Shown piece by piece: positions 1 through 62,223 of a stretch of 62,223 bases of DNA. Numbering within the stretch: the stretch's first letter is position 1; each line of letters opens with the position of its first letter. The stretch is from a virus. The translations under genes were made by a program, and so were the position numbers. The DNA lies in the IMG/VR virus record IMGVR_UViG_3300009507_002699, positions 1 to 62,223 of that record, one strand, 5' to 3'. The notes below the pieces were generated by a model. The model saw only the letters and a list, made by a program, of their open reading frames with translations. It ran no database searches and was not told where the DNA came from.

Positions 1-377
1 CTAACATTAATAATACCATTATAGTATTCATCTGTTTCAAGCACACGCCTATCAAACTGTTCTCTTGCCTCTATGTAGGACATTTCGCCCCTACCTTTAC
101 ATAGGTATAATATTTCTCTTGTAAACTTGTCTTCGCCTAGTTGTGCAACATCTGCGTTTAGTCTATCACTGGATCCCCAGTAATCACGCCAGTCGCTTTC
201 TTTAGTGCCGCGTCTTTTATTTTTCTTGCCTTTGAGTGGTGGCTTAGTAGTTTTAAATTTTGCTAGTTTTTTGCCTATGTATTTTTGGCCTGTAGTGGTA
301 TTGGTAATAAGATAAACAAAGCCTTCGTACTCATCTGGTATTTCATCTATTGTTTTTCCGTCATAAGTCCACTGCAT
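1..377 (-). CDS. GIY-YIG family endonuclease, Seg-like (partial, runs off window)
   Basis: Translating the minus strand from the ATG at 377 gives an open frame of at least 125 codons that runs off the left edge. Near the N-terminus it has the GIY-YIG core as FVYLITN...QKYIGKK (residues about 20-37). This is followed by a Lys/Arg-rich stretch and a DWRDYWGSS segment. The pattern is that of the small Seg-like GIY-YIG nucleases common in T4-type phages, where they act as free-standing homing endonucleases or related DNA nickases. It lies 21 nt downstream of the small gene ending at 399, so it is probably the last visible member of the minus-strand operon. The ribosome binding site is weak (AGGTAAGT). 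The C-terminus, including the usual catalytic Glu region, is partly beyond the window, so activity cannot be judged. Confidence 0.8.
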   Translation of the reverse strand, partial: MQWTYDGKTIDEIPDEYEGFVYLITNTTTGQKYIGKKLAKFKTTKPPLKGKKNKRRGTKESDWRDYWGSSDRLNADVAQLGEDKFTREILYLCKGRGEMSYIEAREQFDRRVLETDEYYNGIINV

Positions 378-398
378 GAACTTACTTACCTATGCCTA

Positions 399-593
399 TT
401 ATTTGTCTGCCTCTATTTTGGTTTTGAACTTGTTATTAATCTCATCCATACGTAATTTACTCAATTTACGTATTTCTCTGAGCCATTTCCGGCTTGCTCT
501 GTGGGTTCTGTACGATACACGGTTTTCAAAAGTTTCATTTGCTTTGAAATACTCCATATATGCTTTTGTTAATAGATCGTGCGTATCATCCAT
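399..593 (-). CDS. small basic conserved hypothetical protein (64 aa)
   Basis: A short, highly charged, probably all-helical protein of 64 residues with many Lys/Arg (for example RASRKWLREIRKLSK). It starts inside the end of the SufE-like gene: the ATG at 593 overlaps the TGA at 586-588, so the two are translationally coupled. Small proteins of this flavour occur in marine T4-like phages and are sometimes annotated as histone H1/Hc1-like because of the basic repeats. I recognise the resemblance but no domain strongly enough to assign a role. Coupling to its neighbours and the absence of a better frame on either strand are the reasons for calling it real. Confidence 0.65.
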   Translation of the reverse strand: MDDTHDLLTKAYMEYFKANETFENRVSYRTHRASRKWLREIRKLSKLRMDEINNKFKTKIEADK

Positions 594-990
594 GTTTTGC
601 TATACCTATGATTCTCTCAATTAAACTACCAAATCCTACTTGTCTTTGCATTGTTAGTAATTCTCTTATACCTAATGGTTTAAAACTGTCTAAAGTTAAG
701 TGTGCTATTGAACTTTTGTGTTCTCCGTTCACTAGATCAACAATAACTTTAGCAGTTCCTTTTGTAATCCAAGCATCACCGTCGTGTTTGTATTCTACAG
801 TACCGTCTTTGTTCTGTTTTCCAGTCACCCATAAATTACTTGCACATCCTCTTATTTTATTTTCTTCAATTTTGTCCTTTTCATTCAAAGGTTCAACTTC
901 TCTTGCTAGATCAACCAAGTACTGTAGCCTATCATGTCCTTGTAACATAGCAAGTTCATCACCACGTGCTTTGATTTTATCTAAAATCAT
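586..990 (-). CDS. sufE: SufE-like cysteine desulfuration / sulfur-acceptor protein
   Basis: A 134-residue protein, the size of bacterial SufE (about 138 aa). SufE accepts persulfide sulfur from the cysteine desulfurase SufS and passes it to the Fe-S scaffold. Visible family features are IRGCASNLWV with the presumed catalytic Cys49, a following glycine/aspartate-rich beta segment, KGTAKVIVDLVNG, and the C-terminal helix pattern LGIRELLTMQRQVGFGSLIERI. The start ATG at 988-990 overlaps the gp46 stop codon, so it is co-transcribed and coupled with gp46/gp47. No SufS, SufB/C/D or IscU homologue is in this window, so it would have to work with the host desulfurase. Its presence in a genome with eleven radical SAM (4Fe-4S) enzymes is notable. 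Family assignment is firm; the link to the radical SAM genes is inference. Confidence 0.88.
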   Translation of the reverse strand: MILDKIKARGDELAMLQGHDRLQYLVDLAREVEPLNEKDKIEENKIRGCASNLWVTGKQNKDGTVEYKHDGDAWITKGTAKVIVDLVNGEHKSSIAHLTLDSFKPLGIRELLTMQRQVGFGSLIERIIGIAKHG

Positions 991-2762
991 TAATCTACAA
1001 TCTCTATGTCATTTTCATAACTAGTAAAGCCATTTTCTTTTACAACTTTCATTAAATGATTAACTCTACCAATTAATTCGTCTTTGTGTGAGATAAGGAA
1101 AACATTTTTATGTCGTTCTCTACCCATCTTTTTAAGAACTGCTAATGCTCCTTCAACTCCTGCTGTGTCCATACCACTATCAATCAACTCATCAATAAAC
1201 AACAAGTTGATGTTTTGATATAAACTTTCCCAAACATCTCTAAATGCAAAACTCATGCCAAGGATAAGTCTGTTGCGTTCACCCCTTGACAAGTTATCAA
1301 AGTCTAAGTCTTGACCTAGTTGTGTAATTTCAACATTTAAGTCATTCATAAACACAACTTGATGTGGCAATCCTAGTTTATCTAAGTAATATGTAAGTCT
1401 GTTGTTTAAGTATGCTAAGTTTTGATCGATAATCTTTTTACGAATAAAACTATCCTTGTTAGTTAATAGTTTTAACAAGAACTCTTGATGGTCTTTAAAA
1501 TTTGTTAGGTCATTAATAGCAGACCAATCAACTTCTTGCATAGCAGTATTGTTTAATTCATCAATTTGTTGTTGATAAGGATCAATTTCTGCTTTTTTAT
1601 TTTCAAGTGCTGTCTTAAGACTATCAACGTTTTGTCTATGCTCGTATGCTTCTTTTGCTGTTTCGTAATATGTTGTAGGTTTGCCATTGATATCACCAAT
1701 ATCTTCAAGTCCTTTTGTAACATCATCTACTTTTTTAGCAATCTCTGATCGATAGTCAATTGCTTCATCTAGTTCTTTTTCTTTACGTGCTTCGAGTTCT
1801 GCTTTTTTATCTGCATGTAGTTCCTGTCCGCAAGTATAACATGTAGCATCTTCAAGATTTGTAATATCTTTAGTTGCTTTCTCTACAGACTTCTCTGCAC
1901 GTACTAATGCTGGTTCCAAAGTACTAAGTTCTTTTTTAAGAGCCAAAATAGCATTGTTGTGTTCATTCCAATTTTGTAATTTTTCGTGTGCATCTAATTC
2001 AACATTAACATCTAAGTGTTCTAATTCATCAATTGCACTAGTTAATTTGTCTACGTCTTGTTGCTTTTTAGAAAGCCAAGCACGTTGAGTACCCTGCAAG
2101 TTTGTAATAGTATCTTCAATTTTACTATTTGAACTTTGTATTGCTTCAATCTTTAACGTTTCTTGTGTAATAGTATCTTTAGTTTGACGTACTTGATCTT
2201 TTAGTGCATCGGCTTTTTCGCTAAGGATAGTAATACCTAATAACTGTTCAATAATAGCACGTTGATCGTTTTGTCTCATACTTAGAAACGGTTCGGTATA
2301 GGTATTTAGAGCAACAACGTGTTTGAACATATCATGACTCATACCTAACAATGTGTTTATTGCTTCTTGAGTTTTGCGACTGTCACCTTGCGACTCGTCT
2401 ACCTGCTCTTGTTCTTGATTATTAATGTAAAACTTTAGTACATTAGGCGAACGACCACGTTCAATACGATAGTCAATTCCATCCTTTTCAAAATCAAGAG
2501 AAACCAACATACCTTTGCTGTTGGTCTTATTAATTAAGTTATTGCGTTTGATGTTTGTTAACGCTACGCCATACAATGCATAACTTAGAGCATTAATGAT
2601 AGTAGTTTTACCTGTACCATTTCTTGATCCGTTATCATCGCCACCTTGATCTAAGTTTTCACCTAGTACAAGTGTTAATTGTTCTTTGTTAAAGTCAACA
2701 GCCTGAGTTTGGTTGCCCACACTCATAAAGTTTTTTACGGTTAGGTCTTTAATACGTATCAT
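990..2762 (-). CDS. 46: recombination endonuclease subunit gp46 (SbcC/Rad50-like ATPase)
   Basis: A 590-residue SMC-like ATPase, close to T4 gp46 in length. The Walker A motif is GSRNGTGKTT (about residues 45-54). A long coiled-coil region (about 180-450) is broken by a zinc-hook CYTC at Cys308/Cys311. The C-terminus carries the ABC signature LSRGERNR and a Walker B segment LLFIDELIDSG followed by ISHKDE. With gp47 it forms the Mre11/Rad50-type nuclease that resects DNA ends in recombination-dependent replication and contributes to host DNA degradation. The gene overlaps gp47 by 4 nt (2759-2762), and its stop overlaps the SufE-like start. Expression probably comes from the sigma70-type promoter upstream of gp47. 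Confidence 0.95.
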   Translation of the reverse strand: MIRIKDLTVKNFMSVGNQTQAVDFNKEQLTLVLGENLDQGGDDNGSRNGTGKTTIINALSYALYGVALTNIKRNNLINKTNSKGMLVSLDFEKDGIDYRIERGRSPNVLKFYINNQEQEQVDESQGDSRKTQEAINTLLGMSHDMFKHVVALNTYTEPFLSMRQNDQRAIIEQLLGITILSEKADALKDQVRQTKDTITQETLKIEAIQSSNSKIEDTITNLQGTQRAWLSKKQQDVDKLTSAIDELEHLDVNVELDAHEKLQNWNEHNNAILALKKELSTLEPALVRAEKSVEKATKDITNLEDATCYTCGQELHADKKAELEARKEKELDEAIDYRSEIAKKVDDVTKGLEDIGDINGKPTTYYETAKEAYEHRQNVDSLKTALENKKAEIDPYQQQIDELNNTAMQEVDWSAINDLTNFKDHQEFLLKLLTNKDSFIRKKIIDQNLAYLNNRLTYYLDKLGLPHQVVFMNDLNVEITQLGQDLDFDNLSRGERNRLILGMSFAFRDVWESLYQNINLLFIDELIDSGMDTAGVEGALAVLKKMGRERHKNVFLISHKDELIGRVNHLMKVVKENGFTSYENDIEIVD

Positions 2763-3769
2763 AGTTCGTTATAGATGTCCAATAGCATTTTCTTGTTAAA
2801 GTTATCTGAGTCGATTACAGTAATTTCTTTAGATACAATTTCGTCAACACTTTCAAATGTTGAAATATCTAAGTCTGTACTAATTTCTTCGACTTGTTTT
2901 TGCGGGATTAATGTAATCTCTCTACAACCGTGTTGTGAGATATACGTTTCTTTAATAAATTGTGCTTCTTCATAACTAATTGGAACATCAATAGTAACAC
3001 GTAGATACATATTACTTTTAATAATGTCTTGATTAGGGTCAAGAAGTTTGCTAAGTGTGGTTGTTCTGTACTTAGGACAATCTTCCCAGTTTAGGTATTC
3101 AGGCTCTTTGTTGTTTTCTCTGTCAAGTATCATCATTCCTCTTGCATCATCCCATGCATCTGCATAGTTGTGAGGAAATGCATTACCTAAGTAATGTACT
3201 TTGCCTTGTTTTTGTCGTTTATGAAAATGACCACTAAACACATATTCTTGGTGTTCAAAGTGTTCTGCTCGTAGTTCTCCATGATCTGGCATCTGTACCA
3301 TTGCATTCATGTAAAAACTTGGAAGTTCAAAATGACCAAACATGTATTTGCTTTTAATGTCTTTAATTTTACGCCATTCGTCGCCTACTAACCAAGGAAT
3401 CAGTGCAACATCTTCTTCTTGATATATTTCGTCAATGAATGTAATACCCGGAATGTATGTAGCAAACGCAGTTGAGTTTACATCACGCTTATCTTTGTAA
3501 TATAAATCATGGTTACCGTCAAAAAAGTAAAACTTTTCAAATGAACTACCTAATTTCTCCATACAACGTATTGTTGCATCCATGGTTGTAAGATTAAGAC
3601 TGTTTCTATTATGATGCCAGTCGCCACAAAAAATTCCTGTTTCGCATCCATTGGCTTTTGCTTGTGCAATATACCAATCTATGAAACGTTCACAATCATC
3701 GTTATGTACTTTACTATTGCCTTTTAAGCCAAGATGAATATCAGTAAAGACTGCCGCTTTCTTAAACAA
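2759..3769 (-). CDS. 47: recombination endonuclease subunit gp47 (SbcD/Mre11-like)
   Basis: A 336-residue calcineurin-like metallophosphoesterase. The metal-binding blocks are in order: FTDIHLG (Asp10, His12), FCGDWHHNR (Asp50), DGNHD (Asn86, His87) and SGHFHKRQ (His181, His183). It is the nuclease partner of gp46, and their reading frames overlap by 4 nt. The start is a TTG at 3769, chosen because the product begins right at the first beta strand and an AAGGA ribosome binding site sits about 7 nt upstream. No in-frame ATG gives a better fit. A perfect TTGACA-17-TATAAT promoter lies 28-56 nt upstream, implying early/middle expression by host RNA polymerase. Confidence 0.95.
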   Translation of the reverse strand: MFKKAAVFTDIHLGLKGNSKVHNDDCERFIDWYIAQAKANGCETGIFCGDWHHNRNSLNLTTMDATIRCMEKLGSSFEKFYFFDGNHDLYYKDKRDVNSTAFATYIPGITFIDEIYQEEDVALIPWLVGDEWRKIKDIKSKYMFGHFELPSFYMNAMVQMPDHGELRAEHFEHQEYVFSGHFHKRQKQGKVHYLGNAFPHNYADAWDDARGMMILDRENNKEPEYLNWEDCPKYRTTTLSKLLDPNQDIIKSNMYLRVTIDVPISYEEAQFIKETYISQHGCREITLIPQKQVEEISTDLDISTFESVDEIVSKEITVIDSDNFNKKMLLDIYNEL

Positions 3770-3796
3770 ATTAAAATCCTTATTTTATACTGTTAA

Positions 3797-3825
3797 ATTA
3801 TATACTAAAAATGTACATGTGTCAA
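3797..3825 (-). promoter_or_regulatory. sigma70-type promoter for gp47-gp46-sufE operon
   Basis: On the minus strand TTGACA (3825-3820) is followed after exactly 17 nt by TATAAT (3802-3797), a perfect match to the bacterial housekeeping consensus. Transcription would start near 3790, about 20 nt before the TTG start of gp47, leaving room for the AAGGA ribosome binding site. It is seen directly in the sequence; activity is inferred. Confidence 0.85.
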
Positions 3826-3836
3826 CCACAATTTAA

Positions 3837-4667
3837 TTATTTTTTAGCATTAAGTTCTTCTTGTCTTTTCTGTGATGCTTCCCATTCTCCAGCATGTTGT
3901 CTAGTATAACTTGGATTCATATTATTCATTTCTAAAATATCGTCTCTAATATTTTGATTACGCTTTTCTAGGTTAATAACACGTACAAATGAGTTTGTAA
4001 CCGCCGCTGTATAGTATGCAAATGGATTTTGTGACTTAGATTCGTCAAATTGTAGTCCAATTTGTGCTAATTGTAGTATTGCTTGTCCGCGCATTTCGTC
4101 ATTGTAGGTGTATCCACGTACATTACCGCGTGTTGCATATCTATCACATAACTTCATCCACATCATAGCAAGTTTATTAGTTGCTTTACCGTGTGATTTG
4201 CTAAATCCGCCATTTTCCATGCCACCTTCCCAATGACTTTTACCTACACATACTAATTCACCGTCATCATTAAACTTAAAGTGCTGAAATGGTGGAAAAT
4301 TTAACTTTACTCTAGTATCTGCTACTGTTTTTGGGTTCTTTTTACGTCCAGGCTCTTCAGGAATATGATCAAATGTCATAATTCTAAAAATTAATTCTTC
4401 TTTTGTAATTTTTCTATAGTCTACTTCACATTCGGCTTGTTTTATCTTTTCACCTGCCGCTTTTCTAGTCTCAAATGCTAATTGACTTTGTTTTTTTGCC
4501 TTATTTCGCTTTGCTTCTGCTATAGTGCGTATGTTGATTTTGTCAATATCGGTTAAAATTATGTCAAAATTAGCATACTCGTCGTCCATATAACTACAAA
4601 ATGTACTTTTGGACTTGTGTATCTCTTTTAAGATATCTTTGTTGTTTAAGTAATTTACTTTTCTCAT
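3837..4667 (-). CDS. 55: late-transcription sigma factor gp55
   Basis: A 276-residue protein whose C-terminal half resembles T4-type gp55, the sigma factor that directs host RNA polymerase to TATAAATA late promoters. The relevant stretch is about residues 180-260: a helical region with NDEMRGQAILQLAQIG, FDESKSQNPFAYYTAAV, then SFVRVINLEKRNQNIRDD, corresponding to the sigma region 2-like core. It is longer than T4 gp55 (185 aa) because of a charged N-terminal extension (about 1-130) that I cannot assign. TGGAG lies 6-7 nt before the ATG. A perfect sigma70-type promoter precedes it, consistent with gp55 being made before late transcription begins. T4-like late elements upstream of the structural genes in this window are its expected targets. 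Confidence 0.85.
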   Translation of the reverse strand: MRKVNYLNNKDILKEIHKSKSTFCSYMDDEYANFDIILTDIDKINIRTIAEAKRNKAKKQSQLAFETRKAAGEKIKQAECEVDYRKITKEELIFRIMTFDHIPEEPGRKKNPKTVADTRVKLNFPPFQHFKFNDDGELVCVGKSHWEGGMENGGFSKSHGKATNKLAMMWMKLCDRYATRGNVRGYTYNDEMRGQAILQLAQIGLQFDESKSQNPFAYYTAAVTNSFVRVINLEKRNQNIRDDILEMNNMNPSYTRQHAGEWEASQKRQEELNAKK

Positions 4668-4697
4668 TAGGGCTCCAGTTTTTAAAGTATTACATAC

Positions 4698-4726
4698 ATT
4701 ATAATATACGTAGTTAAAAAAGTCAA
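4698..4726 (-). promoter_or_regulatory. 55: sigma70-type promoter for gp55
   Basis: On the minus strand TTGACT (4726-4721) and TATAAT (4703-4698) are separated by exactly 17 nt. The predicted start, near 4691, gives a leader of about 24 nt before the gp55 ATG at 4667. It sits in the divergent gap between the early (minus) and late (plus) blocks, back-to-back with a late-type element for the plus strand. Confidence 0.85.
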
Positions 4727-4736
4727 CTAAATAATA
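4727..4736 (+). promoter_or_regulatory. probable T4-like late promoter element
   Basis: CTAAATAATA lies 24 nt upstream of the ATG at 4761, which itself has AGGAG 5 nt ahead. It resembles the CTAAATA/TATAAATA late elements of T4-like marine phages but is not a perfect match. It would start transcription of the tail/baseplate block. Confidence 0.5.
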
Positions 4737-4760
4737 CTATAAAGTTTAACAGGAGTAATA

Positions 4761-5603
4761 ATGGCCGCTAACCGATATCAACGTAATCCACACATTGATC
4801 ATGCCTATGATGAATTTGGTACTGTTCAAAGCACAATCAAGGAAAAAGCAAAAAGAATTATTGCTCATCCACATGATGCAGGTGAATATGCATCTTCTGT
4901 TCGCAGGGGGCCTTTACCACATGATGGTGTTCCTGTTTCAAAAACAACATCAGAAGCAAAAGTTGTTGATAAAGCCGCTGACAATGATTGGCGTGTAAGT
5001 ATTTCTATTCCTCCGGTGATCAAAGAACTTGAGTCGACATTAATTAATCCTTTAATTGACTCAGGTGAACGAATGATATTTCCTTTTACTCCGTCTGTAA
5101 TCTTTTCACACAGTGCATCTTATAGTTCGATGCAACCTGTACATACTAATTATCCTTTTTACAATTATCAGAATTCCGCTGTGGACGCTATAACAGTTTC
5201 AGGTGATTTTTTTATTGAAACAAACGCAGATGCAGAATATTGGGTAGCGGCAGTTACGTTTTTACGTACACTAACCAAAATGTTTTATGGAGACAACGGA
5301 TCTAATACAGGCAATCCACCTCCAATTGTAAAATTCAATGGATATGGAGAATATGTTTTTAAAAATGTTCCTTGTGTAGTAACAAGTTTTAACGTTGACT
5401 TACCACAAGATGTTGATTATATGAAAACAACTATTTCAGGAGCCGAAGCAGGCGAAACTGAAGGCGCACCAGGTACATGGGTACCAACACAAAGTTTAAT
5501 GGCTGTAACATTACAACCTGTTTACAGTAGATCGCATGTTGAACAATTTAGCCTTAATGATTTTATAAATGGAAACTTAATTAGCACGAGAGGATTTGTA
5601 TAA
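4761..5603 (+). CDS. tail tube / baseplate-associated structural protein
   Basis: A 280-residue protein with a charged N-terminus (about 1-75). A compact domain follows, containing MIFPFTPSVIFSHSASYSS, ITVSGDFFIETNADAEYW and FNGYGEYVFKNVPCVV. The latter patterns are typical of small tail-tube-like or baseplate-tube initiator proteins of myoviruses, where a beta-sandwich builds the tube end. In T4 this position next to gp53 and the hub would suit gp48/gp54, but I do not see enough similarity to name it. Its stop overlaps the gp53 start (TAATG), so the two are coupled. It opens the late plus-strand block, with a strong AGGAG ribosome binding site. Confidence 0.7.
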   Translation: MAANRYQRNPHIDHAYDEFGTVQSTIKEKAKRIIAHPHDAGEYASSVRRGPLPHDGVPVSKTTSEAKVVDKAADNDWRVSISIPPVIKELESTLINPLIDSGERMIFPFTPSVIFSHSASYSSMQPVHTNYPFYNYQNSAVDAITVSGDFFIETNADAEYWVAAVTFLRTLTKMFYGDNGSNTGNPPPIVKFNGYGEYVFKNVPCVVTSFNVDLPQDVDYMKTTISGAEAGETEGAPGTWVPTQSLMAVTLQPVYSRSHVEQFSLNDFINGNLISTRGFV

Positions 5604-5908
5604 TGTCAGCATCATATAATAAGTCTAGTCCTTGGGCAAATACATCTATTGTTGATAACAAATATTTAGGAAATTTTCAAATACGTCCTGTTCCTGCAGA
5701 AGCAGATGATTTTTTATATACGATAGAAACACAGTATACACATAGACCAGATTTACTTGCATACGATTTGTATGGTAATAGTAAGTTGTGGTGGGTATTT
5801 GCACAACGTAATATGGATACAATAAAAGATCCTGTATTTGACATGGTAGCAGGAGTACAAATATTCATACCAAAAGGTCCTTCACTAAGAAACGTACTAG
5901 GAGTATAA
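5603..5908 (+). CDS. 53: baseplate wedge subunit gp53
   Basis: A 101-residue protein matching the gp53 baseplate wedge family. After a short tail it has YTIETQYTHRPDLLAYDLYG, then KLWWVFAQRNMD, and DMVAGVQIFIPK at the end. The motif order (Tyr/Arg-Pro-Asp loop, LWWVF strand, terminal IP) is the LysM-like core of this family. It is shorter than T4 gp53 (196 aa), as in many marine phages. In T4, gp53 joins neighbouring wedges around the hub. It is coupled upstream by a TAATG overlap and followed after one base by the TTG start of the hub-like gene. Confidence 0.85.
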   Translation: MSASYNKSSPWANTSIVDNKYLGNFQIRPVPAEADDFLYTIETQYTHRPDLLAYDLYGNSKLWWVFAQRNMDTIKDPVFDMVAGVQIFIPKGPSLRNVLGV

Positions 5909-5909
5909 A

Positions 5910-8900
5910 TTGAATTTTAGATCGCTAGTCAATAAAGTGTCTAACAAGTTTGCACAAATAAGTTCGGCTGTTCCAGATATTGCAGGAGAATTGCAAGGAC
6001 AACTTAACAATACTTTGAATCAATTCAAAGTAGAAGGGGTAGATGAAGCCTTAGGAAAAATACAAGGGTTTACATCTTCTGCAAAAGACGGAAGTTTATT
6101 TGCATCAATGCATCCTAAAGAATTTAAAAGTAACTTACGAGCAAAACCAGGTCCGATTGGATTCACAACTAAAGCAGGACAAATGGTACCAGGAGAATCT
6201 CAACCACCTTGGCCTAATGAATTAGAAAATTTTGCAAGTATGAACTGTATTATTACACTTGCGGCATTAAGTCATAAAGAAATTTCCGATCCTGATAACA
6301 CTTATCGTAAAACCGGCTTGAATAATATTGTATGCCAAAGTGGTGGTGGCGCAGGTTCTAAGAAACAAAAAACACAAGTTGAAAAGGCTCTAGGTAGTAA
6401 TGTAGAATTTTTTATTGACAACTTAGATGTTGGTGCAAATATCACACCAAGTTTATCTTATGGTACAAATAGTAATGTAACAAAAATTACTTTTGATGTA
6501 ATGGAACCATATAGTATGGGACTGTTTTATCAAGCATTAAGTGTTGCCGCGGCAAAGGCAGGCTTTATGGATTATACAACAGCATGTTTTTGTTTACAAT
6601 TAGATTTTAAAGGTTGGACAGTTGACGGAACACAAGTAGATGTACCATATGCAAGAAGACTTATTCCAATTTCACTTACAACTTCACAATTTTCAGTTAA
6701 TGAAGGCGGTTCAACATATCAAGTCGAAGCCATTGCATGGAATGAACGTGCATTGCGTGATAGTGTGCAACAGGTTAAAACAGATATTGCAGTTACAGGT
6801 AGAACTGTTAGAGAAATTTTACAAACAGGTGGAAAAAGTGTAACAGGCATTATGAATAATAGATTACTTGAAATGCAAGAAGCAGATCAAGTTTCAGTTG
6901 CAGATCAATTTGTAATTATTTTTCCAAAAGAAGGAGCATCTACTTTTAGTCCTACAGCAAATGCAGAAACAAATAATTCTGCAACAGTGAATCCTAGTTC
7001 ATTTAACGAAGGTGCTGAAGGCGATATAATAGACGTCGACGAAACTAAAGAACATGTAACTAATCCAAAAATTTTAGAAGCATATTGGAAAAGTATAGGC
7101 GGCAGTGACGAACCAGTGCCAGAAGATTTTGATGAGTATCTTGCAACAATGTCAGGCAATGTAAAAAATGCAGGCAGACTAGATAACATACTTAAAAAAT
7201 ATGCCTCAAGTTCATTTAGCCAAAATGAAATTGGTGCATCAAAAATGCTTGACAGTCCTTTTGAAGGTGGCGCACAACCAATGCCTGAACCAAAAAATGT
7301 TCAAGGGGGTGGTATCGACGGATTTGTTGCTAGAAAAGCACAAGTTCAAGCAACCAATGAACAAATTGCAAAAGATAATGAAGAATTAAAAAAGAAAAAC
7401 GAAGAGTTCCAAGCAAAGTATCCTATATTTGCTCGTGCAGGATCTAATATGAAACTTAACGGCGAAGTTCGTACTTATAAATTTAGTGCAGGCACACGAC
7501 TACAAGAAATTATTGAGGAAGTTTTAATTACTAGTATGTATGGTAGAGAACTTGCTCAACAATTAAGAGATGTTAAAGATCCGTTTGGATATATTAAATG
7601 GTATAGAGTAGAAACAGATGTTTATACAGTTCCTACTAATAGTGAAATAGCAAAAACAGGAAGAGTGCCCTCTGTATACACTTATAGGATTGTTCCTTAC
7701 TATGTACACCATAGTGTGTTTTCTGCTCCAACTACTGCAAGTAAAGGAGTACCAGAATTAAAAGCACAAGCGGCAAAAGAATACAATTATATCTATACAG
7801 GTAAAAACAAAGATATATTAGAGTTTGAAATTGCTTACAACAAAAGTTTTATCTATCCAATAACAGCAGATAGAGGTTCGTCAACTGCGGCACAATCAAC
7901 AGGAGCGGCAGGAACACAAACAACAGGTGGCAAAGAGCCATCGTACAAAACCAACGATGGACCAAACGGATTATCGTCAGGAGAACCTGCGGCAAAACAA
8001 TCAGAAATTGTAAACACAAGATCTGGTAATTCTGGCGGCTCTGGATTTGATAACTCTGAAATTGGAATTGCTAGAATGTTTAACGATAGACTTATGAATT
8101 CTTTAGTTGACATGGTAAAAATTAATATGACTATTATGGGAGATCCGTTTTATTTGTCAGACAACGGTGTAGGCAATTATCATGCTGAAGAAACATCGTA
8201 TATTAATATGACTAAAGACGGACATGCAAATTATAACAATGGAGAACTACATGTAAACATATTATTTAGAACTCCGATAGACTTTGATCCAGACAAAGGA
8301 GATTATATATTTCCTGAAGAATTAATTATTGTGGATACGTTTAGTGGTCTTTATCGTGTTAATTTTGTTAATCATTTAATTAACAATAATTCATACACTA
8401 CAGTTTTACAAATGACTAGAGTAAGAGCACAAACTGAACAGACCCAAACACAGAATCTTGGAGCATTTATTGAAACTACTAAAGCAAGCGAATCAATGAA
8501 TGAGAAAGCAGTTGACTATGCTAAAAAAGTTTCTGATGCGGCAATCACAACAGGTGCTACTGAAAACTTGCAAGCATATAAAAAAGAAGTTGAATTATTA
8601 TTGCCTGGATACGAAGGTTTAAATGAACTTGTTTCACAGCAAGCACAGTCGTTAGGTTTACCAGCATTAGATGCATTTGGTAGAATAGGTGCTTCGTTAA
8701 AAACCATACAAGAACAAATTGGTATTGCAGACCTAGGAAAAATTGGATCAGAATTTAATAATTTAAAAAATGCCGCCACAACCTTCGCCTCAGAAACACT
8801 AAGTCAGGTAAATTTAAGTGGGAGTGATGTTTTAGGAAAATTTGGAACAACAGTAACAAACACAGTAGGAAACATATCCGGCTTACAAAAAATTGCTAAT

Positions 8901-9014
8901 ACAGCACCAACAGTAAATATGACTATTCCAAATAATTTAGAAGCAGTAGCGACGGCAAATGCAACTAAATTAGCAAAGTTGAATAGAGATTTAAAAAATA
9001 TAGGACCAACATAA
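5910..9014 (+). CDS. large baseplate hub-like structural protein (1034 aa)
   Basis: A 1034-residue structural protein lying between gp53 and the gp5-like spike, where hub proteins (T4 gp27/gp29 region) are expected. Recognisable segments are EPYSMGLFYQALSVAA (about 195-215) with ISLTTSQFSVNEGG and VEAIAWNERALRDS. These resemble hub domains of large myoviruses. A KFSAGTRLQEIIEEVL segment (about 525) and FSGLYRVNFVNHLINNN near 815 follow. The last 180 residues are Ala/Gln-rich and probably helical. The start is a TTG at 5910: AGGAG lies 6 nt upstream and no suitable ATG exists. I infer a hub or hub-tube connector and cannot map it to a single T4 gene; it could combine roles kept separate in T4. 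Confidence 0.7.
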   Translation: MNFRSLVNKVSNKFAQISSAVPDIAGELQGQLNNTLNQFKVEGVDEALGKIQGFTSSAKDGSLFASMHPKEFKSNLRAKPGPIGFTTKAGQMVPGESQPPWPNELENFASMNCIITLAALSHKEISDPDNTYRKTGLNNIVCQSGGGAGSKKQKTQVEKALGSNVEFFIDNLDVGANITPSLSYGTNSNVTKITFDVMEPYSMGLFYQALSVAAAKAGFMDYTTACFCLQLDFKGWTVDGTQVDVPYARRLIPISLTTSQFSVNEGGSTYQVEAIAWNERALRDSVQQVKTDIAVTGRTVREILQTGGKSVTGIMNNRLLEMQEADQVSVADQFVIIFPKEGASTFSPTANAETNNSATVNPSSFNEGAEGDIIDVDETKEHVTNPKILEAYWKSIGGSDEPVPEDFDEYLATMSGNVKNAGRLDNILKKYASSSFSQNEIGASKMLDSPFEGGAQPMPEPKNVQGGGIDGFVARKAQVQATNEQIAKDNEELKKKNEEFQAKYPIFARAGSNMKLNGEVRTYKFSAGTRLQEIIEEVLITSMYGRELAQQLRDVKDPFGYIKWYRVETDVYTVPTNSEIAKTGRVPSVYTYRIVPYYVHHSVFSAPTTASKGVPELKAQAAKEYNYIYTGKNKDILEFEIAYNKSFIYPITADRGSSTAAQSTGAAGTQTTGGKEPSYKTNDGPNGLSSGEPAAKQSEIVNTRSGNSGGSGFDNSEIGIARMFNDRLMNSLVDMVKINMTIMGDPFYLSDNGVGNYHAEETSYINMTKDGHANYNNGELHVNILFRTPIDFDPDKGDYIFPEELIIVDTFSGLYRVNFVNHLINNNSYTTVLQMTRVRAQTEQTQTQNLGAFIETTKASESMNEKAVDYAKKVSDAAITTGATENLQAYKKEVELLLPGYEGLNELVSQQAQSLGLPALDAFGRIGASLKTIQEQIGIADLGKIGSEFNNLKNAATTFASETLSQVNLSGSDVLGKFGTTVTNTVGNISGLQKIANTAPTVNMTIPNNLEAVATANATKLAKLNRDLKNIGPT

Positions 9015-9015
9015 A

Positions 9016-11619
9016 ATGGCATATGAAGACATACGTAGATCCAGTCCTAAAAGCACTAGTCAAACTGGTCCGTTCGAAGCAATAGTTGTAAACAACTTAG
9101 ACACCAAATATATGGGTACACTACAAGTTGAGTTGTTAAAATCAACAGGTTCGGGTAATCAGCCAGAACGTTCAGGACAAGTTTTTGAAGCAATGTACCT
9201 AAGTCCGTTTTATGGAGTAACACCTGTAAGCGGAAATACTAAAAATGAAGGTTATAGAAACAGTCAACAAAGTTATGGTATATGGGCTGTACCACCAGAT
9301 GTGGGTGTACGGGTACTTGTTATTTTTGTGGAAGGAAACACAAGTAAGTGTTATTGGATTGGGTGTGTACAAGACGAATTTATGAACTTTATGACACCAG
9401 GCTATGCTTCAACGTCATTACTTAAAGACTTTAATAAAAAAGCACCTGCTGTAGAATACAATAAACTTACAACTACAGATCCAACCACAGAACCAACTAC
9501 GCATAGAAAGCCTACACATTTAGATTTATTAAAAAATTATATTGTTTCTGGTTTAAGTGATGATGAAACTAGAGGACTTACAAGTTCTAGTGCAAGACGA
9601 GAATTGCCTAGTGCAGTCTTTGGCTGGAGCACTCCTGGACCATTAGATAAACGTGAAGGCGCACCTAAAGCAGAAATAGGATTTAAAGGAAATAAATTAA
9701 ATTACCCAAAAAGTAGATTAGGTGGTTCTAGTTTTGTAATGGACGACGGAGATGACAAATTTTTAAGAAAAGGTCATCCTAAAGATACTCCGATGGAGTA
9801 TGCTAACATTGAAGCACAAGAAGAAGGTGGCGATGTTACTAGACCTCATAACGAATTATTCCGTATGCGTACACGAACAGGGCATCAAATATTGATGCAT
9901 AATTCCGAAGATCTAATTTACATTGCAAATTCTAGAGGTACTAGTTGGATCGAAATGACCAGCAACGGTAAAATTGATATTTACGGTACAGATAGTATAA
10001 GTGTACATTCACAACAAGATTTAAACTTTACAGCAGATAGAGATATTAACTTAACCGCTGGACAAAATGTTAACATAGTTGCTAACAAAATTAGAACAAG
10101 TTCGCATGATAGCACTAGTATGATTACAGGTACACAGTTTAGTTTGAATAGTGGAAAAGATATTAATATTAATACTAATGAAGATTTAATTTTATATGCA
10201 AATCAAAACGGTATGATGGTTGCAGTAGAAAAACAAAACATTTCATCAGGTGATCAACTTTCAATTGGTAGTACAACCGGTATTGGTATTGAAGGACATA
10301 ATGAAGTAAAAATTACAACTGATGGTAACTATCATATGAAAGCATTAGGTAGTAGTTATATAAGTGCCGGCGCAGAAATACATCAAACAAGTAAATTGAA
10401 AACTACAATGCAATCTGGAAATGTATTAGATTTAAAAGCAGTTGGTAATTTGCGTATAAGAACTGATGCAGAAGGTGGCTTGGCTACTGGCGGCGCATTA
10501 AAAATCTACAGCGAAGGCAACAATATTGATATACAAGGAACAGCACCAGTTGCACCTACAGTACCAACTGAAGCAGTTATACCGCCAGCGCCGTTTATTG
10601 TAGATCCTACACCACCAGAAATTGCACTTAAAGCAAGTCGTGTACCACAACACGAACCTTGGTTTGAACATGAACATTATGATCCATTAAAATACACACC
10701 TGATTTAACAAGAGCAGGAGTTGATCCACCAGAAACATATCCACCAAGTACACCGGATACATTTAACAGAACTCCAGGAGGCTATGTAGTAGGAAGTGGT
10801 AGTCAGCCTAATGCTTATAATACAAGCGGTGCACCAGAAGGTAGTGCAAGATTTGATCCTATTGCGGCGGCAACAATTCAACCTGATCCTCCAGCAGTAA
10901 AAACTACAAAACAAGAACTATCGAGATTATTTGCGAAAGCATTGTTTACTGAAGGATTTACAGAAGAACAAGTTTATGCGGCTATTGCAACAGCAGAAAC
11001 AGAGTCAGGATTAAAACTGTCAACAGAAAACAGTTACAGCGGAACTAGCAACGAGCGTATACGTTCAATCTTTAGTAATGCTAGAACAGTTAGTGATGCA
11101 GAACTTACAGAAATTAAAAAAGATAAAGCAACTTTCTTTGAACTTGTTTATGGTTATACAAGTAAAATTGGTCCGGGAATGGGTAACACAACAGCAGGTG
11201 ATGGCGGTAAATTTATCGGTCGTGGATTAATTCAATTAACAGGTAAAGCAAATTATCAACGCTACGGAAAAGCGGCAGGACTTGTTAAACAAGAATTAGT
11301 AACTGATTATAATCCGTTTGGTGTTGAAATTGTAGCAGATCCAACAATATTAATTACAGACGTTGCAAAGTCAGTTGCAGTTACAGCGGCATATTTAAAA
11401 GAACGTTATAAAGATTTTGGTAGAGGAACTCTTGGTAACTTTAGGTTTGCTATTGCAGGAACCGAACGAGGATATGAATTAGGATTTCCTAAAGATCAAG
11501 GTTACTTACAAGCAAAACTTTTAACTAATGGCAAGTATGATCCAGACTGGATTAGAAATCCAGATAGAAGAAACGTTGTAGCAGGCATTGATCAAAACGA
11601 TCCAAGGAACATAGTATAA
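9016..11619 (+). CDS. 5: baseplate hub/spike protein gp5-like with C-terminal GH19 lysozyme/chitinase-like domain
   Basis: An 867-residue modular spike protein. Residues about 1-130 form the gp5/VgrG-type OB-fold region (GIWAVPPDVGVRVLVIFVEG, then YWIGCVQDEFMNFM). Residues about 290-500 carry short repeats such as ISVHSQQDLNFTADRDINL, giving the triple-stranded beta-helix needle. A Pro-rich linker (about 510-620) follows. Residues about 628-860 are a GH19-type muralytic domain with GRGLIQLTGKANYQRYGK. In T4 gp5 the lysozyme domain is internal; here a different lysin is fused at the C-terminus, as in other phage spikes. It would cut peptidoglycan during tail penetration. The gene is followed by a peptidase-like gene and the PAAR tip, with a TAATG overlap, so the spike complex is encoded together. 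Confidence 0.88.
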   Translation: MAYEDIRRSSPKSTSQTGPFEAIVVNNLDTKYMGTLQVELLKSTGSGNQPERSGQVFEAMYLSPFYGVTPVSGNTKNEGYRNSQQSYGIWAVPPDVGVRVLVIFVEGNTSKCYWIGCVQDEFMNFMTPGYASTSLLKDFNKKAPAVEYNKLTTTDPTTEPTTHRKPTHLDLLKNYIVSGLSDDETRGLTSSSARRELPSAVFGWSTPGPLDKREGAPKAEIGFKGNKLNYPKSRLGGSSFVMDDGDDKFLRKGHPKDTPMEYANIEAQEEGGDVTRPHNELFRMRTRTGHQILMHNSEDLIYIANSRGTSWIEMTSNGKIDIYGTDSISVHSQQDLNFTADRDINLTAGQNVNIVANKIRTSSHDSTSMITGTQFSLNSGKDININTNEDLILYANQNGMMVAVEKQNISSGDQLSIGSTTGIGIEGHNEVKITTDGNYHMKALGSSYISAGAEIHQTSKLKTTMQSGNVLDLKAVGNLRIRTDAEGGLATGGALKIYSEGNNIDIQGTAPVAPTVPTEAVIPPAPFIVDPTPPEIALKASRVPQHEPWFEHEHYDPLKYTPDLTRAGVDPPETYPPSTPDTFNRTPGGYVVGSGSQPNAYNTSGAPEGSARFDPIAAATIQPDPPAVKTTKQELSRLFAKALFTEGFTEEQVYAAIATAETESGLKLSTENSYSGTSNERIRSIFSNARTVSDAELTEIKKDKATFFELVYGYTSKIGPGMGNTTAGDGGKFIGRGLIQLTGKANYQRYGKAAGLVKQELVTDYNPFGVEIVADPTILITDVAKSVAVTAAYLKERYKDFGRGTLGNFRFAIAGTERGYELGFPKDQGYLQAKLLTNGKYDPDWIRNPDRRNVVAGIDQNDPRNIV

Positions 11620-12386
11620 TGGGACAAATAATTATTCCTCTAACACCAACAGTAAATCCAACAGAAATTGCTGATAATTCGGAATGGAACGAAACTATAG
11701 AATCAAATAGATTCCCTGAGGGACAATTTGATTTAGAAGGCGACTATCCTAGATCCGGACCAGGACAATCTAACGGCAATGGTGGATATGTTAACACTAG
11801 TAATTTACCTCCTTTAGATCCTAAAATTTCACCAGGACCTTTACCTGAAGGACCGGGCTGGGAAAAATTAGATGCAGTACTTACTAACGTTCTTACCCAA
11901 GATTGGAGAGAACGTGGTAGAGAAGGTAATCCAAGAATTTTAGAATGTTACAAAGTATGCGGTAATAGTTATACAAGGGATAGTAGTTCTATGGCATATG
12001 CTTGGTGTGCGGCATTTGTAAGTTGGGCACTATACACAGCAGGTATTCCTACACTTCAAACAATGAGTAGCCAAGGATGGTATAATTGGGGAAGTGAAGT
12101 TGATTGGCGTGATACAACAAATATTCGAAAATGGGACGTTATAATTTTTAAATCAAAAAAACGTTCAGGAGGCCATATTGGATTTATACAAGAAATTACA
12201 TCAAACGGTGTTATAAAAGTATTAGGCGGAAATCAAGGAAACAATGCAAAAATTTCTAACTACAAATTTAATAGTAACAGTCAATATGTAAAAAGTATAA
12301 AACGTAATTGGAGTTTGCCTACTAAGTATGATGTAGCAGTTGACGGAACTGCTCCAGCAACAGCAGGAACGGATTCAACAGTATAA
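11619..12386 (+). CDS. CHAP / TIGR02594-type peptidase, probable spike-associated muralytic protein
   Basis: A 255-residue protein with a disordered, Pro/Gly-rich N-terminus (about 1-80) and an NlpC/P60-like CHAP domain. Catalytic Cys130 sits in AYAWCAAFVSWALYTAG and His186 in SGGHIGFIQE, followed by KVLGGNQGN. These are the signatures of the TIGR02594 group of cell-wall amidases/endopeptidases. Lying between the GH19-bearing spike and the PAAR tip, with TAATG overlaps on both sides, it is most likely a tail-associated peptidoglycan hydrolase. There is no signal peptide or membrane segment. A late lysis role (endolysin) is an alternative, but the baseplate context makes it less likely. Confidence 0.85.
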   Translation: MGQIIIPLTPTVNPTEIADNSEWNETIESNRFPEGQFDLEGDYPRSGPGQSNGNGGYVNTSNLPPLDPKISPGPLPEGPGWEKLDAVLTNVLTQDWRERGREGNPRILECYKVCGNSYTRDSSSMAYAWCAAFVSWALYTAGIPTLQTMSSQGWYNWGSEVDWRDTTNIRKWDVIIFKSKKRSGGHIGFIQEITSNGVIKVLGGNQGNNAKISNYKFNSNSQYVKSIKRNWSLPTKYDVAVDGTAPATAGTDSTV

Positions 12387-12685
12387 TGCCATTAATAGCA
12401 AGACAAACAGATACATTAGACACGGGACACGGTTGTACAAGTACAACTACACTAGATGCTCCTGGACAAACATTTGTAAAAGTACAAGGGCAATATGTTG
12501 CCAGATTAGGTGATCCAACAGTGTCGCATACACACAATCCGCCTTTATGTCCTAGTCATGTAGAAGTTATAAAAGGTAGTAGTGCAGTAGTAAAAGTTTG
12601 TGGTATTTTAGTAGGTAGAGTTAACGATGCATGTGATGCTGGAAAAATAACCAGTGGAGCATCAGCAGTTAACGTGGGAGCATAA
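12386..12685 (+). CDS. PAAR-domain spike tip protein
   Basis: A 99-residue PAAR-repeat protein. It has the metal-binding and glycine pattern of the cone-shaped tip that caps gp5/VgrG needles: GHGCTST near the N-terminus, VARLGDPTVSHTHNPPLC in the middle, and GILVGRVNDACDAG near the end. His/Cys residues in these loops are candidates for the zinc site. It overlaps the CHAP gene by one base (TAATG). Its position directly after the spike and peptidase genes supports a role as membrane-piercing tip (T4 gp5.4 equivalent). Confidence 0.88.
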   Translation: MPLIARQTDTLDTGHGCTSTTTLDAPGQTFVKVQGQYVARLGDPTVSHTHNPPLCPSHVEVIKGSSAVVKVCGILVGRVNDACDAGKITSGASAVNVGA

Positions 12686-12693
12686 ATATTGTT

Positions 12694-13143
12694 ATGAGTA
12701 CTTTAGAAAAAAATTTATACGACAGAATTGCTGTTAAACCAACAACTCAACAGAAGAAACCTGTTGTTACAAGCAGGGCCTATAGAGGGTTATCTACAGT
12801 TAATCCGGAAAACACTTCTAGTACACTATTTGATCTTGCATTAATTAAACAAGATTTACTCAATCATTTTCATATACGTCAAGGTGAAAAACTACACAAT
12901 CCTAAATTTGGCACTATTATTTGGGACGCATTATTTGAGCCATTTACTGATGATCTTAAAGAAGCAATAGCCGCAAATGTTACAACTATTTGTAATTATG
13001 ATCCTCGTGTACAAGCAGAAAATATTAGAGTAACAAGTTATGAAAGTGGCATTCAAATTGAAATGGAACTTACATATTTGCCATATAATATATCAGAAAA
13101 ACTTAGATTAGACTTTGATGAGTCAGCCGGTCTAACAGCCTAA
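12694..13143 (+). CDS. 25: baseplate wedge subunit gp25
   Basis: A 149-residue protein of the gp25 family. The family core is HFHIRQGEKLHNPKFGTIIW, FEPFTDDLKEAIAANVT and the terminal beta strands EMELTYLPYNISEKLRLDFD. gp25 nucleates sheath assembly on the baseplate and lies in the wedge with gp6 and gp53. It begins 8 nt after the PAAR stop. The bases just before it contain CATAAATA (12681-12688), but that is too close to be an obvious promoter for this gene. The assignment is firm. Confidence 0.92.
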   Translation: MSTLEKNLYDRIAVKPTTQQKKPVVTSRAYRGLSTVNPENTSSTLFDLALIKQDLLNHFHIRQGEKLHNPKFGTIIWDALFEPFTDDLKEAIAANVTTICNYDPRVQAENIRVTSYESGIQIEMELTYLPYNISEKLRLDFDESAGLTA

Positions 13144-13152
13144 TTGATACTG

Positions 13153-13160
13153 TATAAATA
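13153..13160 (+). promoter_or_regulatory. 6: T4-type late promoter upstream of gp6
   Basis: A perfect TATAAATA, the T4 late promoter element recognised by gp55-containing polymerase, lies in the 71-nt gap before gp6, 54 nt ahead of its ATG. A second, weaker AATAAATA is at 13183-13190. The encoded gp55 makes this functionally plausible. Confidence 0.7.
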
Positions 13161-13182
13161 AAATACGCACTTATCTAATAGT

Positions 13183-13190
13183 AATAAATA
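13183..13190 (+). promoter_or_regulatory. 6: second late-promoter-like element upstream of gp6
   Basis: AATAAATA, seven of eight bases of the T4 late element, sits 24 nt before the gp6 ATG. AAGGA (13203-13207) supplies the ribosome binding site. It could be an alternative or tandem late start. Confidence 0.45.
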
Positions 13191-13214
13191 CATGTAACAA
13201 ATAAGGAATGTGAT

Positions 13215-16200
13215 ATGTCATCTACCGACCGACAAAATAGACTGCTAGTTGCAGAAGATTGGAAGCGTATATACCAGTCTTATCGTAATGCTGATTTCCA
13301 GAGTTACGATTTCGACAATTTACGCAGAACAATGATTAACTACCTAAGGACTAATTATCCTGAGGATTTTAATGATTACATTGAATCAAGTGAATATCTA
13401 GCACTAATAGATCTTATTGCATTTTTAGGTCAAAATATATCATTCCGTATTGACTTAAATGCACGTGAAAATTTCTTAGAATTAGCAGAACGTAGAGAGT
13501 CGGTCTTACGTTTAGCACGTTTACTCTCTTATAATCCAAAGCGTAATCAAGCCGCAGAAGGATTATTAAAAATTACATCAGTATCTACTTCGCAAGACAT
13601 TGTTGATTCGAATAGTTTCAATTTATCAGGACAACAAATTACTTGGAACGACCCTAGTAACTCAAACTGGTATGAACAATTTATAAAAGTAATGAATGCC
13701 GCATTACCAAGCAATGGTGTATTTGGTAAGCCTACTAAGAAAGCAACAATAAACGGTATACCGCATGAACAATATAGATTCAATGCTATTAATACTGACA
13801 TTCCTAAATATTCATTTACAAAAACTATTGAAGGACAGAGTTTACCATTTGAAGTTGTAAGTAGTGATATTGTCGAAAATGCACTTGAAGAAGAAATTCC
13901 ATTAGTTGGTAATAGTTTTGCATGTCTTTATAAAAATGATGGGCAAGGTCCTGCTAGTACGAACACAGGATTTTTTACATCGTTTAAACAGGGTGCATTA
14001 GATGACGGTCAATTTACAGTAAACAATCCAAGTGCAAATCAAAAAGTTGACATTGATGCAACTGATATTAATAATAAAGATATTTGGTTGTTTAAATTAG
14101 ACGAGCAAGGACGTGAAACCGAATTTTGGACAAAAGTAAGTTCAGTTGAAGGTAATAATGTAATTTACAATAGTCTAAATAAAAATATTAGAAACTTATA
14201 TTCAGTGCTTACAAGAGTACAAGATAGAATTAGTTTAGTTTTTAGTGATGGTGTTTTTGGTAATTTACCACAAGGTAGATTTAAAGTTGTATATCGTACA
14301 AGTGCAAATAAACGCTACACAATTAAGCCAAGCGAAATGCAAGGTATACAAATACAAATACCTTACTTGAGTGAATTTGGTGTTCCTGAAACACTAAACT
14401 TAACATTACAATTAAAATATACAATATCTAATAGTGCATTAAGTGAAAGTAACGAAAGCATTAAAGCAAATGCTCCGTCAACATTTTATACACAAAATAG
14501 AATGGTAACTGCTGAAGATTATAATGTTGCTCCTTTAGGAGTAAGTCAAGAAATTGTAAAAGTAAAAACAGTTAATAGAAACGCTAGTGGTATTAGTAGA
14601 TATTTTGATTTAATCGATTCAACAGGAAAATACTCTAGTACAAACTTATTTGGTAACGACGGCGTAATTTATAAACAGACATCAAACTTGAAAACAAGTT
14701 TTAACTTTGTAACTACAACAGATATTGAACAAGCAATTACAAACACTATTGAACCGATTGTACGTGATAAAAAAGTATACAATTATTACTTAGAAAACTT
14801 TACAAAAATTCTTGCATCAGATTTAGGAGTTAAGTGGACAAGTTCTACTCAAGATACAAATAGAAGTACAGGTTATATTAATGATGATAACAATACTAAA
14901 TTTAAAGTTGGTACATTTACAGCAAATAACCTAAGATTTGTTGAAGCAGGCACATTATTGAAATTTACTGCTCCTACGGGTTTCCACTTTATGACAACTA
15001 ATAAGAACACGCTAATGAGTGGTCCAGCAGATCATCCTGGTGCTGTTGATTACCTTTGGGTAAAAGTTATTAGTGTAAGTGGTGATGGTACAACAGTTGG
15101 TTCAACAGGACTAGGACCAATTGTATTAAATGATTTAATTCCAACAAATGCTGTACTAGCAGAAGTAAGACCAAAACTTGCTAATGTAATTACAGATGCT
15201 GTTAAAACCCAAATTGTTGATCAAGCGTTTGCAACAAATACTTTTGGATTACGTTATGACGTAGAAACACGCCAATGGAGAATTATTACAGAAGCAAATA
15301 TTGATAGTGTAAATAATTTTAGCACAGGTAAAACTGGAGATTCAAGTAACCAAAACTTAGATGCAAGTTGGATTCTGTATTTTAAAACTGACGGTGAACG
15401 ATATGATATTACTTACAGAACAATGAGATATGTTTTTGAAAGTGACAAAGAAATTAAATTCTATTACGATAGCACAGATAAAATTTATGACAATAAAACT
15501 GGTAAAATTATTAAAGACAAAATCGAAGTTTTAAATATTAATAATAAACCAGATGTATCTAATCCTTTTACAATAAATTATAATTGGGAAATTGTTAAAG
15601 AATATCGAGATGCAGAAGGATATGTTGATAGTAAGCGCATCGAAGTAAGTTTCTTTGATATAGACGATGACGGTGTTATAGATAATCCACAGGCATTTAT
15701 TGACATTGTTGCAGAAACTGTTAATCCTGAAACAAAATATATCTTCCAAAAGAAATATACTACAAGCGACGGTGTTGAAGATTACAGATTTGTAGACAAT
15801 ACAGTTGAAGGAATTCAAGTAAAAGCAAATATAGGAGCAGTTGGAGCATACTCTGCATATACAGCAGGACAAGTATTCTTTACTATGGATACAGAACTGT
15901 TCTATAAATTAGATAGTACAAAGAAAAATTTAGAAATAACTAAAGACTATAGAGGTTATACTGGACGCTCAGGAATTAAATTTAGATATTTGCATAGCGC
16001 AGACTATAATCAAAGAATCGATCCAGCCGCAAGTAATATTATGGATTCGTATTTGTTAACACGAACATACGATATTGCTTATAGACAATTTTTATCAGGT
16101 GACAGACTTACCGAACCACTACCGCCTAGTAGTGATGAAATGTATCGTACATACGGTGCAGAGTTAGATAAGATTAAATCTATTAGTGATGAAATAATTT

Positions 16201-16739
16201 ATCACCCAGTGAAATACAAACCCTTGTTTGGTGCATCGGCGGAGACTAGTTTGCAAGCAACATTTAAAGTAGTAACTAATCCTGATGTAGTTACTAATAA
16301 TAACGATATTAAATCAAGAATAATTGAAGCAATTAATGTTTACTTTAACTTAGATAATTGGGAATTTGGTGAAAGTTTTTACTTCAGTGAATTGTCAACT
16401 TATATTATGAATCAAATGACTCCTGATATTGTAAGTATTGTAATTGTTCCAAATGAACAAAGTCAATCATTTGGTAGTTTGTATGAAATAAAATCAGAGT
16501 CAAATGAAATTTTTATTAGTTCAGCAACAGTTGAAAATGTTGAAATTATAGATGCTATTACAGCAAGTAGATTGAGAGCAACAGGTAATGTTATTACATC
16601 AAGTCAAGAAACACTTAGTACTGGTGTTACAAGTTCTGCATCGCAAGCAGGTTCAGTTAGTTCAAGTAGCAGTAGTAATTCAGGATCAAGCGGATCAAGC
16701 GGATCAAGCGGATCAAGCGGCGGGGGATATGGTTACTAA
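13215..16739 (+). CDS. 6: baseplate wedge subunit gp6 with Ser/Gly-rich tail
   Basis: A 1174-residue protein, considerably longer than T4 gp6 (660 aa) but like marine T4-like homologues. The N-terminus has the family pattern: DNLRRTMINYLRTNYPEDF, DLIAFLGQNISFRIDLNARE, then RRESVLRLARLLSYNPKRNQ. The C-terminal third has the baseplate J-like domain with NVYFNLDNWEFGESFYFSEL. gp6 forms the inner baseplate ring and joins the wedges. The extreme C-terminus is a low-complexity Ser/Gly tail ending in GGGYGY, encoded by a 9-bp tandem repeat. It has its own late-type promoter, and its stop overlaps the start of the giant downstream gene (TAATG). Confidence 0.92.
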   Translation: MSSTDRQNRLLVAEDWKRIYQSYRNADFQSYDFDNLRRTMINYLRTNYPEDFNDYIESSEYLALIDLIAFLGQNISFRIDLNARENFLELAERRESVLRLARLLSYNPKRNQAAEGLLKITSVSTSQDIVDSNSFNLSGQQITWNDPSNSNWYEQFIKVMNAALPSNGVFGKPTKKATINGIPHEQYRFNAINTDIPKYSFTKTIEGQSLPFEVVSSDIVENALEEEIPLVGNSFACLYKNDGQGPASTNTGFFTSFKQGALDDGQFTVNNPSANQKVDIDATDINNKDIWLFKLDEQGRETEFWTKVSSVEGNNVIYNSLNKNIRNLYSVLTRVQDRISLVFSDGVFGNLPQGRFKVVYRTSANKRYTIKPSEMQGIQIQIPYLSEFGVPETLNLTLQLKYTISNSALSESNESIKANAPSTFYTQNRMVTAEDYNVAPLGVSQEIVKVKTVNRNASGISRYFDLIDSTGKYSSTNLFGNDGVIYKQTSNLKTSFNFVTTTDIEQAITNTIEPIVRDKKVYNYYLENFTKILASDLGVKWTSSTQDTNRSTGYINDDNNTKFKVGTFTANNLRFVEAGTLLKFTAPTGFHFMTTNKNTLMSGPADHPGAVDYLWVKVISVSGDGTTVGSTGLGPIVLNDLIPTNAVLAEVRPKLANVITDAVKTQIVDQAFATNTFGLRYDVETRQWRIITEANIDSVNNFSTGKTGDSSNQNLDASWILYFKTDGERYDITYRTMRYVFESDKEIKFYYDSTDKIYDNKTGKIIKDKIEVLNINNKPDVSNPFTINYNWEIVKEYRDAEGYVDSKRIEVSFFDIDDDGVIDNPQAFIDIVAETVNPETKYIFQKKYTTSDGVEDYRFVDNTVEGIQVKANIGAVGAYSAYTAGQVFFTMDTELFYKLDSTKKNLEITKDYRGYTGRSGIKFRYLHSADYNQRIDPAASNIMDSYLLTRTYDIAYRQFLSGDRLTEPLPPSSDEMYRTYGAELDKIKSISDEIIYHPVKYKPLFGASAETSLQATFKVVTNPDVVTNNNDIKSRIIEAINVYFNLDNWEFGESFYFSELSTYIMNQMTPDIVSIVIVPNEQSQSFGSLYEIKSESNEIFISSATVENVEIIDAITASRLRATGNVITSSQETLSTGVTSSASQAGSVSSSSSSNSGSSGSSGSSGSSGGGYGY
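16683..16718 (+). repeat. 9-bp tandem repeat (GGATCAAGC x4) in gp6 C-terminus
   Basis: Four perfect in-frame copies of GGATCAAGC encode Gly-Ser-Ser units at the end of gp6. Perfect copies at the DNA level suggest recent slippage expansion; the count could vary between related phages. Confidence 0.9.
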
Positions 16740-19700
16740 TGGCTTATGAAGATAATCAAAACGAAAGTCCATTACCGGTAGATGGCAACAAAGGTCCTTT
16801 TAAGTCTAGTACTTTACTACCTAAGTATTTCCGTACTACTAAAAACAATAAGTTCTTAGATGCAACACTTGATCAAGTTTTACAACCAGGAACTGCACAA
16901 AAATTAAACGGTTATTACGGTAGACGTACTGCTAAATCTTATAGAAACAATGACAACTACATTGGTGATGTTTCGGTGTCTAGAGAAGCATATCAACTAG
17001 AGCCGGCTGTAATTTCTAAAGATTTATATGATAATGTAACATTTTATAAAGACTACAATGATTATGTTAATCAAATTAAATCGTTTGGTGGTAATGTAGA
17101 AAATCATGACTTACTTAACGGTGCAGAATATTATTCATGGAACCCTAGCATTGATTGGGATAAACTTACAAATTTTAGAGAATATTATTGGATGCCAAAT
17201 GGTCCTATAGCAATTAACGTTGCAGGACAAAGTACAGAAGTAACACGCACATATACTGTTACAAGTATTGACAACGGAAATAATTTAGCATATGTTATTA
17301 ACGGAGACCTTACACAGAACCCTACAATAGAATTATATAAAGGGCAAACTTACACGTTTGATGTTAGTGCAACAGATATGCCATTTTCGATACGTACTGA
17401 ACGTAGTTTAGATGCAAATACAATTTACACAACAGGAATTACAAACGCAAATATTGAAAGTGGAACTGTTACTTTTACTGTACCACTTAATGCTCCTACA
17501 AGATTATATTATCAAAACAGTAATAATATTAATTCAGGCGGCATTATTAGAATAGCAGAAGTTGACGAAGCAACGGCTATCGATGTTGAATCAGAAATAC
17601 TAGGACAAAAACAATATACAACTTCTAAAGGTGTAGAATTACTTAACGGTATGAAGTTAAATTTTGTTGGACAAGTTACTCCAGAAAAATATGCTACAGG
17701 TAATTGGATTGTAGAAGGAGTAGGCACACAAATTAATTTAGTTAATACTGATGAATTAGTTATTGCTTTATCATATGCTGTAGACAAACCAATTGAGTTT
17801 GACGGTGATAATTTTGATAGCCTACCATTTGGAAATGCGGCTTCATATAGTGCTACAAAAGATTACATTGTTGTAAATAGAAATTCACCAGATAAAAATG
17901 CTTGGTCTAGAAATAATAAATGGTACCATAAATCTGTTATTGAAAAAAGTGCAGAAATAAATGGACAAACAGTAAACATTGATCAAGCACAACGAGCCAA
18001 GCGTCCAATTATTGAATTTGTTTCAGGCTTAAAACTTTTTAACTTTGGTACAGAAAAGAAAAATGATGTTGATTTAATTGATACCGTAACTAAAGATATA
18101 TTTTCAACAGTTGAAGGATCAGTAGGATTTAATATCGACGGCGTTGATATTACAGACGGCATGCGTATTTTGTTTACTGCCGAGAAAGATATTAGAGCAA
18201 CAGGAAAAATTTATAAAGTTAAGTTTATCAAACATAACAGCACAGTACCACAAATTGCACTAATTGAAGATACTGATGCAACTCCTCAAACAAACGAAGT
18301 TGTACTTGTTAAAAAAGGTACAAGCAATGCAGGTAAACATTATTACTATGACGGGACTAGTTGGAAAGTAGGACAACTTAAAACAAAAGTTAATCAACCA
18401 CCAATGTTTGATATGTTTGACAGCAATGGTATAAGTTTTTCAAATAAAACAACATACAATACAACAACATTTACAGGTAACAAAGTTTTTAGTTACAAAG
18501 AAGGAACTGGAACAGCAGATACTGAATTAGGTTTTCCGCTTACGTATCGTGCATTAACAAACGTAGGCGATATTACTTTTGACTTTAACTTGCTTACTGA
18601 AAAGTTTACATACCAAGAAACTACTAATGTATTAAGTGTAACTACTGACACAGGATTCTTAAAAACATACACTTCTTTAAATGCATTTAACTATAAAAAC
18701 GGTTGGCAAAAAGCAAAAAATTTATCACAACAAAAAGTTATTAGACAATATGATATAGAAGGACCAATTACACAATTAGAAATTGATGTATATAAAAATG
18801 CTGGTGATTTAAACGATTTAAATTGTAGCGTATTTGTAAATAATAAACATAATTTTGATTATACTATTTCTAGACAAGACGGAAAAGCAATAGTAGTTTT
18901 TAATAAAGCATTATCTGCAGGCGACACTGTTATACTTAAAACATCTTCGGCTACTAAGAAAAATGAAAACGGATTTTATGAGTTTCCAATTAACTTAGAA
19001 CACAATCCTAATAATGTAAATTTAACTACATTCACTTTAGGTGAAGTTAATGATCATGTGTTTTCAATGATCGAAGATTTAAAAGACTTCAACGGAGTAT
19101 TTCCAGGCAATAGTAATTTAGGAAGTTTAGGTGATATTAATACTGTAGGTAAAAAGTTTGTACAACATTCAGGACCTATTAATAATCCGTTATATCATAT
19201 TACTACAAAAGATGCAAACGTAATTAAAGCATTAGATTTTGCTAAGAATGAATTTAGAACATTTAAAAGATCATTCCTACAAGTTGCAGAAACACTAGGG
19301 TATGACGGTCCAGTAAAGCAACACGTTGACAAGATATTATACGAAGTTTTAAAGAATAAAACTACAAATGATCCGTATTATTTTAGTGATATGATTCCTT
19401 TCTTAGGAAACAAACGTTTAGAATTCACTGTGTATGATACTGAAAACAATTTTTTTAGTTTAAGTCAAGTTTTTGATAAAACTAAGTTAAGCAATAAAGC
19501 CGTAACAATTTATCGGAACGGAGCACAGTTAGTACATGGTAGAGATTATACTTTTAATAGTGATGGTTTTGCTGTAATTACAGCAACTAAAACAGACGGA
19601 GACTTAATAGAAATATACGAGTACGAAAGTACAGATGGATGCTATGTTCCAAGCACACCTAGTAAACTAGGATTGTATCCTTCTTTTGTACCTGAAATTA

Positions 19701-22700
19701 TTACTGACGATACTTATAGAACACCAACTAAAGTTATTGTTGGACATGATGGAAGTAAAACAGTTGCTTTTAATGATTATAGAGATGCATTATTATTAGA
19801 TTTAGAAAGAAGAATTTATAATAATATCAAGTCAGAATATGATATTAAAAAATTAGACATTCATGATTATATTCCCGGAGCATATAGAAAAACAAAATTT
19901 GCAGTTGATAATATCAATAAAGTATTATTAGGTGATTTTGTAAAATGGAATGAGTCATTAGGTGGACTAGATTACACATCAAATACATTTTATGAATTAA
20001 CTGATAGTTTCACTTACAACTATTCTTATATGTCAGGACCAAACGGTGAACCATTAACTGGCTTTTGGCGTTCGGTGTATAGAAACGCATACGATACTGA
20101 CCGCCCACATACACATCCGTGGGAAATGTTAGGCTTTCCAGAAATGCCAACATGGTGGACAACTGTTTACGGTGCGGCTCCGTATACAAGTAACAACTTA
20201 ATACTTTGGCAAGATCTTGAAGAAGGTAAAGTTGCAGAGCCAAATAAGCCGGCAAAATATTTAGAAAAATATGCAAGACCAGGATTAACTAAACATATAC
20301 CAGTTGACGAAAGCGGAAATTTACTAAGTCCGTTAGACTCTAAGTATGCAAACGAATATATTAATTCTTATACTAAATTAGGATTTAAATTTGGCGATCA
20401 TGCTCCAACAGAAAATGCTTGGAGAAATAGTAGTGATTATGCATTTAGTTTAATTAAATCTTGGTTATTAAATCAGCCTGCAAAAGTAATGTCAATAGGT
20501 TGGGACTTATCAAGAATAAGCAAAAACCTTGCAGGACAATTTGTTTATAGTGAAAATAAGCGTTCAATATCACTTGCTGATCTTGTTTTTAGTAATGTGT
20601 ACGGAGACACAACTAGAGTTTACACAAGCGGCTTCGTCGATTATATTATTAACTATACATTATCAAATAGCAAAATATCTACTAAAGATTATAAAGAGCA
20701 AATAAAAAGTTTAAAATACCAGTTAGGTATGAAATTAGGTGCGTTTACAGACAAATCTAAAATGAAATTTGTTTTAGATAGTAGAACACCATTTAATAAA
20801 GGTAATGTGTTTTTACCTAAAGAAAATTATCAAATATTTTTAAATACAAGTTCTCCTGTTGATACAGTTTCATATAGTGGCGTTATTGTAGAAAAACAGA
20901 GTTATGGATACGTTGTAAGAGGTTATGATAGAGCAAATCCTATATTCAAAATTCAGCCAGCGGTTCCACGCACTAATGACCCAGCAGTTAACATTGGCGG
21001 AGTATCTGATCCTTTTGTTGAATGGGAAGAAGATAAAAAATACACTAAAGACAAGTTTGTTAAATATTTAAATAAATTTTATAGAGTAACTACGGAACAC
21101 ACATCAACTGTTGAATTTGACGGAACTAAATTTAAGAAAATAGAAGATTTGCCTGTAAGAGGCGGAGCAACAGCATTGTTCCGTAAAAACTTTGAAACTA
21201 CGGTTGCTGAAATTCCATATGGAACAATATTTACAGAAATTCAAGAAGTTATAGATTTTCTATTAGGCTATGCAAAGCAACTTGACACAGCAGGATTTAC
21301 TTTTGATTTCTTTAATAAAGATACAAATACTGTTGAAGATTGGAAATATAGTGCTAAAGAATTTTTATATTGGACTACTCAGAACTGGGCCGCAGGCACA
21401 ATTATTGCATTGAGCCCTAGTGCTAATCAAATTAAATTTAGCAGACCGTATGCTGTAGTTGATAATTTATACGACAACTTTTATGACTATTCTCTACAGT
21501 CTAGTTCAGGAGAACCAATAGAAGAATCATTTACTAGATTAACTAGAAGTGGAAATGCTTTTGCTATTAATTTGGCAAGTACTGCTAATGGAATTTATTA
21601 TGTACAATTACCGCTTGTGCAAGTTGAACATGTTGCTATACTTGATAATACATCAGACTTTAAAGATGTAATTTATTCTCCAGCATCGGGTTATAGGCAA
21701 GACCGTATTAAGGTTATGGGATATAGAACTGCCAATTGGGATGGTACACTTAATATTCCAGGGTTTGTTTTTGACCAAGCCGAAGTTACAGAATGGGCAA
21801 GTTTTAAAGATTATGCAATTGGCGATACAGTGCGTTATAAAGAATTTTTCTATACAGCAAAAAATAAAATTGCAGGCGGCGCCAAATTTATTCCTGCTGA
21901 GTGGAATAGAATGGAAGGACGTCCTGAAACAAAACTATATACAAACTTTGATTATAGAATAAATCAATTTACAGATTTTTACGATCTTGACAGTGATAAC
22001 TTTGATACTGAGCAACAAAAACTTGCACAGCATTTAACAGGTTATCAAAAGCGCCAATATTTAGAAAATATTATTAATGATGATGTATCACAGTATAAAT
22101 TTTATCAAGGGTTTATTGCTGATAAAGGATCACGAAATAGTATTGACAAATTGTTTGATGCACTAGCAAGTGCTGACAAAGAATCAGTTGACTTTTATGA
22201 AGAATGGGCTGTAAAAAATAATCAATATGGTGCTACTACAAACTTTGAAGAAATTGAATGGCAGTTGGACGAGTCTAAGTTTAATTTAACTCCCCAACCA
22301 ATTGAACTAGTTGAAACATTACCTAGTGCCCCTACAGATTTAATTTATAGAATACCAAATTATGATGTATTCTTAAAACCACAAGATTATGATACAAATA
22401 AAATTCCTACAAAATATACAAACGAAGAATATGTAAAAACAGTAGGGTATGTAACTGGTGAAGATGTAAGTCGTGCAGTTATAACAAAGGATGGAATACT
22501 AGGATTTAGTATCGACGATATAAACAGGAACGACTATATTTGGGTAGCAACTGAAAATCAGACGTGGGACGTTGTTCAACATACTGAAACAGCATTAAGA
22601 ATTGAATCAGTTACTCCAATTGGCAACGAAGTTACTTTAGGATTTAACTTTACTGCTAGAGATATTTCTGTAGGAGATATTTTTGGTATTACTAATGCTA

Positions 22701-25700
22701 ATACACCAACACTTACTACACTAGATGGATTTTATAAAGCAACAAAGGTTGTTGGTAATGATGTAACTTTTGTAACTGAAAATCAAGATTGGCTGGAAAT
22801 AGACGAAACAGTAGATGTTACTGGCACAATAACTATTTTTACTACTCAACGTACAGCAACAGTAAAAGACGCAAACGCAAATGTTACTGCTAATCTAGGA
22901 ACAAATGAGTTAATTTGGATTGACGACGACGATAATAAAAAATGGACAGTGCTTAAAAATTCTCCTGTTTATTCAGAGCATCAAAAAATCCAAAGTTCAT
23001 TACAACTAGATAGTACACAACATGGATTTGGCCATGCTATTAGTGTAAACGATGCTAATACTAAAATGGCAGTTGGCATACCGTTTAAAGGAAACGGTGA
23101 AGTACACATTTATGTTCGTCCAAATGACAGTACAAATTTTGTTTTAGATCAAATTATTTACGCTCCGGCGGATGTTGCAGATATATATGACGGCAGTACA
23201 CCTACAACTTCTATGAATTTTGGCGAAAGTCTTGCACTTAGCCCAGATGGAAAATATCTTGTAATTGGATCTCCACAAGCATCAAATACTTACAGTTTTT
23301 ATAAAGGAGAATTTCAACAAGGTACTCCATATACAAAAAGTCAAATTGTACAATACGGACCAAACTTATATAAAGCAATTCAAAACATTGATCCTGCAAC
23401 AGGCGCAATTGAGTTTGATAGTTTTGATTCGTATGTGAATATAGTTTCAGAAAGTGATAGTACTTTTATTAATTTACTACAAACAGGTAATTACAAAATT
23501 AATGATAGTTTGGTAAATCATATGCTTATCAGAGCACCATTAGATGCTTATGAAGGAAGTACAGCCGGCGACGACATTGTATTAAAGTGGAACAACTATA
23601 GTAAATTAAATGTACAAGGATCCGCAACAAATGTTCAGCCATTTGATGGAGAGTTCCCTGCAATTGACGATGCATTTATTAATGGCACACATAATATTGA
23701 ATACAAAGTAGATAATGTATTAGTAATTGAAAATTTTGTTAACTTACCACAAGTTGGCGACACACTTTCGAGTAGTATTGCAAGTGGTACAGTTGTTTAT
23801 GTAGCAAACAGTTTAACCACATGTACAGTATATTTGTCCGGCGTTAACGGAACATTTTCTCAAGCAGGTTCAGTATTTGTCGGAACAATACGTATTGGTG
23901 ATTACACAGAAGATTATGTTAACTTAACAAGTAATTTAGGCGGATACTGGTATATTAATACACCAACTTATACTACTAGCGCAGATAGCACAAATACATT
24001 TGTTGATCCAGGACACGGATTGATATATCAAGATTTATTAACTACATCAAGTGGCAGATCTACACCAAACTTTTATTATAATATTACAGATGCTAGACAG
24101 CAAGCAATTGACGATGCTAATAGTTCTGGAGCAACTTTAAGTTTAATGGATCAAGCAAGTTTTGCACAAACATTAACTTATGAAGGTGATCCTTTAGAAG
24201 TGTTTGCAGTACAACAAAGCCCACTATGGACTGTAAGAGGCAATAAGACGTTTACAGATACATTAACAAATGGCGATAAATTTTATATGACCGTTGACAG
24301 TGTAAGTGGAAGTACAAACTTTACAGACACTGCAATGAGTGCGGCACTGTTTAACAAAGAACATACAGTGTATGACTTATGGGATGGTTATATAGATTTT
24401 ACTTTTGACGAATTTGATCAAGCAAATCAATTACCTTTTGAACCTATTGTAGGAGATACTATTGAAGATACAATCACTGGTGCTACTGCTGAAATTACTT
24501 TTTACAAAAGACAGTTTAATACTGTAAGAATTTATGTAAAAAATGTAACTGGTTCGTGGAGCAAAGGCGGTAATTATAACGAAGCGGCAGATATATTCCG
24601 TGTGCGTGGTGCTATTAAACGTAATATGGGTAGAATCGACGGTGTAAGTTTAGAAGGCACACGTATAGGTAAGATTATTGTTATAGAAGAATCAAGTAAC
24701 TTTGCAGATGCTACAATCAGCGAACTTAATGATTTTGAATATTGGTTCTATAACAAAATTACACTTGCAGGCATTCCGAGAATTGCTAATATTCCAGCAT
24801 CAAATAATAATGATTGGCAAATAGTTACTAATATTCCAGTATCGAATTTAAATGGAACTATGTCAAGTGGATTGCAATTAGAAGGAATGTTTAGTGTATA
24901 TGACTTAGATGACAAAATACAATTTAAAACTGTAAACCATTTTACAGTACCTGAAAGAAAAGCAAATGCAAAACTTGGTGATGAAATTCAAATTACTCAA
25001 GAAGGAAATTTATATAGGATTTTAGTAGCATCAAAAGGTGCAGGCACACAATCTAATGCAGGTAGTATACATTTTATTAAGCACGGTAGTAAAACTACAA
25101 ACGGAACTATAAACACATATGATTGGCAACTAGATGTTGATCCTAACTTTAGAGGATTGTTTAGTTCATCAGTTTTTTATAAACAAAACGAAATTGTTAA
25201 CAACGGAAGCAGATTATATAAAGCAAAACGAAATATTGCAAGCGGAAATGCGTTTATTGCAGATGATTGGGAAGCAGTGACTGATGGTACTGCACATGTT
25301 GGATTTATTCCAACACAAGGTACAAATAGAATTATTGGCGAAGATGTATTTGACCCAGAATTTGGAGTTAGAGATTTTGCAAGACAATTTGATCAATCTA
25401 AAGATGGCGAAGTGTTAGTTGTTAGTTCAAGAATACAAGGTAACGATAGTACAGGCGAACGTATAATTGTTGTATACAGAAGATTACCAGAAGGACAAAT
25501 GACAGTATCTCAAACTATTAAGCCACCTTATCAAGATTTATCAACAGGTTCATTTACTGGATTTGGTGATAGTATAAGCATTAGTAGTGATGGTGAAATG
25601 ATTGCTATTGGCGAGCCGTACAATGATGATAAGAAAAAAGATCAAGGTAAAGTATACATTTATACACTTGTAAACGGATTGTTTACATTAACCCAAGAAA

Positions 25701-28700
25701 TTTTTAGTCCAAATGGCGAGCAAGCAGAACAATTTGGTTCTTACTTGAACTTTGACGGTAATCAATTAGCAGTTACATCATTAAGTGGTGATATTGAATT
25801 GCCAACTACGTTTGATAATATTACAACTGTATTTGATGACGAGTTTACAAACTTTAAGTCGATGGATATGGACAGTGGTGTTGTGTTTATATACGAAAGA
25901 ATTAATCAATCGTTATTGTTCGCACAAGAATTTGTTATTGACGAACCGTTAGCAGTTAACTTTGGTAAAAACTTATTAATGCAAAACAACCATGTTTATT
26001 CTTCTATACCAGAGGTTACTGATCTTAATACGTTCCAAGGTATGATTATTGACTTTAGAAAAACAATAGGTTCAAAAGCATGGAAAACACATAGAAGTCC
26101 AATTGATCAAGTTGATATTACAAAAATTAAAGGTGCATTTTTATATAACACACAAACAAACACATTAATTGAAGATTTAGACTTTATTGATCCAGTACAA
26201 GGAAAAATTGCTGGCCCGGCAGAACAAGAATTGTCATATAAAACATATTATGATCCTGCGGCATATAGTATTGGCAACGACACTGTTGTTATTGACGAAA
26301 ATAATGCTTGGGGAGCAGAATATGCAGGTCAATTATGGTGGGATATTAGTGCAGTTAAGTTTTATAATTACCAACAAAATAATATTACATATCAAACAAA
26401 TTATTGGGGCGAAGTATTTCCTGGAACTAGTGTAGAAGTTTACGAATGGGTAGAAACTGATTTGCTACCAAGTGAATGGGATGCCTTAGCAGATAGTGAA
26501 AATGGTATTGCTTCGGGAGTAAGTGGTACTAGTAGATACGGTGATTTTGTATACTCTCAAAGATTAAAATGGGATCCTATTTCAAATACAAGTGTACCAA
26601 AGTATTATTATTGGGTAGCAAATAAACGTGTTGTACCAACAACTGCTAATAGAAAAATTACAGCATATGATGTAAAACGTTTGATAGAAGATCCAGTAGG
26701 TCAAGGACATAAGTTTGTAGGCCTAATGGCTAAAGACAGGTATGTACTATTTAATTGTGAACAACTATTAAGTGGTAACAATGTTGCATTTAATTTACGT
26801 TATTATACTTTAGATAACGTTGATCAAAATATTCATAACGAATATCAAATGCTAACACAAGGAGTAGGATCTAGTAAACCAACTAGAGATATTGAACGCA
26901 AATGGTTTGATAGTTTAATTGGGTATGACAATCAATTTAGATTAGTTCCAGATCCTAAACTAAGTGTTAAAGCAAAATATGGCATTAGTAATAATCCAAG
27001 ACAGTCTATGTTTATTAACAAGTCAGAAGCATATAAGCAAGTTATTGAACGTGTTAATGATGTTTTAATTAAAAATATTATTGTTGATGAATTTGATATT
27101 AGTGATTTAACTAAAAGCGATCCACAACCACTTGCAAGTTCACGGACTTATGATGTTAAAATTGATTCATATGAAGATCTTGCATTTGTTGGTGTAGCAA
27201 AAAGAATTACAGCATTACTAACGCCGACAATAGTAAATGGTAAAATTACTAGTGTTCAAATTTCAAATTCAGGTAAAGGATATGTAGATCCAACTTACGT
27301 TTCAACTGTAGGAGGAATTAGATTAGGTCCTCAAATTACAGTTACAGGTATTGGTAGAGATGCTGTTCTAGAATCTGAAATAAACGAACTAGGACAAATT
27401 ACAAAGGTTAATATTATTGATCCAGGATTAGGATATGACGAAAATACTACACTTTCAGTAAGAAACTTTAGTGTACTTGTTGCAAGTGATTTAAATGTTG
27501 CTAACAAATGGTCTTTATATAATTACAATGGTATTAAATGGAATAGAACTGTTAGTCAACGCTTTGATACAAATTTATACTGGAGTTATGCAGACTGGTT
27601 TGCAACAGGATATAGCGAATTTACAGAAATCGATAGTCTAATTGATTTCAGTTACCAATTATCTGCAATAGAAAATGATATCGGCGACACAGTTAAAATT
27701 TCATCTGTTGGTTCAGGAGGCTGGTTGCTATTAGAAAAAATTGCAAATCTACAGACTGAAGATTACACACAAAATTACAAAGTAATAGGTAAGCAAAATG
27801 CAACTATTCAATTTAGTAATAAGTTATATAATACTACAATTAACAAAACCGGTTTTGATACTGATACATTTGATACAGCATTTTATGACAATCAACCTGT
27901 AACTGAATCTAGAGTAGTTTTAGAAACTCTTAGAGATCATATTTTAGTTGATAATTTAGAAGTTCATTACAATGAATTATTTCTTGCAAGTGTACGTTAT
28001 GCGTTTAGTGAACAACCAAACATTGACTGGGCATTTAAAACATCATTTATTAAAGCACAACACAATGTTGGCGATCTAACGCAAAAAGTTACATTTAAAA
28101 ATGATAATATTGACAACTATCAAGATTATATTAACGAAGTTAAACCTTTTAAAACTAAAATTAGAGAATATGTATCTAGTTATGAAAAAACTGATCCTAC
28201 AAATAGTGTAATTACAGATTTTGATTTACCACCTAGATACAGTTTTTCGAAAAAGAAAATTTTAAGTAGTACAGCAAAAGTTTTTAATAACACAATTTCA
28301 AGTGTACCAAATAGTACTAGTTCTTATCCTGATAAGCATTGGCTAGAAAACAGTGGATATGAAATAAAAGAAATTTCGATCGGTAATGCAGGATCAAACT
28401 ACACATTACCACCAGTAGTTTCAATTGAAGGTGGCGGCGGCAGTGGCGCAAAAGCAAAAGCATTCTTAAATTCAGGTAAAGTAAGTAAAATTGAAGTTAC
28501 AGCACCGGGCAATGGCTATGTAAAAGCACCAGATGTAATATTAAACGGTAGTGTAGAAGATGGCGGAACAAAAGCAACTGCTAGAGCAGTACTAGGAAAT
28601 GGTAAAGTAAGAGGTACACATATTATTTCGCGCTTTGATAGAATAAGTGGCCAACCTTATTATTTAGAAGTAGCAAGATCAGAAATATTTACTGGAGATA

Positions 28701-31558
28701 ATGTAACATCAGTATACAATTTAAAATGGCCAATGAATTTAAATGGTGCAAAAGTTAAAATTTATATTGATGGAGTAGAATTATTAAAGAGTGAATACAC
28801 ATATTTAAATTATGTAGATACTACTAAAGATTATACTAGGAAACGTGGTAGAATTATATTTACTAAACCACCGTTGTTAACTAAAACAGTTAAAATAGAT
28901 TACGAATTAGCACCAGATTTACTTACTGCCCAAGACAGAGTACAAACATACTACACTCCAGTTGATGGTATGGTTGGCAAAGACATTTCGCAACTAATGA
29001 TGGGTGTTGATTTTGGCGGTGTAGAAGTAAAGAGTTTTGATTTTTCTCAAGCAGGAGGCTGGGAAACTAAAGGATTTGGAACTGAAGCATACGACATTTA
29101 TGATGCAACATTTGAGGACATTATTTTTTACTTAGATGGTTCAACAGCAATCCTTACTTGGACAACACCATTAGAAAGCGGAGTTGTATATAACATATAC
29201 AAAAACAATGTAAGACTTGATGATCCAAATTATCCAAATAATCCTACTAACCCTAATGCTGTAATGACAAGTATTGTAGGTGACGGAGCATTAACTGAAT
29301 TTAATATTCAAAACTTTGGAATAACCAGCAAAGACGATGATATATTCATTATAAGAAAAACAACAAGTGACGGAAGTTTCAAACCTGATCCTGCAAGTTA
29401 CGATACTCAACTAACTGGTGGCGCATTATCATATAGTAACGCTAAAGGTATTGATGCAAGTGATATTATTGTAGACGGTGATGGTTTTATAACTCCAATG
29501 ACAACGACTGGTCCTGAAGAATTAGTTCCAGGAAAAATTTCAGACACAGTCGACATCAAAGTTTTCCACAGACCAGATGACGGAACAAGTAATGTACAAA
29601 CACAATTCTTCCAAACAGATGGAGTAACACAGACTTATAGTACTGGTATACATCCACACAACAGCGAAGCAGTTTTTGTAAGTCTTGATAATGTTAGAGT
29701 TAATAATACTGATTATACAATTAACTATGTTAATGATACAATTACATTTAGTACTGCACCATCAACAGGAAAAGTACTAAGCATAGTTACAATGGGAGTA
29801 AGTGGACAGAAAATTTTAGATATCAATAAATTTGTAGCAGACGGAAGTACAAATACATACACTACTAATTTAAAATATCAAACAGGCGTAAGTCATTATG
29901 TTACAATTAACGGTGAAGCAATAAATTCTACACTATCTCAAGATACAAACAAATATTTTGTAATTACATTTGATACAGCACCGCAAGCAGGTCAATTAGT
30001 TGATTATGGATTATTTTATACTACAGCGAAAACGTTTAGTGCAACAAATGTTCAAACATTAACCGGTGACGGATCAACAACTGTATTTGATGTTAATCCA
30101 GCACTAGTTGGCGGATTACCGACTGCACAAAATGCTATTGTCGAAGTAAACAATAATATACTTGATGCAGGGTATAATGTAGACTTTACAATTACAAATG
30201 CGGCAACTAGAGAATATCAAATCCAAGAATGGCAATTTTTAAGTAACAGTATTAGAGGCGAAGATATAGAAGTTTATTTAAATGATGAACTACTTACAAA
30301 AAATATTCAATACAGATGGGATAGTACAAATAATAGCGTAAAACTTTCAGCAGGTATTGGAGCAGTAGGTGACAAGTTAGATGTGTTCTTTAGCATTGAC
30401 GGTCAATATGCATTTGGTTATGTAGGTGTTGGTGCAGATAGTACTACTAAGTTTTTACAAGACAGAAGTAAAATTTACTTTGATACAGCACCAGGATTAG
30501 GTGAAACAATTAGAATTACTTCATTTAGCAATCATGACGTACAGGATTTTGAGAGAATCAAATACAATCTTGTAAATAGAGTTTCACTAGTACCAGGTAC
30601 AACTAATTTTAAAGAATACATTAATTTAAGTAACGGAGTTGTAAAACTTAGACATAAATCAAAAGATTCAGAATATGTTTGGGTAATTGTAAATGGAGTT
30701 AAACTAGCGCCAAATGTTAATTACTATGTAACAGAAGATCAGCAAAATGTAAAAATCTTACAAAAACTAAATGCAAATGATAAGATAGAAATTATACAAT
30801 TTGGTGAAGAGCAATTAACCCATAGATTTGGTTTTAGACAATTTAAAGATATATTGAACCGCGTTCACTACAAGCGATTGGATGATGCGAATAAGTATAA
30901 GTTAGCACAGGACCTTAATTGGTGGGATACTAGAATTGAGTTAGTAGACGCTTCAGAATTACCAGAGCCGGGTAAGAAGAAACAAATACCAGGTGTTGTG
31001 TTTATTAACGGTGAAAGAATTGAGTACTACGTGAAGCAAGGAAATAGTTTACGTCAACTACGTAGAGGTACGTTAGGTACTGGTGTAAACGCATTAATTG
31101 CTTCAGGAACTGAAGTAAGAGATCAAAGTCCAGGTGAAAATGTGCCTTACACAGATCAAACACTTACACAAGTGTTTACAGCAGATGGTACTACAGCATC
31201 ATATGAATTAGACTTTACTCCTACACAGGGTATAAACGAGTTTGAAGTATTTGTTGCTGGAAGCAGACTTCGTAAAAATGCGATAAGTAGTTATCAAGTA
31301 GACACTAAAAATAGTGCAGGAAACTTTGTAACTAGGTTTATTGCACAAGATAGTGCCGAGGGAGACGTAACTTTACCAGTGGAATTCACATTAAGTGGTA
31401 GTACATTGAATTTAGCAGTTACACCAGAGCAAGATCAGAAGGTTACGGTGGTTAGACGTATTGGAAAAACATGGACAAAAGCAGGAGAAAGCCTAGTTGA
31501 TGCAGAAAATGACGTTGCACAGTTTCTTAAGGCAAGAACAACGGGACTACCTAAATAA
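16739..31558 (+). CDS. giant baseplate/tail structural protein (4939 aa), gp7 position
   Basis: A single uninterrupted frame of 4939 codons, almost a quarter of the window. It directly follows gp6 with a one-base overlap, where T4 gp7 (wedge) lies, and probably serves as a greatly enlarged wedge or fibre-bearing protein. Visible parts are an aromatic-rich N-terminus (YYSWNPSIDWDKLTNFREYYW, about 130-150) and beta-propeller-like FG-GAP-type repeats near 2090-2180 and 2880-3020 (FGESLALSPDGKYLVIGSP, FGDSISISSDGEMIAIGEP). A GQLWWDISAVKFYNY segment lies near 3200, GxGYxxPPxV/GGGGSGAKAKA beta repeats near 3500 and 3880-3960, and a C-terminal PGVVFINGERIEYY module near 4750. The latter modules recur in structural proteins of marine T4-like phages. 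No protease or enzymatic motif was recognised. Cleavage into smaller parts is possible but not shown. Confidence 0.82.
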   Translation: MAYEDNQNESPLPVDGNKGPFKSSTLLPKYFRTTKNNKFLDATLDQVLQPGTAQKLNGYYGRRTAKSYRNNDNYIGDVSVSREAYQLEPAVISKDLYDNVTFYKDYNDYVNQIKSFGGNVENHDLLNGAEYYSWNPSIDWDKLTNFREYYWMPNGPIAINVAGQSTEVTRTYTVTSIDNGNNLAYVINGDLTQNPTIELYKGQTYTFDVSATDMPFSIRTERSLDANTIYTTGITNANIESGTVTFTVPLNAPTRLYYQNSNNINSGGIIRIAEVDEATAIDVESEILGQKQYTTSKGVELLNGMKLNFVGQVTPEKYATGNWIVEGVGTQINLVNTDELVIALSYAVDKPIEFDGDNFDSLPFGNAASYSATKDYIVVNRNSPDKNAWSRNNKWYHKSVIEKSAEINGQTVNIDQAQRAKRPIIEFVSGLKLFNFGTEKKNDVDLIDTVTKDIFSTVEGSVGFNIDGVDITDGMRILFTAEKDIRATGKIYKVKFIKHNSTVPQIALIEDTDATPQTNEVVLVKKGTSNAGKHYYYDGTSWKVGQLKTKVNQPPMFDMFDSNGISFSNKTTYNTTTFTGNKVFSYKEGTGTADTELGFPLTYRALTNVGDITFDFNLLTEKFTYQETTNVLSVTTDTGFLKTYTSLNAFNYKNGWQKAKNLSQQKVIRQYDIEGPITQLEIDVYKNAGDLNDLNCSVFVNNKHNFDYTISRQDGKAIVVFNKALSAGDTVILKTSSATKKNENGFYEFPINLEHNPNNVNLTTFTLGEVNDHVFSMIEDLKDFNGVFPGNSNLGSLGDINTVGKKFVQHSGPINNPLYHITTKDANVIKALDFAKNEFRTFKRSFLQVAETLGYDGPVKQHVDKILYEVLKNKTTNDPYYFSDMIPFLGNKRLEFTVYDTENNFFSLSQVFDKTKLSNKAVTIYRNGAQLVHGRDYTFNSDGFAVITATKTDGDLIEIYEYESTDGCYVPSTPSKLGLYPSFVPEIITDDTYRTPTKVIVGHDGSKTVAFNDYRDALLLDLERRIYNNIKSEYDIKKLDIHDYIPGAYRKTKFAVDNINKVLLGDFVKWNESLGGLDYTSNTFYELTDSFTYNYSYMSGPNGEPLTGFWRSVYRNAYDTDRPHTHPWEMLGFPEMPTWWTTVYGAAPYTSNNLILWQDLEEGKVAEPNKPAKYLEKYARPGLTKHIPVDESGNLLSPLDSKYANEYINSYTKLGFKFGDHAPTENAWRNSSDYAFSLIKSWLLNQPAKVMSIGWDLSRISKNLAGQFVYSENKRSISLADLVFSNVYGDTTRVYTSGFVDYIINYTLSNSKISTKDYKEQIKSLKYQLGMKLGAFTDKSKMKFVLDSRTPFNKGNVFLPKENYQIFLNTSSPVDTVSYSGVIVEKQSYGYVVRGYDRANPIFKIQPAVPRTNDPAVNIGGVSDPFVEWEEDKKYTKDKFVKYLNKFYRVTTEHTSTVEFDGTKFKKIEDLPVRGGATALFRKNFETTVAEIPYGTIFTEIQEVIDFLLGYAKQLDTAGFTFDFFNKDTNTVEDWKYSAKEFLYWTTQNWAAGTIIALSPSANQIKFSRPYAVVDNLYDNFYDYSLQSSSGEPIEESFTRLTRSGNAFAINLASTANGIYYVQLPLVQVEHVAILDNTSDFKDVIYSPASGYRQDRIKVMGYRTANWDGTLNIPGFVFDQAEVTEWASFKDYAIGDTVRYKEFFYTAKNKIAGGAKFIPAEWNRMEGRPETKLYTNFDYRINQFTDFYDLDSDNFDTEQQKLAQHLTGYQKRQYLENIINDDVSQYKFYQGFIADKGSRNSIDKLFDALASADKESVDFYEEWAVKNNQYGATTNFEEIEWQLDESKFNLTPQPIELVETLPSAPTDLIYRIPNYDVFLKPQDYDTNKIPTKYTNEEYVKTVGYVTGEDVSRAVITKDGILGFSIDDINRNDYIWVATENQTWDVVQHTETALRIESVTPIGNEVTLGFNFTARDISVGDIFGITNANTPTLTTLDGFYKATKVVGNDVTFVTENQDWLEIDETVDVTGTITIFTTQRTATVKDANANVTANLGTNELIWIDDDDNKKWTVLKNSPVYSEHQKIQSSLQLDSTQHGFGHAISVNDANTKMAVGIPFKGNGEVHIYVRPNDSTNFVLDQIIYAPADVADIYDGSTPTTSMNFGESLALSPDGKYLVIGSPQASNTYSFYKGEFQQGTPYTKSQIVQYGPNLYKAIQNIDPATGAIEFDSFDSYVNIVSESDSTFINLLQTGNYKINDSLVNHMLIRAPLDAYEGSTAGDDIVLKWNNYSKLNVQGSATNVQPFDGEFPAIDDAFINGTHNIEYKVDNVLVIENFVNLPQVGDTLSSSIASGTVVYVANSLTTCTVYLSGVNGTFSQAGSVFVGTIRIGDYTEDYVNLTSNLGGYWYINTPTYTTSADSTNTFVDPGHGLIYQDLLTTSSGRSTPNFYYNITDARQQAIDDANSSGATLSLMDQASFAQTLTYEGDPLEVFAVQQSPLWTVRGNKTFTDTLTNGDKFYMTVDSVSGSTNFTDTAMSAALFNKEHTVYDLWDGYIDFTFDEFDQANQLPFEPIVGDTIEDTITGATAEITFYKRQFNTVRIYVKNVTGSWSKGGNYNEAADIFRVRGAIKRNMGRIDGVSLEGTRIGKIIVIEESSNFADATISELNDFEYWFYNKITLAGIPRIANIPASNNNDWQIVTNIPVSNLNGTMSSGLQLEGMFSVYDLDDKIQFKTVNHFTVPERKANAKLGDEIQITQEGNLYRILVASKGAGTQSNAGSIHFIKHGSKTTNGTINTYDWQLDVDPNFRGLFSSSVFYKQNEIVNNGSRLYKAKRNIASGNAFIADDWEAVTDGTAHVGFIPTQGTNRIIGEDVFDPEFGVRDFARQFDQSKDGEVLVVSSRIQGNDSTGERIIVVYRRLPEGQMTVSQTIKPPYQDLSTGSFTGFGDSISISSDGEMIAIGEPYNDDKKKDQGKVYIYTLVNGLFTLTQEIFSPNGEQAEQFGSYLNFDGNQLAVTSLSGDIELPTTFDNITTVFDDEFTNFKSMDMDSGVVFIYERINQSLLFAQEFVIDEPLAVNFGKNLLMQNNHVYSSIPEVTDLNTFQGMIIDFRKTIGSKAWKTHRSPIDQVDITKIKGAFLYNTQTNTLIEDLDFIDPVQGKIAGPAEQELSYKTYYDPAAYSIGNDTVVIDENNAWGAEYAGQLWWDISAVKFYNYQQNNITYQTNYWGEVFPGTSVEVYEWVETDLLPSEWDALADSENGIASGVSGTSRYGDFVYSQRLKWDPISNTSVPKYYYWVANKRVVPTTANRKITAYDVKRLIEDPVGQGHKFVGLMAKDRYVLFNCEQLLSGNNVAFNLRYYTLDNVDQNIHNEYQMLTQGVGSSKPTRDIERKWFDSLIGYDNQFRLVPDPKLSVKAKYGISNNPRQSMFINKSEAYKQVIERVNDVLIKNIIVDEFDISDLTKSDPQPLASSRTYDVKIDSYEDLAFVGVAKRITALLTPTIVNGKITSVQISNSGKGYVDPTYVSTVGGIRLGPQITVTGIGRDAVLESEINELGQITKVNIIDPGLGYDENTTLSVRNFSVLVASDLNVANKWSLYNYNGIKWNRTVSQRFDTNLYWSYADWFATGYSEFTEIDSLIDFSYQLSAIENDIGDTVKISSVGSGGWLLLEKIANLQTEDYTQNYKVIGKQNATIQFSNKLYNTTINKTGFDTDTFDTAFYDNQPVTESRVVLETLRDHILVDNLEVHYNELFLASVRYAFSEQPNIDWAFKTSFIKAQHNVGDLTQKVTFKNDNIDNYQDYINEVKPFKTKIREYVSSYEKTDPTNSVITDFDLPPRYSFSKKKILSSTAKVFNNTISSVPNSTSSYPDKHWLENSGYEIKEISIGNAGSNYTLPPVVSIEGGGGSGAKAKAFLNSGKVSKIEVTAPGNGYVKAPDVILNGSVEDGGTKATARAVLGNGKVRGTHIISRFDRISGQPYYLEVARSEIFTGDNVTSVYNLKWPMNLNGAKVKIYIDGVELLKSEYTYLNYVDTTKDYTRKRGRIIFTKPPLLTKTVKIDYELAPDLLTAQDRVQTYYTPVDGMVGKDISQLMMGVDFGGVEVKSFDFSQAGGWETKGFGTEAYDIYDATFEDIIFYLDGSTAILTWTTPLESGVVYNIYKNNVRLDDPNYPNNPTNPNAVMTSIVGDGALTEFNIQNFGITSKDDDIFIIRKTTSDGSFKPDPASYDTQLTGGALSYSNAKGIDASDIIVDGDGFITPMTTTGPEELVPGKISDTVDIKVFHRPDDGTSNVQTQFFQTDGVTQTYSTGIHPHNSEAVFVSLDNVRVNNTDYTINYVNDTITFSTAPSTGKVLSIVTMGVSGQKILDINKFVADGSTNTYTTNLKYQTGVSHYVTINGEAINSTLSQDTNKYFVITFDTAPQAGQLVDYGLFYTTAKTFSATNVQTLTGDGSTTVFDVNPALVGGLPTAQNAIVEVNNNILDAGYNVDFTITNAATREYQIQEWQFLSNSIRGEDIEVYLNDELLTKNIQYRWDSTNNSVKLSAGIGAVGDKLDVFFSIDGQYAFGYVGVGADSTTKFLQDRSKIYFDTAPGLGETIRITSFSNHDVQDFERIKYNLVNRVSLVPGTTNFKEYINLSNGVVKLRHKSKDSEYVWVIVNGVKLAPNVNYYVTEDQQNVKILQKLNANDKIEIIQFGEEQLTHRFGFRQFKDILNRVHYKRLDDANKYKLAQDLNWWDTRIELVDASELPEPGKKKQIPGVVFINGERIEYYVKQGNSLRQLRRGTLGTGVNALIASGTEVRDQSPGENVPYTDQTLTQVFTADGTTASYELDFTPTQGINEFEVFVAGSRLRKNAISSYQVDTKNSAGNFVTRFIAQDSAEGDVTLPVEFTLSGSTLNLAVTPEQDQKVTVVRRIGKTWTKAGESLVDAENDVAQFLKARTTGLPK

Positions 31559-31561
31559 ATA
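31551..31561 (+). promoter_or_regulatory. late-promoter-like element CTAAATAAATA
   Basis: CTAAATAAATA spans the stop of the giant gene and lies 22 nt before the ATG at 31583. It matches the A/T pattern of T4-like late promoters in marine phages (seven of eight bases to TATAAATA). It would re-initiate transcription after the 14.8-kb gene. Confidence 0.55.
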
Positions 31562-31582
31562 CAGTAGCAGTGAGAGAAAAAC

Positions 31583-32188
31583 ATGACAGATAAACTAAAT
31601 GATAAAAGCGGAGTAGTAGTTAAAGGACATATCAAAATACATGACCCTAAAACAGGCGAAGTGTATGTTGATAAACGTAACGCTATCCACTACGAAAATA
31701 TGAGTATTGCTCTTGCAGAAAGCCTTGCAAATCAAGGTCAAGGGATGATATACGAAATGAGTTTTGGCAACGGCGGAACAAGTGTTGATCCAACAGGTGT
31801 TATTACCTACTTAACTCCAAACAGTACAGGAACTAATGCTAGTTTGTACAATCAAACATTTACAAAAGTAGTAGATGATAGAAGCACAAGCAACACTGAT
31901 CCTGTAAGAAATAAAATTGAAACACGTCATGTTAGTGGAACAAATTACACAGATGTTGTTGTAACTTGTTTGTTAGATTATGGTGAACCAGAAGGCCAAG
32001 ATGCATTTGATACTGCTACAGATACAGATAACCTTTATGTGTTTGATGAACTAGGACTTAAGAGTTATAGCCCATCAGGCTCAGGTAGATTAATTACACA
32101 TGTTATTTTCCACCCTGTACAAAAAAGTTTAAACAGATTAGTTCAAATTGATTATACAGTGCGTGTACAAAGTTTGTCAGGAGTTTAA
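31583..32188 (+). CDS. virion structural protein, baseplate/fibre region (201 aa)
   Basis: A 201-residue, beta-rich protein without signal peptide or membrane segment. Notable stretches are GVVVKGHIKIHDPKTGEVY at the N-terminus, MIYEMSFGNGGTSVDPTG in the middle, and VIFHPVQKSLNRLVQIDYTV near the C-terminus. Its location between the giant wedge-type protein and the fibre proteins, and its late-type promoter, point to a baseplate or fibre-attachment role. In T4 this interval holds gp8-gp10, but the protein is too short and too different for me to equate it with any of them. Confidence 0.65.
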   Translation: MTDKLNDKSGVVVKGHIKIHDPKTGEVYVDKRNAIHYENMSIALAESLANQGQGMIYEMSFGNGGTSVDPTGVITYLTPNSTGTNASLYNQTFTKVVDDRSTSNTDPVRNKIETRHVSGTNYTDVVVTCLLDYGEPEGQDAFDTATDTDNLYVFDELGLKSYSPSGSGRLITHVIFHPVQKSLNRLVQIDYTVRVQSLSGV

Positions 32189-32191
32189 TAG

Positions 32192-34216
32192 ATGCCTTAT
32201 ACAATTAATTTCACTGACGTAACAAACAAAGGTAGCGTCACAGTTGAAGATAACGAAATCAACGTATCAACTAGTTTAAGTTTAGTTGGACGTAATACTA
32301 CGAGTTACGGTGTTGAATTTAATCAAAACTTTTTAAAACTTTTAGAAAATTTTGCTAATACTACTTCACCAGCAAATCCAGTTGAAGGACAATTATGGTA
32401 CGATAGTACAGCAGGCGGCGAACAACTTAAAGTATATGATGGAACAACTTGGGTAGCAAGTGGTGGTCTTAAAAAAGCAACTAACCAACCTGATGCCGCA
32501 AGTAGTTTAACAGGCGATCTTTGGGTTGATACAGATAACCAACAGTTATATTTGTATACAGGTTCGGGTTGGACGCTTATTGGTCCTGAGTATGCTGGCG
32601 GATTAAGCACAGGAGTAAGTCCAGCAACTATATTAGGACAAGACAATGTTGAATATACTGCATTGCAAGTTGAGATAAACGCTAAACCGGTTGCAATTAT
32701 TAGTGCTGATACATTTACACCAAGAGCACAAATTAATGGTTTTGGACAAATTAATCCAGGTATTAATTTAAGTACAGCAGATATTACTGGTGACGGAGCC
32801 GCAAGATTTTACGGACCAGCAGAGCAAGCAGAAAATTTAGTTGTTGCGGGAGCAAAAATTCCTGCGGCAAATTTCTTACGTGGTGATGTTGTTAGTACAA
32901 CAACCAACCAGTTAAGAGTAAACACTGACGATGGTATTATCTTAGGAAGTGGTAACCAAGTTACATTAGGAGTTGAAGGACAAATTGGTGTTATTAGTCA
33001 TAACACTAGTGGAGCAAGTTTAGATATTCGTGTAAACGATCAAGGTACTACAAAAACAGTAATGCGTGTTGATTCAACAACAAATGTTGGTATTAATAAT
33101 ACAGCACCAAGTGAAGCATTAGATGTTACTGGTAATATTAAAGTTAGTAATGCAATTACTATTGACGGAACTACAGCAAGTACAAACTTTGGTACAGGTA
33201 GTTTAATTGTAAAAGGCGGTACAGGTATTGCAGGTGATTTAAATATCGGTGGAACAATAAATGTACAAGGTGATACAGAAACTAGAAATATTATTCCAGA
33301 CGTAACAAACTCAAGAAATATCGGATCATTAGCAAACAAATATGCTGGTATCTATGCAACAACTTTTGTAGGTAACTTAACAGGTAATGTCACAGGACAA
33401 GTTAGTGGTAGAGCAGGTAGTGCAGACAAACTTTCAAGTTCTACAAACTTTACTTTAGCAGGAGAAGTTAGTGCGCCAACTATTACATTTGATGGACAAG
33501 CGGGCGGATCTACAAAAACATTTCAAACAACTGTTGCAAACAGTTTTATTAGTAATAAAACATACACTAGCGGCGCTGATGCTAGTGACGAGTTCCTATT
33601 AAACAGAGTACAAGGACAAGTTGGTCTTTATAGAATTAGTAGAAGAGATTTATTATCTACAGTACCAGTTAATCCACCAGGCGTAATGATGCCGTATGCA
33701 GGTACAACAGCACCGACATTTTGGTTACTATGTTACGGACAAGAAGTATTACAAGCAGACTACCCAGAATTATTTGATGTAATTGGTTTTACATACAAAC
33801 AGTCAGGATTATTAAGTGACAACGGTGTAGCAAGATTTGCTCTACCAGACATGCGCGGTAGAACTGCTCAAGGTTTGGATGACATGGGCGGCACAGCGGC
33901 AAACAGAATTACAGGATTGCAGGGCAGTGAACTTGGTAACAGTGGCGGCCAAGAAACAGTAACTATACAAAATACTAACTTACCAAATCACGAACATGAT
34001 TTAATTGTTGAAGGTACACAGTTTTATGCAATACTAGATGCACCAAAAGGTGCTAACAGTCCAGTGTCATCAATTACTTTTGATGCACCAACAGGACAAA
34101 ATGCAGGACAGGCTGTAACAACAAGTGGTGGCGTTGCTGGAACAACTGGACAGGCAATGGAAACATTAAGTCCGTTTATGTCCTTAAATTACATAATTTA
34201 CACAGGGAAAGTTTAA
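32192..34216 (+). CDS. tail fibre/collar protein with Phage Tail Collar domain (674 aa)
   Basis: The first of three paralogous fibre-like proteins. Residues about 1-130 form the shared N-terminal domain: NTTSYGVEFNQNFLKLLENF, then GQLWYDST, and a second copy GDLWVDTDNQQLYLY. The middle is beta-rich repeat sequence (LNIGGTINVQGDTET). The C-terminus from about 490 is a Phage Tail Collar (PF07484-type) domain: GVMMPYAGTTAPTFWLLCYG, FALPDMRGRTAQGLDDMGG, and LPNHEHDLI with probable metal-binding His residues. These domains occur in short tail fibres such as T4 gp12. It starts 3 nt after the preceding gene and its stop overlaps the next start. Confidence 0.85.
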   Translation: MPYTINFTDVTNKGSVTVEDNEINVSTSLSLVGRNTTSYGVEFNQNFLKLLENFANTTSPANPVEGQLWYDSTAGGEQLKVYDGTTWVASGGLKKATNQPDAASSLTGDLWVDTDNQQLYLYTGSGWTLIGPEYAGGLSTGVSPATILGQDNVEYTALQVEINAKPVAIISADTFTPRAQINGFGQINPGINLSTADITGDGAARFYGPAEQAENLVVAGAKIPAANFLRGDVVSTTTNQLRVNTDDGIILGSGNQVTLGVEGQIGVISHNTSGASLDIRVNDQGTTKTVMRVDSTTNVGINNTAPSEALDVTGNIKVSNAITIDGTTASTNFGTGSLIVKGGTGIAGDLNIGGTINVQGDTETRNIIPDVTNSRNIGSLANKYAGIYATTFVGNLTGNVTGQVSGRAGSADKLSSSTNFTLAGEVSAPTITFDGQAGGSTKTFQTTVANSFISNKTYTSGADASDEFLLNRVQGQVGLYRISRRDLLSTVPVNPPGVMMPYAGTTAPTFWLLCYGQEVLQADYPELFDVIGFTYKQSGLLSDNGVARFALPDMRGRTAQGLDDMGGTAANRITGLQGSELGNSGGQETVTIQNTNLPNHEHDLIVEGTQFYAILDAPKGANSPVSSITFDAPTGQNAGQAVTTSGGVAGTTGQAMETLSPFMSLNYIIYTGKV

Positions 34217-36033
34217 TGGCATATAAACTAAACAAAACGGATGGCACATTATTAGTAGACTTAATTGACGGTACTATTGACGTTAATAGTACATCTATTA
34301 CATTAGTAGGAAGAAATTATACAGGATACGGCGAAGCGTTTAATGAAAACTTTATTAAGTTATTAGAAAATTTTAGTAACGCTAACTCTCCAGTTAATCC
34401 AATAAAAGGACAACTTTGGTGGGATACAAGTGAAGCACGTTTAAAAGTTTATGAAGGAACAGTATTTAAAGCGGTTGGTGGACCATTTGTACAAAAAACT
34501 CAACCTAATATGGTTGCTGGTGATTTATGGATGGATAATGTCAATAATCAACTTTACTTTTTTGACGGCACTGATTTAAGTTTAGCAGGACCTATTTACA
34601 AAGCAGGTCAAGGTGAAACAGGATTTAGAATTGAAAGTGTACTTGATACACAAGACAGAAGTAGAACACTTGCTAGTTTATATTTAGGTAACGGCACAGA
34701 CGGAACTACATCAAGAGCCGCAGTAATTAGTAATGTAGAATTTACTCCAGCAGTAGGATATGCAATTACAGGTATTACTGGTAATGTTAAAAAAGGTATT
34801 AACATTATTGATAAAACAAACTTCCTTTTTGAAGGAACAGCAGATGCGGCAAAATCATTAATTAAAGCAGATGGCACTAAAGTCGGAGCAGATAACTTTG
34901 TAAGTGCAACATCAGATAACGTTGTTACAGGCTCATTAACAGTTAGTAACTCTGCAGGTGTTACAATTGGTCCAAACGCTAACCAAGTGTTAAGTATTTT
35001 AGGTAACTCATTCGTTACTGCTAACCAACAGTTAGATGAAAATTATATAATTAAAGTTACAAGTACAGGTGCAGGATCACAACAAGTAGATGCAGTGTTT
35101 ATTGATGCGGCAAACCAGCGTGTTGGTATTTTTGATAATACTCCAGAATATACTTTAGATGTTACAGGAGATATCCGTGTAACAGGAAATTTAATAGTTG
35201 AAGGCTCAAGTGCAAGTATTGATGTTAGTACACTAAGAGTTGAAGATAAACAAATTGAACTTGCTATTACAAGTGACAGTACACTATTAACAGATTCGGG
35301 TGTTGACGATGCTGGTATGGTTGTAAGAGTAACTGGTGCAGATAAAAAATGGACTTGGATTCAAGCAACAAACAGTTGGACAACAACAGAAAATATTAAT
35401 GTAACTACTGGTAATGAATATAAAATTGCAGGAACATCAGTTCTAAATGCAACAACATTAGGAAGTAGCGTTACAGCATCAAGTCTTACAAGTGTAGGAA
35501 CTTTAACAGCATTAGATGTTGATAACATTAACTTAAATGGAAGCACCATTACAGGCACTAGTGGATTAACAATTAATTCAAATGGTGATCTTAATGTATC
35601 TAATCAAAAAATTACTTCTATGGCATTACCGACGCAAGATACAGATGCGGCAAGCAAAGTTTATGTTGACCAAGCAATTTCAGGTGCGGCTATTTCATTT
35701 AGTATGGATGTTACTGGATTAAATGATACACAAATTGGATTAGTGCTAAACGACTTAGTTCCAGCAGGTAATGTTGCTAACGGTACAACTGCACGTATTC
35801 ACTGTACAACACTTGGCGGCGCAAGCGTTACAGGTATTGATATTGGGGCAGTAACAACTAAATCATTCATTGCGGTAGATGCCGCAGGAGTACAAAATGA
35901 ATCAGTATTGCAAGATATTGGATTTACAAATGCAACAGGTACAGTTACAGTTAGTGTAACTAGATCGTTGAAAGAATACGTCACATCGGGTGGAAGTTGG
36001 GCATTTAGTCAAAACTTATCATCTAGTGTGTAA
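34216..36033 (+). CDS. tail fibre-like protein, paralogue 2 (605 aa)
   Basis: The second member of the fibre family. Its N-terminal about 130 residues repeat the domain of the preceding protein: RNYTGYGEAFNENFIKLLEN, GQLWWDTSEARLKVYEG, GDLWMDNVNNQLYFF. The shaft is beta-rich; around 330-375 there is LRVEDKQIELAITSD followed by DSGVDDAGMVVRV. This module lies beside tail fibre shafts in other T4-like phages. The tail collar domain is absent, so the tip differs from paralogue 1. It is coupled upstream by a TAATG overlap. Likely a distinct fibre subunit mounted on the same attachment site; receptor unknown. Confidence 0.78.
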   Translation: MAYKLNKTDGTLLVDLIDGTIDVNSTSITLVGRNYTGYGEAFNENFIKLLENFSNANSPVNPIKGQLWWDTSEARLKVYEGTVFKAVGGPFVQKTQPNMVAGDLWMDNVNNQLYFFDGTDLSLAGPIYKAGQGETGFRIESVLDTQDRSRTLASLYLGNGTDGTTSRAAVISNVEFTPAVGYAITGITGNVKKGINIIDKTNFLFEGTADAAKSLIKADGTKVGADNFVSATSDNVVTGSLTVSNSAGVTIGPNANQVLSILGNSFVTANQQLDENYIIKVTSTGAGSQQVDAVFIDAANQRVGIFDNTPEYTLDVTGDIRVTGNLIVEGSSASIDVSTLRVEDKQIELAITSDSTLLTDSGVDDAGMVVRVTGADKKWTWIQATNSWTTTENINVTTGNEYKIAGTSVLNATTLGSSVTASSLTSVGTLTALDVDNINLNGSTITGTSGLTINSNGDLNVSNQKITSMALPTQDTDAASKVYVDQAISGAAISFSMDVTGLNDTQIGLVLNDLVPAGNVANGTTARIHCTTLGGASVTGIDIGAVTTKSFIAVDAAGVQNESVLQDIGFTNATGTVTVSVTRSLKEYVTSGGSWAFSQNLSSSV

Positions 36034-36041
36034 GATAAATA
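36034..36041 (+). promoter_or_regulatory. late-promoter-like element GATAAATA
   Basis: GATAAATA, seven of eight bases of the T4 late element, lies 24 nt before the ATG at 36066, in a 32-nt gap. AAAGGG in between may be the ribosome binding site. Confidence 0.55.
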
Positions 36042-36065
36042 TAGTTATAATTAAAGGGTTGAAAC

Positions 36066-37544
36066 ATGGCTTATACGATTAACAAATACAGCGGCGCAAC
36101 ACTAGTAGTAGTGCAAGATGGTACCGTTGATGTTACAACAGACTTAACGTTTGTTGGCAAAAACTACGCTGGATACGGCGAAATACAAAACGAAAACTTT
36201 TTGTTTTTATTAGAAAACTTTAGCGGAACTTCACAACCGCCAAAACCACTAAGCGGACAGATATGGCACGATTCAACAAACGGCAAAATTAAATTCTACG
36301 ATGGTACAAAGTTTAAAACTACAGGCGGTGCAGAAGTTTCAACCACACAGCCAGTAGGTTTAACAGCAGGCGACTTTTGGTGGGATTCAGGTAACAGTCA
36401 ATTATATACTTACAACGGAACATCATTTGTACTAGTTGGACCGCAAGGTGCTGGTACAGGTCTTACACAGATGCAGAGTAAAACAGTGCGTGATACAGCG
36501 GCTGTGAATCATAGTGTTATCGCCGCAACAATTGAAGATGAAATTATATATATTATTAGTGGACAAGAATTTACAATTGATGCTACTGATCCTGCAAATG
36601 CAATTACAGGATTTGATGTTATCAAAAAAGGATTAACATTAATTAATACGACAGATGCAACAAATGGTGTAACATCAACTAATCATTATTATTGGGGAAC
36701 ATCAAGTAATGCATTAAGATTAGGTGGATTACTTCCAAGTAGTTTTGTACAGAGTACACCAGGTATACCAACAACATTTGATGATATTGTAAGATTTCCA
36801 GATGCAGGTATTACAGTAGGTGATCAAAACGATTTACACATTTACATTGAAAATGGTAACCAGGGCGTTATTGCTAATGAAGTTGGAACAAACAATATTA
36901 TTAGATTTAAAACAAGTAATGCAAATAGTGTTCAAACTAACAGTGTTATTATTCAATCAACTGGTATCAATCCAGGTTCAACAAGCACATACACACTAGG
37001 ATCAAGTATTGCTAAATGGTCAAACGTTTGGGCAGACAATTTCCAAGGTAATTCATCAAGTGCAAGTGCAATTAGATTTAACAGTGCAGATTATGCAGGC
37101 GACACAAGTGCTATTGCAAGCACAACAGCATTGCGTGATAGCACAGGTGATTTACATGCTAATTTCTTTAGAGGAACTGCAACACAAGCACAATATGCCG
37201 ACTTAGCAGAAAACTATGAAACAGCAGTACATGAACCTATTGGTACAGTAATGGCAGTAGGTGGAGAAAAAGAAGTTCGTCCAGCAAAAGTAAGTGATCT
37301 TTGTATAGGCGTTATTTCAGAAAATCCAGCATATTTAATGAACAGTATGTCTCCTGGACAAGCAGTTGCACTTAAAGGTCGAGTTCCTGTAAGAGTAAAA
37401 GGACCAGTTTCAAAAGGACAGGCAGTTTATGCATGGCAAGATGGTGTTGCTTCAACTATTGCAAGTAACGGATTAGTTGGTGTTGCATTGGAATCAACCA
37501 CTTCTGATTCAGAGCAGTTAATAGAGTGTGTTTTAAAAGTATAA
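36066..37544 (+). CDS. tail fibre-like protein, paralogue 3 (492 aa)
   Basis: The third member of the fibre family. It has the same N-terminal attachment domain (KNYAGYGEIQNENFLFLLEN, GQIWHDSTNGKIKFYDG, GDFWWDSGNSQLYTY) but a different end. The C-terminal about 110 residues carry YADLAENYETAVHEPIGTV, CIGVISENPAYLMNS and GRVPVRVKGPVSKGQAVYAW. This module is found at the ends of fibre proteins in T4-like marine phages and looks like an intramolecular chaperone or tip domain. It has its own late-type promoter. Whether the C-terminal module is cleaved off cannot be read from the sequence. Confidence 0.8.
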   Translation: MAYTINKYSGATLVVVQDGTVDVTTDLTFVGKNYAGYGEIQNENFLFLLENFSGTSQPPKPLSGQIWHDSTNGKIKFYDGTKFKTTGGAEVSTTQPVGLTAGDFWWDSGNSQLYTYNGTSFVLVGPQGAGTGLTQMQSKTVRDTAAVNHSVIAATIEDEIIYIISGQEFTIDATDPANAITGFDVIKKGLTLINTTDATNGVTSTNHYYWGTSSNALRLGGLLPSSFVQSTPGIPTTFDDIVRFPDAGITVGDQNDLHIYIENGNQGVIANEVGTNNIIRFKTSNANSVQTNSVIIQSTGINPGSTSTYTLGSSIAKWSNVWADNFQGNSSSASAIRFNSADYAGDTSAIASTTALRDSTGDLHANFFRGTATQAQYADLAENYETAVHEPIGTVMAVGGEKEVRPAKVSDLCIGVISENPAYLMNSMSPGQAVALKGRVPVRVKGPVSKGQAVYAWQDGVASTIASNGLVGVALESTTSDSEQLIECVLKV

Positions 37545-37547
37545 ATA
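37540..37547 (+). promoter_or_regulatory. T4-type late promoter TATAAATA
   Basis: A perfect TATAAATA overlaps the stop codon of paralogue 3 and lies 29 nt before the ATG at 37577, which has an AAGGAAG ribosome binding site. It is one of two exact matches to the T4 late consensus seen in gaps here. Confidence 0.7.
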
Positions 37548-37576
37548 TTAAAACACGTATATAAAGGAAGTAGGCT

Positions 37577-38485
37577 ATGGCAGTTGGCGATTTAATTACA
37601 GCCGCAAGATATAATAATGCACAAGGTAGAGTGGAAGCAATACTTGGTGTAGGTTCAACGACTGAAGGTTACGGACAAACAGTTACTAGTGAACAAGTAT
37701 CGAGTAACGTTATAATTAATGCATCTCATGTTAATGCCCTATATACAGATTTAAACAAAATTTATGTTCACCAAACTGGTGGAAGTCCAAATTCAATTGC
37801 ACAAGTAGAAGTTGGTGATGTTGTTGCTGAAGATACAAGCGGTGGCGATACACTAGAAGGATTTGTTGATTATGAAAACTTTATTAGTATTATCGAAACA
37901 TCTGGAAATAGATTTAGACTAGCCGGTGCTCAAAGTAGTACATTAAATAATGCAAAAGTAATCCAAAGAAGAAATCAATGGACTGCACCAATCGAATGTG
38001 AATTTTTAATATCATTTACTAATGCTAATGCACGTAGACATTTTTTTAATGCAGGCGGCAAACTTACATTTATTAGTTCATTAAGCGGAACACCAGTTAG
38101 CGGTGACAGTGTTGCAAAAAGTCAAGACTGGGCGGCAATACTTGGAAATGCTGGAACAGTTAGTATGGATCATAATGTAACTACAACATCAGGATCTGGA
38201 GTTGTACAAAGTATTGGTAATTTTGATTTAACAACTTCTTACCAAGAAATATATAGAAAATCAGCAACAGGAGTATATGGAAATAACAACTATATTCTTT
38301 ATGCTAAGGCGCCTACTAGTTCTACTATAGAAGTAAAATATGATTTTTATGATGCCGCAGTATCCGGCTATAAAATTGATGAACCAGTCCAAGGACTTTT
38401 AGAAGCCAAAATAGGATTTGTTAGAGCAAGTGGATCGTATGTTGATACGCCTGCGCCAGCATTTTCGGCCACAAATAGTCTTTAG
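37577..38485 (+). CDS. virion structural protein, paralogous pair member A (302 aa)
   Basis: The first of two adjacent, clearly related proteins. It opens MAVGDLITAARYNNAQGRVE and shares GTTEGYGQ-like, GFVDYENF, NANARRHFFNAGGKLTFISS and GFVRASGSYVDTPAPAF segments with its neighbour. The protein is beta-rich and has no transmembrane or signal segments. Proteins of this type are found next to tail fibre genes in cyanophages and other marine myoviruses, where they are annotated as structural; the exact position in the particle is unknown to me. A late promoter and strong AAGGAAG ribosome binding site indicate abundant late expression. Confidence 0.72.
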   Translation: MAVGDLITAARYNNAQGRVEAILGVGSTTEGYGQTVTSEQVSSNVIINASHVNALYTDLNKIYVHQTGGSPNSIAQVEVGDVVAEDTSGGDTLEGFVDYENFISIIETSGNRFRLAGAQSSTLNNAKVIQRRNQWTAPIECEFLISFTNANARRHFFNAGGKLTFISSLSGTPVSGDSVAKSQDWAAILGNAGTVSMDHNVTTTSGSGVVQSIGNFDLTTSYQEIYRKSATGVYGNNNYILYAKAPTSSTIEVKYDFYDAAVSGYKIDEPVQGLLEAKIGFVRASGSYVDTPAPAFSATNSL

Positions 38486-38499
38486 GATAATTAATAATA

Positions 38500-38515
38500 T
38501 ACGGTATTTGCCGTA
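38500..38515 (+). other. short hairpin between duplicated structural genes
   Basis: TACGG and CCGTA form a 5-bp stem with a 6-nt loop in the 44-nt gap between the paralogues. No T-run follows, so it is not a convincing terminator; it could stabilise the downstream message 5' end. Confidence 0.3.
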
Positions 38516-38529
38516 ACGAGGAGATTTAA

Positions 38530-39468
38530 ATGGCCGTTGGTGATCTAATTACCGCAACTAGATATAATGCTTTACAAACTCGAGTAGAGAGTATTCTTGC
38601 CAACGGATCAGGCACTGAAGGGTATGGACAAAATACAGCCAGTTCACAAGTTGCCGTAGGAAATTTAGTTACTGCAACTCATGTAAATCAGTTAAAGACA
38701 GATATTGATCGAATTAATAGACATCAGACTAATCAAGCGGCAGGTACTATTGCTACTGTTGCTATTAATGATTTAATTGCTGATGAAACAAGTGATGACC
38801 CAAACGGTATATTAAAAGGATTTGTTGACTATGAACAGTCAATGAATACTTTAGAAACATCACCAAACAGATTTAGACTAGCACCATTACAAAGTACTAC
38901 AGGTAGTAATTCTGTATCGTCACAATTTACAACAAATTGGAATCAGAATTTAAATGCTTACTTTAGGGTAACATTTACTAGTGCAGATGCACGTAGACAT
39001 TATTTTAATGCTGGTGGTACAATTACATTTGTAAGTAGTTTATCTAGTTCAGCAACTGGCGGAAATGTTGCTAAAACAAATGACTGGGCAACTATGCTAT
39101 CAAATGCAGGAACAGTATCAGTGGGGTACAATTATACTTCAACTAGTAATAGTGGTACTGGTAGTGCAATTGGTAATTATCAATTAACTTCATCAGAACA
39201 ACAACTTTTTAGAAAAACAGGTAGTGGTGTTTATGCTGATAATAACTATTACATTAGAGGAAGAGAAATTAATTCTTCAACTATTGAATTCCGCATTAAT
39301 ATGAACGAAGCAGATACAGGACAAGGCTTTGGTAAAGCGCCAGCACCTGTTGACGAATATGTACAAGGCACATTAACAACAAACGTAGGTTTTGTAAGAG
39401 CAAGCGGGTCGTATGTTGATACTCCAGTACCTTCATTCACTGTACAATCTAATTTTAGTGGCAGTTAA
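38530..39468 (+). CDS. virion structural protein, paralogous pair member B (312 aa)
   Basis: The second member of the tandem pair. It aligns along its length with member A: MAVGDLITATRYNALQTRVE at the start, GFVDYEQSMNTLETSPNRFR, SADARRHYFNAGGTITFVSS and GFVRASGSYVDTPVPSFTV at the end. The middle regions have diverged. The gene follows a GAGGAG ribosome binding site. It is the last virion gene before a change of regulation at 39472. Probably a fibre-associated or head/tail decoration protein produced by local gene duplication. Confidence 0.72.
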   Translation: MAVGDLITATRYNALQTRVESILANGSGTEGYGQNTASSQVAVGNLVTATHVNQLKTDIDRINRHQTNQAAGTIATVAINDLIADETSDDPNGILKGFVDYEQSMNTLETSPNRFRLAPLQSTTGSNSVSSQFTTNWNQNLNAYFRVTFTSADARRHYFNAGGTITFVSSLSSSATGGNVAKTNDWATMLSNAGTVSVGYNYTSTSNSGTGSAIGNYQLTSSEQQLFRKTGSGVYADNNYYIRGREINSSTIEFRINMNEADTGQGFGKAPAPVDEYVQGTLTTNVGFVRASGSYVDTPVPSFTVQSNFSGS

Positions 39469-39471
39469 TAC

Positions 39472-39500
39472 TTGACTTTCTAGCAATTTTACCGTATAAT
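39472..39500 (+). promoter_or_regulatory. sigma70-type promoter opening the glycosyltransferase / radical SAM block
   Basis: TTGACT (39472-39477) and TATAAT (39495-39500) are separated by exactly 17 nt, directly after the last structural gene. The start near 39507 leaves a short leader containing GGAG (39511-39514) before the ATG at 39520. No similar promoter was noticed in the following 19 kb of overlapping genes until 58733, so this may drive one very long transcript. Confidence 0.87.
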
Positions 39501-39519
39501 AGTAATATATGGAGAAATT

Positions 39520-39855
39520 ATGGATCAGCGTCTAAAAAAAGCACTCGAACATGCAGATTATGTAACAACATTTAAGAATCAAAAACGTGTTCTACTAGAA
39601 AAATTTAATAAAGAATCTACAATATATTATGAAGGTGGGCAATATACTGCAACAAGAGAACTTATTGCAAGTATAAAGACTATTGACAGTCATATTTTTA
39701 TAGATAATAACAATATTCCTATCCGTATATTAAATAGAGGCGAATTCTACAATACTTTAATTGATGCGTATGAATCTGCATTAGAATCTTATAATAAAGA
39801 ATATCAAAAATTAGTAAAAAGTGAGCGTACTGTACAAGGAATTCTTGATGTCTAA
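39520..39855 (+). CDS. conserved hypothetical protein (111 aa)
   Basis: A 111-residue, mostly helical protein. It begins DQRLKKALEHADYVTTFKNQ and has YYEGGQYTATRELIASIKT and a helical C-terminus. Similar small proteins with the YYxGGQFTxTKELI pattern are, as I recall, widespread in T4-like cyanophages and have no known function. It is the first gene after the sigma70-type promoter and has a GGAG ribosome binding site 5 nt before the ATG. The next gene starts within its last codons. Function unknown; early expression is likely from the promoter. Confidence 0.7.
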   Translation: MDQRLKKALEHADYVTTFKNQKRVLLEKFNKESTIYYEGGQYTATRELIASIKTIDSHIFIDNNNIPIRILNRGEFYNTLIDAYESALESYNKEYQKLVKSERTVQGILDV

Positions 39856-40645
39856 AGGCATACTTGTTCATGCGTTCAACAATGAAGAAATAAATTACGT
39901 TAAGCAAGCATGTATGGTTGCAGAACGGGCAAAGAAATATCTTGATCTACCTACAAGTATAATAACCGACGGTGATGTTCCAGAAAATGTTTTTGATAAC
40001 GTAATTAAAGTTGATACTCCACAAAAGTATACTAAGAAATTATATAACAACGGCAATAACGGAACACATCTTACATTTAAAAATAATGCAAGAGTTTTAA
40101 GTTACGATTTAACACCGTACGATCAAACTTTAATGATTGATAGTGATATTATTATTTGTGATGATACTTATAAACATTGTTTCGATCAAAATTCTCCTTT
40201 GTTAATGTATAGAAGTGCTTATCATTTAGCAAACGAATCTCAGCACATCGACTATAGAGAATTTGATAAAATAAGTGATGCAAGTGTAGACTTTTATTGG
40301 GCAACTTGTGTTTATTTTGTAAAGTGTAAGCAGAATAAAATTTTCTTTGACCTATTGCAACACATTGAAGAACAATGGTCGCATTATAGAATGTTATATC
40401 AGATTGTACAACAAACATATCGTAATGATTTTGCTTTTAGTATTGCTGTACATATAATGAATGGACATAGCAAAGGTGACGTTGCTAGACCAATGCCAGG
40501 TAAACTTTATTATACAATTGACAAAGATACTTTATGTAATATTCAAAACGATGAACTTACATTTGTAATTGATAACAATCCAATTAAAACAACAGGCATG
40601 ACTGTACATACAATGAACAAGTACAATTTAGAGGAACTACTATGA
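39848..40645 (+). CDS. GT-A-like nucleotide-diphospho-sugar transferase (putative), paralogue 1
   Basis: A 265-residue protein resembling GT-A/GT8-type glycosyltransferases. After the N-terminal strand GILVHAFNNEEINYVKQ comes the hallmark DTPQK...LSYDLTPYDQTLMIDSD, with Asp98/Asp100 forming the DxD-like metal site. The start at 39848 was chosen over an upstream GTG because AAGGA lies 7 nt ahead and the paralogue at 40642 begins at the same point. It overlaps the previous gene by 8 nt and the next by 4 nt. The donor and acceptor are unknown. It is more likely to act on phage or host glycans than in core metabolism. Confidence 0.68.
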   Translation: MSKGILVHAFNNEEINYVKQACMVAERAKKYLDLPTSIITDGDVPENVFDNVIKVDTPQKYTKKLYNNGNNGTHLTFKNNARVLSYDLTPYDQTLMIDSDIIICDDTYKHCFDQNSPLLMYRSAYHLANESQHIDYREFDKISDASVDFYWATCVYFVKCKQNKIFFDLLQHIEEQWSHYRMLYQIVQQTYRNDFAFSIAVHIMNGHSKGDVARPMPGKLYYTIDKDTLCNIQNDELTFVIDNNPIKTTGMTVHTMNKYNLEELL

Positions 40646-41448
40646 CGCAAGGCATCTTAATTTTTGCACAGAATAATTCAACTGATGATTATGTAAAACA
40701 AGCCTACTTGTGTGCAATGAGTGGCATGCATAGTGGTAACAAACATTTTACTCTTGTAACAGATAAAGATGTTGATGAAAAAACAGCGTTTATATTTGAT
40801 AAAGTGATAGTGTTGAAACACGACCAAGCCTCTAATAGTGAATGGAAAATAGAAAATAGATGGAAAGCATTTAATCTTAGTCCTTACAATGAAACTATTG
40901 TAGTTGATAGTGATGTATTATTCTTAGACAAAATTGATTGGGATTTATTTGAAAAACAGGAATTGTACTTTACACAAAATCCAATAACATATAGGCAAGA
41001 ACCTATTAATGACACGTATTATAGAAAAGTATTTCATCAAAATAACCTATTTAATGTTTATACAGGATTGTATTACTTTAAAAAAACAAAACGTGTATCA
41101 CAGTTTTTTGCATTATTAGAAACTGTAATAACTGATTGGAAAGAGTTTTACGAAGTATTCTGTACAGAGTTTAAACCAAAGCATTGTAGCATTGATGTTT
41201 GTGCGGCGATTGTTCTTGAGTTAATGGAATATGATAGATTTCAAAAAGTAGATCTAATTGATTTTGTACATATGAAGTTACATGCACAAAATTGGGTAGA
41301 TACAAGTGAGCATTGGCAAGAAAAGGTAGACTGGTACTTTAATGATGGACTTAAAATTGGAAATCATCAACAGCACGGAGTATTTCATTATACTGAAAAA
41401 GATTTTTGCGATAAAATTTTAGCAAGGTATGAAGAATGTATTGGTTAA
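40642..41448 (+). CDS. GT-A-like nucleotide-diphospho-sugar transferase (putative), paralogue 2
   Basis: A 268-residue paralogue of the preceding protein. It starts TQGILIFAQNNSTDDYVKQA and has the FNLSPYNETIVVDSDVLFLD segment, with Asp89/Asp91 as the DxD-like pair. The C-terminal half (VDLIDFVHMKLHAQNW, then YFNDGLKIGNHQQHGVFHY) is longer than in paralogue 1 and His-rich near the end. The two genes overlap by 4 nt (ATGA) and form a coupled pair, so they may act in sequence on the same acceptor. Membrane segments are absent. Assignment rests on the fold pattern, not on a named family. Confidence 0.68.
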   Translation: MTQGILIFAQNNSTDDYVKQAYLCAMSGMHSGNKHFTLVTDKDVDEKTAFIFDKVIVLKHDQASNSEWKIENRWKAFNLSPYNETIVVDSDVLFLDKIDWDLFEKQELYFTQNPITYRQEPINDTYYRKVFHQNNLFNVYTGLYYFKKTKRVSQFFALLETVITDWKEFYEVFCTEFKPKHCSIDVCAAIVLELMEYDRFQKVDLIDFVHMKLHAQNWVDTSEHWQEKVDWYFNDGLKIGNHQQHGVFHYTEKDFCDKILARYEECIG

Positions 41449-41954
41449 TATTTGATAAAGATACTAGTAAAATAGTTGGTCTACAAAACTATACCCCCGA
41501 ATCGGAGTATTGTTTAGAGGTTACCGAAGATCAATATGTCGACTTTATAACTAATCCTGATAAGAAAGACAATTATATTGTTAAGTATGATCTTTCTCAA
41601 AAGAAATATGTAATGTTAGCATATGAACAACCTAAACTTACATATGATATTAAAGATGTAATATATCATATACCTAAACAAAGTGTAGGCGATTGTATTA
41701 TAAAACGTACAACTGAATGGAATATACTTGTTAATCTCAAAGAACAAATGTTATTAGACCCAAGACAAATGTGTAAATTTAGTATTACAAAAGCAAACGA
41801 CCCCCATTTACTAATTAGAACATTTGTTGCAACAGTAGAACAAATCACTAAAGGATATACAGTCCAGTTTGACTACGAAGAAGAGAGTGGCGATGTAAGT
41901 ATATATACGCCAAAGATTTTTGATACATACGGATTTATCGATGAAACAATTTAA
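41436..41954 (+). CDS. hypothetical protein (172 aa)
   Basis: A 172-residue soluble protein starting MYWLIFDKDTSKIVGLQNY, with SVGDCIIKRTTEWNILVNL and a C-terminal VQFDYEEESGDVSIYTPKIF. It looks like an alpha/beta or beta-rich accessory protein. I recognise no family. Its ATG overlaps the end of the second transferase by 13 nt, and the next gene starts inside its own 3' end, so it is translated as part of the module. It could be a small structural or adaptor protein; nothing in the sequence decides this. Confidence 0.6.
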   Translation: MYWLIFDKDTSKIVGLQNYTPESEYCLEVTEDQYVDFITNPDKKDNYIVKYDLSQKKYVMLAYEQPKLTYDIKDVIYHIPKQSVGDCIIKRTTEWNILVNLKEQMLLDPRQMCKFSITKANDPHLLIRTFVATVEQITKGYTVQFDYEEESGDVSIYTPKIFDTYGFIDETI

Positions 41955-44900
41955 AGTTCTAGACTACGACATTATATATTTGTCGTATGACGAGCCAAAT
42001 GCTGAAGAAAATTATTCAAACTTACTTACAAAAGTGCCGTGGGCAAAACGTGTACACGGTGTAGAAGGTTCAGATGCGGCACATAAAGCCTGTGCTAAAA
42101 TTGCGGAAACAGATAGGTTCATTACTATTGACGGCGATAATCAAATAGATGAACAGTTTTTAAATCAAACAATTAATTTTCAAGATGGCGTAGATTTATC
42201 AAGACATGTGGTAAGTTGGACTGCTGATAATATTATTAACGGTTTGCGTTATGGTAATGGCGGTATTAAATGTTGGGATAGAGAAACTGTTTTAAAAATG
42301 AAAACACATGAAAATGCTGACCCGGGTAATGTTGCGGCCGGTATTGATTTTTGTTGGGATTTAGAATATATTCAAATTAATAGTTTAATGAGTACAGTAT
42401 ATAATAATGCAACTCCACAGCAAGCGTGGCGTGCAGGGTTTCGTGAAGGTGTTAAAATGTCCTTAATTGAAGGAGTTAAGCCTTCTAAAACTGAACTTAT
42501 TGGCAATCATTGGAAAAACTTAGAACGTTTATATATTTGGTGTATGACTGGTGCTGATGTTGAAAACGGTCTTTGGGCTGTATATGGCGCTAGAGAAGGC
42601 TTGTACAAAACAATGTGTACAGACTGGGATTATGTAAATGTTCGAGACTTTGAATACTTGAACAAATTATGGAAAGATAAAGTACAAGACGAAAGCGACT
42701 TAATAGAAGCAATCAAAGATTACGGTGAAAGATTAAAAGAACAATTGGATATTCCTATTGCTGTAACGCCCTTAGACGCTCAACAAAGCAAGTTCTTTAA
42801 AAGTACATACCGCAACCCACCAAGACCAGAACATCCTTATATACGTACATCTACAACACAGTTTAATAGTTTTTCATCGCAGTTTAAAACTTATACGCCT
42901 GAACAAGCACCAGTTACTAAAGAATATGATATTGTAATGATATCTTATGATGAAGCAAATGCAGACGAAAACTTTAACAAACTAAAAACAAGATTCCCTA
43001 GAGCACAGCGTATACATGGGGTAAAAGGAATACATCAAGCACACATTGCCGCGGCTAATATCTGCTCAACAGAAATGTTTTGGATTGTAGACGGTGATGC
43101 TGTAATTGAAGATGAATTTAATTTTGATTATGTTGCAGACGATAACAGAGCAGTACATGTGTGGCGTAGTAAAAATCCTATCAATGATTTAGTATACGGC
43201 TATGGTGGTGTAAAATTATTTCCAACACAAATGACACGTGATATGGATACAAGTCGTCCTGATATGACTACAAGTATTAGCGATAGATTTAAGAAGATGG
43301 AAAAGATATCCTGCGTAACAGGATTTAATTCAAGTGAATTTAGTACTTGGCGAAGTGCATTTAGAGAATGTGCAAAACTAAGTTCTAAAGTTATTGATAG
43401 GCAAAAAGAGGATGAAACAAATGAAAGATTACGAATTTGGACAACAATGGGAAAAGACCGTCCCTTCGGCGAACACGCTATTAAAGGTGCTATTGCTGGC
43501 AGGGAGTTTGGGCTTTCTGATGGCGCTGATCTTCGGTTAATAAATGACTTCAATTGGTTGTATGAACAGTTTGTAGAAAATACAGATACTACAGAAGAAT
43601 GGCAAGAATTATACAAACAAGATGATAAAACTCAAATATCAACTCCAGTCGACATTGCTCCTGTTGAAATACAAACAAATACAGAATGGAAACAAACTGA
43701 TCCTGTTGAAATACAAGCAGATACAGAATGGAAACAAACCGTACCATTCAAACAAGACGACCCATTACCTCCAAGAGACACATTTATTGTAGACTTATTA
43801 GATAGATTTGAAATACTATACGGAGATAAAGTTTCTAACTTAAGACGTTTTTATAATGACGGCCATATGTTAGATATCTTACGCATAATTGGCAATGACG
43901 ATTTGCGTAGATTTGTTGAAGAACGCAACTATCATAGTTTATTTAGATACTTAGAATCTAAAGGTATTGAGATAGAAGATGAACGTAAAATGTATATTGA
44001 AAAAAATGTACACAGTTTATTTAGATTGTTAGGTGAAGAACACGAAGATTTACGTAAGGCCGTTGTTGAAGATAATGTACATAGTTTGTTCAGGCTAGTA
44101 GGCGATGAACACGAAGAATTACGCAAAGCAGTTGCTGAAGAAAACTTACATAGTTTATTTAGGTTACTAGGTGATGAATACGAAGATTTGCGTAAAATAG
44201 TTACAGAAGATAACGTACACAGTTTATTTAGATTGCTTGGTGAAGAACACGAAGAATTGCGTAAGACTGTTGTCGAAGAAAACTTACATAGCCTATTTAG
44301 ATTGCTAGGCGACGAATACGAAGATTTACGTAAAGTTGTTATTGAAGAAAATTTACATAGTTTGTTTAGAATATTAGGACCTAATCATGATAATCTTCGT
44401 ACAGCAATGCTTGATAAAAATTTACACGGTCTATTTAGATTATTAGGTCCACAGCATGAAGATATGCGTAAAGCAATGGTAGAAAAAAACTTTCATGGCT
44501 TGTTTAGATTGTTAGGTAAAGACCACGAAGATTTACGCAAGGCTACTACAGAGAAAAACTTGCACAGTTTATTTAGACTTGTAGGTGATGGTCATGAAGA
44601 TTTACGTAAAGCAATAGTAGAGAAAAACTTTCATGGACTGTTTAGATTGCTTGGCGAAGGATATGAAGACCTACGTAAAGTAATGACAGAAAAAAATGTA
44701 CACAGTTTGTTTAGACTAATTGAACAAACAGATACTACAGATGATTTAAGAAAAGCACTAGTTGAATCAAACGAAATGAGTTTGTTTAGATTAATAGAAG
44801 GCAAAGATACTATTGTTGAAGATGTTAAAAAAGCAGGTTTCTTTAAAAATATTTGGAGTCTAAAACGTATTGAGCCAGACGTTACTGACGAAGTTAATCT

Positions 44901-45588
44901 TACCATGGACAATAATAGGCATGCATTATGGCGTGTACTTGATAAGCATACAGGAAGTGCATTTGTAAAACCATTAGAAATATTAGACAAGCATGAAATA
45001 GAATATGACAAAGATGTAATGAGTCGTGGGCAGTTAAAAAGTAAAAAATGGTTAGTTGACGAACTTAGTAATTTAAATCTATCACTAGGTACAATATTCT
45101 TGTGTGCTGGTTGGTATGCTAGTATTGTTCCATTAATGCAAGAAGCAAAATTAGACTTTGAAAAAATACGCAGTTTTGATATTGATCCTGATGTATGGAA
45201 AATTGCAGAAACGTTTAATGCTGATCTAGTTAATGAAGGCTGGCAGTTTAAAGCAAGTACGCAAGATATTATGCATATTGATTATGTTGAACACAACTAT
45301 AACACAGAAAAATTAGACGGTGCAATAATACCGTTAACTGATATGCCACACACTATTGTTAATACAAGTTGTGAACATATTCCTAACTTTACTGATTGGT
45401 ATAATTTATTACCAGAAGGTAGATTAATTATACTACAAAGTAACAATTATTTTGAAATTGAAGAACATGTTAATTGTTCTAATAGTTTAGAAGAGTTTAG
45501 TGCTAGTGCGCCGATGCAAAAAGTATTATACGAAGGTGAACTTGATCTAGGAAAATACACGAGGTATATGAAAATTGGACATAAGTAA
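41941..45588 (+). CDS. 1215-aa modular protein: two GT-A-like modules, 23-residue repeat array, methyltransferase-like C-terminus
   Basis: The start at the ATG 41941 (MKQFKVLDYDIIYLSYDEPN) is preferred over an upstream TTG because it precedes the first fold directly. Two related N-terminal modules (about 1-290 and 320-560) each have a LSYDE/ISYDE start, an RVHGVEG/RIHGVKG strand and a DGD metal-like motif (Asp64/Asp66; Asp383/Asp385). They are probable glycosyltransferase-type folds. Residues about 640-1003 hold about fifteen helical repeats, most 23 residues long, with consensus NxHSLFRLLG then EDLRKAV. Residues about 1040-1215 look like a class I SAM methyltransferase: IFLCAGWYASI as motif I, RSFDIDPDVWKIAE, then NTSCEHIPN. 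It overlaps both neighbours. Likely a scaffolded multi-enzyme acting in the same modification pathway; substrate unknown. Confidence 0.75.
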   Translation: MKQFKVLDYDIIYLSYDEPNAEENYSNLLTKVPWAKRVHGVEGSDAAHKACAKIAETDRFITIDGDNQIDEQFLNQTINFQDGVDLSRHVVSWTADNIINGLRYGNGGIKCWDRETVLKMKTHENADPGNVAAGIDFCWDLEYIQINSLMSTVYNNATPQQAWRAGFREGVKMSLIEGVKPSKTELIGNHWKNLERLYIWCMTGADVENGLWAVYGAREGLYKTMCTDWDYVNVRDFEYLNKLWKDKVQDESDLIEAIKDYGERLKEQLDIPIAVTPLDAQQSKFFKSTYRNPPRPEHPYIRTSTTQFNSFSSQFKTYTPEQAPVTKEYDIVMISYDEANADENFNKLKTRFPRAQRIHGVKGIHQAHIAAANICSTEMFWIVDGDAVIEDEFNFDYVADDNRAVHVWRSKNPINDLVYGYGGVKLFPTQMTRDMDTSRPDMTTSISDRFKKMEKISCVTGFNSSEFSTWRSAFRECAKLSSKVIDRQKEDETNERLRIWTTMGKDRPFGEHAIKGAIAGREFGLSDGADLRLINDFNWLYEQFVENTDTTEEWQELYKQDDKTQISTPVDIAPVEIQTNTEWKQTDPVEIQADTEWKQTVPFKQDDPLPPRDTFIVDLLDRFEILYGDKVSNLRRFYNDGHMLDILRIIGNDDLRRFVEERNYHSLFRYLESKGIEIEDERKMYIEKNVHSLFRLLGEEHEDLRKAVVEDNVHSLFRLVGDEHEELRKAVAEENLHSLFRLLGDEYEDLRKIVTEDNVHSLFRLLGEEHEELRKTVVEENLHSLFRLLGDEYEDLRKVVIEENLHSLFRILGPNHDNLRTAMLDKNLHGLFRLLGPQHEDMRKAMVEKNFHGLFRLLGKDHEDLRKATTEKNLHSLFRLVGDGHEDLRKAIVEKNFHGLFRLLGEGYEDLRKVMTEKNVHSLFRLIEQTDTTDDLRKALVESNEMSLFRLIEGKDTIVEDVKKAGFFKNIWSLKRIEPDVTDEVNLTMDNNRHALWRVLDKHTGSAFVKPLEILDKHEIEYDKDVMSRGQLKSKKWLVDELSNLNLSLGTIFLCAGWYASIVPLMQEAKLDFEKIRSFDIDPDVWKIAETFNADLVNEGWQFKASTQDIMHIDYVEHNYNTEKLDGAIIPLTDMPHTIVNTSCEHIPNFTDWYNLLPEGRLIILQSNNYFEIEEHVNCSNSLEEFSASAPMQKVLYEGELDLGKYTRYMKIGHK
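43861..44950 (+). repeat. in-frame array of about fifteen 69-bp repeats
   Basis: Tandem units of 69 bp (23 codons) encode NxHSLFRLLG plus EHEDLRKAVVE-type helices. About eleven central units are regular; the outer ones at each end are degenerate. DNA-level divergence between units is clear although the protein pattern is preserved, so the array is under selection and not a fresh expansion. It looks like a helical solenoid. Confidence 0.85.
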
Positions 45589-45799
45589 ACTAACATTGAG
45601 GCAGTTGCAAACTGAAAGTGCTAGAGCATTAAGCACTATGGAAGCAACTAATAATAACATATATCAGTTTAACAAACAAGCACATCATAACAGTCAAAAT
45701 TGGTATGTTGCTGTAATTGATTGGTACGTAAATCAATATGGAGATTTACCTAGCCGTGCAGGTCCCGGCAAGGATATTAAATTGGTATACGATGTATAG
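45575..45799 (+). CDS. small conserved hypothetical protein (74 aa)
   Basis: A 74-residue protein from a TTG start at 45575, overlapping the end of the large repeat protein by 14 nt; GAGG about 10 nt upstream supports the start. It is helical at the N-terminus (LTLRQLQTESARALSTMEA) and has HHNSQNWYVAVIDWYVNQYG and a Gly/Pro-rich end. It lies immediately before the first radical SAM gene, whose ATG at 45792 is inside its last codons. A precursor-peptide role is conceivable from position alone. However, it lacks Cys and any core-like tail, so an ordinary small phage protein is more likely. Confidence 0.6.
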   Translation: MDISKLTLRQLQTESARALSTMEATNNNIYQFNKQAHHNSQNWYVAVIDWYVNQYGDLPSRAGPGKDIKLVYDV

Positions 45800-46874
45800 A
45801 TACGAAGACATAAGAGAAGTACATTTAGAAGTTACACAGAAATGCCAAGCGGCATGTCCTATGTGCGATCGTAATATGAATGGCGGCGCTGATAATCCGC
45901 ATATTACAAATGCTGAACTAAGTTTAGCAGATGCAAAACGTATGTTTAGTCCTGACTTTATTAAGCAATTAAATGTAATGTACATGTGTGGTAACTTGGG
46001 TGATCCTATTGTTGCAAAAGATACACTAGAAATATTTGAATATTTTAGAGAACACAATGATAAAATGTGGCTTAGTATGAATACAAATGCTGGAGCAAAA
46101 GATATCTACTGGTGGGCGAAACTTGCAGAAGTTATAGGGCGCAGAGGCGCAGTAATTTTTAGTGTTGACGGACTACGAGATACTAATCATCTATATAGAC
46201 AAAATGTAGTATGGGATAATGTAGAAAGAAATATGCAAGCGTTTATTGAAGCAGGCGGTAGAGCCCGATGGGACTTCTTAATTTTTGCACACAATGAACA
46301 TCAAGTTGAAGAAGCAGAAGCACTTGCTAATCAATGGGGGTGTGAAAAGTTTATTAAGAAAAAATCAGGTAGATTTATTACAAGTGATATTAAACCTAAA
46401 ACATCTCATCAAGCAGTAAACCGCAAAGGTGCAGAAACACAAAATTTAGCACAGCCTAAAGATGAAAAGAATAAAAATCTAGCATTACTAAAACAAAAAG
46501 AGATTGAAAAGTCTTATGGTAGTATGAAAGAGTATTTAGATAAGTGTTCAATAAATTGTAAAGTTGCAAAGCAAGGAAGTATCTTTGTAACAGCAGAAGG
46601 ACTTTTAATGCCATGTTGTTGGACTGCTGGACGTATGTACAAATGGTGGCATGAAGATCCGCGTGTAGAACAAGTATGGGATCATATCGATAATGCTGGT
46701 GGAAAGCAAGGCATAAGTATTATTGACAACGATATAAAATACGTAGTTAATGGAAGATTGATAGATAGTATTACTTCAAGTTGGCAAAAAGATAGTATTG
46801 CTAACGGTAAACTTGGTGTCTGCGCTCAAAAGTGTGGTAGTGAGTTTGATCCTTATGCGGAGCAGTTTAAATAA
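45792..46874 (+). CDS. radical SAM/SPASM-like protein, family A member 1
   Basis: A 360-residue radical SAM enzyme. Its AdoMet-cluster motif is CQAACPMC (Cys18, Cys22, Cys25). The family A signature follows: MCGNLGDPIV in place of GGEP, then SVDGLRDTNHLYRQNV and FAHNEHQVEE. The C-terminus has a Cys-rich auxiliary-cluster region (CSIN CKVA, LMPCCW, CAQKCG), consistent with a SPASM/twitch-type second Fe-S site. The ATG at 45792 is preferred to one at 45738 because paralogues start at the same distance before the cluster. These enzymes use a 5'-deoxyadenosyl radical to modify peptides, sugars or small molecules; the substrate is unknown. It abuts the next paralogue with no gap. Confidence 0.9.
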   Translation: MYRYEDIREVHLEVTQKCQAACPMCDRNMNGGADNPHITNAELSLADAKRMFSPDFIKQLNVMYMCGNLGDPIVAKDTLEIFEYFREHNDKMWLSMNTNAGAKDIYWWAKLAEVIGRRGAVIFSVDGLRDTNHLYRQNVVWDNVERNMQAFIEAGGRARWDFLIFAHNEHQVEEAEALANQWGCEKFIKKKSGRFITSDIKPKTSHQAVNRKGAETQNLAQPKDEKNKNLALLKQKEIEKSYGSMKEYLDKCSINCKVAKQGSIFVTAEGLLMPCCWTAGRMYKWWHEDPRVEQVWDHIDNAGGKQGISIIDNDIKYVVNGRLIDSITSSWQKDSIANGKLGVCAQKCGSEFDPYAEQFK

Positions 46875-47963
46875 ATGGATATTACACAGTTAAAAAAAGT
46901 AGAGTTAGAAATTACAAGTAATTGTAATGCGGCATGTCCAGGGTGTGCTAGAACAATAGCAGTTGCTAACGGTTCACTTGAGCCCCAAGGTGAAGATTTT
47001 ACACTTGATGATTTAAAAAGAATGTTTCCTCCTGGAAATTATACTGGTGTTGAATTTAAGTTCTGTGGAGTATTAGGTGACCCTGCAATACATCCGCAGT
47101 TTGCTGATATGTTAGAATACCTTTTAGAAAATGAAGGTATGTGTAGTATTAGTACTAATGGTGCTGTTGGCACAGCAGATATGTGGCGTAGATTAGGAGC
47201 ATTGTGCAAAAAATATCAAAAAAGATTTCATTTACACTGGTGTATAGACGGACACAAAGAAACTAATCATATCTATAGAGTAAACACAGTATGGAAGGTT
47301 CTTGAAAGAAATATGAATGCTTTTGTTGAAACTGTAGGCGAGTATACATATCGTGCAAAATGGGTGTATATTGTTTTTGATCACAATGAGCATGAAGTTG
47401 ACGCGGCTAGACAACACGCTGAACGTTTAGGATTTAATTTTGCAACTCGCACAGGAATGCGTAATAGTTTTCATCAATGGACTGCTCAAATTAAAAAGAA
47501 AGATCATGAAAAGAAAAAAGTTGTAACAACAACAAAGGTTATTACTACTACCGGCAAAAAAGAACACAGTAAGGTAGAACAAGTAAAAGAACTTGATAAG
47601 TTTATTGCTAACGAAAATAAAACAAAAGAAGAAACATTTAAAATTGTAAATTCAATACAATGCAAATATGTACATGAAGCAGAAATTTTTATAAGTGCTG
47701 ATCAAACCATGTGGCCTTGTTGCTTTCTTGCAGATTGGGGCAGAAAGAATAATGATAATATATTAGATAAACTTGCTGAATATGGTACTGGTTGGAATAG
47801 TCTTAAAGACAAAAGTGTTACTGAGATTATGCAACATCCTTGGTTTGAAAAAATTCTAGCAGATAGTTGGGATCCAAGTCATCCAAAACATTTAAAAAGA
47901 TGTATTAGAACTTGTGCGTATAACAAAGCCTATCATAACGAATTAATAGACGAGACAAAATGA
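46875..47963 (+). CDS. radical SAM/SPASM-like protein, family A member 2
   Basis: A 362-residue paralogue of the preceding gene. CNAACPGC (Cys17, Cys21, Cys24) binds the radical SAM cluster; FCGVLGDPAIHP, CIDGHKETNHIYRVNTVW and IVFDHNEHEVDAARQ follow. A Lys/Thr-rich linker near 205-235 (KKKVVTTTKVITTTGKK) separates the core from a Cys-rich end (IQCKYVHEAEI, MWPCCFLADW, LKRCIRTCAY) likely to hold an auxiliary Fe-S cluster. The start is immediately after the stop of member 1. It shares an ATGA overlap with the next gene. It clearly arose by duplication within the cluster and has since diverged. Confidence 0.9.
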   Translation: MDITQLKKVELEITSNCNAACPGCARTIAVANGSLEPQGEDFTLDDLKRMFPPGNYTGVEFKFCGVLGDPAIHPQFADMLEYLLENEGMCSISTNGAVGTADMWRRLGALCKKYQKRFHLHWCIDGHKETNHIYRVNTVWKVLERNMNAFVETVGEYTYRAKWVYIVFDHNEHEVDAARQHAERLGFNFATRTGMRNSFHQWTAQIKKKDHEKKKVVTTTKVITTTGKKEHSKVEQVKELDKFIANENKTKEETFKIVNSIQCKYVHEAEIFISADQTMWPCCFLADWGRKNNDNILDKLAEYGTGWNSLKDKSVTEIMQHPWFEKILADSWDPSHPKHLKRCIRTCAYNKAYHNELIDETK

Positions 47964-48916
47964 GTTGGTCTAGCGAAACATTAGAATGGATAGACATTGA
48001 ACTAACTAGTTTTTGTAATATCAAATGCAAAGGCTGTTTTCGTGTACTGTCAGATTACAAAGATGACATACTTAATAAAACATATCTTGACTTAGATACT
48101 ATAAAAGAAAAGTTCCAAAAAGATATGTTTCCAAATATGAAGATTATTAATTTTTGCGGTAGTGTAGACGAGCCATGTAGTCATCCTGAGTTTCATGAAA
48201 TTATTAAACACTTTGCTAGTTGGGGATGTCATATTAATGTTGCTACTAATGGAAGTTTACGCACTACAAGTTGGTGGGAAAAACTAGCAAAAGAATTAAC
48301 ATGTAGTCATAGAGTGACTTGGGGTATAGACGGAAGTGATGAACTATCAGAAGTATACAGAGAAGGTTCAAGTTTTAAAAAAGTACAACAAAATTATAGA
48401 GCATTTATTGCCGCCGGCGGACAAAGTGTTTGGCAATTTATTAGTTTTGAACATAACGAGCATCAATTAGAAACAGCAAAGCAAATGGCCAAAGACGAGG
48501 GCTTTAGAGACTTCAAAACTATTATTAGTCATCGTAAAGATACTAAAACTATTAAGCATAAAAAAGCAAAAGCAGATCCTAATCCTGGAGAACGTGCATG
48601 TATCAGTTGTAAGTATGCAAATCAAAAACGTATTTTTGTAAATCATATGGGTAATGTAATTCCTTGTTGTCATTTGAATAGTAAAATGTTAGAATTTCCT
48701 GTAAGTGGTAAACACAAAGATAGATTTGAAGATATACTTGTTGAAAATGATTATATGAATGATATCAATCTAAAAAATGTTACATTAGATCAAGCAATGA
48801 ATAGCAAAGTGTGGCAAAGAATAAAAGATAGTTGGACTGATGATGTGCGTATACCTAAATGCGAAAGCACCTGTGCGGAAAAAATACGAGATAAATTTCT
48901 TAAGGAGAAGTTATGA
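47960..48916 (+). CDS. radical SAM/SPASM-like protein, family A member 3
   Basis: A 318-residue radical SAM protein, the shortest of family A. The cluster motif is CNIKCKGC (Cys19, Cys23, Cys26). FCGSVDEPCSHPEFHEIIKH, GIDGSDELSEVYREGSSFKK and FISFEHNEHQLETAKQ mark the family. The C-terminus has CISCKYANQKRIFVNHMG, VIPCCHLN and CESTCAEK for a second cluster. It begins with an ATGA overlap and ends the same way into the PP-loop gene, which has a strong AAGGAG ribosome binding site. Likely acts with its paralogues on related substrates or successive positions. Confidence 0.9.
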   Translation: MSWSSETLEWIDIELTSFCNIKCKGCFRVLSDYKDDILNKTYLDLDTIKEKFQKDMFPNMKIINFCGSVDEPCSHPEFHEIIKHFASWGCHINVATNGSLRTTSWWEKLAKELTCSHRVTWGIDGSDELSEVYREGSSFKKVQQNYRAFIAAGGQSVWQFISFEHNEHQLETAKQMAKDEGFRDFKTIISHRKDTKTIKHKKAKADPNPGERACISCKYANQKRIFVNHMGNVIPCCHLNSKMLEFPVSGKHKDRFEDILVENDYMNDINLKNVTLDQAMNSKVWQRIKDSWTDDVRIPKCESTCAEKIRDKFLKEKL

Positions 48917-49572
48917 TTGTAAAAAACTCCCAGCAAGATATTATTATAGAAGAAGATGAAACAGTTAAAACTATAGGACTAAAAATTTCTGGTGGCGCCG
49001 ATAGTGCTATTGTTGCCTATATGTTATCAAAGTTTGTTGTAGAGGAACGTCCTCTTATTAAGATTTTGCCTATTACAACTACACTTGAAGAAAAACCATA
49101 TCAATTAAAATATGCCAAGCGTGTGGTAGAATTTTTAAAAAACAAGTTTGGCAATATATTTTTAGAACATCAAACTAATCATGCAGAGAACAGCACAGTA
49201 TATGTTTCAAAACAAGGTGAGTTAGTACAAGATTTAAGAACTACATACGATCTGAAAATTTTATATAGTGGTATTACTGCTAACCCACCTAAAGAAATAT
49301 ACAAACAATGGTTACCACACACAGGTCCTGTAGATAATAGAGATGGAAAAATATTTCCTACAATACGAGGAACTTCAAGGTTACCTTTAGTAAATATTGA
49401 TAAAAAAGGTGTTGCAGAACTTTATAATACACTAGGAGTTATGGATACATTATTTCCAATAACTCGTAGTTGTGAAGCATTAGCAAAAGATGAAGAGTAC
49501 CATATTGAAAAACATTGCGAAACATGTTGGTGGTGTCGAGAACGGTACTACGGATTTGGAAGATATAAATGA
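48913..49572 (+). CDS. QueC-like PP-loop ATP pyrophosphatase with zinc site (219 aa)
   Basis: A 219-residue N-type ATP pyrophosphatase. The PP-loop is SGGADS (residues 26-31) within IGLKISGGADSAIVAY. The C-terminus has Cys187, Cys202, Cys205 and Cys208 in a CETCWWCRER context. This has the layout of the zinc site of QueC, the enzyme that makes 7-cyano-7-deazaguanine by ATP-dependent amide/nitrile formation, but with a longer Cys187-Cys202 interval. Such enzymes adenylate a carboxylate or carbonyl for attack by ammonia or sulfur. No QueD, QueE or FolE homologue is in the window, so it probably activates another substrate for the radical SAM pathway. Coupled by ATGA overlaps on both sides. Confidence 0.83.
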   Translation: MIVKNSQQDIIIEEDETVKTIGLKISGGADSAIVAYMLSKFVVEERPLIKILPITTTLEEKPYQLKYAKRVVEFLKNKFGNIFLEHQTNHAENSTVYVSKQGELVQDLRTTYDLKILYSGITANPPKEIYKQWLPHTGPVDNRDGKIFPTIRGTSRLPLVNIDKKGVAELYNTLGVMDTLFPITRSCEALAKDEEYHIEKHCETCWWCRERYYGFGRYK

Positions 49573-50609
49573 GTTGGCCAGCCAGTATAACCCAAATCAA
49601 AAAACTACAAATGGAAATAAGCAATTATTGTAATGCTAGATGTCCCGCTTGTGCTAGAGAAAAAAGCATAACTAACGATAATAAAAAGCATATTGGAATA
49701 AATGATACTTACGTAAGTTTAGAACAGTTTAAAAATTGGCTAGGCAACGACAGTTGGGATAGTTTGCGTTTAATTGATTTTTGTGGCAATTATGATGAAC
49801 CTACAACGAATCCAGACTTACTTGAAATCATAGAATGGATATTTACTTCTAAATTATTTAATGAGAATTTACAAGTTAACATTGCAACAAATGGCGGAAC
49901 ACGAGATAAAAAGTTTTGGTTAGAACTAGGAAAATTAAGTTCTGCTTACAAATTTACAAATACAGAGTATGATTATCTAAGTAGAATAAATGTCATTTGG
50001 GGCATAGATGGACTAGAAGACACAAATCATTTATATCGTATAAATGTAGACTGGAATAAACTACAAGAAAATTTTCGTACATACATATCAGCAGGTGGTA
50101 GAGCAAGTTGGCAATTCATATATTTTAAACATAATGAACATCAAGATGAGTTAGCAAAACAACGAAGTATTGACGAAGGGTTTGAACGTATAAAATTTAG
50201 AGGTACAAAATCTAGAGAACATAAAGTTGTAACACCAGGCACAGGCAAATACGAACTTGATACACAAAAAACTGTAAAAAAAATTGTGTGCAAAGCATTG
50301 CTTAGACCAAATTATCGTGGATTAGACTCAGGTCTTTATGTTACTGTTAAAGGACAAGTTCTTCCGTGTTGTTGGTGGGGAACTGAAGTACATCTAAATG
50401 ATCTTGACAAAAGTTACAATCTAAGTTATAATATAGATAACATAAATTTAAATAGTGGAAATAGTTTCCAGGAGATTCTAGACTCGCCTTGGTATAGTAA
50501 TCTACACGATACAATACAAACAGAAATATTTGATAAGTGTGTACACCATTGTAAAGACAATATTATAAGCACAATCAATAATCAGATGAACACAGGAACC
50601 TTAAAATAA
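49569..50609 (+). CDS. radical SAM/SPASM-like protein, family A member 4
   Basis: A 346-residue radical SAM protein. CNARCPAC (Cys21, Cys25, Cys28) is the cluster motif. IDFCGNYDEPTTNPDLLEII, GIDGLEDTNHLYRINVDWNK and FIYFKHNEHQDELAKQR repeat the family A signatures. An IVCKALLRPNYRGLDSGLY stretch, LPCCWWGTEV and CVHHCKDN supply a C-terminal Cys set for an auxiliary cluster. Its ATG overlaps the PP-loop stop, so it is separated from members 1-3 only by that gene. Eleven bases follow before the first family B gene. That gap shows no promoter and only a poor ribosome binding site. Confidence 0.9.
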   Translation: MSWPASITQIKKLQMEISNYCNARCPACAREKSITNDNKKHIGINDTYVSLEQFKNWLGNDSWDSLRLIDFCGNYDEPTTNPDLLEIIEWIFTSKLFNENLQVNIATNGGTRDKKFWLELGKLSSAYKFTNTEYDYLSRINVIWGIDGLEDTNHLYRINVDWNKLQENFRTYISAGGRASWQFIYFKHNEHQDELAKQRSIDEGFERIKFRGTKSREHKVVTPGTGKYELDTQKTVKKIVCKALLRPNYRGLDSGLYVTVKGQVLPCCWWGTEVHLNDLDKSYNLSYNIDNINLNSGNSFQEILDSPWYSNLHDTIQTEIFDKCVHHCKDNIISTINNQMNTGTLK

Positions 50610-50620
50610 GTAGTTATATA

Positions 50621-52036
50621 ATGACAGATAAAGCAAATAAATACCCCTCAGAAACGTTCTGCTTATTGCCTTGGGTACATCTAAGTACCCGTCCTGACGG
50701 TAGTATGCGAGTATGTTGTACAGCAAACGCAAGTAGCGTAGGTCCTACTAATGACAAAGAGCATGGCGGACAAGTTGGCATTTTAAAAGACGAACAAGGA
50801 AGACCTAACAACTTAAATGTTAGTGATTTTGAAACAGCATGGAATAGTACCTATATGCGTAATGTGCGTAAACAAATGCTTAACGGAGAACAACCTCCTA
50901 GTTGTATTAAGTGCTACAAAGAAGAAGCCGCAGGACATAATTCAAAGCGTATGTGGGAAACACACTATTGGAGCCAGCGTGTTGATCTAGATAAAATTAT
51001 TGCAGACACAAAAGCAGACGGCAGTGTTCCTCCGCAGTTAGCATATATTGATTTACGTTTTGGTACTAAGTGTCAACTTGCTTGTGTTATGTGTAGTCCA
51101 CATGATTCAAGTGGATGGATCAAAGACTACAAAGCAATTTTTCCAGCAGTACAGGATGAAAGTCTTAAAGAAACAATGCAATGGAAAGATAAAGGAAGTT
51201 TTAACGGCAGTAGTTACAATTGGCACAAACAAAATCCTACATTTTGGACACAGTTTTATGAACAGATGCCTAGTATGCAACAAATTTATTTTGCAGGCGG
51301 TGAAAGTCTTATTATTGAAGAACACTACGAAATACTTGAACATGCAATTAAAATGGGTTATGCTAAAGATTTAGAACTACGTTATAATTCAAATGGTGTT
51401 GAATGGCGTGAAGACCTGTTTGACTTATGGAAAGAATTTAAATTAGTACGTTTTCATTATTCAATAGACAGCATTAAAGAAATGAATGATTATATTCGTT
51501 ATCCTAGTACATGGAGTAGACAAGAAGAAGTATTCCACATACTTGATAATGACACACCTAACAACACAGAAGTTACAGTTGCATGTGCAGTGCAGGCTCT
51601 GAACATTTATTACTTACCAGACTTTATACAATGGAAATTAGAACAAAACTTTAAGAAAATTAATATGTGGCCATTTGGCGCAGGTGCTATTAACTATCAC
51701 TTTGTATACCATCCCCCGCATCTTAATGTTAAAATTTTACCTAAATGGTTTAAAGAAAAGTGTCGAGAAAAATACGAAGCATGGTATCCGTGGTGGGAAG
51801 CAAATTGGGAAAAGGGTGTTCCAAGTTGGCACAAAGGCAAAGTTGATTATGATACATGGCGTAATGCTAGTTATGGTATTAGCAGATTAAATGGTATGCT
51901 ACAGTTTATGGAAAGCGAAGACTGGAGCAGACGTTTACCCGAAATGAAAGAATTTTTAGATCTTTGTGATAAGCAACGTGGCATTACGTTTGCAGAAACG
52001 TTTCCAGAGATGAAGGACATATTTAATGATATCTAA
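50621..52036 (+). CDS. N-terminal-twitch radical SAM protein, family B member 1 (471 aa)
   Basis: The first of five proteins with an N-terminal twitch-type Fe-S domain ahead of the radical SAM domain. Cys14 lies in CLLPWVHLSTRPDGSMRVCC, with Cys32/Cys33, then CIKC at 95/98, forming the probable auxiliary cluster. The core motif is CQLACVMC (Cys151, Cys155, Cys158), followed by YFAGGESLIIEEHYEILEH. The pattern matches the group named twitch domain-containing radical SAM protein (N_twi_rSAM). The C-terminal third is Trp-rich and longer than in its paralogues. The start at 50621 follows an 11-nt gap; no good ribosome binding site is visible, and the next gene overlaps its 3' end. Confidence 0.9.
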   Translation: MTDKANKYPSETFCLLPWVHLSTRPDGSMRVCCTANASSVGPTNDKEHGGQVGILKDEQGRPNNLNVSDFETAWNSTYMRNVRKQMLNGEQPPSCIKCYKEEAAGHNSKRMWETHYWSQRVDLDKIIADTKADGSVPPQLAYIDLRFGTKCQLACVMCSPHDSSGWIKDYKAIFPAVQDESLKETMQWKDKGSFNGSSYNWHKQNPTFWTQFYEQMPSMQQIYFAGGESLIIEEHYEILEHAIKMGYAKDLELRYNSNGVEWREDLFDLWKEFKLVRFHYSIDSIKEMNDYIRYPSTWSRQEEVFHILDNDTPNNTEVTVACAVQALNIYYLPDFIQWKLEQNFKKINMWPFGAGAINYHFVYHPPHLNVKILPKWFKEKCREKYEAWYPWWEANWEKGVPSWHKGKVDYDTWRNASYGISRLNGMLQFMESEDWSRRLPEMKEFLDLCDKQRGITFAETFPEMKDIFNDI

Positions 52037-53201
52037 GACGTATTGTCCATTGTTGTATATGCATCAATTCATTTCGTCAACAGGATATCCTACACCTTGT
52101 TGCCACGGATATGAAGAGGGAAAATCAGCATGGGAATTGGCAAAGTTTGAAAAGGGCATTACAACAGGTAGATACAATGTTATGCGTGAACAAATGAAGC
52201 ACGGTCATTGGCCTAGTTTTTGTAATAAGTGCAAAATTCAAGAAGAAAGAGGTACTATAAGTCATAGACAAATAGCACTTGAAAGGTTTGGATACACAGA
52301 AGAAGTAAAAATCAAATATCTTGACATTGCATATAGCAATAAATGTAATCTTGCATGTAGAATGTGTAAGCCATCAGATAGTGATAAGTTAGAAGAATTA
52401 TATAGAGGTCAAAAAGAACGTCCATCATGGATTGCCGGTAATTATAGAGATACTAATTATTATTCAGAAGAAAAAGTAGAATGGACTAAGCATCTTATTA
52501 AAGACGGACTTGAATTATTAAAAGTTACAGGTGGAGAGCCTACGGCTTGCAAATATTTTATGGGATTAGTAGAATGGATGATTGATAATAATTATGCTAG
52601 TAACATGGAATTACAACTTACAACTAATGGAACAAAGTTTAATAAACCATTAATTGAAAAACTATTAAAATTTAAGAAGGTAAAACTATTATTAAGTATA
52701 GACGGTACAGGAAAAGTATACGATTATATAAGGCATCATGCTTCATGGGAAAAAACTTACAGTAATCTTAAACTATTAACAGAAGAAACACAGTTTCAAT
52801 TACAAGTTGCATTAGTCGCATCTTTTTATAATGTTACAAATATTTTAAGTTTAATTGAAGAATGTAAAAAAATAGGAATAAGTGTATATACTGACCAAGA
52901 TTTAAAGCCTGAAAATTCTGAAATATCTCCACTTAATATCGATAGTAACATTAGAAATATATTGATTAAGCAAGCAGATATACTAGAAAAAGAGTACAAT
53001 TCTAAATCTATAGTAGATTATCATGCTAGACAGAGTGCAAAAGCATTACGTAATATTGCAACAAGTAATCCAGTAGAACCTCAGCGGAAACTTAGATTGC
53101 TACAAACGATACAAATACAAGATAAATTATACAAAACTAACTACAAAGATTTCCTACAAAAAGAACAAATAGAATATTTAGAAGGAGTACATAATGGATA
53201 A
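52026..53201 (+). CDS. N-terminal-twitch radical SAM protein, family B member 2 (391 aa)
   Basis: A 391-residue twitch-type radical SAM protein. The N-terminal domain has YCPLLYMHQ (Cys7), PCC (Cys25/26) and CNKC (Cys66/69). The radical SAM motif is CNLACRMC (Cys107, Cys111, Cys114), followed by LKVTGGEPTACKYF and LLLSIDGTGKVYDYIRHHAS. The ATG at 52026 overlaps the previous stop. The C-terminal part is Lys-rich and helical without a clear extra Cys cluster, so the auxiliary cluster is N-terminal. It resembles the genes at 57650 and 61226. Substrate unknown. Confidence 0.9.
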   Translation: MISKTYCPLLYMHQFISSTGYPTPCCHGYEEGKSAWELAKFEKGITTGRYNVMREQMKHGHWPSFCNKCKIQEERGTISHRQIALERFGYTEEVKIKYLDIAYSNKCNLACRMCKPSDSDKLEELYRGQKERPSWIAGNYRDTNYYSEEKVEWTKHLIKDGLELLKVTGGEPTACKYFMGLVEWMIDNNYASNMELQLTTNGTKFNKPLIEKLLKFKKVKLLLSIDGTGKVYDYIRHHASWEKTYSNLKLLTEETQFQLQVALVASFYNVTNILSLIEECKKIGISVYTDQDLKPENSEISPLNIDSNIRNILIKQADILEKEYNSKSIVDYHARQSAKALRNIATSNPVEPQRKLRLLQTIQIQDKLYKTNYKDFLQKEQIEYLEGVHNG

Positions 53202-55692
53202 TCCAAAGTCTAAATTACCTTGTCATTATGCACATGGTGGAGTAAACTTTAAAAATGGATTTGCTACTACTTGTCCAATTAGTTCTGCTCACTTAGTTGA
53301 ACTAGGAGAGTTTGGCGGAGTACCAAGTGAGTTTTGGAATAGTAAAGGATTTAGAGAATATAGACAACAACTAGATAGAGGTGAATGGCCAGAACATTGT
53401 CATCTTTGTCAAAGTGCTGAAAAGGAAGGAACTAAAAGTATGCGTCATGATTATGAAGCAGATCTAACACATTATGATCCTGCGACAGGAGAAGTTGATT
53501 TTAACGGACTAAAACATGTAGAAATGAGGTTTAGTAATAGTTGTAATATGGCATGTTTGCATTGTAGTGAAGTATACAGTAGTCAATGGGGTAGTAGATT
53601 AAAGGACTATACTCCAGATCAAGATGATTGGGATCATAATTTAGAGCAATTACTAAAAACACAGCATAGAGAAGGACCGGATGATAATAAACAAATTAGA
53701 TTATCAAAAGCAGATGCATTAGCCATTGCAGATGATCTTAATAAAAACTTTCCTAATATTCAAAAAATTGATTTTGCAGGCGGCGAAGTATTATACCAAA
53801 AGCAATTCTTTCCGGTACTAGAGCGTTTGGCTCAACATCCTAATGCTAAAAACTTATATATATTCTTCCATAGTAATTTTAATGCACCATTTGATGTAAA
53901 CACACTTAATGATTTACTTAAACCTTTTAGGCAGACAAAGATTAAAATTAGTGTTGATGCAGGAACAAATATTTATAGTTACTTTAGAGACGGTGACTGG
54001 GATGTCTTAAAAAATAATCTTGCTAAGTTTAAAGAGATTAATAAAACAACCTACCTTGATGCAGTGTGTACAACTAGCATTTATCAAATCCTTGACTTAA
54101 AAAATATACTAGTATCGTTGGCTAGTTTAGATGTAAACGAAATATCAATGAGTACTGTGTTTACACCGAGATATATTAACCCAGCAGTTGCATATAGAAT
54201 GTTTGGGCAGGCTGTAATAAGTGATATACACGAAGCCGCTGATGCTTTAATGAGTATAAAGAAGAAACGCATGGCATCATCTAATAAAGAAAATTATAGA
54301 TCTTATATGCCTGAGTATAATGATTATGCTGATATTAGCGGATGTCTTAGAGATTTAGAACATATTAGAACTTATATTTTAAATCATCCTACAAAACAAA
54401 GCGATGTACAAGCGTTTTTATCATATGCTAATAAGATGGATAAATTATGGAAACAAAACTTCAATGATGTATTTCCAAGATGGATACTTACAAAAGATTC
54501 GTTATTAAGAAATAACAATATTGATTATAGCGGAGAGTTTCCATATAATAAGTGTGATATAAACCAAGAAATTAAAGATGTTATAACAAAATCACAAGAA
54601 GAAGGCAATATAGTTAGACCTCATTACCAAAAACTTTTAACTATGCCAATGCCAGAAGATGTAAGAGATGTTGAAGAAAGGCAATTAAAAGATTGGGCTG
54701 AAGAAATTTCTCAAGCGATAAAAGTACTACGATGGCATATGGGTACATCAGGGAAAGAAGAAATTGATAAGAAATTAGAACACCTTGAACATATGAAAAC
54801 TCGTCCAGAGTATAATGGGTGGGTACGGTATGAAAACTATCTTGCACAATCAAGAATTGCTGTAAAGTCAATCGAAGAAGAATTTTCGAAATGGGAATTT
54901 AATAAAGAACGAGTTGTAAAACTTGCTTTACACACAGCAGGCTTTCAACATTTTACACACGATAATTTAAATATTCCTTTCAATCCAGACTGGAAAAAAA
55001 TTGCTGTAAATGTAAGTGGCGGAGCAGATAGTTGTTTATTAACTTTCCTACTTTGTAAACACATTGAAGAAAACAATTTAGATTGTAAAGTTGATATAAT
55101 TACACATCAACGTGTATGGACAGTTCGTCCATGGGCAGGTCCTGTAAGTGTAGAAGTTTATAATAAGTTAAAAGAAAGATATCCTAATATTATTGGTAAT
55201 AGATTAACAAACTATATACCGCCTGAACTAGAACATAGTACACTAGGTAATATTGTAGAAGATAGAAGTGGCGATCAAATTATAGTTCAAAGTTATAATG
55301 ATTTTATTGCCGCACAAAACGATTACAATGCAGTGTTTAATGCAACAACAAAAAATCCTAGTATGGAAACTCCTACAGAAGATAGAATGAGAAATAGAGA
55401 CCACCAAGCGTTTGGATTAAATGAGTTTGTTTGTTTATATTTTAATTATTGGCAATGTATGCCGTTTATTGCTACAGAAAAAGACTGGGTAATTAAACAG
55501 TATAAAGATTTAGATATACTAGACTTTTACACTACTACACGTAGTTGTGAAGGTGATGGTAGAGACGGAGGACCATTGCTTGGCAAAGACTACTGGTGGT
55601 ACAAATATAATATGGATCAGCCTGTAGAAACTTGTGGTAAGTGTTTTTGGTGCGTAGAAAGAAAATGGGCGGAAGATCAGAATGAGTTTTGA
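53194..55692 (+). CDS. radical SAM - QueC-like PP-loop fusion protein (832 aa), family B member 3
   Basis: An 832-residue two-enzyme fusion. The N-terminal half is a twitch-type radical SAM protein: CHYAHGGVNFKNGFATTCP (Cys10, Cys27), CHLC (Cys69/72), the AdoMet motif CNMACLHC (Cys117, Cys121, Cys124) and IDFAGGEVLYQKQ. A helical, Lys/Glu-rich linker (about 440-590) leads to an ATP pyrophosphatase domain with VSGGADS (PP-loop about 607-613). A C-terminal zinc-type Cys set follows: Cys785 in TTRSCEGDGRDGG, then CGKCFWC at 814/817/820. This resembles the stand-alone PP-loop gene at 48913. The fusion implies that ATP-dependent activation and radical chemistry act on the same intermediate. Strong AAGGAG before the ATG; coupled to neighbours by overlaps. 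Confidence 0.9.
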   Translation: MDNPKSKLPCHYAHGGVNFKNGFATTCPISSAHLVELGEFGGVPSEFWNSKGFREYRQQLDRGEWPEHCHLCQSAEKEGTKSMRHDYEADLTHYDPATGEVDFNGLKHVEMRFSNSCNMACLHCSEVYSSQWGSRLKDYTPDQDDWDHNLEQLLKTQHREGPDDNKQIRLSKADALAIADDLNKNFPNIQKIDFAGGEVLYQKQFFPVLERLAQHPNAKNLYIFFHSNFNAPFDVNTLNDLLKPFRQTKIKISVDAGTNIYSYFRDGDWDVLKNNLAKFKEINKTTYLDAVCTTSIYQILDLKNILVSLASLDVNEISMSTVFTPRYINPAVAYRMFGQAVISDIHEAADALMSIKKKRMASSNKENYRSYMPEYNDYADISGCLRDLEHIRTYILNHPTKQSDVQAFLSYANKMDKLWKQNFNDVFPRWILTKDSLLRNNNIDYSGEFPYNKCDINQEIKDVITKSQEEGNIVRPHYQKLLTMPMPEDVRDVEERQLKDWAEEISQAIKVLRWHMGTSGKEEIDKKLEHLEHMKTRPEYNGWVRYENYLAQSRIAVKSIEEEFSKWEFNKERVVKLALHTAGFQHFTHDNLNIPFNPDWKKIAVNVSGGADSCLLTFLLCKHIEENNLDCKVDIITHQRVWTVRPWAGPVSVEVYNKLKERYPNIIGNRLTNYIPPELEHSTLGNIVEDRSGDQIIVQSYNDFIAAQNDYNAVFNATTKNPSMETPTEDRMRNRDHQAFGLNEFVCLYFNYWQCMPFIATEKDWVIKQYKDLDILDFYTTTRSCEGDGRDGGPLLGKDYWWYKYNMDQPVETCGKCFWCVERKWAEDQNEF

Positions 55693-56860
55693 TACATTAG
55701 ATTTAAAAACAGGCAACGTATTCCAAGTAACTTGGGATTTAGGCAGACGATGTAATTATGATTGTTCATACTGTCCGGTAACACGCCACGACAACTTTAG
55801 TCCACATGCTACGCTAGACGAACTAAAAGCAAATACAGATTTCTTGTATGAGTATATTGATACGTATATGCAACATCGTTCATACAAGCGTACTAGCATT
55901 GGTTTCACTGGCGGTGAGCCTACAGTAAACCCAAACTTTATTCCTTTTATGCAATATTTAAAAAGTGAATACGAAACCAAGTATCAAAGCAGATGGAGTG
56001 CAAACTTTGCACTTACAAGTAACGGTGCTATGGGACAAAAAATGGCACAAAAAGTAATGGAGAATTTTGCTCACATTACAGTAAGTTATCACGCCGAAAG
56101 TAATGAAAAACTAAAAAAACAAGTACGTGATAGAATATTACAATTTCACAAGGATGGTCCTGCACACAAAACAACAATGAGTATTAATGTTATGTTTCAT
56201 GCAGAACATTTTGATGAATGTAAAGAATTATGCGAATGGCTGGACGGGCATGAAATAAAGTATGTTCCGAGAGTCATTGGTGAAGAGCCTGATAGTAAAC
56301 CTAGTTTTGCACACAAGTACAATGATGAACAATTACAGTACATGCGAGATTTTTGGAAAAACAAAAATGCTAAACTAAACACTAAAAAGAAAAAAGAAGA
56401 AGAAGTTACTAAAGTACTAAGTGCGGCAGGAGAAAAAACTAGCGAAAAGAAAAAACTAGGACTTGTTGAAGGTCGCCCATGTTGCGGTAGTAGAGAAATG
56501 TGCTTGTCAAATAAGGGCGATAGTCGCAATGCTACCTTTGTAGACTTGCGTGAGTTTAAAGGTTGGCAATGTAGTGTTAACTTTTTCTTTTTACATTTAG
56601 AACAACAAACTGATCAAGTGTTCCATCATCAAACTTGTCAAGCACGGTTTGACGGTACTAGAGGACCAATAGGTAAAATAAGTGAAGGTAAACAAATTGT
56701 TGCAGATTTAGTCAAAAAGTTAGAAACAGATACAATGCCAACTATTACTTGCCCTAAACATGTTTGTGGTTGCGGATTATGTGCGCCTAAAAGTAAATTC
56801 CCAGAAAATTACAAAGAAGTTATGAAGAATCATTTAGTTCGTCCAGAGGTACTAGCATAA
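55682..56860 (+). CDS. radical SAM protein with C-terminal Cys cluster, family C member 1 (392 aa)
   Basis: A 392-residue radical SAM enzyme without N-terminal twitch. CNYDCSYC (Cys24, Cys28, Cys31) lies right after VTWDLGRR, and GFTGGEPTVNP carries the GGEP motif. The C-terminus has SREMCLSNKG, then a terminal CPKHVCGCGLC set likely to bind one or more auxiliary clusters. A Lys-rich linker (about 240-260) joins the domains. It resembles the gene at 58767 (LGRxCNYxCSYC, GGEPT), making a separate two-member family. It starts 11 nt inside the preceding fusion gene. The terminal layout recalls enzymes that modify peptides or glycans, but no specific match was recognised. Confidence 0.9.
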   Translation: MSFDTLDLKTGNVFQVTWDLGRRCNYDCSYCPVTRHDNFSPHATLDELKANTDFLYEYIDTYMQHRSYKRTSIGFTGGEPTVNPNFIPFMQYLKSEYETKYQSRWSANFALTSNGAMGQKMAQKVMENFAHITVSYHAESNEKLKKQVRDRILQFHKDGPAHKTTMSINVMFHAEHFDECKELCEWLDGHEIKYVPRVIGEEPDSKPSFAHKYNDEQLQYMRDFWKNKNAKLNTKKKKEEEVTKVLSAAGEKTSEKKKLGLVEGRPCCGSREMCLSNKGDSRNATFVDLREFKGWQCSVNFFFLHLEQQTDQVFHHQTCQARFDGTRGPIGKISEGKQIVADLVKKLETDTMPTITCPKHVCGCGLCAPKSKFPENYKEVMKNHLVRPEVLA

Positions 56861-57648
56861 TGAAGATAGGAATTTTTGGAGATAGTTTTGCAGATAATAA
56901 AACTGGTGGAGAACCAATTTATCAAGAAACATCATGGCCGTCATTATTATCAAATAAGTTTGATGTAACTAATTACAGCAAGGCCGGTAGTGGTTTAGAA
57001 TATTCTTTAGAACAAATTTTCCTTCATGCTGACAAATTTGATAAAATAATTTTTGTGTCAACTAGTCCTCAGAGAATGATGATAAATGAAGATCATCATC
57101 ATAAACTTATACAAGATGAAGAAGATGATATGACTTTATGGCATCATATCCGTCCTGTTGATCTGCGCGAACGAAAAGTCAATGGTAAAGAAGATAAATT
57201 TTATAATATGGCTTTAAAAGTTGCACAGCAATATAGTGACCTTTTTGTTAAAAACGATCACCTTGATATGAGAGTTGCACTAATATGGAAAGCACTAAAG
57301 GCTCACTACGGCGACAAACTTTTATTATTATATATGGCAGTGCCTGAAACTGGTGGATATATAGGACAAAAATTTTTAAGAAGATATAATATTTGGCCAG
57401 ATAATGAAATGAGTCTATACGATATAACGGATTATGAGAATCAACTCATTTTTGGAAAAAATCCTTATAATCCTGAGTATGATCGACGTTCGTGTCATAT
57501 AACGCACTGGCATCATAATATGTTATATGAAAAAATGCTCCGCTGGATTCATAGTGGTGAATTTAGTTTAACAGCCAAAGATTTAGTAGAAATTAAACTT
57601 GAAGAAATATTTGAAATGTACCATGGACCGTGGATTAAAAAAATATAA
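56860..57648 (+). CDS. SGNH/GDSL-type hydrolase (262 aa)
   Basis: A 262-residue SGNH-fold protein. IGIFGDSFADN (Asp8, Ser9) provides block I with the catalytic Ser. GSGLEYSLEQIF supplies the second-block Gly region. A C-terminal SCHITHWHHNMLYEKM holds the likely catalytic His. Such enzymes are esterases or acyltransferases that add or remove acetyl groups on glycans, lipids or small molecules. It has no signal peptide, so it acts in the cytoplasm. It overlaps the upstream radical SAM gene by one base (TAATG). A tailoring deacylase/acyltransferase in the same pathway is the simplest reading. Confidence 0.78.
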   Translation: MKIGIFGDSFADNKTGGEPIYQETSWPSLLSNKFDVTNYSKAGSGLEYSLEQIFLHADKFDKIIFVSTSPQRMMINEDHHHKLIQDEEDDMTLWHHIRPVDLRERKVNGKEDKFYNMALKVAQQYSDLFVKNDHLDMRVALIWKALKAHYGDKLLLLYMAVPETGGYIGQKFLRRYNIWPDNEMSLYDITDYENQLIFGKNPYNPEYDRRSCHITHWHHNMLYEKMLRWIHSGEFSLTAKDLVEIKLEEIFEMYHGPWIKKI

Positions 57649-57649
57649 T

Positions 57650-58747
57650 ATGGATAAATCTTTTAAATATGCCTGTCCGTTACCATTTAATCATATGGCT
57701 GTTAGACCCGACGGTAAAATATTACCATGTTGTGTTTTCAGATGGGACGATGTACCACAAGATTTAAATATTGATTACAAGGATCCTTTCAATCATCCTT
57801 TTATGAAAAATCTTAGGGACAAAATGTCTAAAGATGTTTATGTCGAAGGATGCAAAGAATGTTATCAAAAAGAAGAGTTTGGTAATCAAAGTTTTAGAAA
57901 ACTTGTACTAGACAAGCATCAAGAATTTGGTGCTACTAGTTTAGTAGAAGGAACACCACCAGAACTTACATATGTAGATTTGAGTATCAGTAATACTTGT
58001 AATAATAAATGTAGAATGTGTAATCCAGGCCTTAGTACATCTTGGTATAGTGATGCAAAGAAGTTAGGTATAGAAATTCCTAAAGGGATTATTAAAAATC
58101 CTTTTATTGAAAATACTGACTTTAGTAAATTAAAATTTATTAAATTGCTAGGCGGAGAACCGCTTATGGAACAAAAGGCTATTAAGAAAATTTTAAAACA
58201 ATGTGATCTTTCACAGTTGCATATTCAACTTATCACTAATGGTACAGTAATACCTGATGATGAACTAAAAGGTATGTTAGAACATGTTAAGCGACTAGAA
58301 GTAAAACTTAGTATAGATGCATACGGAAAACTAAACGACTTTTTACGCAGTGGTAGTAAATGGGAAACTGTTGAAAAAACAGTAGATTGGTTTAAAGGAT
58401 TTGTTAATAAAAAGTTTTTAAGTATCCACAGCGTAGCAAGTATATACAACATTAATAAGTTAGACGAAATGGTCGAATACGCAAAGTCAAAAGAAATTTA
58501 TCACGAATATGTACCACTTGATGATGTTGATTACATGCAAACAAAACATTTACCTTTAGAGGCTAAAAAATTGTTAGCAGAGAAAATAGCAAGTAAAAAT
58601 TATAAATTTGGTGTAAGTTTAATTTATGAGTTAGAACAGCACGGAGATATTAACATATTCTTAAAACAAGATGCTATCATGAACAGTTTACGTACAGAGC
58701 ACTGGAAAGATTATAATCCTGAATTATTTGAATTGACAAAACTATAA
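57650..58747 (+). CDS. N-terminal-twitch radical SAM protein, family B member 4 (365 aa)
   Basis: A 365-residue protein starting at the ATG 57650, one base after the SGNH gene. The N-terminal twitch domain has CPLPFNHMAVRPDGKILPCC (Cys9, Cys27, Cys28) and CKEC (Cys68/71). The AdoMet-cluster motif is CNNKCRMC (Cys117, Cys121, Cys124), followed by KLLGGEPLMEQKA and RLEVKLSIDAYGKL. An upstream TTG in frame (57599) would add residues with no family counterpart, so it was not used. It closely resembles the gene at 61226. The downstream gap holds a strong sigma70-type promoter. Confidence 0.9.
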   Translation: MDKSFKYACPLPFNHMAVRPDGKILPCCVFRWDDVPQDLNIDYKDPFNHPFMKNLRDKMSKDVYVEGCKECYQKEEFGNQSFRKLVLDKHQEFGATSLVEGTPPELTYVDLSISNTCNNKCRMCNPGLSTSWYSDAKKLGIEIPKGIIKNPFIENTDFSKLKFIKLLGGEPLMEQKAIKKILKQCDLSQLHIQLITNGTVIPDDELKGMLEHVKRLEVKLSIDAYGKLNDFLRSGSKWETVEKTVDWFKGFVNKKFLSIHSVASIYNINKLDEMVEYAKSKEIYHEYVPLDDVDYMQTKHLPLEAKKLLAEKIASKNYKFGVSLIYELEQHGDINIFLKQDAIMNSLRTEHWKDYNPELFELTKL

Positions 58748-58761
58748 AAGGGTGCTATAAT
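58733..58761 (+). promoter_or_regulatory. sigma70-type promoter within the radical SAM cluster
   Basis: TTGACA (58733-58738) and TATAAT (58756-58761) are separated by exactly 17 nt, a perfect consensus. The -10 box ends only 5 nt before the ATG at 58767. Transcription would therefore begin at or next to the start codon, giving a nearly leaderless message. This is the second sigma70-type start in the accessory block. Confidence 0.82.
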
Positions 58762-58766
58762 AAATT

Positions 58767-59879
58767 ATGAATGAAGATTTAAAATGGTCGAACTATGACT
58801 TTACTAAAATACCATTTGACGACATTGTCGCTGTGGGTCAACGTACTCTGCTTTATCGCGATCTATTTACTGTATCCTGGCTCTTGGGAAGATTCTGTAA
58901 CTACAGATGCTCCTACTGTTGGCCCTATGCACGTTCCGATCGTAAAGACCATAGACCTACCGAGTTATGCTTGCGAACAGTGGATGAAATCAAACGTCAA
59001 GCCAGAGACAACGGTTTTAACAGTTTCCACTTCTCCTTGTCGGGAGGAGAGCCTACTTTCCATCCTGGATACTTGGATATACTAAAACATCTTAGTGACG
59101 ATGTAGAAAATACAAATTACACAAGTGTACACATGACTAGTAATTGTAGTCGTCCAATGAAGTGGTTTGAAACATATGTTGAATATGCAAAGCCTTTTCA
59201 CAGAGCAAGTATAACAGCAAGTCTGCATACCGAACACGTAAATAGTAAAGAGAAGATGCAAGACTTTGCAGACAAGTTAATCTTCTGTCAGGAGCATGAT
59301 GTACAAGTTACAATTAATCAAGTTATGGTACCAGAATGGTTTGAACGTGATTGGGAAAATGCATTATTCTTTCACGAACAAGGTATCAACGTTACTCTTA
59401 AACCACAATCAGACCCTACTGCTTCTAGAGTTGTTGATGGGTACAAAGAAGAAGATCTTAAGAAACTCTACAACGGAATGCCACAACGGGCGTACACAGA
59501 AAGCAAACGTAAATGGGCAAGTCGACCAAAACCGTCTTTCCAAGTACCTCAAGGAGTAGAGGGTAAAATGGATACTAGTATACCTTGGCATATGCAAGTT
59601 GAAATGGAAGACTCTAAAGGCAATAAGTACTATATGGACCAAGCAGAACGGTTTAATGCCTTTAATTTCAATAATTTCGAAGGATGGCGGTGTAATGCCG
59701 GTTACAGCGGACTTATAATACGCGAGCCAGACGGTTCGGTAAAAAGGAGTTATTCGTGTCACGATGCGCCACTAGGCAACATCGAAACAGGTTTCGAACT
59801 GTTTAAGACACCTAAAACTTGTATTACAAAAAGTTGTGTAAGTTCTGCTGATAGTAAAATTCCAAAAAGGAAAGTGTAA
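58767..59879 (+). CDS. radical SAM protein, family C member 2 (370 aa)
   Basis: A 370-residue radical SAM enzyme. CNYRCSYC (Cys44, Cys48, Cys51) follows FTVSWLLGRF, and FHFSLSGGEPTFHP carries GGEP. C-terminal SYSCHDAPLG and CITKSC provide fewer extra cysteines than family C member 1. The first about 300 bases of the gene are richer in G+C than neighbouring genes (about 44 percent by hand count of 58801-59100; about 35 percent in a later line at 59161). Codons such as CTC, TCC and GGG are frequent there. It has its own consensus promoter. Its stop overlaps the nitroreductase start (TAATG). Confidence 0.9.
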   Translation: MNEDLKWSNYDFTKIPFDDIVAVGQRTLLYRDLFTVSWLLGRFCNYRCSYCWPYARSDRKDHRPTELCLRTVDEIKRQARDNGFNSFHFSLSGGEPTFHPGYLDILKHLSDDVENTNYTSVHMTSNCSRPMKWFETYVEYAKPFHRASITASLHTEHVNSKEKMQDFADKLIFCQEHDVQVTINQVMVPEWFERDWENALFFHEQGINVTLKPQSDPTASRVVDGYKEEDLKKLYNGMPQRAYTESKRKWASRPKPSFQVPQGVEGKMDTSIPWHMQVEMEDSKGNKYYMDQAERFNAFNFNNFEGWRCNAGYSGLIIREPDGSVKRSYSCHDAPLGNIETGFELFKTPKTCITKSCVSSADSKIPKRKV

Positions 59880-60535
59880 TGGAATATAAGGAACTTATTG
59901 AAACCCGTCAGAATCATTTTACATGGGACTATTCAAAAGAAGTTCCTAAAGAAGATATAGTAGAAGTATTTGAAGAAGTATATTTAAATGTGCCTACAAA
60001 AAATCTTATGTATCCCTATGAAGTTACTTTATATAAAAATAGTGATCTGGAAAAGCGCAAAGAAATTATGTCTGTTTGTCATAGGAATATGGATCATGAT
60101 ATAGAAAGAGATCGAGGAAACCCCCAAGTATTAGCACCTTGGCTTGTAGGTATCGGCCAACGTAATGTAGTAGATTTAGAAACTAGATATGATCCTGTGT
60201 ATAGGCGTCCTGTTCCTTGGGTTGATAGAATGGATGCTTTTGAAGCAGGTATATTGTCAACATATATTATGCTCGGTTTACAAAATCGTGGATACAATAC
60301 AGGAATAAGTCAAAACTGTTGTAATGATCCTCAACGAACTGCTGAACTTATAAATGCTAGTATGCCTACTATATTTCTTATAGGTATTGGGTACGGAACA
60401 AATGATGAAACATATTTAGATCCAAGAACTGACACAATTAAGCAAGTACCATTTACTATAGATGTAGTTAGACCAAGTAGAGAACGTAAGAAAACAGAAG
60501 GCACCCCAAGTTTTACAGATGTATTCAAACTATGA
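59879..60535 (+). CDS. nitroreductase-family flavoprotein (218 aa)
   Basis: A 218-residue protein with the nitroreductase fold signatures. YKELIETRQNHFTWD is the N-terminal FMN-phosphate Arg region. EVYLNVPTKNLMYPYEVTLY is the dimer/strand segment. EAGILSTYIMLGLQNRGYNTG is the central helix and FLIGIGYG the FMN-site strand. Members are NAD(P)H-FMN oxidoreductases that reduce nitro or quinone groups or catalyse oxidative dehydrogenation in tailoring pathways, for example in peptide natural products. In this context a redox tailoring step, or supply of electrons to the radical SAM enzymes, is plausible. Coupled to its neighbours by one-base and four-base overlaps. Confidence 0.78.
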   Translation: MEYKELIETRQNHFTWDYSKEVPKEDIVEVFEEVYLNVPTKNLMYPYEVTLYKNSDLEKRKEIMSVCHRNMDHDIERDRGNPQVLAPWLVGIGQRNVVDLETRYDPVYRRPVPWVDRMDAFEAGILSTYIMLGLQNRGYNTGISQNCCNDPQRTAELINASMPTIFLIGIGYGTNDETYLDPRTDTIKQVPFTIDVVRPSRERKKTEGTPSFTDVFKL

Positions 60536-61242
60536 GAACACAAGAACAAATAACAGCAATCAAGAATACACAAAGTGATCCTAAGCAACATTGGGATATT
60601 TTAAACTACGGAAATATTATGGATCTGTTAACACACTATAATGATTCTAGTAAAAAAGTAGAACAAAAAACTACAGGACCTAAAGTACTTTATGTTAAAG
60701 AAGGTGAAGGTGTAATAGATGATATTTTACAAAAACTAAGAAAAATTTACGGAGAGTTTGGAGTACGTTCTGCACATTATTTTGATGTAACTAAACCACA
60801 CATAATACACAATGATGACGACTTTGATTATCCGCAGTGTTACAAAGCATTTGTAATACCATTACTTGTAGAAGGTACTACATGTGACAAAGCAAAGTTT
60901 TTTGTATTTGATCAAAGTTACTACGGCGGTCCTGCAAAGTTTGTTAACGGCGAAGATGTAACAGGTAAGCCGGTACACTATAATACATTTTTAACAGATT
61001 ATAAAGATGTAGAAGACAAAGCAATTTGTGGATTAGATGATTTTGAATTACAACACCTTACACATCTCAAATCCAAATGGCTAGAAGGTTTAAGTGTTAA
61101 CAAGTATTTTGATTGGCGCATTGGAAGCGTTATATCTTTTGATAGTCTAAATTTACATTGTTCGAGTGACTTTAATGCATCGGGTATTACACGCAAAATT
61201 GGACTCAGTATTTTTACAGAGAAATATGATGCCGCAGTGTAA
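60532..61242 (+). CDS. probable 2-oxoglutarate/Fe(II)-dependent oxygenase (236 aa)
   Basis: A 236-residue protein that fits the double-stranded beta-helix oxygenase pattern. His93 and Asp95 lie in IIHNDDDFDYP after SAHYFDVTKPH. FVIPLLVEG and FFVFDQSYYGG form strands. SVISFDSLNLHCSS gives the distal His209, and ITRKIGLSIF places Arg221 twelve residues later, the usual position of the 2-oxoglutarate-binding Arg. It resembles phytanoyl-CoA hydroxylase-like proteins. Likely reaction: hydroxylation or oxidation of the same product as the radical SAM enzymes. It shares an ATGA overlap with the nitroreductase. Assignment rests on motif spacing and is less certain than the radical SAM calls. Confidence 0.68.
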   Translation: MRTQEQITAIKNTQSDPKQHWDILNYGNIMDLLTHYNDSSKKVEQKTTGPKVLYVKEGEGVIDDILQKLRKIYGEFGVRSAHYFDVTKPHIIHNDDDFDYPQCYKAFVIPLLVEGTTCDKAKFFVFDQSYYGGPAKFVNGEDVTGKPVHYNTFLTDYKDVEDKAICGLDDFELQHLTHLKSKWLEGLSVNKYFDWRIGSVISFDSLNLHCSSDFNASGITRKIGLSIFTEKYDAAV

Positions 61243-62221
61243 TGCTTTAAAAAATCATTTGTGTATAAGTGTAGATGGAAACTTTCTACCTTGCTGTCGT
61301 TATAGTAAAAATGATCAAAGGTTTCATGTAAATGATTACACATTTGATGAATATCGCAACACAGATTTTTATAATAACATTATATCTAATATGGAAAGCG
61401 GTTGGGATGAAGGTTGTCTAAAATGTAAAAAAGAAGAAGACATGGCCACTAAGTCTAGTATGCGGCAACGACTAAACAAAGACTTTAGTGGTAGCAATAT
61501 AGAGTTTATTGAAATTAGTATTAGTAATAAATGTAATATCACTTGTAGAATGTGTGGTCCTAAGTTTAGTAGTAAGTGGGCTGAAATAGATAATGTTGAA
61601 GTAGAAAAACAAAACTATAGCACTTTGTTAGACACTATAGATTTCTCTACTGTAAAGCGTATAAAATATTTAGGCGGAGAACCGTTTATTACTCCAGAGT
61701 TTAAAGAACTTATAGACAGGGTTACTAATAAGGAAAATGTTGATTTACAAGTAAACACTAATGCAACATTTTTTCCAAATAAGTACATAAACGAATTAGC
61801 AAAATTCAAAAATATGTATGTTGCTTTGAGTATAGATGGTATAGGCAAAGTTGACGAATACATTAGACAAGGCACTGATTGGAATAAAAAATTATCTGTA
61901 ATCAAACAATGGCTAGATACAGACTTTACATTGTACATCCATACAGTTGTTCAAGCATACAACATACACGATATAAAGAATATAAAAGCATTTGCAGACG
62001 AAAATAATTTACATTGGTCTCCTGCTGTGATTGATTCTCCTAAAGAATTTCAATTACATGCACTTGATAAAGATTATGTTGACCAGATTAAAGACGATGA
62101 TAATGCAGTGTTTTTAAATACGATAAGTAGTTATAGTGAAGATCTTAATAAAAAGTTCAAATCAACTACTGAACGATTAGATAAATTGTTTGATACAAAG
62201 TGGGAAGACATTGTTAAATGA
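61226..62221 (+). CDS. N-terminal-twitch radical SAM protein, family B member 5 (331 aa)
   Basis: A 331-residue protein. CISVDGNFLPCC (Cys13, Cys23, Cys24) and CLKC (Cys64/67) make up the N-terminal twitch cluster. CNITCRMC (Cys103, Cys107, Cys110) is the AdoMet motif. Then come YLGGEPFITPEFKELIDR and ALSIDGIGKVDEYIRQGTDW. It resembles the gene at 57650. The start is ATG 61226 or the adjacent 61229; the upstream in-frame alternative at 61166 adds residues lacking in paralogues and lies well inside the oxygenase gene. It overlaps that gene by 17 nt. Its TGA (62219-62221) overlaps an ATG at 62218, presumably the start of a further gene beyond the window. Confidence 0.9.
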   Translation: MMPQCNALKNHLCISVDGNFLPCCRYSKNDQRFHVNDYTFDEYRNTDFYNNIISNMESGWDEGCLKCKKEEDMATKSSMRQRLNKDFSGSNIEFIEISISNKCNITCRMCGPKFSSKWAEIDNVEVEKQNYSTLLDTIDFSTVKRIKYLGGEPFITPEFKELIDRVTNKENVDLQVNTNATFFPNKYINELAKFKNMYVALSIDGIGKVDEYIRQGTDWNKKLSVIKQWLDTDFTLYIHTVVQAYNIHDIKNIKAFADENNLHWSPAVIDSPKEFQLHALDKDYVDQIKDDDNAVFLNTISSYSEDLNKKFKSTTERLDKLFDTKWEDIVK

Positions 62222-62223
62222 TA
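62218..62223 (+). CDS. probable start of next gene (only start codon and one codon visible)
   Basis: ATGATA begins 1 nt before the TGA of the last radical SAM gene, the same ATGA overlap that links many genes of the cluster. Only two codons are visible, so nothing can be said of the product. The cluster probably continues past the window edge. Confidence 0.4.

Follow-up and report, generated by a model that had tools for sequence, protein, structure and literature searches.

The sufE locus and the phage that carries it

The window, i.e., the whole stretch of DNA analyzed here, is a 62-kb linear IMG/VR record (62,223 nucleotides). Near its left end, a SufE-family gene lies between a gp46-like recombination gene and a small conserved ORF, orf65, which is followed by a SegE-type GIY-YIG gene; the right end is occupied by a cluster of radical-SAM genes (Table 1). 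The start codon of sufE and the stop codon of gp46 share one base (TAATG), and the first 8 bases of orf65 are also the last 8 of sufE. An earlier reading made from the DNA letters alone (the sequence-only reading) had described sufE as coupled to gp46, and the one-base overlap makes translational coupling plausible. An ORF on the opposite strand at 560-1024 (+) was taken as a shadow of sufE. Profile searches for SufS, IscU, A-type and SufT genes were negative for the 62-kb window.

Table 1. Features of the window, with coordinates, strand and the basis of each assignment
Feature	Position	Strand	Basis and remarks
SegE-type GIY-YIG endonuclease homolog, cut by window edge	1..377	(-)	Translation and homologs
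orf65, small conserved ORF, 64 aa here	399..593	(-)	Downstream slot border; no Pfam family match
sufE, SufE-family sulfur acceptor, 134 aa	586..990	(-)	C49 and R116; profile, PDB-sequence and fold matches
gp46-like recombination endonuclease subunit (SbcC/Rad50 type)	990..2762	(-)	Upstream slot border; SbcC/Rad50 family matches; 48.8% identical to PA5oct recombination endonuclease subunit
gp47-like nuclease subunit (SbcD type)	2759..3769	(-)	SbcD match, 0.0017; same order in PA5oct
Putative late-transcription sigma factor (gp55-like)	3837..4667	(-)	Position and order as in PA5oct and Atu_ph07, annotated there as such
Radical-SAM cluster, eleven PF04055 genes and a PP-loop gene	45738..62221	(+)	Radical_SAM profile matches
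Starts of radical-SAM genes	45738, 46875, 47960, 49569, 50621, 52026, 53194, 55682, 57599, 58767, 61166	(+)	PF04055

The window belongs to a large, probably marine bacterial virus. The order late sigma factor-gp47-gp46 is common to the window and PA5oct, and window gp46, in addition to its similarity to the PA5oct protein, is 44 to 48% identical to its counterparts in Atu_ph07 and Phosso. The nearest relatives of the large baseplate protein are in SCTP-2, Atu_ph07 and PA5oct; in the comparison with PA5oct-like phages, the baseplate wedge protein is 37% identical. By gp46 and the baseplate protein, the group to which the window belongs is nearer to PA5oct and Atu_ph07 than to the pelagimyophages of PMC7029224. 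These comparisons suggest that the phage is distantly related to PA5oct (Arenbergviridae/PA5oct-like) and Atu_ph07 and probably forms a separate group; at the DNA level, no match of its structural region to phage isolates was found. The best explanation is that this is a large, lytic-type phage in which SufE is an auxiliary metabolic gene. The window also encodes a 1222-aa protein (41920-45588) in which a stretch of ~20 residues (NLHSLFRLLGDEYEDLRK...) recurs many times in near-identical form, flanked by a glycosyltransferase-like part and a C-terminal part.

Close SufE homologs are carried by 83 retrieved IMG/VR loci and are absent from the isolates of the phage collection, where only five weak matches were obtained. 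Four entries that match SufE and are filed as phage (MW462191, OQ572403, OR845579 and AGRM01000002) resemble pieces of bacterial chromosomes; MW462191, for example, carries genes annotated as protease II and Tet(X4). When bacterial contigs were initially scanned for peptides specific to the window, no match was confirmed.

SufE family membership and conservation

Several lines of evidence place the window protein in the SufE family. First, it matches the Pfam SufE family PF02657 at E = 1.3e-27 and 96.4 bits, above the curated cut-off of 27. Second, PDB SufE sequences match it at 2e-12. Third, an AlphaFold2 model built with eleven viral homologs as input (mean pLDDT 89.4) has only SufE/CsdE chains as its top PDB fold matches (TM up to 0.80), with Salmonella SufE 3g0m as the closest fold (TM 0.78). 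The NCBIfam models for SufE (6.9e-16, 58.3 bits) and CsdE (6e-15, 55.5 bits) match below their equivalog cut-offs of 160 and 136, respectively. By these profile scores, the protein is a SufE-family member outside the E. coli-type SufE and CsdE equivalogs. It shares with E. coli SufE (1mzg, 8vbs) and CsdE (4lw4) the fold (TM 0.72-0.80), the GCxS cysteine loop, the equivalent of R119 and a similar length; unlike these proteins, with which it is ~22-26% identical, it has TMQRQVGF where they have TPSRSQGL, and its gene lies beside phage recombination genes in a window in which no desulfurase was found.

In E. coli SufE, C51 is the acceptor of the persulfide and release depends on R119; these are the two universally conserved residues of the SufE fold, and both are required (PMC11408855). 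In the alignment, C49 of the window protein corresponds to C51 and R116 to R119, and both are invariant across 46 distinct viral SufE homologs. Moreover, the median dN/dS of viral SufE is ~0.12 (over pairs with dS of 0.05-1.2), indicating purifying selection. Together, the dN/dS and the invariant residues rule out a chance ORF or a decaying gene at this position, and the sequence-only claim of a SufE-like gene with an intact Cys49 is confirmed by profile, fold, alignment and homologs.

SufE is optional cargo of a slot between gp46 and orf65/segE

A gp46 scan limited to its best 80 matches yielded 79 further close relatives, with gp46 proteins at 76-89% identity. In the DNA retrieved after gp46, none of these 79 has SufE, a few of the contigs ending soon after gp46; in 32 SufE-less records, SufE was also not found elsewhere. 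In most SufE-less relatives, the gene immediately after gp46 is the conserved 65-aa ORF, which precedes a SegE-type GIY-YIG gene; the SegE homolog in L126 matches PF19835 (SegE_GIY-YIG) at 7e-35. In SufE-positive phages, SufE is situated between gp46 and this pair, giving the synteny gp47-gp46-sufE-orf65. Among the 127 loci with a visible orf65, the slot is empty in 68, contains SufE in 49 and HemC and/or HemE without SufE in nine (the HemE gene belonging to the UROD family), and has an unidentified ORF in one. SufE is alone in 42 of the 49 occupied slots and is accompanied by glyA (serine hydroxymethyltransferase) in six and by a HemC-like gene in one. In three loci, a tryptophan-halogenase gene is found just after orf65.

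Two loci that are otherwise near-identical in this region, L067 and L160, differ by one clean block of ~400 bp; this block comprises the SufE gene, and start/stop overlaps form its junctions. On the gp46 tree, well-supported branches force at least six changes of SufE state, counts that do not separate gains from losses and that could be inflated if gp46 recombines. In L009 and L054, the SufE type does not fit the gp46 relatives, and this disagreement between the SufE and gp46 trees points to exchange of SufE between phages. Thus, SufE is optional, mobile cargo of one fixed slot between gp46 and orf65/segE, and this slot provides a defined place for studying how phages swap metabolic cargo.

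The presence of a SegE-type gene after orf65 in 111 of the 127 slots, together with the exchange of cargo, raises the idea that sufE is a selfish passenger, spread by the nearby SegE-like endonuclease without metabolic benefit. We consider this quite improbable: the dN/dS of 0.12 and the invariant catalytic residues argue against it, as does the narrow metabolic range of the cargo (SufE, HemC, HemE and GlyA), and the SegE homolog adjoins empty slots too. Among the titles and abstracts searched, nothing directly relevant to phage hemC or to homing-endonuclease-linked slots for auxiliary metabolic genes was found.

Viral SufE at other loci and additional Fe-S assembly genes

Viral SufE of the same clade is also found away from gp46, at unrelated loci of other marine phages. 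It adjoins genes for IMP dehydrogenase/GMP reductase, Hsp20, ClpS and heme oxygenase in L025 and L055, lies near a DNA-polymerase-like gene (by reading of the translation) in L019 and L053, and precedes peptide deformylase in L073. In L074 (6859-12826), the genes around SufE are radical-SAM, FdxA ferredoxin, B12-binding-like radical-SAM and SufT-like genes; of all the contexts, only this one makes an Fe-S module with radical SAM plausible.

Three SufE-bearing contigs (G009, G010 and G030) encode IscU-type scaffolds (L176:1495-1878 and L177 for G009 and G010); that of G010 matches TIGR01999 at 1.7e-67, above the NCBIfam cut-off, and has the LPPVK motif. A further Fe-S assembly gene is present in 4 of 21 records with SufE and 0 of 22 without (Fisher P = 0.048), a weak test that is not phylogenetically independent because G009 and G010 represent one lineage. 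This co-occurrence points, weakly, to Fe-S work. A phage-encoded SufS or A-type carrier as the partner of SufE was dropped as a candidate: in the 43 records, PF01521 (A-type carrier) had no match, PF00266 had one weak match, in G023, and no convincing SufS was found.

SufE does not track the number of radical-SAM genes

All eleven radical-SAM proteins of the window match the Radical_SAM profile and contain CX3CX2C, in agreement with the number given in the sequence-only reading; two of them score above the cut-off of the twitch-domain family. The same reading had many of them probably carrying two or more 4Fe-4S clusters, a suggestion that the analysis does not confirm. A PP-loop ATPase gene (48913-49572) with matches to QueC and NAD synthase lies inside the cluster, and the 832-aa radical-SAM protein encoded at 53194-55692 shows a weak PP-loop match toward its C terminus. 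Judged by sequence, cofactor or modification chemistry is a possible function of these PP-loop genes.

The sequence-only reading had linked SufE to the Fe-S demand of this cluster. SufE and radical-SAM genes do occur together in the window and in G002, G015, G023 and G026, with G060 having a single radical-SAM gene, and L074 has SufE among radical-SAM, FdxA and SufT-like genes. However, in the 15 informative gp46-type records, which are incomplete contigs reaching at least 45 kb into the structural (cluster) side, the radical-SAM counts are 11, 10, 9, 8, 4 and 1 with SufE (n = 6) and 16, 15, 15, 10, 9, 8, 5, 4 and 1 without (n = 9). SufE and radical-SAM count are not associated (one-sided Mann-Whitney P = 0.76), also when at least 55 kb on that side is required (P = 0.84). 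Furthermore, Atu_ph07 and Phosso have four radical-SAM genes each and no SufE, the two loci are 45 kb apart in the window, and SufE changes state between the near-identical phages L067 and L160. With or without SufE, the radical-SAM cluster is widespread in the group, and the proposed link therefore fails on the refuting condition named in the sequence-only reading, a lack of statistical association with radical-SAM gene count: SufE presence does not track radical-SAM gene number, although 15 records may be too few to reveal a weak effect. We accordingly rate it as unlikely that SufE meets the demand of the phage's own cluster. In this group, phages rich in radical-SAM genes can do without SufE, and it would be misleading to describe the two as a single module. 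Radical-SAM cassettes are known from the host-recognition regions of pelagimyophages, where they vary between close relatives (PMC7029224); radical-SAM genes thus vary between close relatives in these marine myophages as well, whereas no suf or Fe-S gene is mentioned there.

Cellular relatives of viral SufE

Among 398 genomes of one phylum, one 1.21-Mb genome matched at 174 bits, and the rest of the matches listed were at 84 bits or less. In the order of this genome, SufE is present in 5 of 147 sampled genomes (G431, G474, G499, G565 and G577), the viral profile and Pfam agreeing; the other 142 lack SufE, and some of the 147 may be incomplete. Among those listed, the genomes are ~1.0-1.5 Mb in size. 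The five cellular SufE proteins form the sister clade of all viral copies (joint clade 100/100, viral clade 90/83) and share the GCASNLWV and QRQ motifs with the window protein. They are 52-55% identical to it and up to 63% identical to other viral copies, compared to at most 38% for other bacteria. Both a phage-embedded gene and a cellular sister group are thus seen, and transfer could have gone in either direction.

Unlike the viral copy, the five cellular genes are chromosomal. A degenerate SufU-like gene lies upstream of them, and at four of the five loci examined, suf genes are found a few kb away from SufE. In L219, SufE follows the degenerate SufU-like gene (TIGR01994, 3e-9), lies just upstream of murG and is ~3 kb from sufA-T-U-S-D-C-B; this operon, sufB-C-D-S-U-T-sufA, encodes a SufS matching TIGR01979 at 2e-156 and a SufU matching TIGR01994 at 5e-35. 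L220 has the gene order of L219, L221 and L223 have similar suf sets a few kb from SufE, and L222 has no suf operon within the 16 kb inspected. The second, degenerate SufU-like gene directly precedes SufE at L219:6141-6533 and L221:7188-7592, and the two are possibly a paired acceptor.

The suf gene order of these relatives equals that of Candidatus Pelagibacter ubique, i.e., sufB-C-D-S, NifU-like, paaD and hesB (SAR11_0739 to 0745; PMC2864753). The small genome, the ~30% GC content and the suf gene order suggest SAR11, and the order is probably SAR11. The NifU-like gene of the Pelagibacter operon, SAR11_0743, is named sufE in that report (PMC2864753); by its description, it is probably a SufU-type protein rather than a true SufE. 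This name may hide the near absence of true SufE, and counts of SAR11 sufE genes may mislead.

Altogether, the viral SufE proteins form a conserved lineage that is mobile and retains its catalytic residues, and their closest cellular counterparts are mostly encoded next to suf genes in bacteria with very small genomes. If bacteria of the sister clade are the hosts, the process affected would be Fe-S assembly in cells that rank among the most abundant in the ocean and that mostly seem to lack SufE.

Proposed role of viral SufE

We suggest, as the fairly probable reading, that viral SufE is a functional acceptor of persulfide, enhancing or safeguarding host SUF assembly, and that, as an optional, mobile auxiliary gene, it serves general Fe-S supply rather than the radical-SAM cluster. 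This role is favored by the family and fold, the invariant C49 and R116, the dN/dS, the sister SufE near suf genes and the viral Fe-S genes. SufE would be made together with the gp46/47 recombination nuclease and would dock on host SufS, C49 would take the persulfide sulfur, and R116 would let SufE leave the SufS complex. The sulfur would then be handed to host SufBCD, so that Fe-S clusters are still made during infection for the infected cell in general and not for the radical-SAM cluster in particular. Expression, the SufS partner, delivery to SufBCD, host identity and benefit are all inferred. Of the sequence-only interpretation, the part in which an intact, selected SufE may act with host SufS stands, and its radical-SAM cause does not.

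SufE reportedly stimulates SufS in cluster assembly during oxidative stress (PMC8940887), and SufS-SufE pairs adapted to higher oxygen have been described (PMC12803347). By analogy with these reports, protection of Fe-S assembly during infection would be the most likely benefit.

Several points count against this role. The protein scores below the NCBIfam equivalog cut-off for E. coli-type SufE, and the co-occurrence with further Fe-S assembly genes is weak. In the related order, a SufU-type acceptor is part of the SUF system and SufE is missing from 142 of 147 genomes, so that SufS of the host may be poorly matched to SufE. Where SufE is present in these genomes, the docking helix of SufS reads HSHD and lacks the specificity residue Y345, the tyrosine that marks E. 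coli SufS-SufE pairs (PMC11408855). A possible though doubtful variant is that the phage rewires the sulfur entry of a SufU-type SUF system, with a SufE adapted to such a SufS providing a second, perhaps more oxidant-resistant route during infection. If so, the gp46 slot would serve specifically for the exchange of genes linked to iron, heme and one-carbon cofactors (SufE, HemC, HemE and GlyA). The same setting would allow SufE to act as a decoy that binds host SufS and diverts or blocks sulfur, thereby weakening host Fe-S metabolism or a redox-triggered defense: SufE is missing from most genomes of this order, whose inspected suf loci encode SufU, with which SufE could compete. Yet both turnover residues are strictly kept, and a decoy would have no need of C49, which makes this reading very improbable.

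A sulfur relay for purposes other than Fe-S clusters, e.g., thiolation or a CsdE-like relay, also has to be weighed against the proposed support of host SUF assembly. PP-loop ATPase domains are used in some thiolation and nitrile-forming enzymes. The PP-loop gene of the radical-SAM cluster and the weak PP-loop match in the 832-aa protein would fit such a use, and CsdE models match the window protein nearly as well as SufE models do; nevertheless, the nearest cellular SufE genes adjoin suf genes and not csd or tRNA-modification genes, and we hold a non-Fe-S use to be improbable.

Relation to reported viral sufE genes and distribution

SufE is listed among the auxiliary genes of marine viruses from the ETNP oxygen minimum zone (PMC8940887). 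As in those viruses, the sufE gene described here is virus-borne without sufS, and the reading there is likewise support of host SUF; the accessible text of that report lists the gene and contains no lineage, slot, catalytic residues or radical-SAM test. Thus, viral sufE (PMC8940887) and radical-SAM cassettes in marine myophages (PMC7029224) are known, and, within the literature searched, the phylogenetic placement of viral SufE, the exchange slot and the negative radical-SAM result are new.

The SufE-positive gp46-type loci are unevenly distributed over datasets. IMG ids 3300020200-3300020480, which we take to be open-ocean samples, are the source of 29 of the 49 SufE-positive and 3 of the 79 SufE-negative loci, a comparison in which near-copies are not independent and the gp46 scan was limited to its best 80 matches. 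This concentration in one dataset series hints at a habitat effect and serves as a lead.

Follow-up and report, generated by a model that had tools for sequence, protein, structure and literature searches.

A modular radical SAM gene island with a constant ordered core in an uncultured phage clade related to jumbo myophages

Why should a phage carry eleven radical SAM (rSAM) genes side by side? This question is raised by the window analysed here, the 62,223-nucleotide stretch of IMG/VR record IMGVR_UViG_3300009507_002699. Consistent with the eleven CxxxCxxC-bearing genes that a sequence-only reading had reported at positions 45792-62221, a PF04055 search counted 11 rSAM domains in the interval 45828-61993, all free of internal stops. 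Of the 11 genes, nine scored above the Pfam curated cut-off of 29.5 bits, with the remaining two at 26.9 and 24.6 bits, and the CX3CX2C cluster motif of the superfamily was found in all of them. With the gene starts as given, the intergenic gaps along the rSAM genes range from -17 to +19 bases, so that the translationally overlapping gene order reported earlier was recovered and a single transcription unit is plausible. Since the B5 stop codon lies 2 bases before the end of the stretch, the island is cut off there; the island of one relative runs on with a desaturase gene, a GNAT-like gene and several oxygenase genes. The features of the island and its 5′ edge are listed below.

37577-39468, + strand: two paralogous f32 genes (family in 14 contigs) at the 5′ edge of the island, probably the tail-fibre region, judging from their position after the tail genes
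39848-40645 and 40642-41448, + strand: two genes that appear glycosyltransferase-like (families f22 and f16), conserved beside the island; the second has a weak Pfam match only (Mannosyl_trans3, E=0.024)
41941-45588, + strand: GT/MT protein (core), with glycosyltransferase domain(s), 23-aa repeats and a C-terminal methyltransferase-like domain
45575-45799, + strand: u74 (core), conserved 74-aa protein without Cys, overlapping the A1 start
45792-46874, + strand: rSAM A1 (core); PF04055; C-terminal SPASM-like Cys; alignment
46875-47963, + strand: rSAM A2; PF04055; family in 46 contigs
47960-48916, + strand: rSAM A3; PF04055; family in 33 contigs
48913-49572, + strand: PP-loop ATPase with a QueC-like CX2CX2C zinc-site motif
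49569-50609, + strand: rSAM A4; PF04055 search, phrog_21308
50621-52036, + strand: rSAM B1 (core), N-terminal twitch; NF033640; 174 relatives in IMG/VR
52026-53201, + strand: rSAM B2, N-terminal twitch; NF033640, 227 bits
53194-55692, + strand: rSAM B3, N-terminal twitch, with the PP-loop domain PPL2 fused at its C-terminus; NF033640, 211 bits
55682-56860, + strand: rSAM C1; PF04055, 42.5 bits; 61 contigs
56860-57648, + strand: putative SGNH-like hydrolase; GDSF motif only, no Pfam match
57650-58747, + strand: rSAM B4, N-terminal twitch; NF033640, 241 bits; travels with B3
58767-59879, + strand: rSAM C2 (core); PF04055, 53 bits; alignment
59879-60535, + strand: nitroreductase-like; sub-threshold PF00881 (one relative, L011, carries a different nitroreductase-type gene above the cut-off)
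60532-61242, + strand: putative 2OG-Fe(II) oxygenase-like; HxD...H pattern in family f21, no Pfam match
61226-62221, + strand: rSAM B5, N-terminal twitch; NF033640, 204 bits; last gene of the stretch

The division of the rSAM genes into families A, B and C, originally made by eye, was reproduced by profile searches. All five B genes passed the curated cut-off of 170 bits for NF033640 (N_Twi_rSAM, 'twitch domain-containing radical SAM'), with B1 reaching 416 bits and the others scoring as listed, and the A and C genes fell below it; phrog_21308 was the best match of all four A genes, and phrog_13987/1802 was common to C1 and C2. Further Cys residues, also reported earlier, were present in nearly all eleven genes and conserved wherever aligned: the A-type proteins carry a C-terminal Cys...CC...CX3C pattern, B1, B2 and B4 an N-terminal C-X17-CC...CXXC, with a similar pattern in B5 and one lacking the CC in B3, and the C-type proteins extra Cys at the C-terminus. 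The cluster motifs of the island are intact at the sequence level, and CX3CX2C was retained in 980 of 1005 rSAM homologues.

The phage had been called T4-like, a placement that we rejected: its backbone genes have their closest relatives in jumbo myophages (isolates PA5oct, MIJ3, Atu_ph07, Phosso and SCTP-2), not in T4 or cyanomyophages, and of 24 long relatives 22 have the same backbone. More than 140 IMG/VR contigs revealed a constant core comprising a glycosyltransferase (GT), a methyltransferase-like (MT) protein, u74, A1, B1 and C2, in the order GT>MT>A1>...>B1>...>C2. C2 lies downstream of B1 on the same strand in 91 of 91 loci; among 45 B1 loci with full flanks, C2 was present in 34 and A1 in 42, and in some phages B1 or A1 was absent from the examined flanks. 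Distances of B1 and C2 were correlated (rho 0.45, 0 of 500 permutations). Of all genes in the island C2 is conserved best, with 121 relatives and 76-96% identity within the 80 that were kept; its predicted structure is poor (pLDDT 57.6). For u74, IMG/VR yielded 480 stretches; in 67 of 80 contigs it precedes A1 by no more than 1.5 kb, the two genes often sharing 4 bases, and the loci fetched with u74 contained rSAM genes in 76 of 77, MT in 77 of 77 and, where flanks were full, A1 in 46 of 46 (the C2 and B1 rows were left out, owing to 6 kb flanks and too strict a C2 score cut). Five core proteins had no close relative among the 50,697 records of isolate phages searched, and this absence from isolates explains why the core has gone unstudied; the cultured Pelagibacter phage Mosig yielded only a 23% partial match to A1.

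In relatives, the GT/MT protein is split into separate genes, a GT (f6) followed by an MT (f4), as seen from synteny. AlphaFold/Foldseek analysis assigned f6 a GT-A fold at low TM-scores (0.2-0.35), with matches both to glycan enzymes and to ThuS and SunS, which are peptide S-glycosyltransferases. The C-terminal domain of the GT/MT protein is probably Rossmann methyltransferase-like; it gave no Pfam match, and PDB profile searches with the GT and MT families returned nothing useful. The protein also carries about twelve 23-aa repeats at residues about 690-1000, whose number varies among relatives.

The same core was found outside phages: B1, C2, A1 and GT are clustered on Bdellovibrionota chromosomes, where, among 192 genomes, B1 occurs in 11, C2 in 12 and both in 11, usually adjacent (Fisher estimate ~5e-17, without correction for kinship). 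Beside the bacterial core, six of the compared loci have plain GT2 glycosyltransferases. The fixed order in phages and the clustering in bacteria make it very probable that the core genes form one linked pathway. The earlier proposal of a single dedicated pathway is thus supported by the co-occurrence test that came with it, although it overlooked u74 and the upstream GT/MT link.

What did not hold was a pathway needing eleven rSAM enzymes. Only A1, B1 and C2 are constant, long contigs carry 6-22 rSAM genes, and the others sit in interchangeable modules: alternative cassettes inserted between the core genes comprise 160 rSAM families, PP-loop enzymes, oxygenases (several of the Asp/Asn-hydroxylase, or AspH, type), nitroreductases and ligases. 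Certain partners are strictly paired. PPL2, a separate gene in relatives and a domain with weak matches at about residues 602-639 in B3, occurs with C1 in 19 of 19 cases and often also with A2 (15 of 19), in keeping with the PP-loop co-occurrence that had been anticipated; C1 is accompanied by A2 in 23 of 24, and B3 occurs together with B4 in 11. Others exclude each other, with no joint occurrence of r5 and A3 or of C1 and AT18. Such an island might instead be a hypervariable collection of independent auxiliary genes with no pathway, for which the wide cassette exchange and several distance correlations near zero speak: B1 or C2 distances were uncorrelated with those of r5, and full co-inheritance of the cassettes is weak. 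This reading, already disfavoured and in our view highly improbable, is countered by the invariable core order, the strict pairings and exclusions, and the clustering of the same core on bacterial chromosomes. The cassettes are instead likely, with good confidence, to provide modular tailoring.

What the core and cassettes make was approached through the candidate substrates. Peptide maturases typically carry SPASM/twitch domains, and a RiPP-like modification of a peptide or protein can be envisaged, with u74 or, for example, a tail fibre as the substrate, a sugar added by the glycosyltransferase, and modifications installed by SPASM/twitch rSAMs, AspH-type oxygenases and QueC/Cap9-like PP-loop enzymes. 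The position of u74 directly upstream of A1 is the classical one for a precursor, and the several AspH-type oxygenases, the ThuS and SunS matches and the PP-loop profile match to Cap9, which joins a nucleobase to protein (PMC11996544; PMC13329287), point the same way. However, u74 is Cys-free and conserved over its entire length, with no conserved leader and variable core; it is constant although the enzymes vary, and in the bacterial set it occurs in three phage-like contigs only, being missing from the Bdellovibrionota loci that retain the core. Among other small ORFs, no precursor was recovered, since only u74 is widely conserved and most of the remaining recurrent families are antisense frames; the 23-aa repeats were likewise rejected as a modified core peptide, as some phage and bacterial relatives are repeat-free. 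We consider a modified peptide or protein rather unlikely, though it ranks second among the candidate products.

The PP-loop genes also bear on a possible hypermodification of nucleosides, nucleotides or DNA, or on an antiviral nucleotide of the viperin kind directed against competitors. The 48913 gene carries SGGADS and C-X14-CX2CX2C motifs and matched PF06508 (QueC) at 24.2 bits against a cut-off of 22, in its C-terminal part only, and fell far under the TIGR00364 cut-off; PDB profile matches of the PP-loop ATPase were to a TtuA-like thiolase, Cap9 and NadE, and PADLOC gave no match for the free-standing gene. The island gave no recognisable homologue of QueD, QueE or FolE, QueE-type PHROG matches being weak, and a queuosine/7-deazaguanine pathway was rejected on these grounds. 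Partial matches to prokaryotic viperin (pVip) were obtained for C1, C2, A3 and B5; they cover the rSAM core only, and the best NF038283 score of about 43-44 bits against a cut-off of 180 led us to reject viperin identity. The invariant glycosyltransferase and the occurrence of the core on bacterial chromosomes further point to another substrate, and a nucleotide product is quite improbable.

The explanation we favour is a modular biosynthetic island, in which the core would build or modify one common scaffold and swappable cassettes would tailor it differently in each phage, using SPASM/twitch rSAMs, B12-rSAMs, PP-loop ATP-dependent ligases/amidases, Asp/Asn-hydroxylase-type and TauD-type 2OG oxygenases, nitroreductases, and aminotransferase-like and AMP-ligase-like proteins. 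We infer a single product, which might be placed on the envelope of the infected host or on the phage fibres and, diversified as in O-antigen loci, might change receptor recognition. A surface glycan or glycoconjugate is our leading, though tentative, choice for this product, and the whole explanation including it stands about evenly poised. Glycosyltransferases as in surface polysaccharide loci are present (the GT-A fold of f6, and GT2 beside the bacterial core), and a UDP-sugar-dehydrogenase-like family, read by eye, occurs in 10 contigs. Counting against a glycan, neither a complete nucleotide-sugar pathway nor a flippase or polymerase emerged from a non-exhaustive search, and enzymes of the SPASM/twitch rSAM, PP-loop and AspH types are no less typical of peptide or protein modification. 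Alternatively, though more doubtfully, the core could make a new molecule, diversified by cassettes, representing an unknown class of virus-encoded natural-product-like pathway common to this uncultured jumbo-phage clade and Bdellovibrionota.

If the favoured explanation is true, an abundant uncultured marine phage clade spends tens of kilobases on radical chemistry that evolves combinatorially and uses rSAM sets unseen in matched isolate phages; it would be a rich source of new rSAM reactions and an instance of phage-encoded synthesis of a complex molecule by a gene set as extensive as a bacterial gene cluster. In its bacterial form (GT, B1, C2 and A1), the core would offer a tractable minimal version for finding the product.

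Several known systems resemble the island in part. A phage with many rSAM genes is not unprecedented: the marine, T4-like, 183 kb TARA_ERS488813_N000010 (Nishimura et al. 2017, PMC5332604), compared here by description only, has 12 rSAM genes plus Fe-S genes, a count tied there to Fe-S metabolism, whereas the core, modularity, small protein and bacterial counterpart are not described in that report. In pelagimyophages, which are related to cyanomyophages, a hypervariable host-recognition island at the corresponding position among tail-fibre genes holds glycosyltransferases and rSAM cassettes, by which MAGV3 and MAGV16 differ, and the present core is not described there (PMC7029224). The QueC family, including Cap9 and QatC, shares the SGGADS PP-loop and the C...CX2CX2C site with the island PP-loop gene, although the island matches are partial and low-scoring and the defence-system partners are absent. 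NF033640, of which all five B genes are members, is itself a family without an assigned reaction. Finally, O-antigen/capsule loci and phage seroconversion genes likewise combine a glycosyltransferase, a constant frame with alternative cassettes and a tail-region location, whereas in the island, with no flippase or polymerase identified, radical SAM chemistry dominates.

In the window, an IMG/VR virus record of 62,223 bases, the sequence-only reading had described eleven radical SAM (rSAM) genes at 45792-62221, sorted by eye into three families, A (A1-A4), B (B1-B5, with an N-terminal twitch domain) and C (C1 and C2), and this observation is confirmed. Exactly eleven PF04055 domains were found at 45828-61993, with no internal stops; nine of them score over the Pfam cut-off, all eleven genes carry the CX3CX2C motif, and the intergenic gaps range from -17 to +19 bases. 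The grouping held as well: the five B genes are NF033640 members, the four A genes have phrog_21308 in common and both C genes share phrog_13987/1802, while the additional cysteines are kept across relatives in A1, B1 and C2.

Queried one gene at a time, C2 had 121 relatives, B1 had 174, the 74-aa protein u74 had 480 matching stretches, and the glycosyltransferase (GT) encoded upstream had at least 593. Clustering of about 3,000 ORFs from >140 contigs, 1,054 of them rSAM by our own profile, revealed a syntenic frame in the order GT, methyltransferase-like (MT) gene, A1, B1 and C2, interspersed with variable genes. C2 lies downstream of B1 on the same strand in 91/91 loci holding both, and B1 loci with full flanks carry A1 in 42/45 and C2 in 34/45 cases. 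Structure prediction with Foldseek indicated a GT-A fold for the GT, with modest TM-scores. At 41941-45588, about twelve 23-aa repeats join the GT and MT domains into one protein; the repeat count differs from phage to phage, and in some the repeats are absent. The scan for conserved short ORFs yielded the small core gene:

45575-45799, u74

Its mean column identity is 71%, and it lies ≤1.5 kb upstream of A1 in 67/80 contigs, most commonly with a 4-base overlap. An independent u74 search found rSAM genes in 76/77 new loci, an MT gene in 77/77, and A1 in all 46 loci with full flanks. The protein has no family match; hundreds of contigs from uncultured phages encode it, and no isolate phage does.

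A B1 scan of GTDB genomes returned 25 loci, mostly in Bdellovibrionota MAGs and several on contigs of 100-937 kb, in which B1, A1 and C2 usually adjoin and GT and MT relatives are commonly alongside; whole-genome checks found C2 in 9/9 genomes tested. Among 192 Bdellovibrionota genomes, uncorrected for kinship, B1 is present in 11, and C2 in those same 11 and one more (12 in all); close A1 relatives (E < 1e-120) occur in 11 (10 with B1) and the GT in 12 (9 with B1). In most of these genomes A1, B1 and C2 are a few kilobases apart at most, and plain GT2 genes stand beside the core in six compared loci. With an identity of only about 45-68% between bacterial and phage copies, this clustering argues more strongly than any other result for a single pathway. 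Five contigs (L179, L191, L192, L196 and L198) that were assigned to MAGs of Neisseriaceae, Rickettsiales, Gammaproteobacteria, Chloroflexi and Acidimicrobiaceae resemble the phage island, and may be of phage origin and wrongly binned.

In 57 dereplicated islands holding both B1 and C2, the B1-C2 interval spans 2.6-11.4 kb, from almost empty, with the two adjoining, to many genes. PPL2, a second PP-loop family, occurs with C1 in 19/19 islands, B4 with B3 in 11/12 and A2 with C1 in 23/24, whereas the cassette family r5 and A3 (24 and 18 islands), and likewise C1 and the cassette family AT18 (33 and 9), never co-occur. The distance matrices of C2 and B1 are correlated (0.45), as are those of C1 and A2 (0.57), and no correlation with r5 was found for C2 or B1. 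The island is therefore made up of an invariant core and interchangeable modules that undergo recombination. Each long contig has 6-22 rSAM genes, and cassettes elsewhere include B12-binding rSAMs, AMP-binding proteins and, read by eye, aminotransferase-like proteins. One AMP-binding (adenylating) enzyme-like gene (L079, 12166-12864), of a family in the loci of 11 contigs, encodes only 232 aa. In L204, a close relative, the island runs on beyond the end of the window: there follow a desaturase, one TauD-type oxygenase, two AspH-type oxygenases that exceed the Pfam cut-off, more oxygenase-like genes, a GNAT-like gene and then a probable tail-fibre gene. The desaturase and oxygenase-like row (L204, 4997-10297), which comes after the rSAM cluster, forms an unusual stack beside oxygen-sensitive Fe-S enzymes.

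The island probably encodes a modular biosynthetic or decoration pathway acting on a common scaffold. A surface glycan or glycoconjugate is the likeliest predicted product, given the constant GT, the GT2 genes beside the bacterial core, the position in the tail-fibre region and the way cassette exchange diversifies the island; hypervariable islands of Pelagimyophage have been read as host-surface modification (PMC7029224). Peptide or protein modification is a serious alternative, to which the presence of u74, the SPASM/twitch domains, the AspH-type oxygenases and the Cap9-like PP-loops point, but u74 is uniformly conserved, has no cysteine and is missing from the Bdellovibrionota core loci examined.

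The phage had been labelled T4-like; its SbcC-like and gp6-like proteins are instead nearest to jumbo myophages (PA5oct/MIJ3/Paride, Phosso, Atu_ph07 and SCTP-2; best matches roughly 34-49% identity), not to T4 or cyanomyophages. Since 22/24 long island-bearing relatives (84-382 kb) carry the same baseplate gene (54-92% identity in 21, only 30-41% in one), the island is characteristic of an uncultured jumbo-like clade; the window is a fragment. B1 (82-96%) and C2 (76-98%) identities in fetched relatives are mostly above the baseplate protein's conservation. One open reading frame amid the tail genes (16739-31558) encodes 4,939 aa, far more than is usual for structural proteins of phages.

No close relative of five core proteins was found among isolate phage records. 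In the literature searched, largely open-access, neither the core and its modularity nor u74 or the bacterial counterpart was found described. In 2017 a T4-like marine genome was listed as carrying 12 rSAM genes (PMC5332604), and phage samples from the Tasman Sea showed a prevalence of rSAM genes (PMC7150976). The island belongs with phage-encoded biosynthetic islands, and the probability that its pathway is new in kind is substantial.
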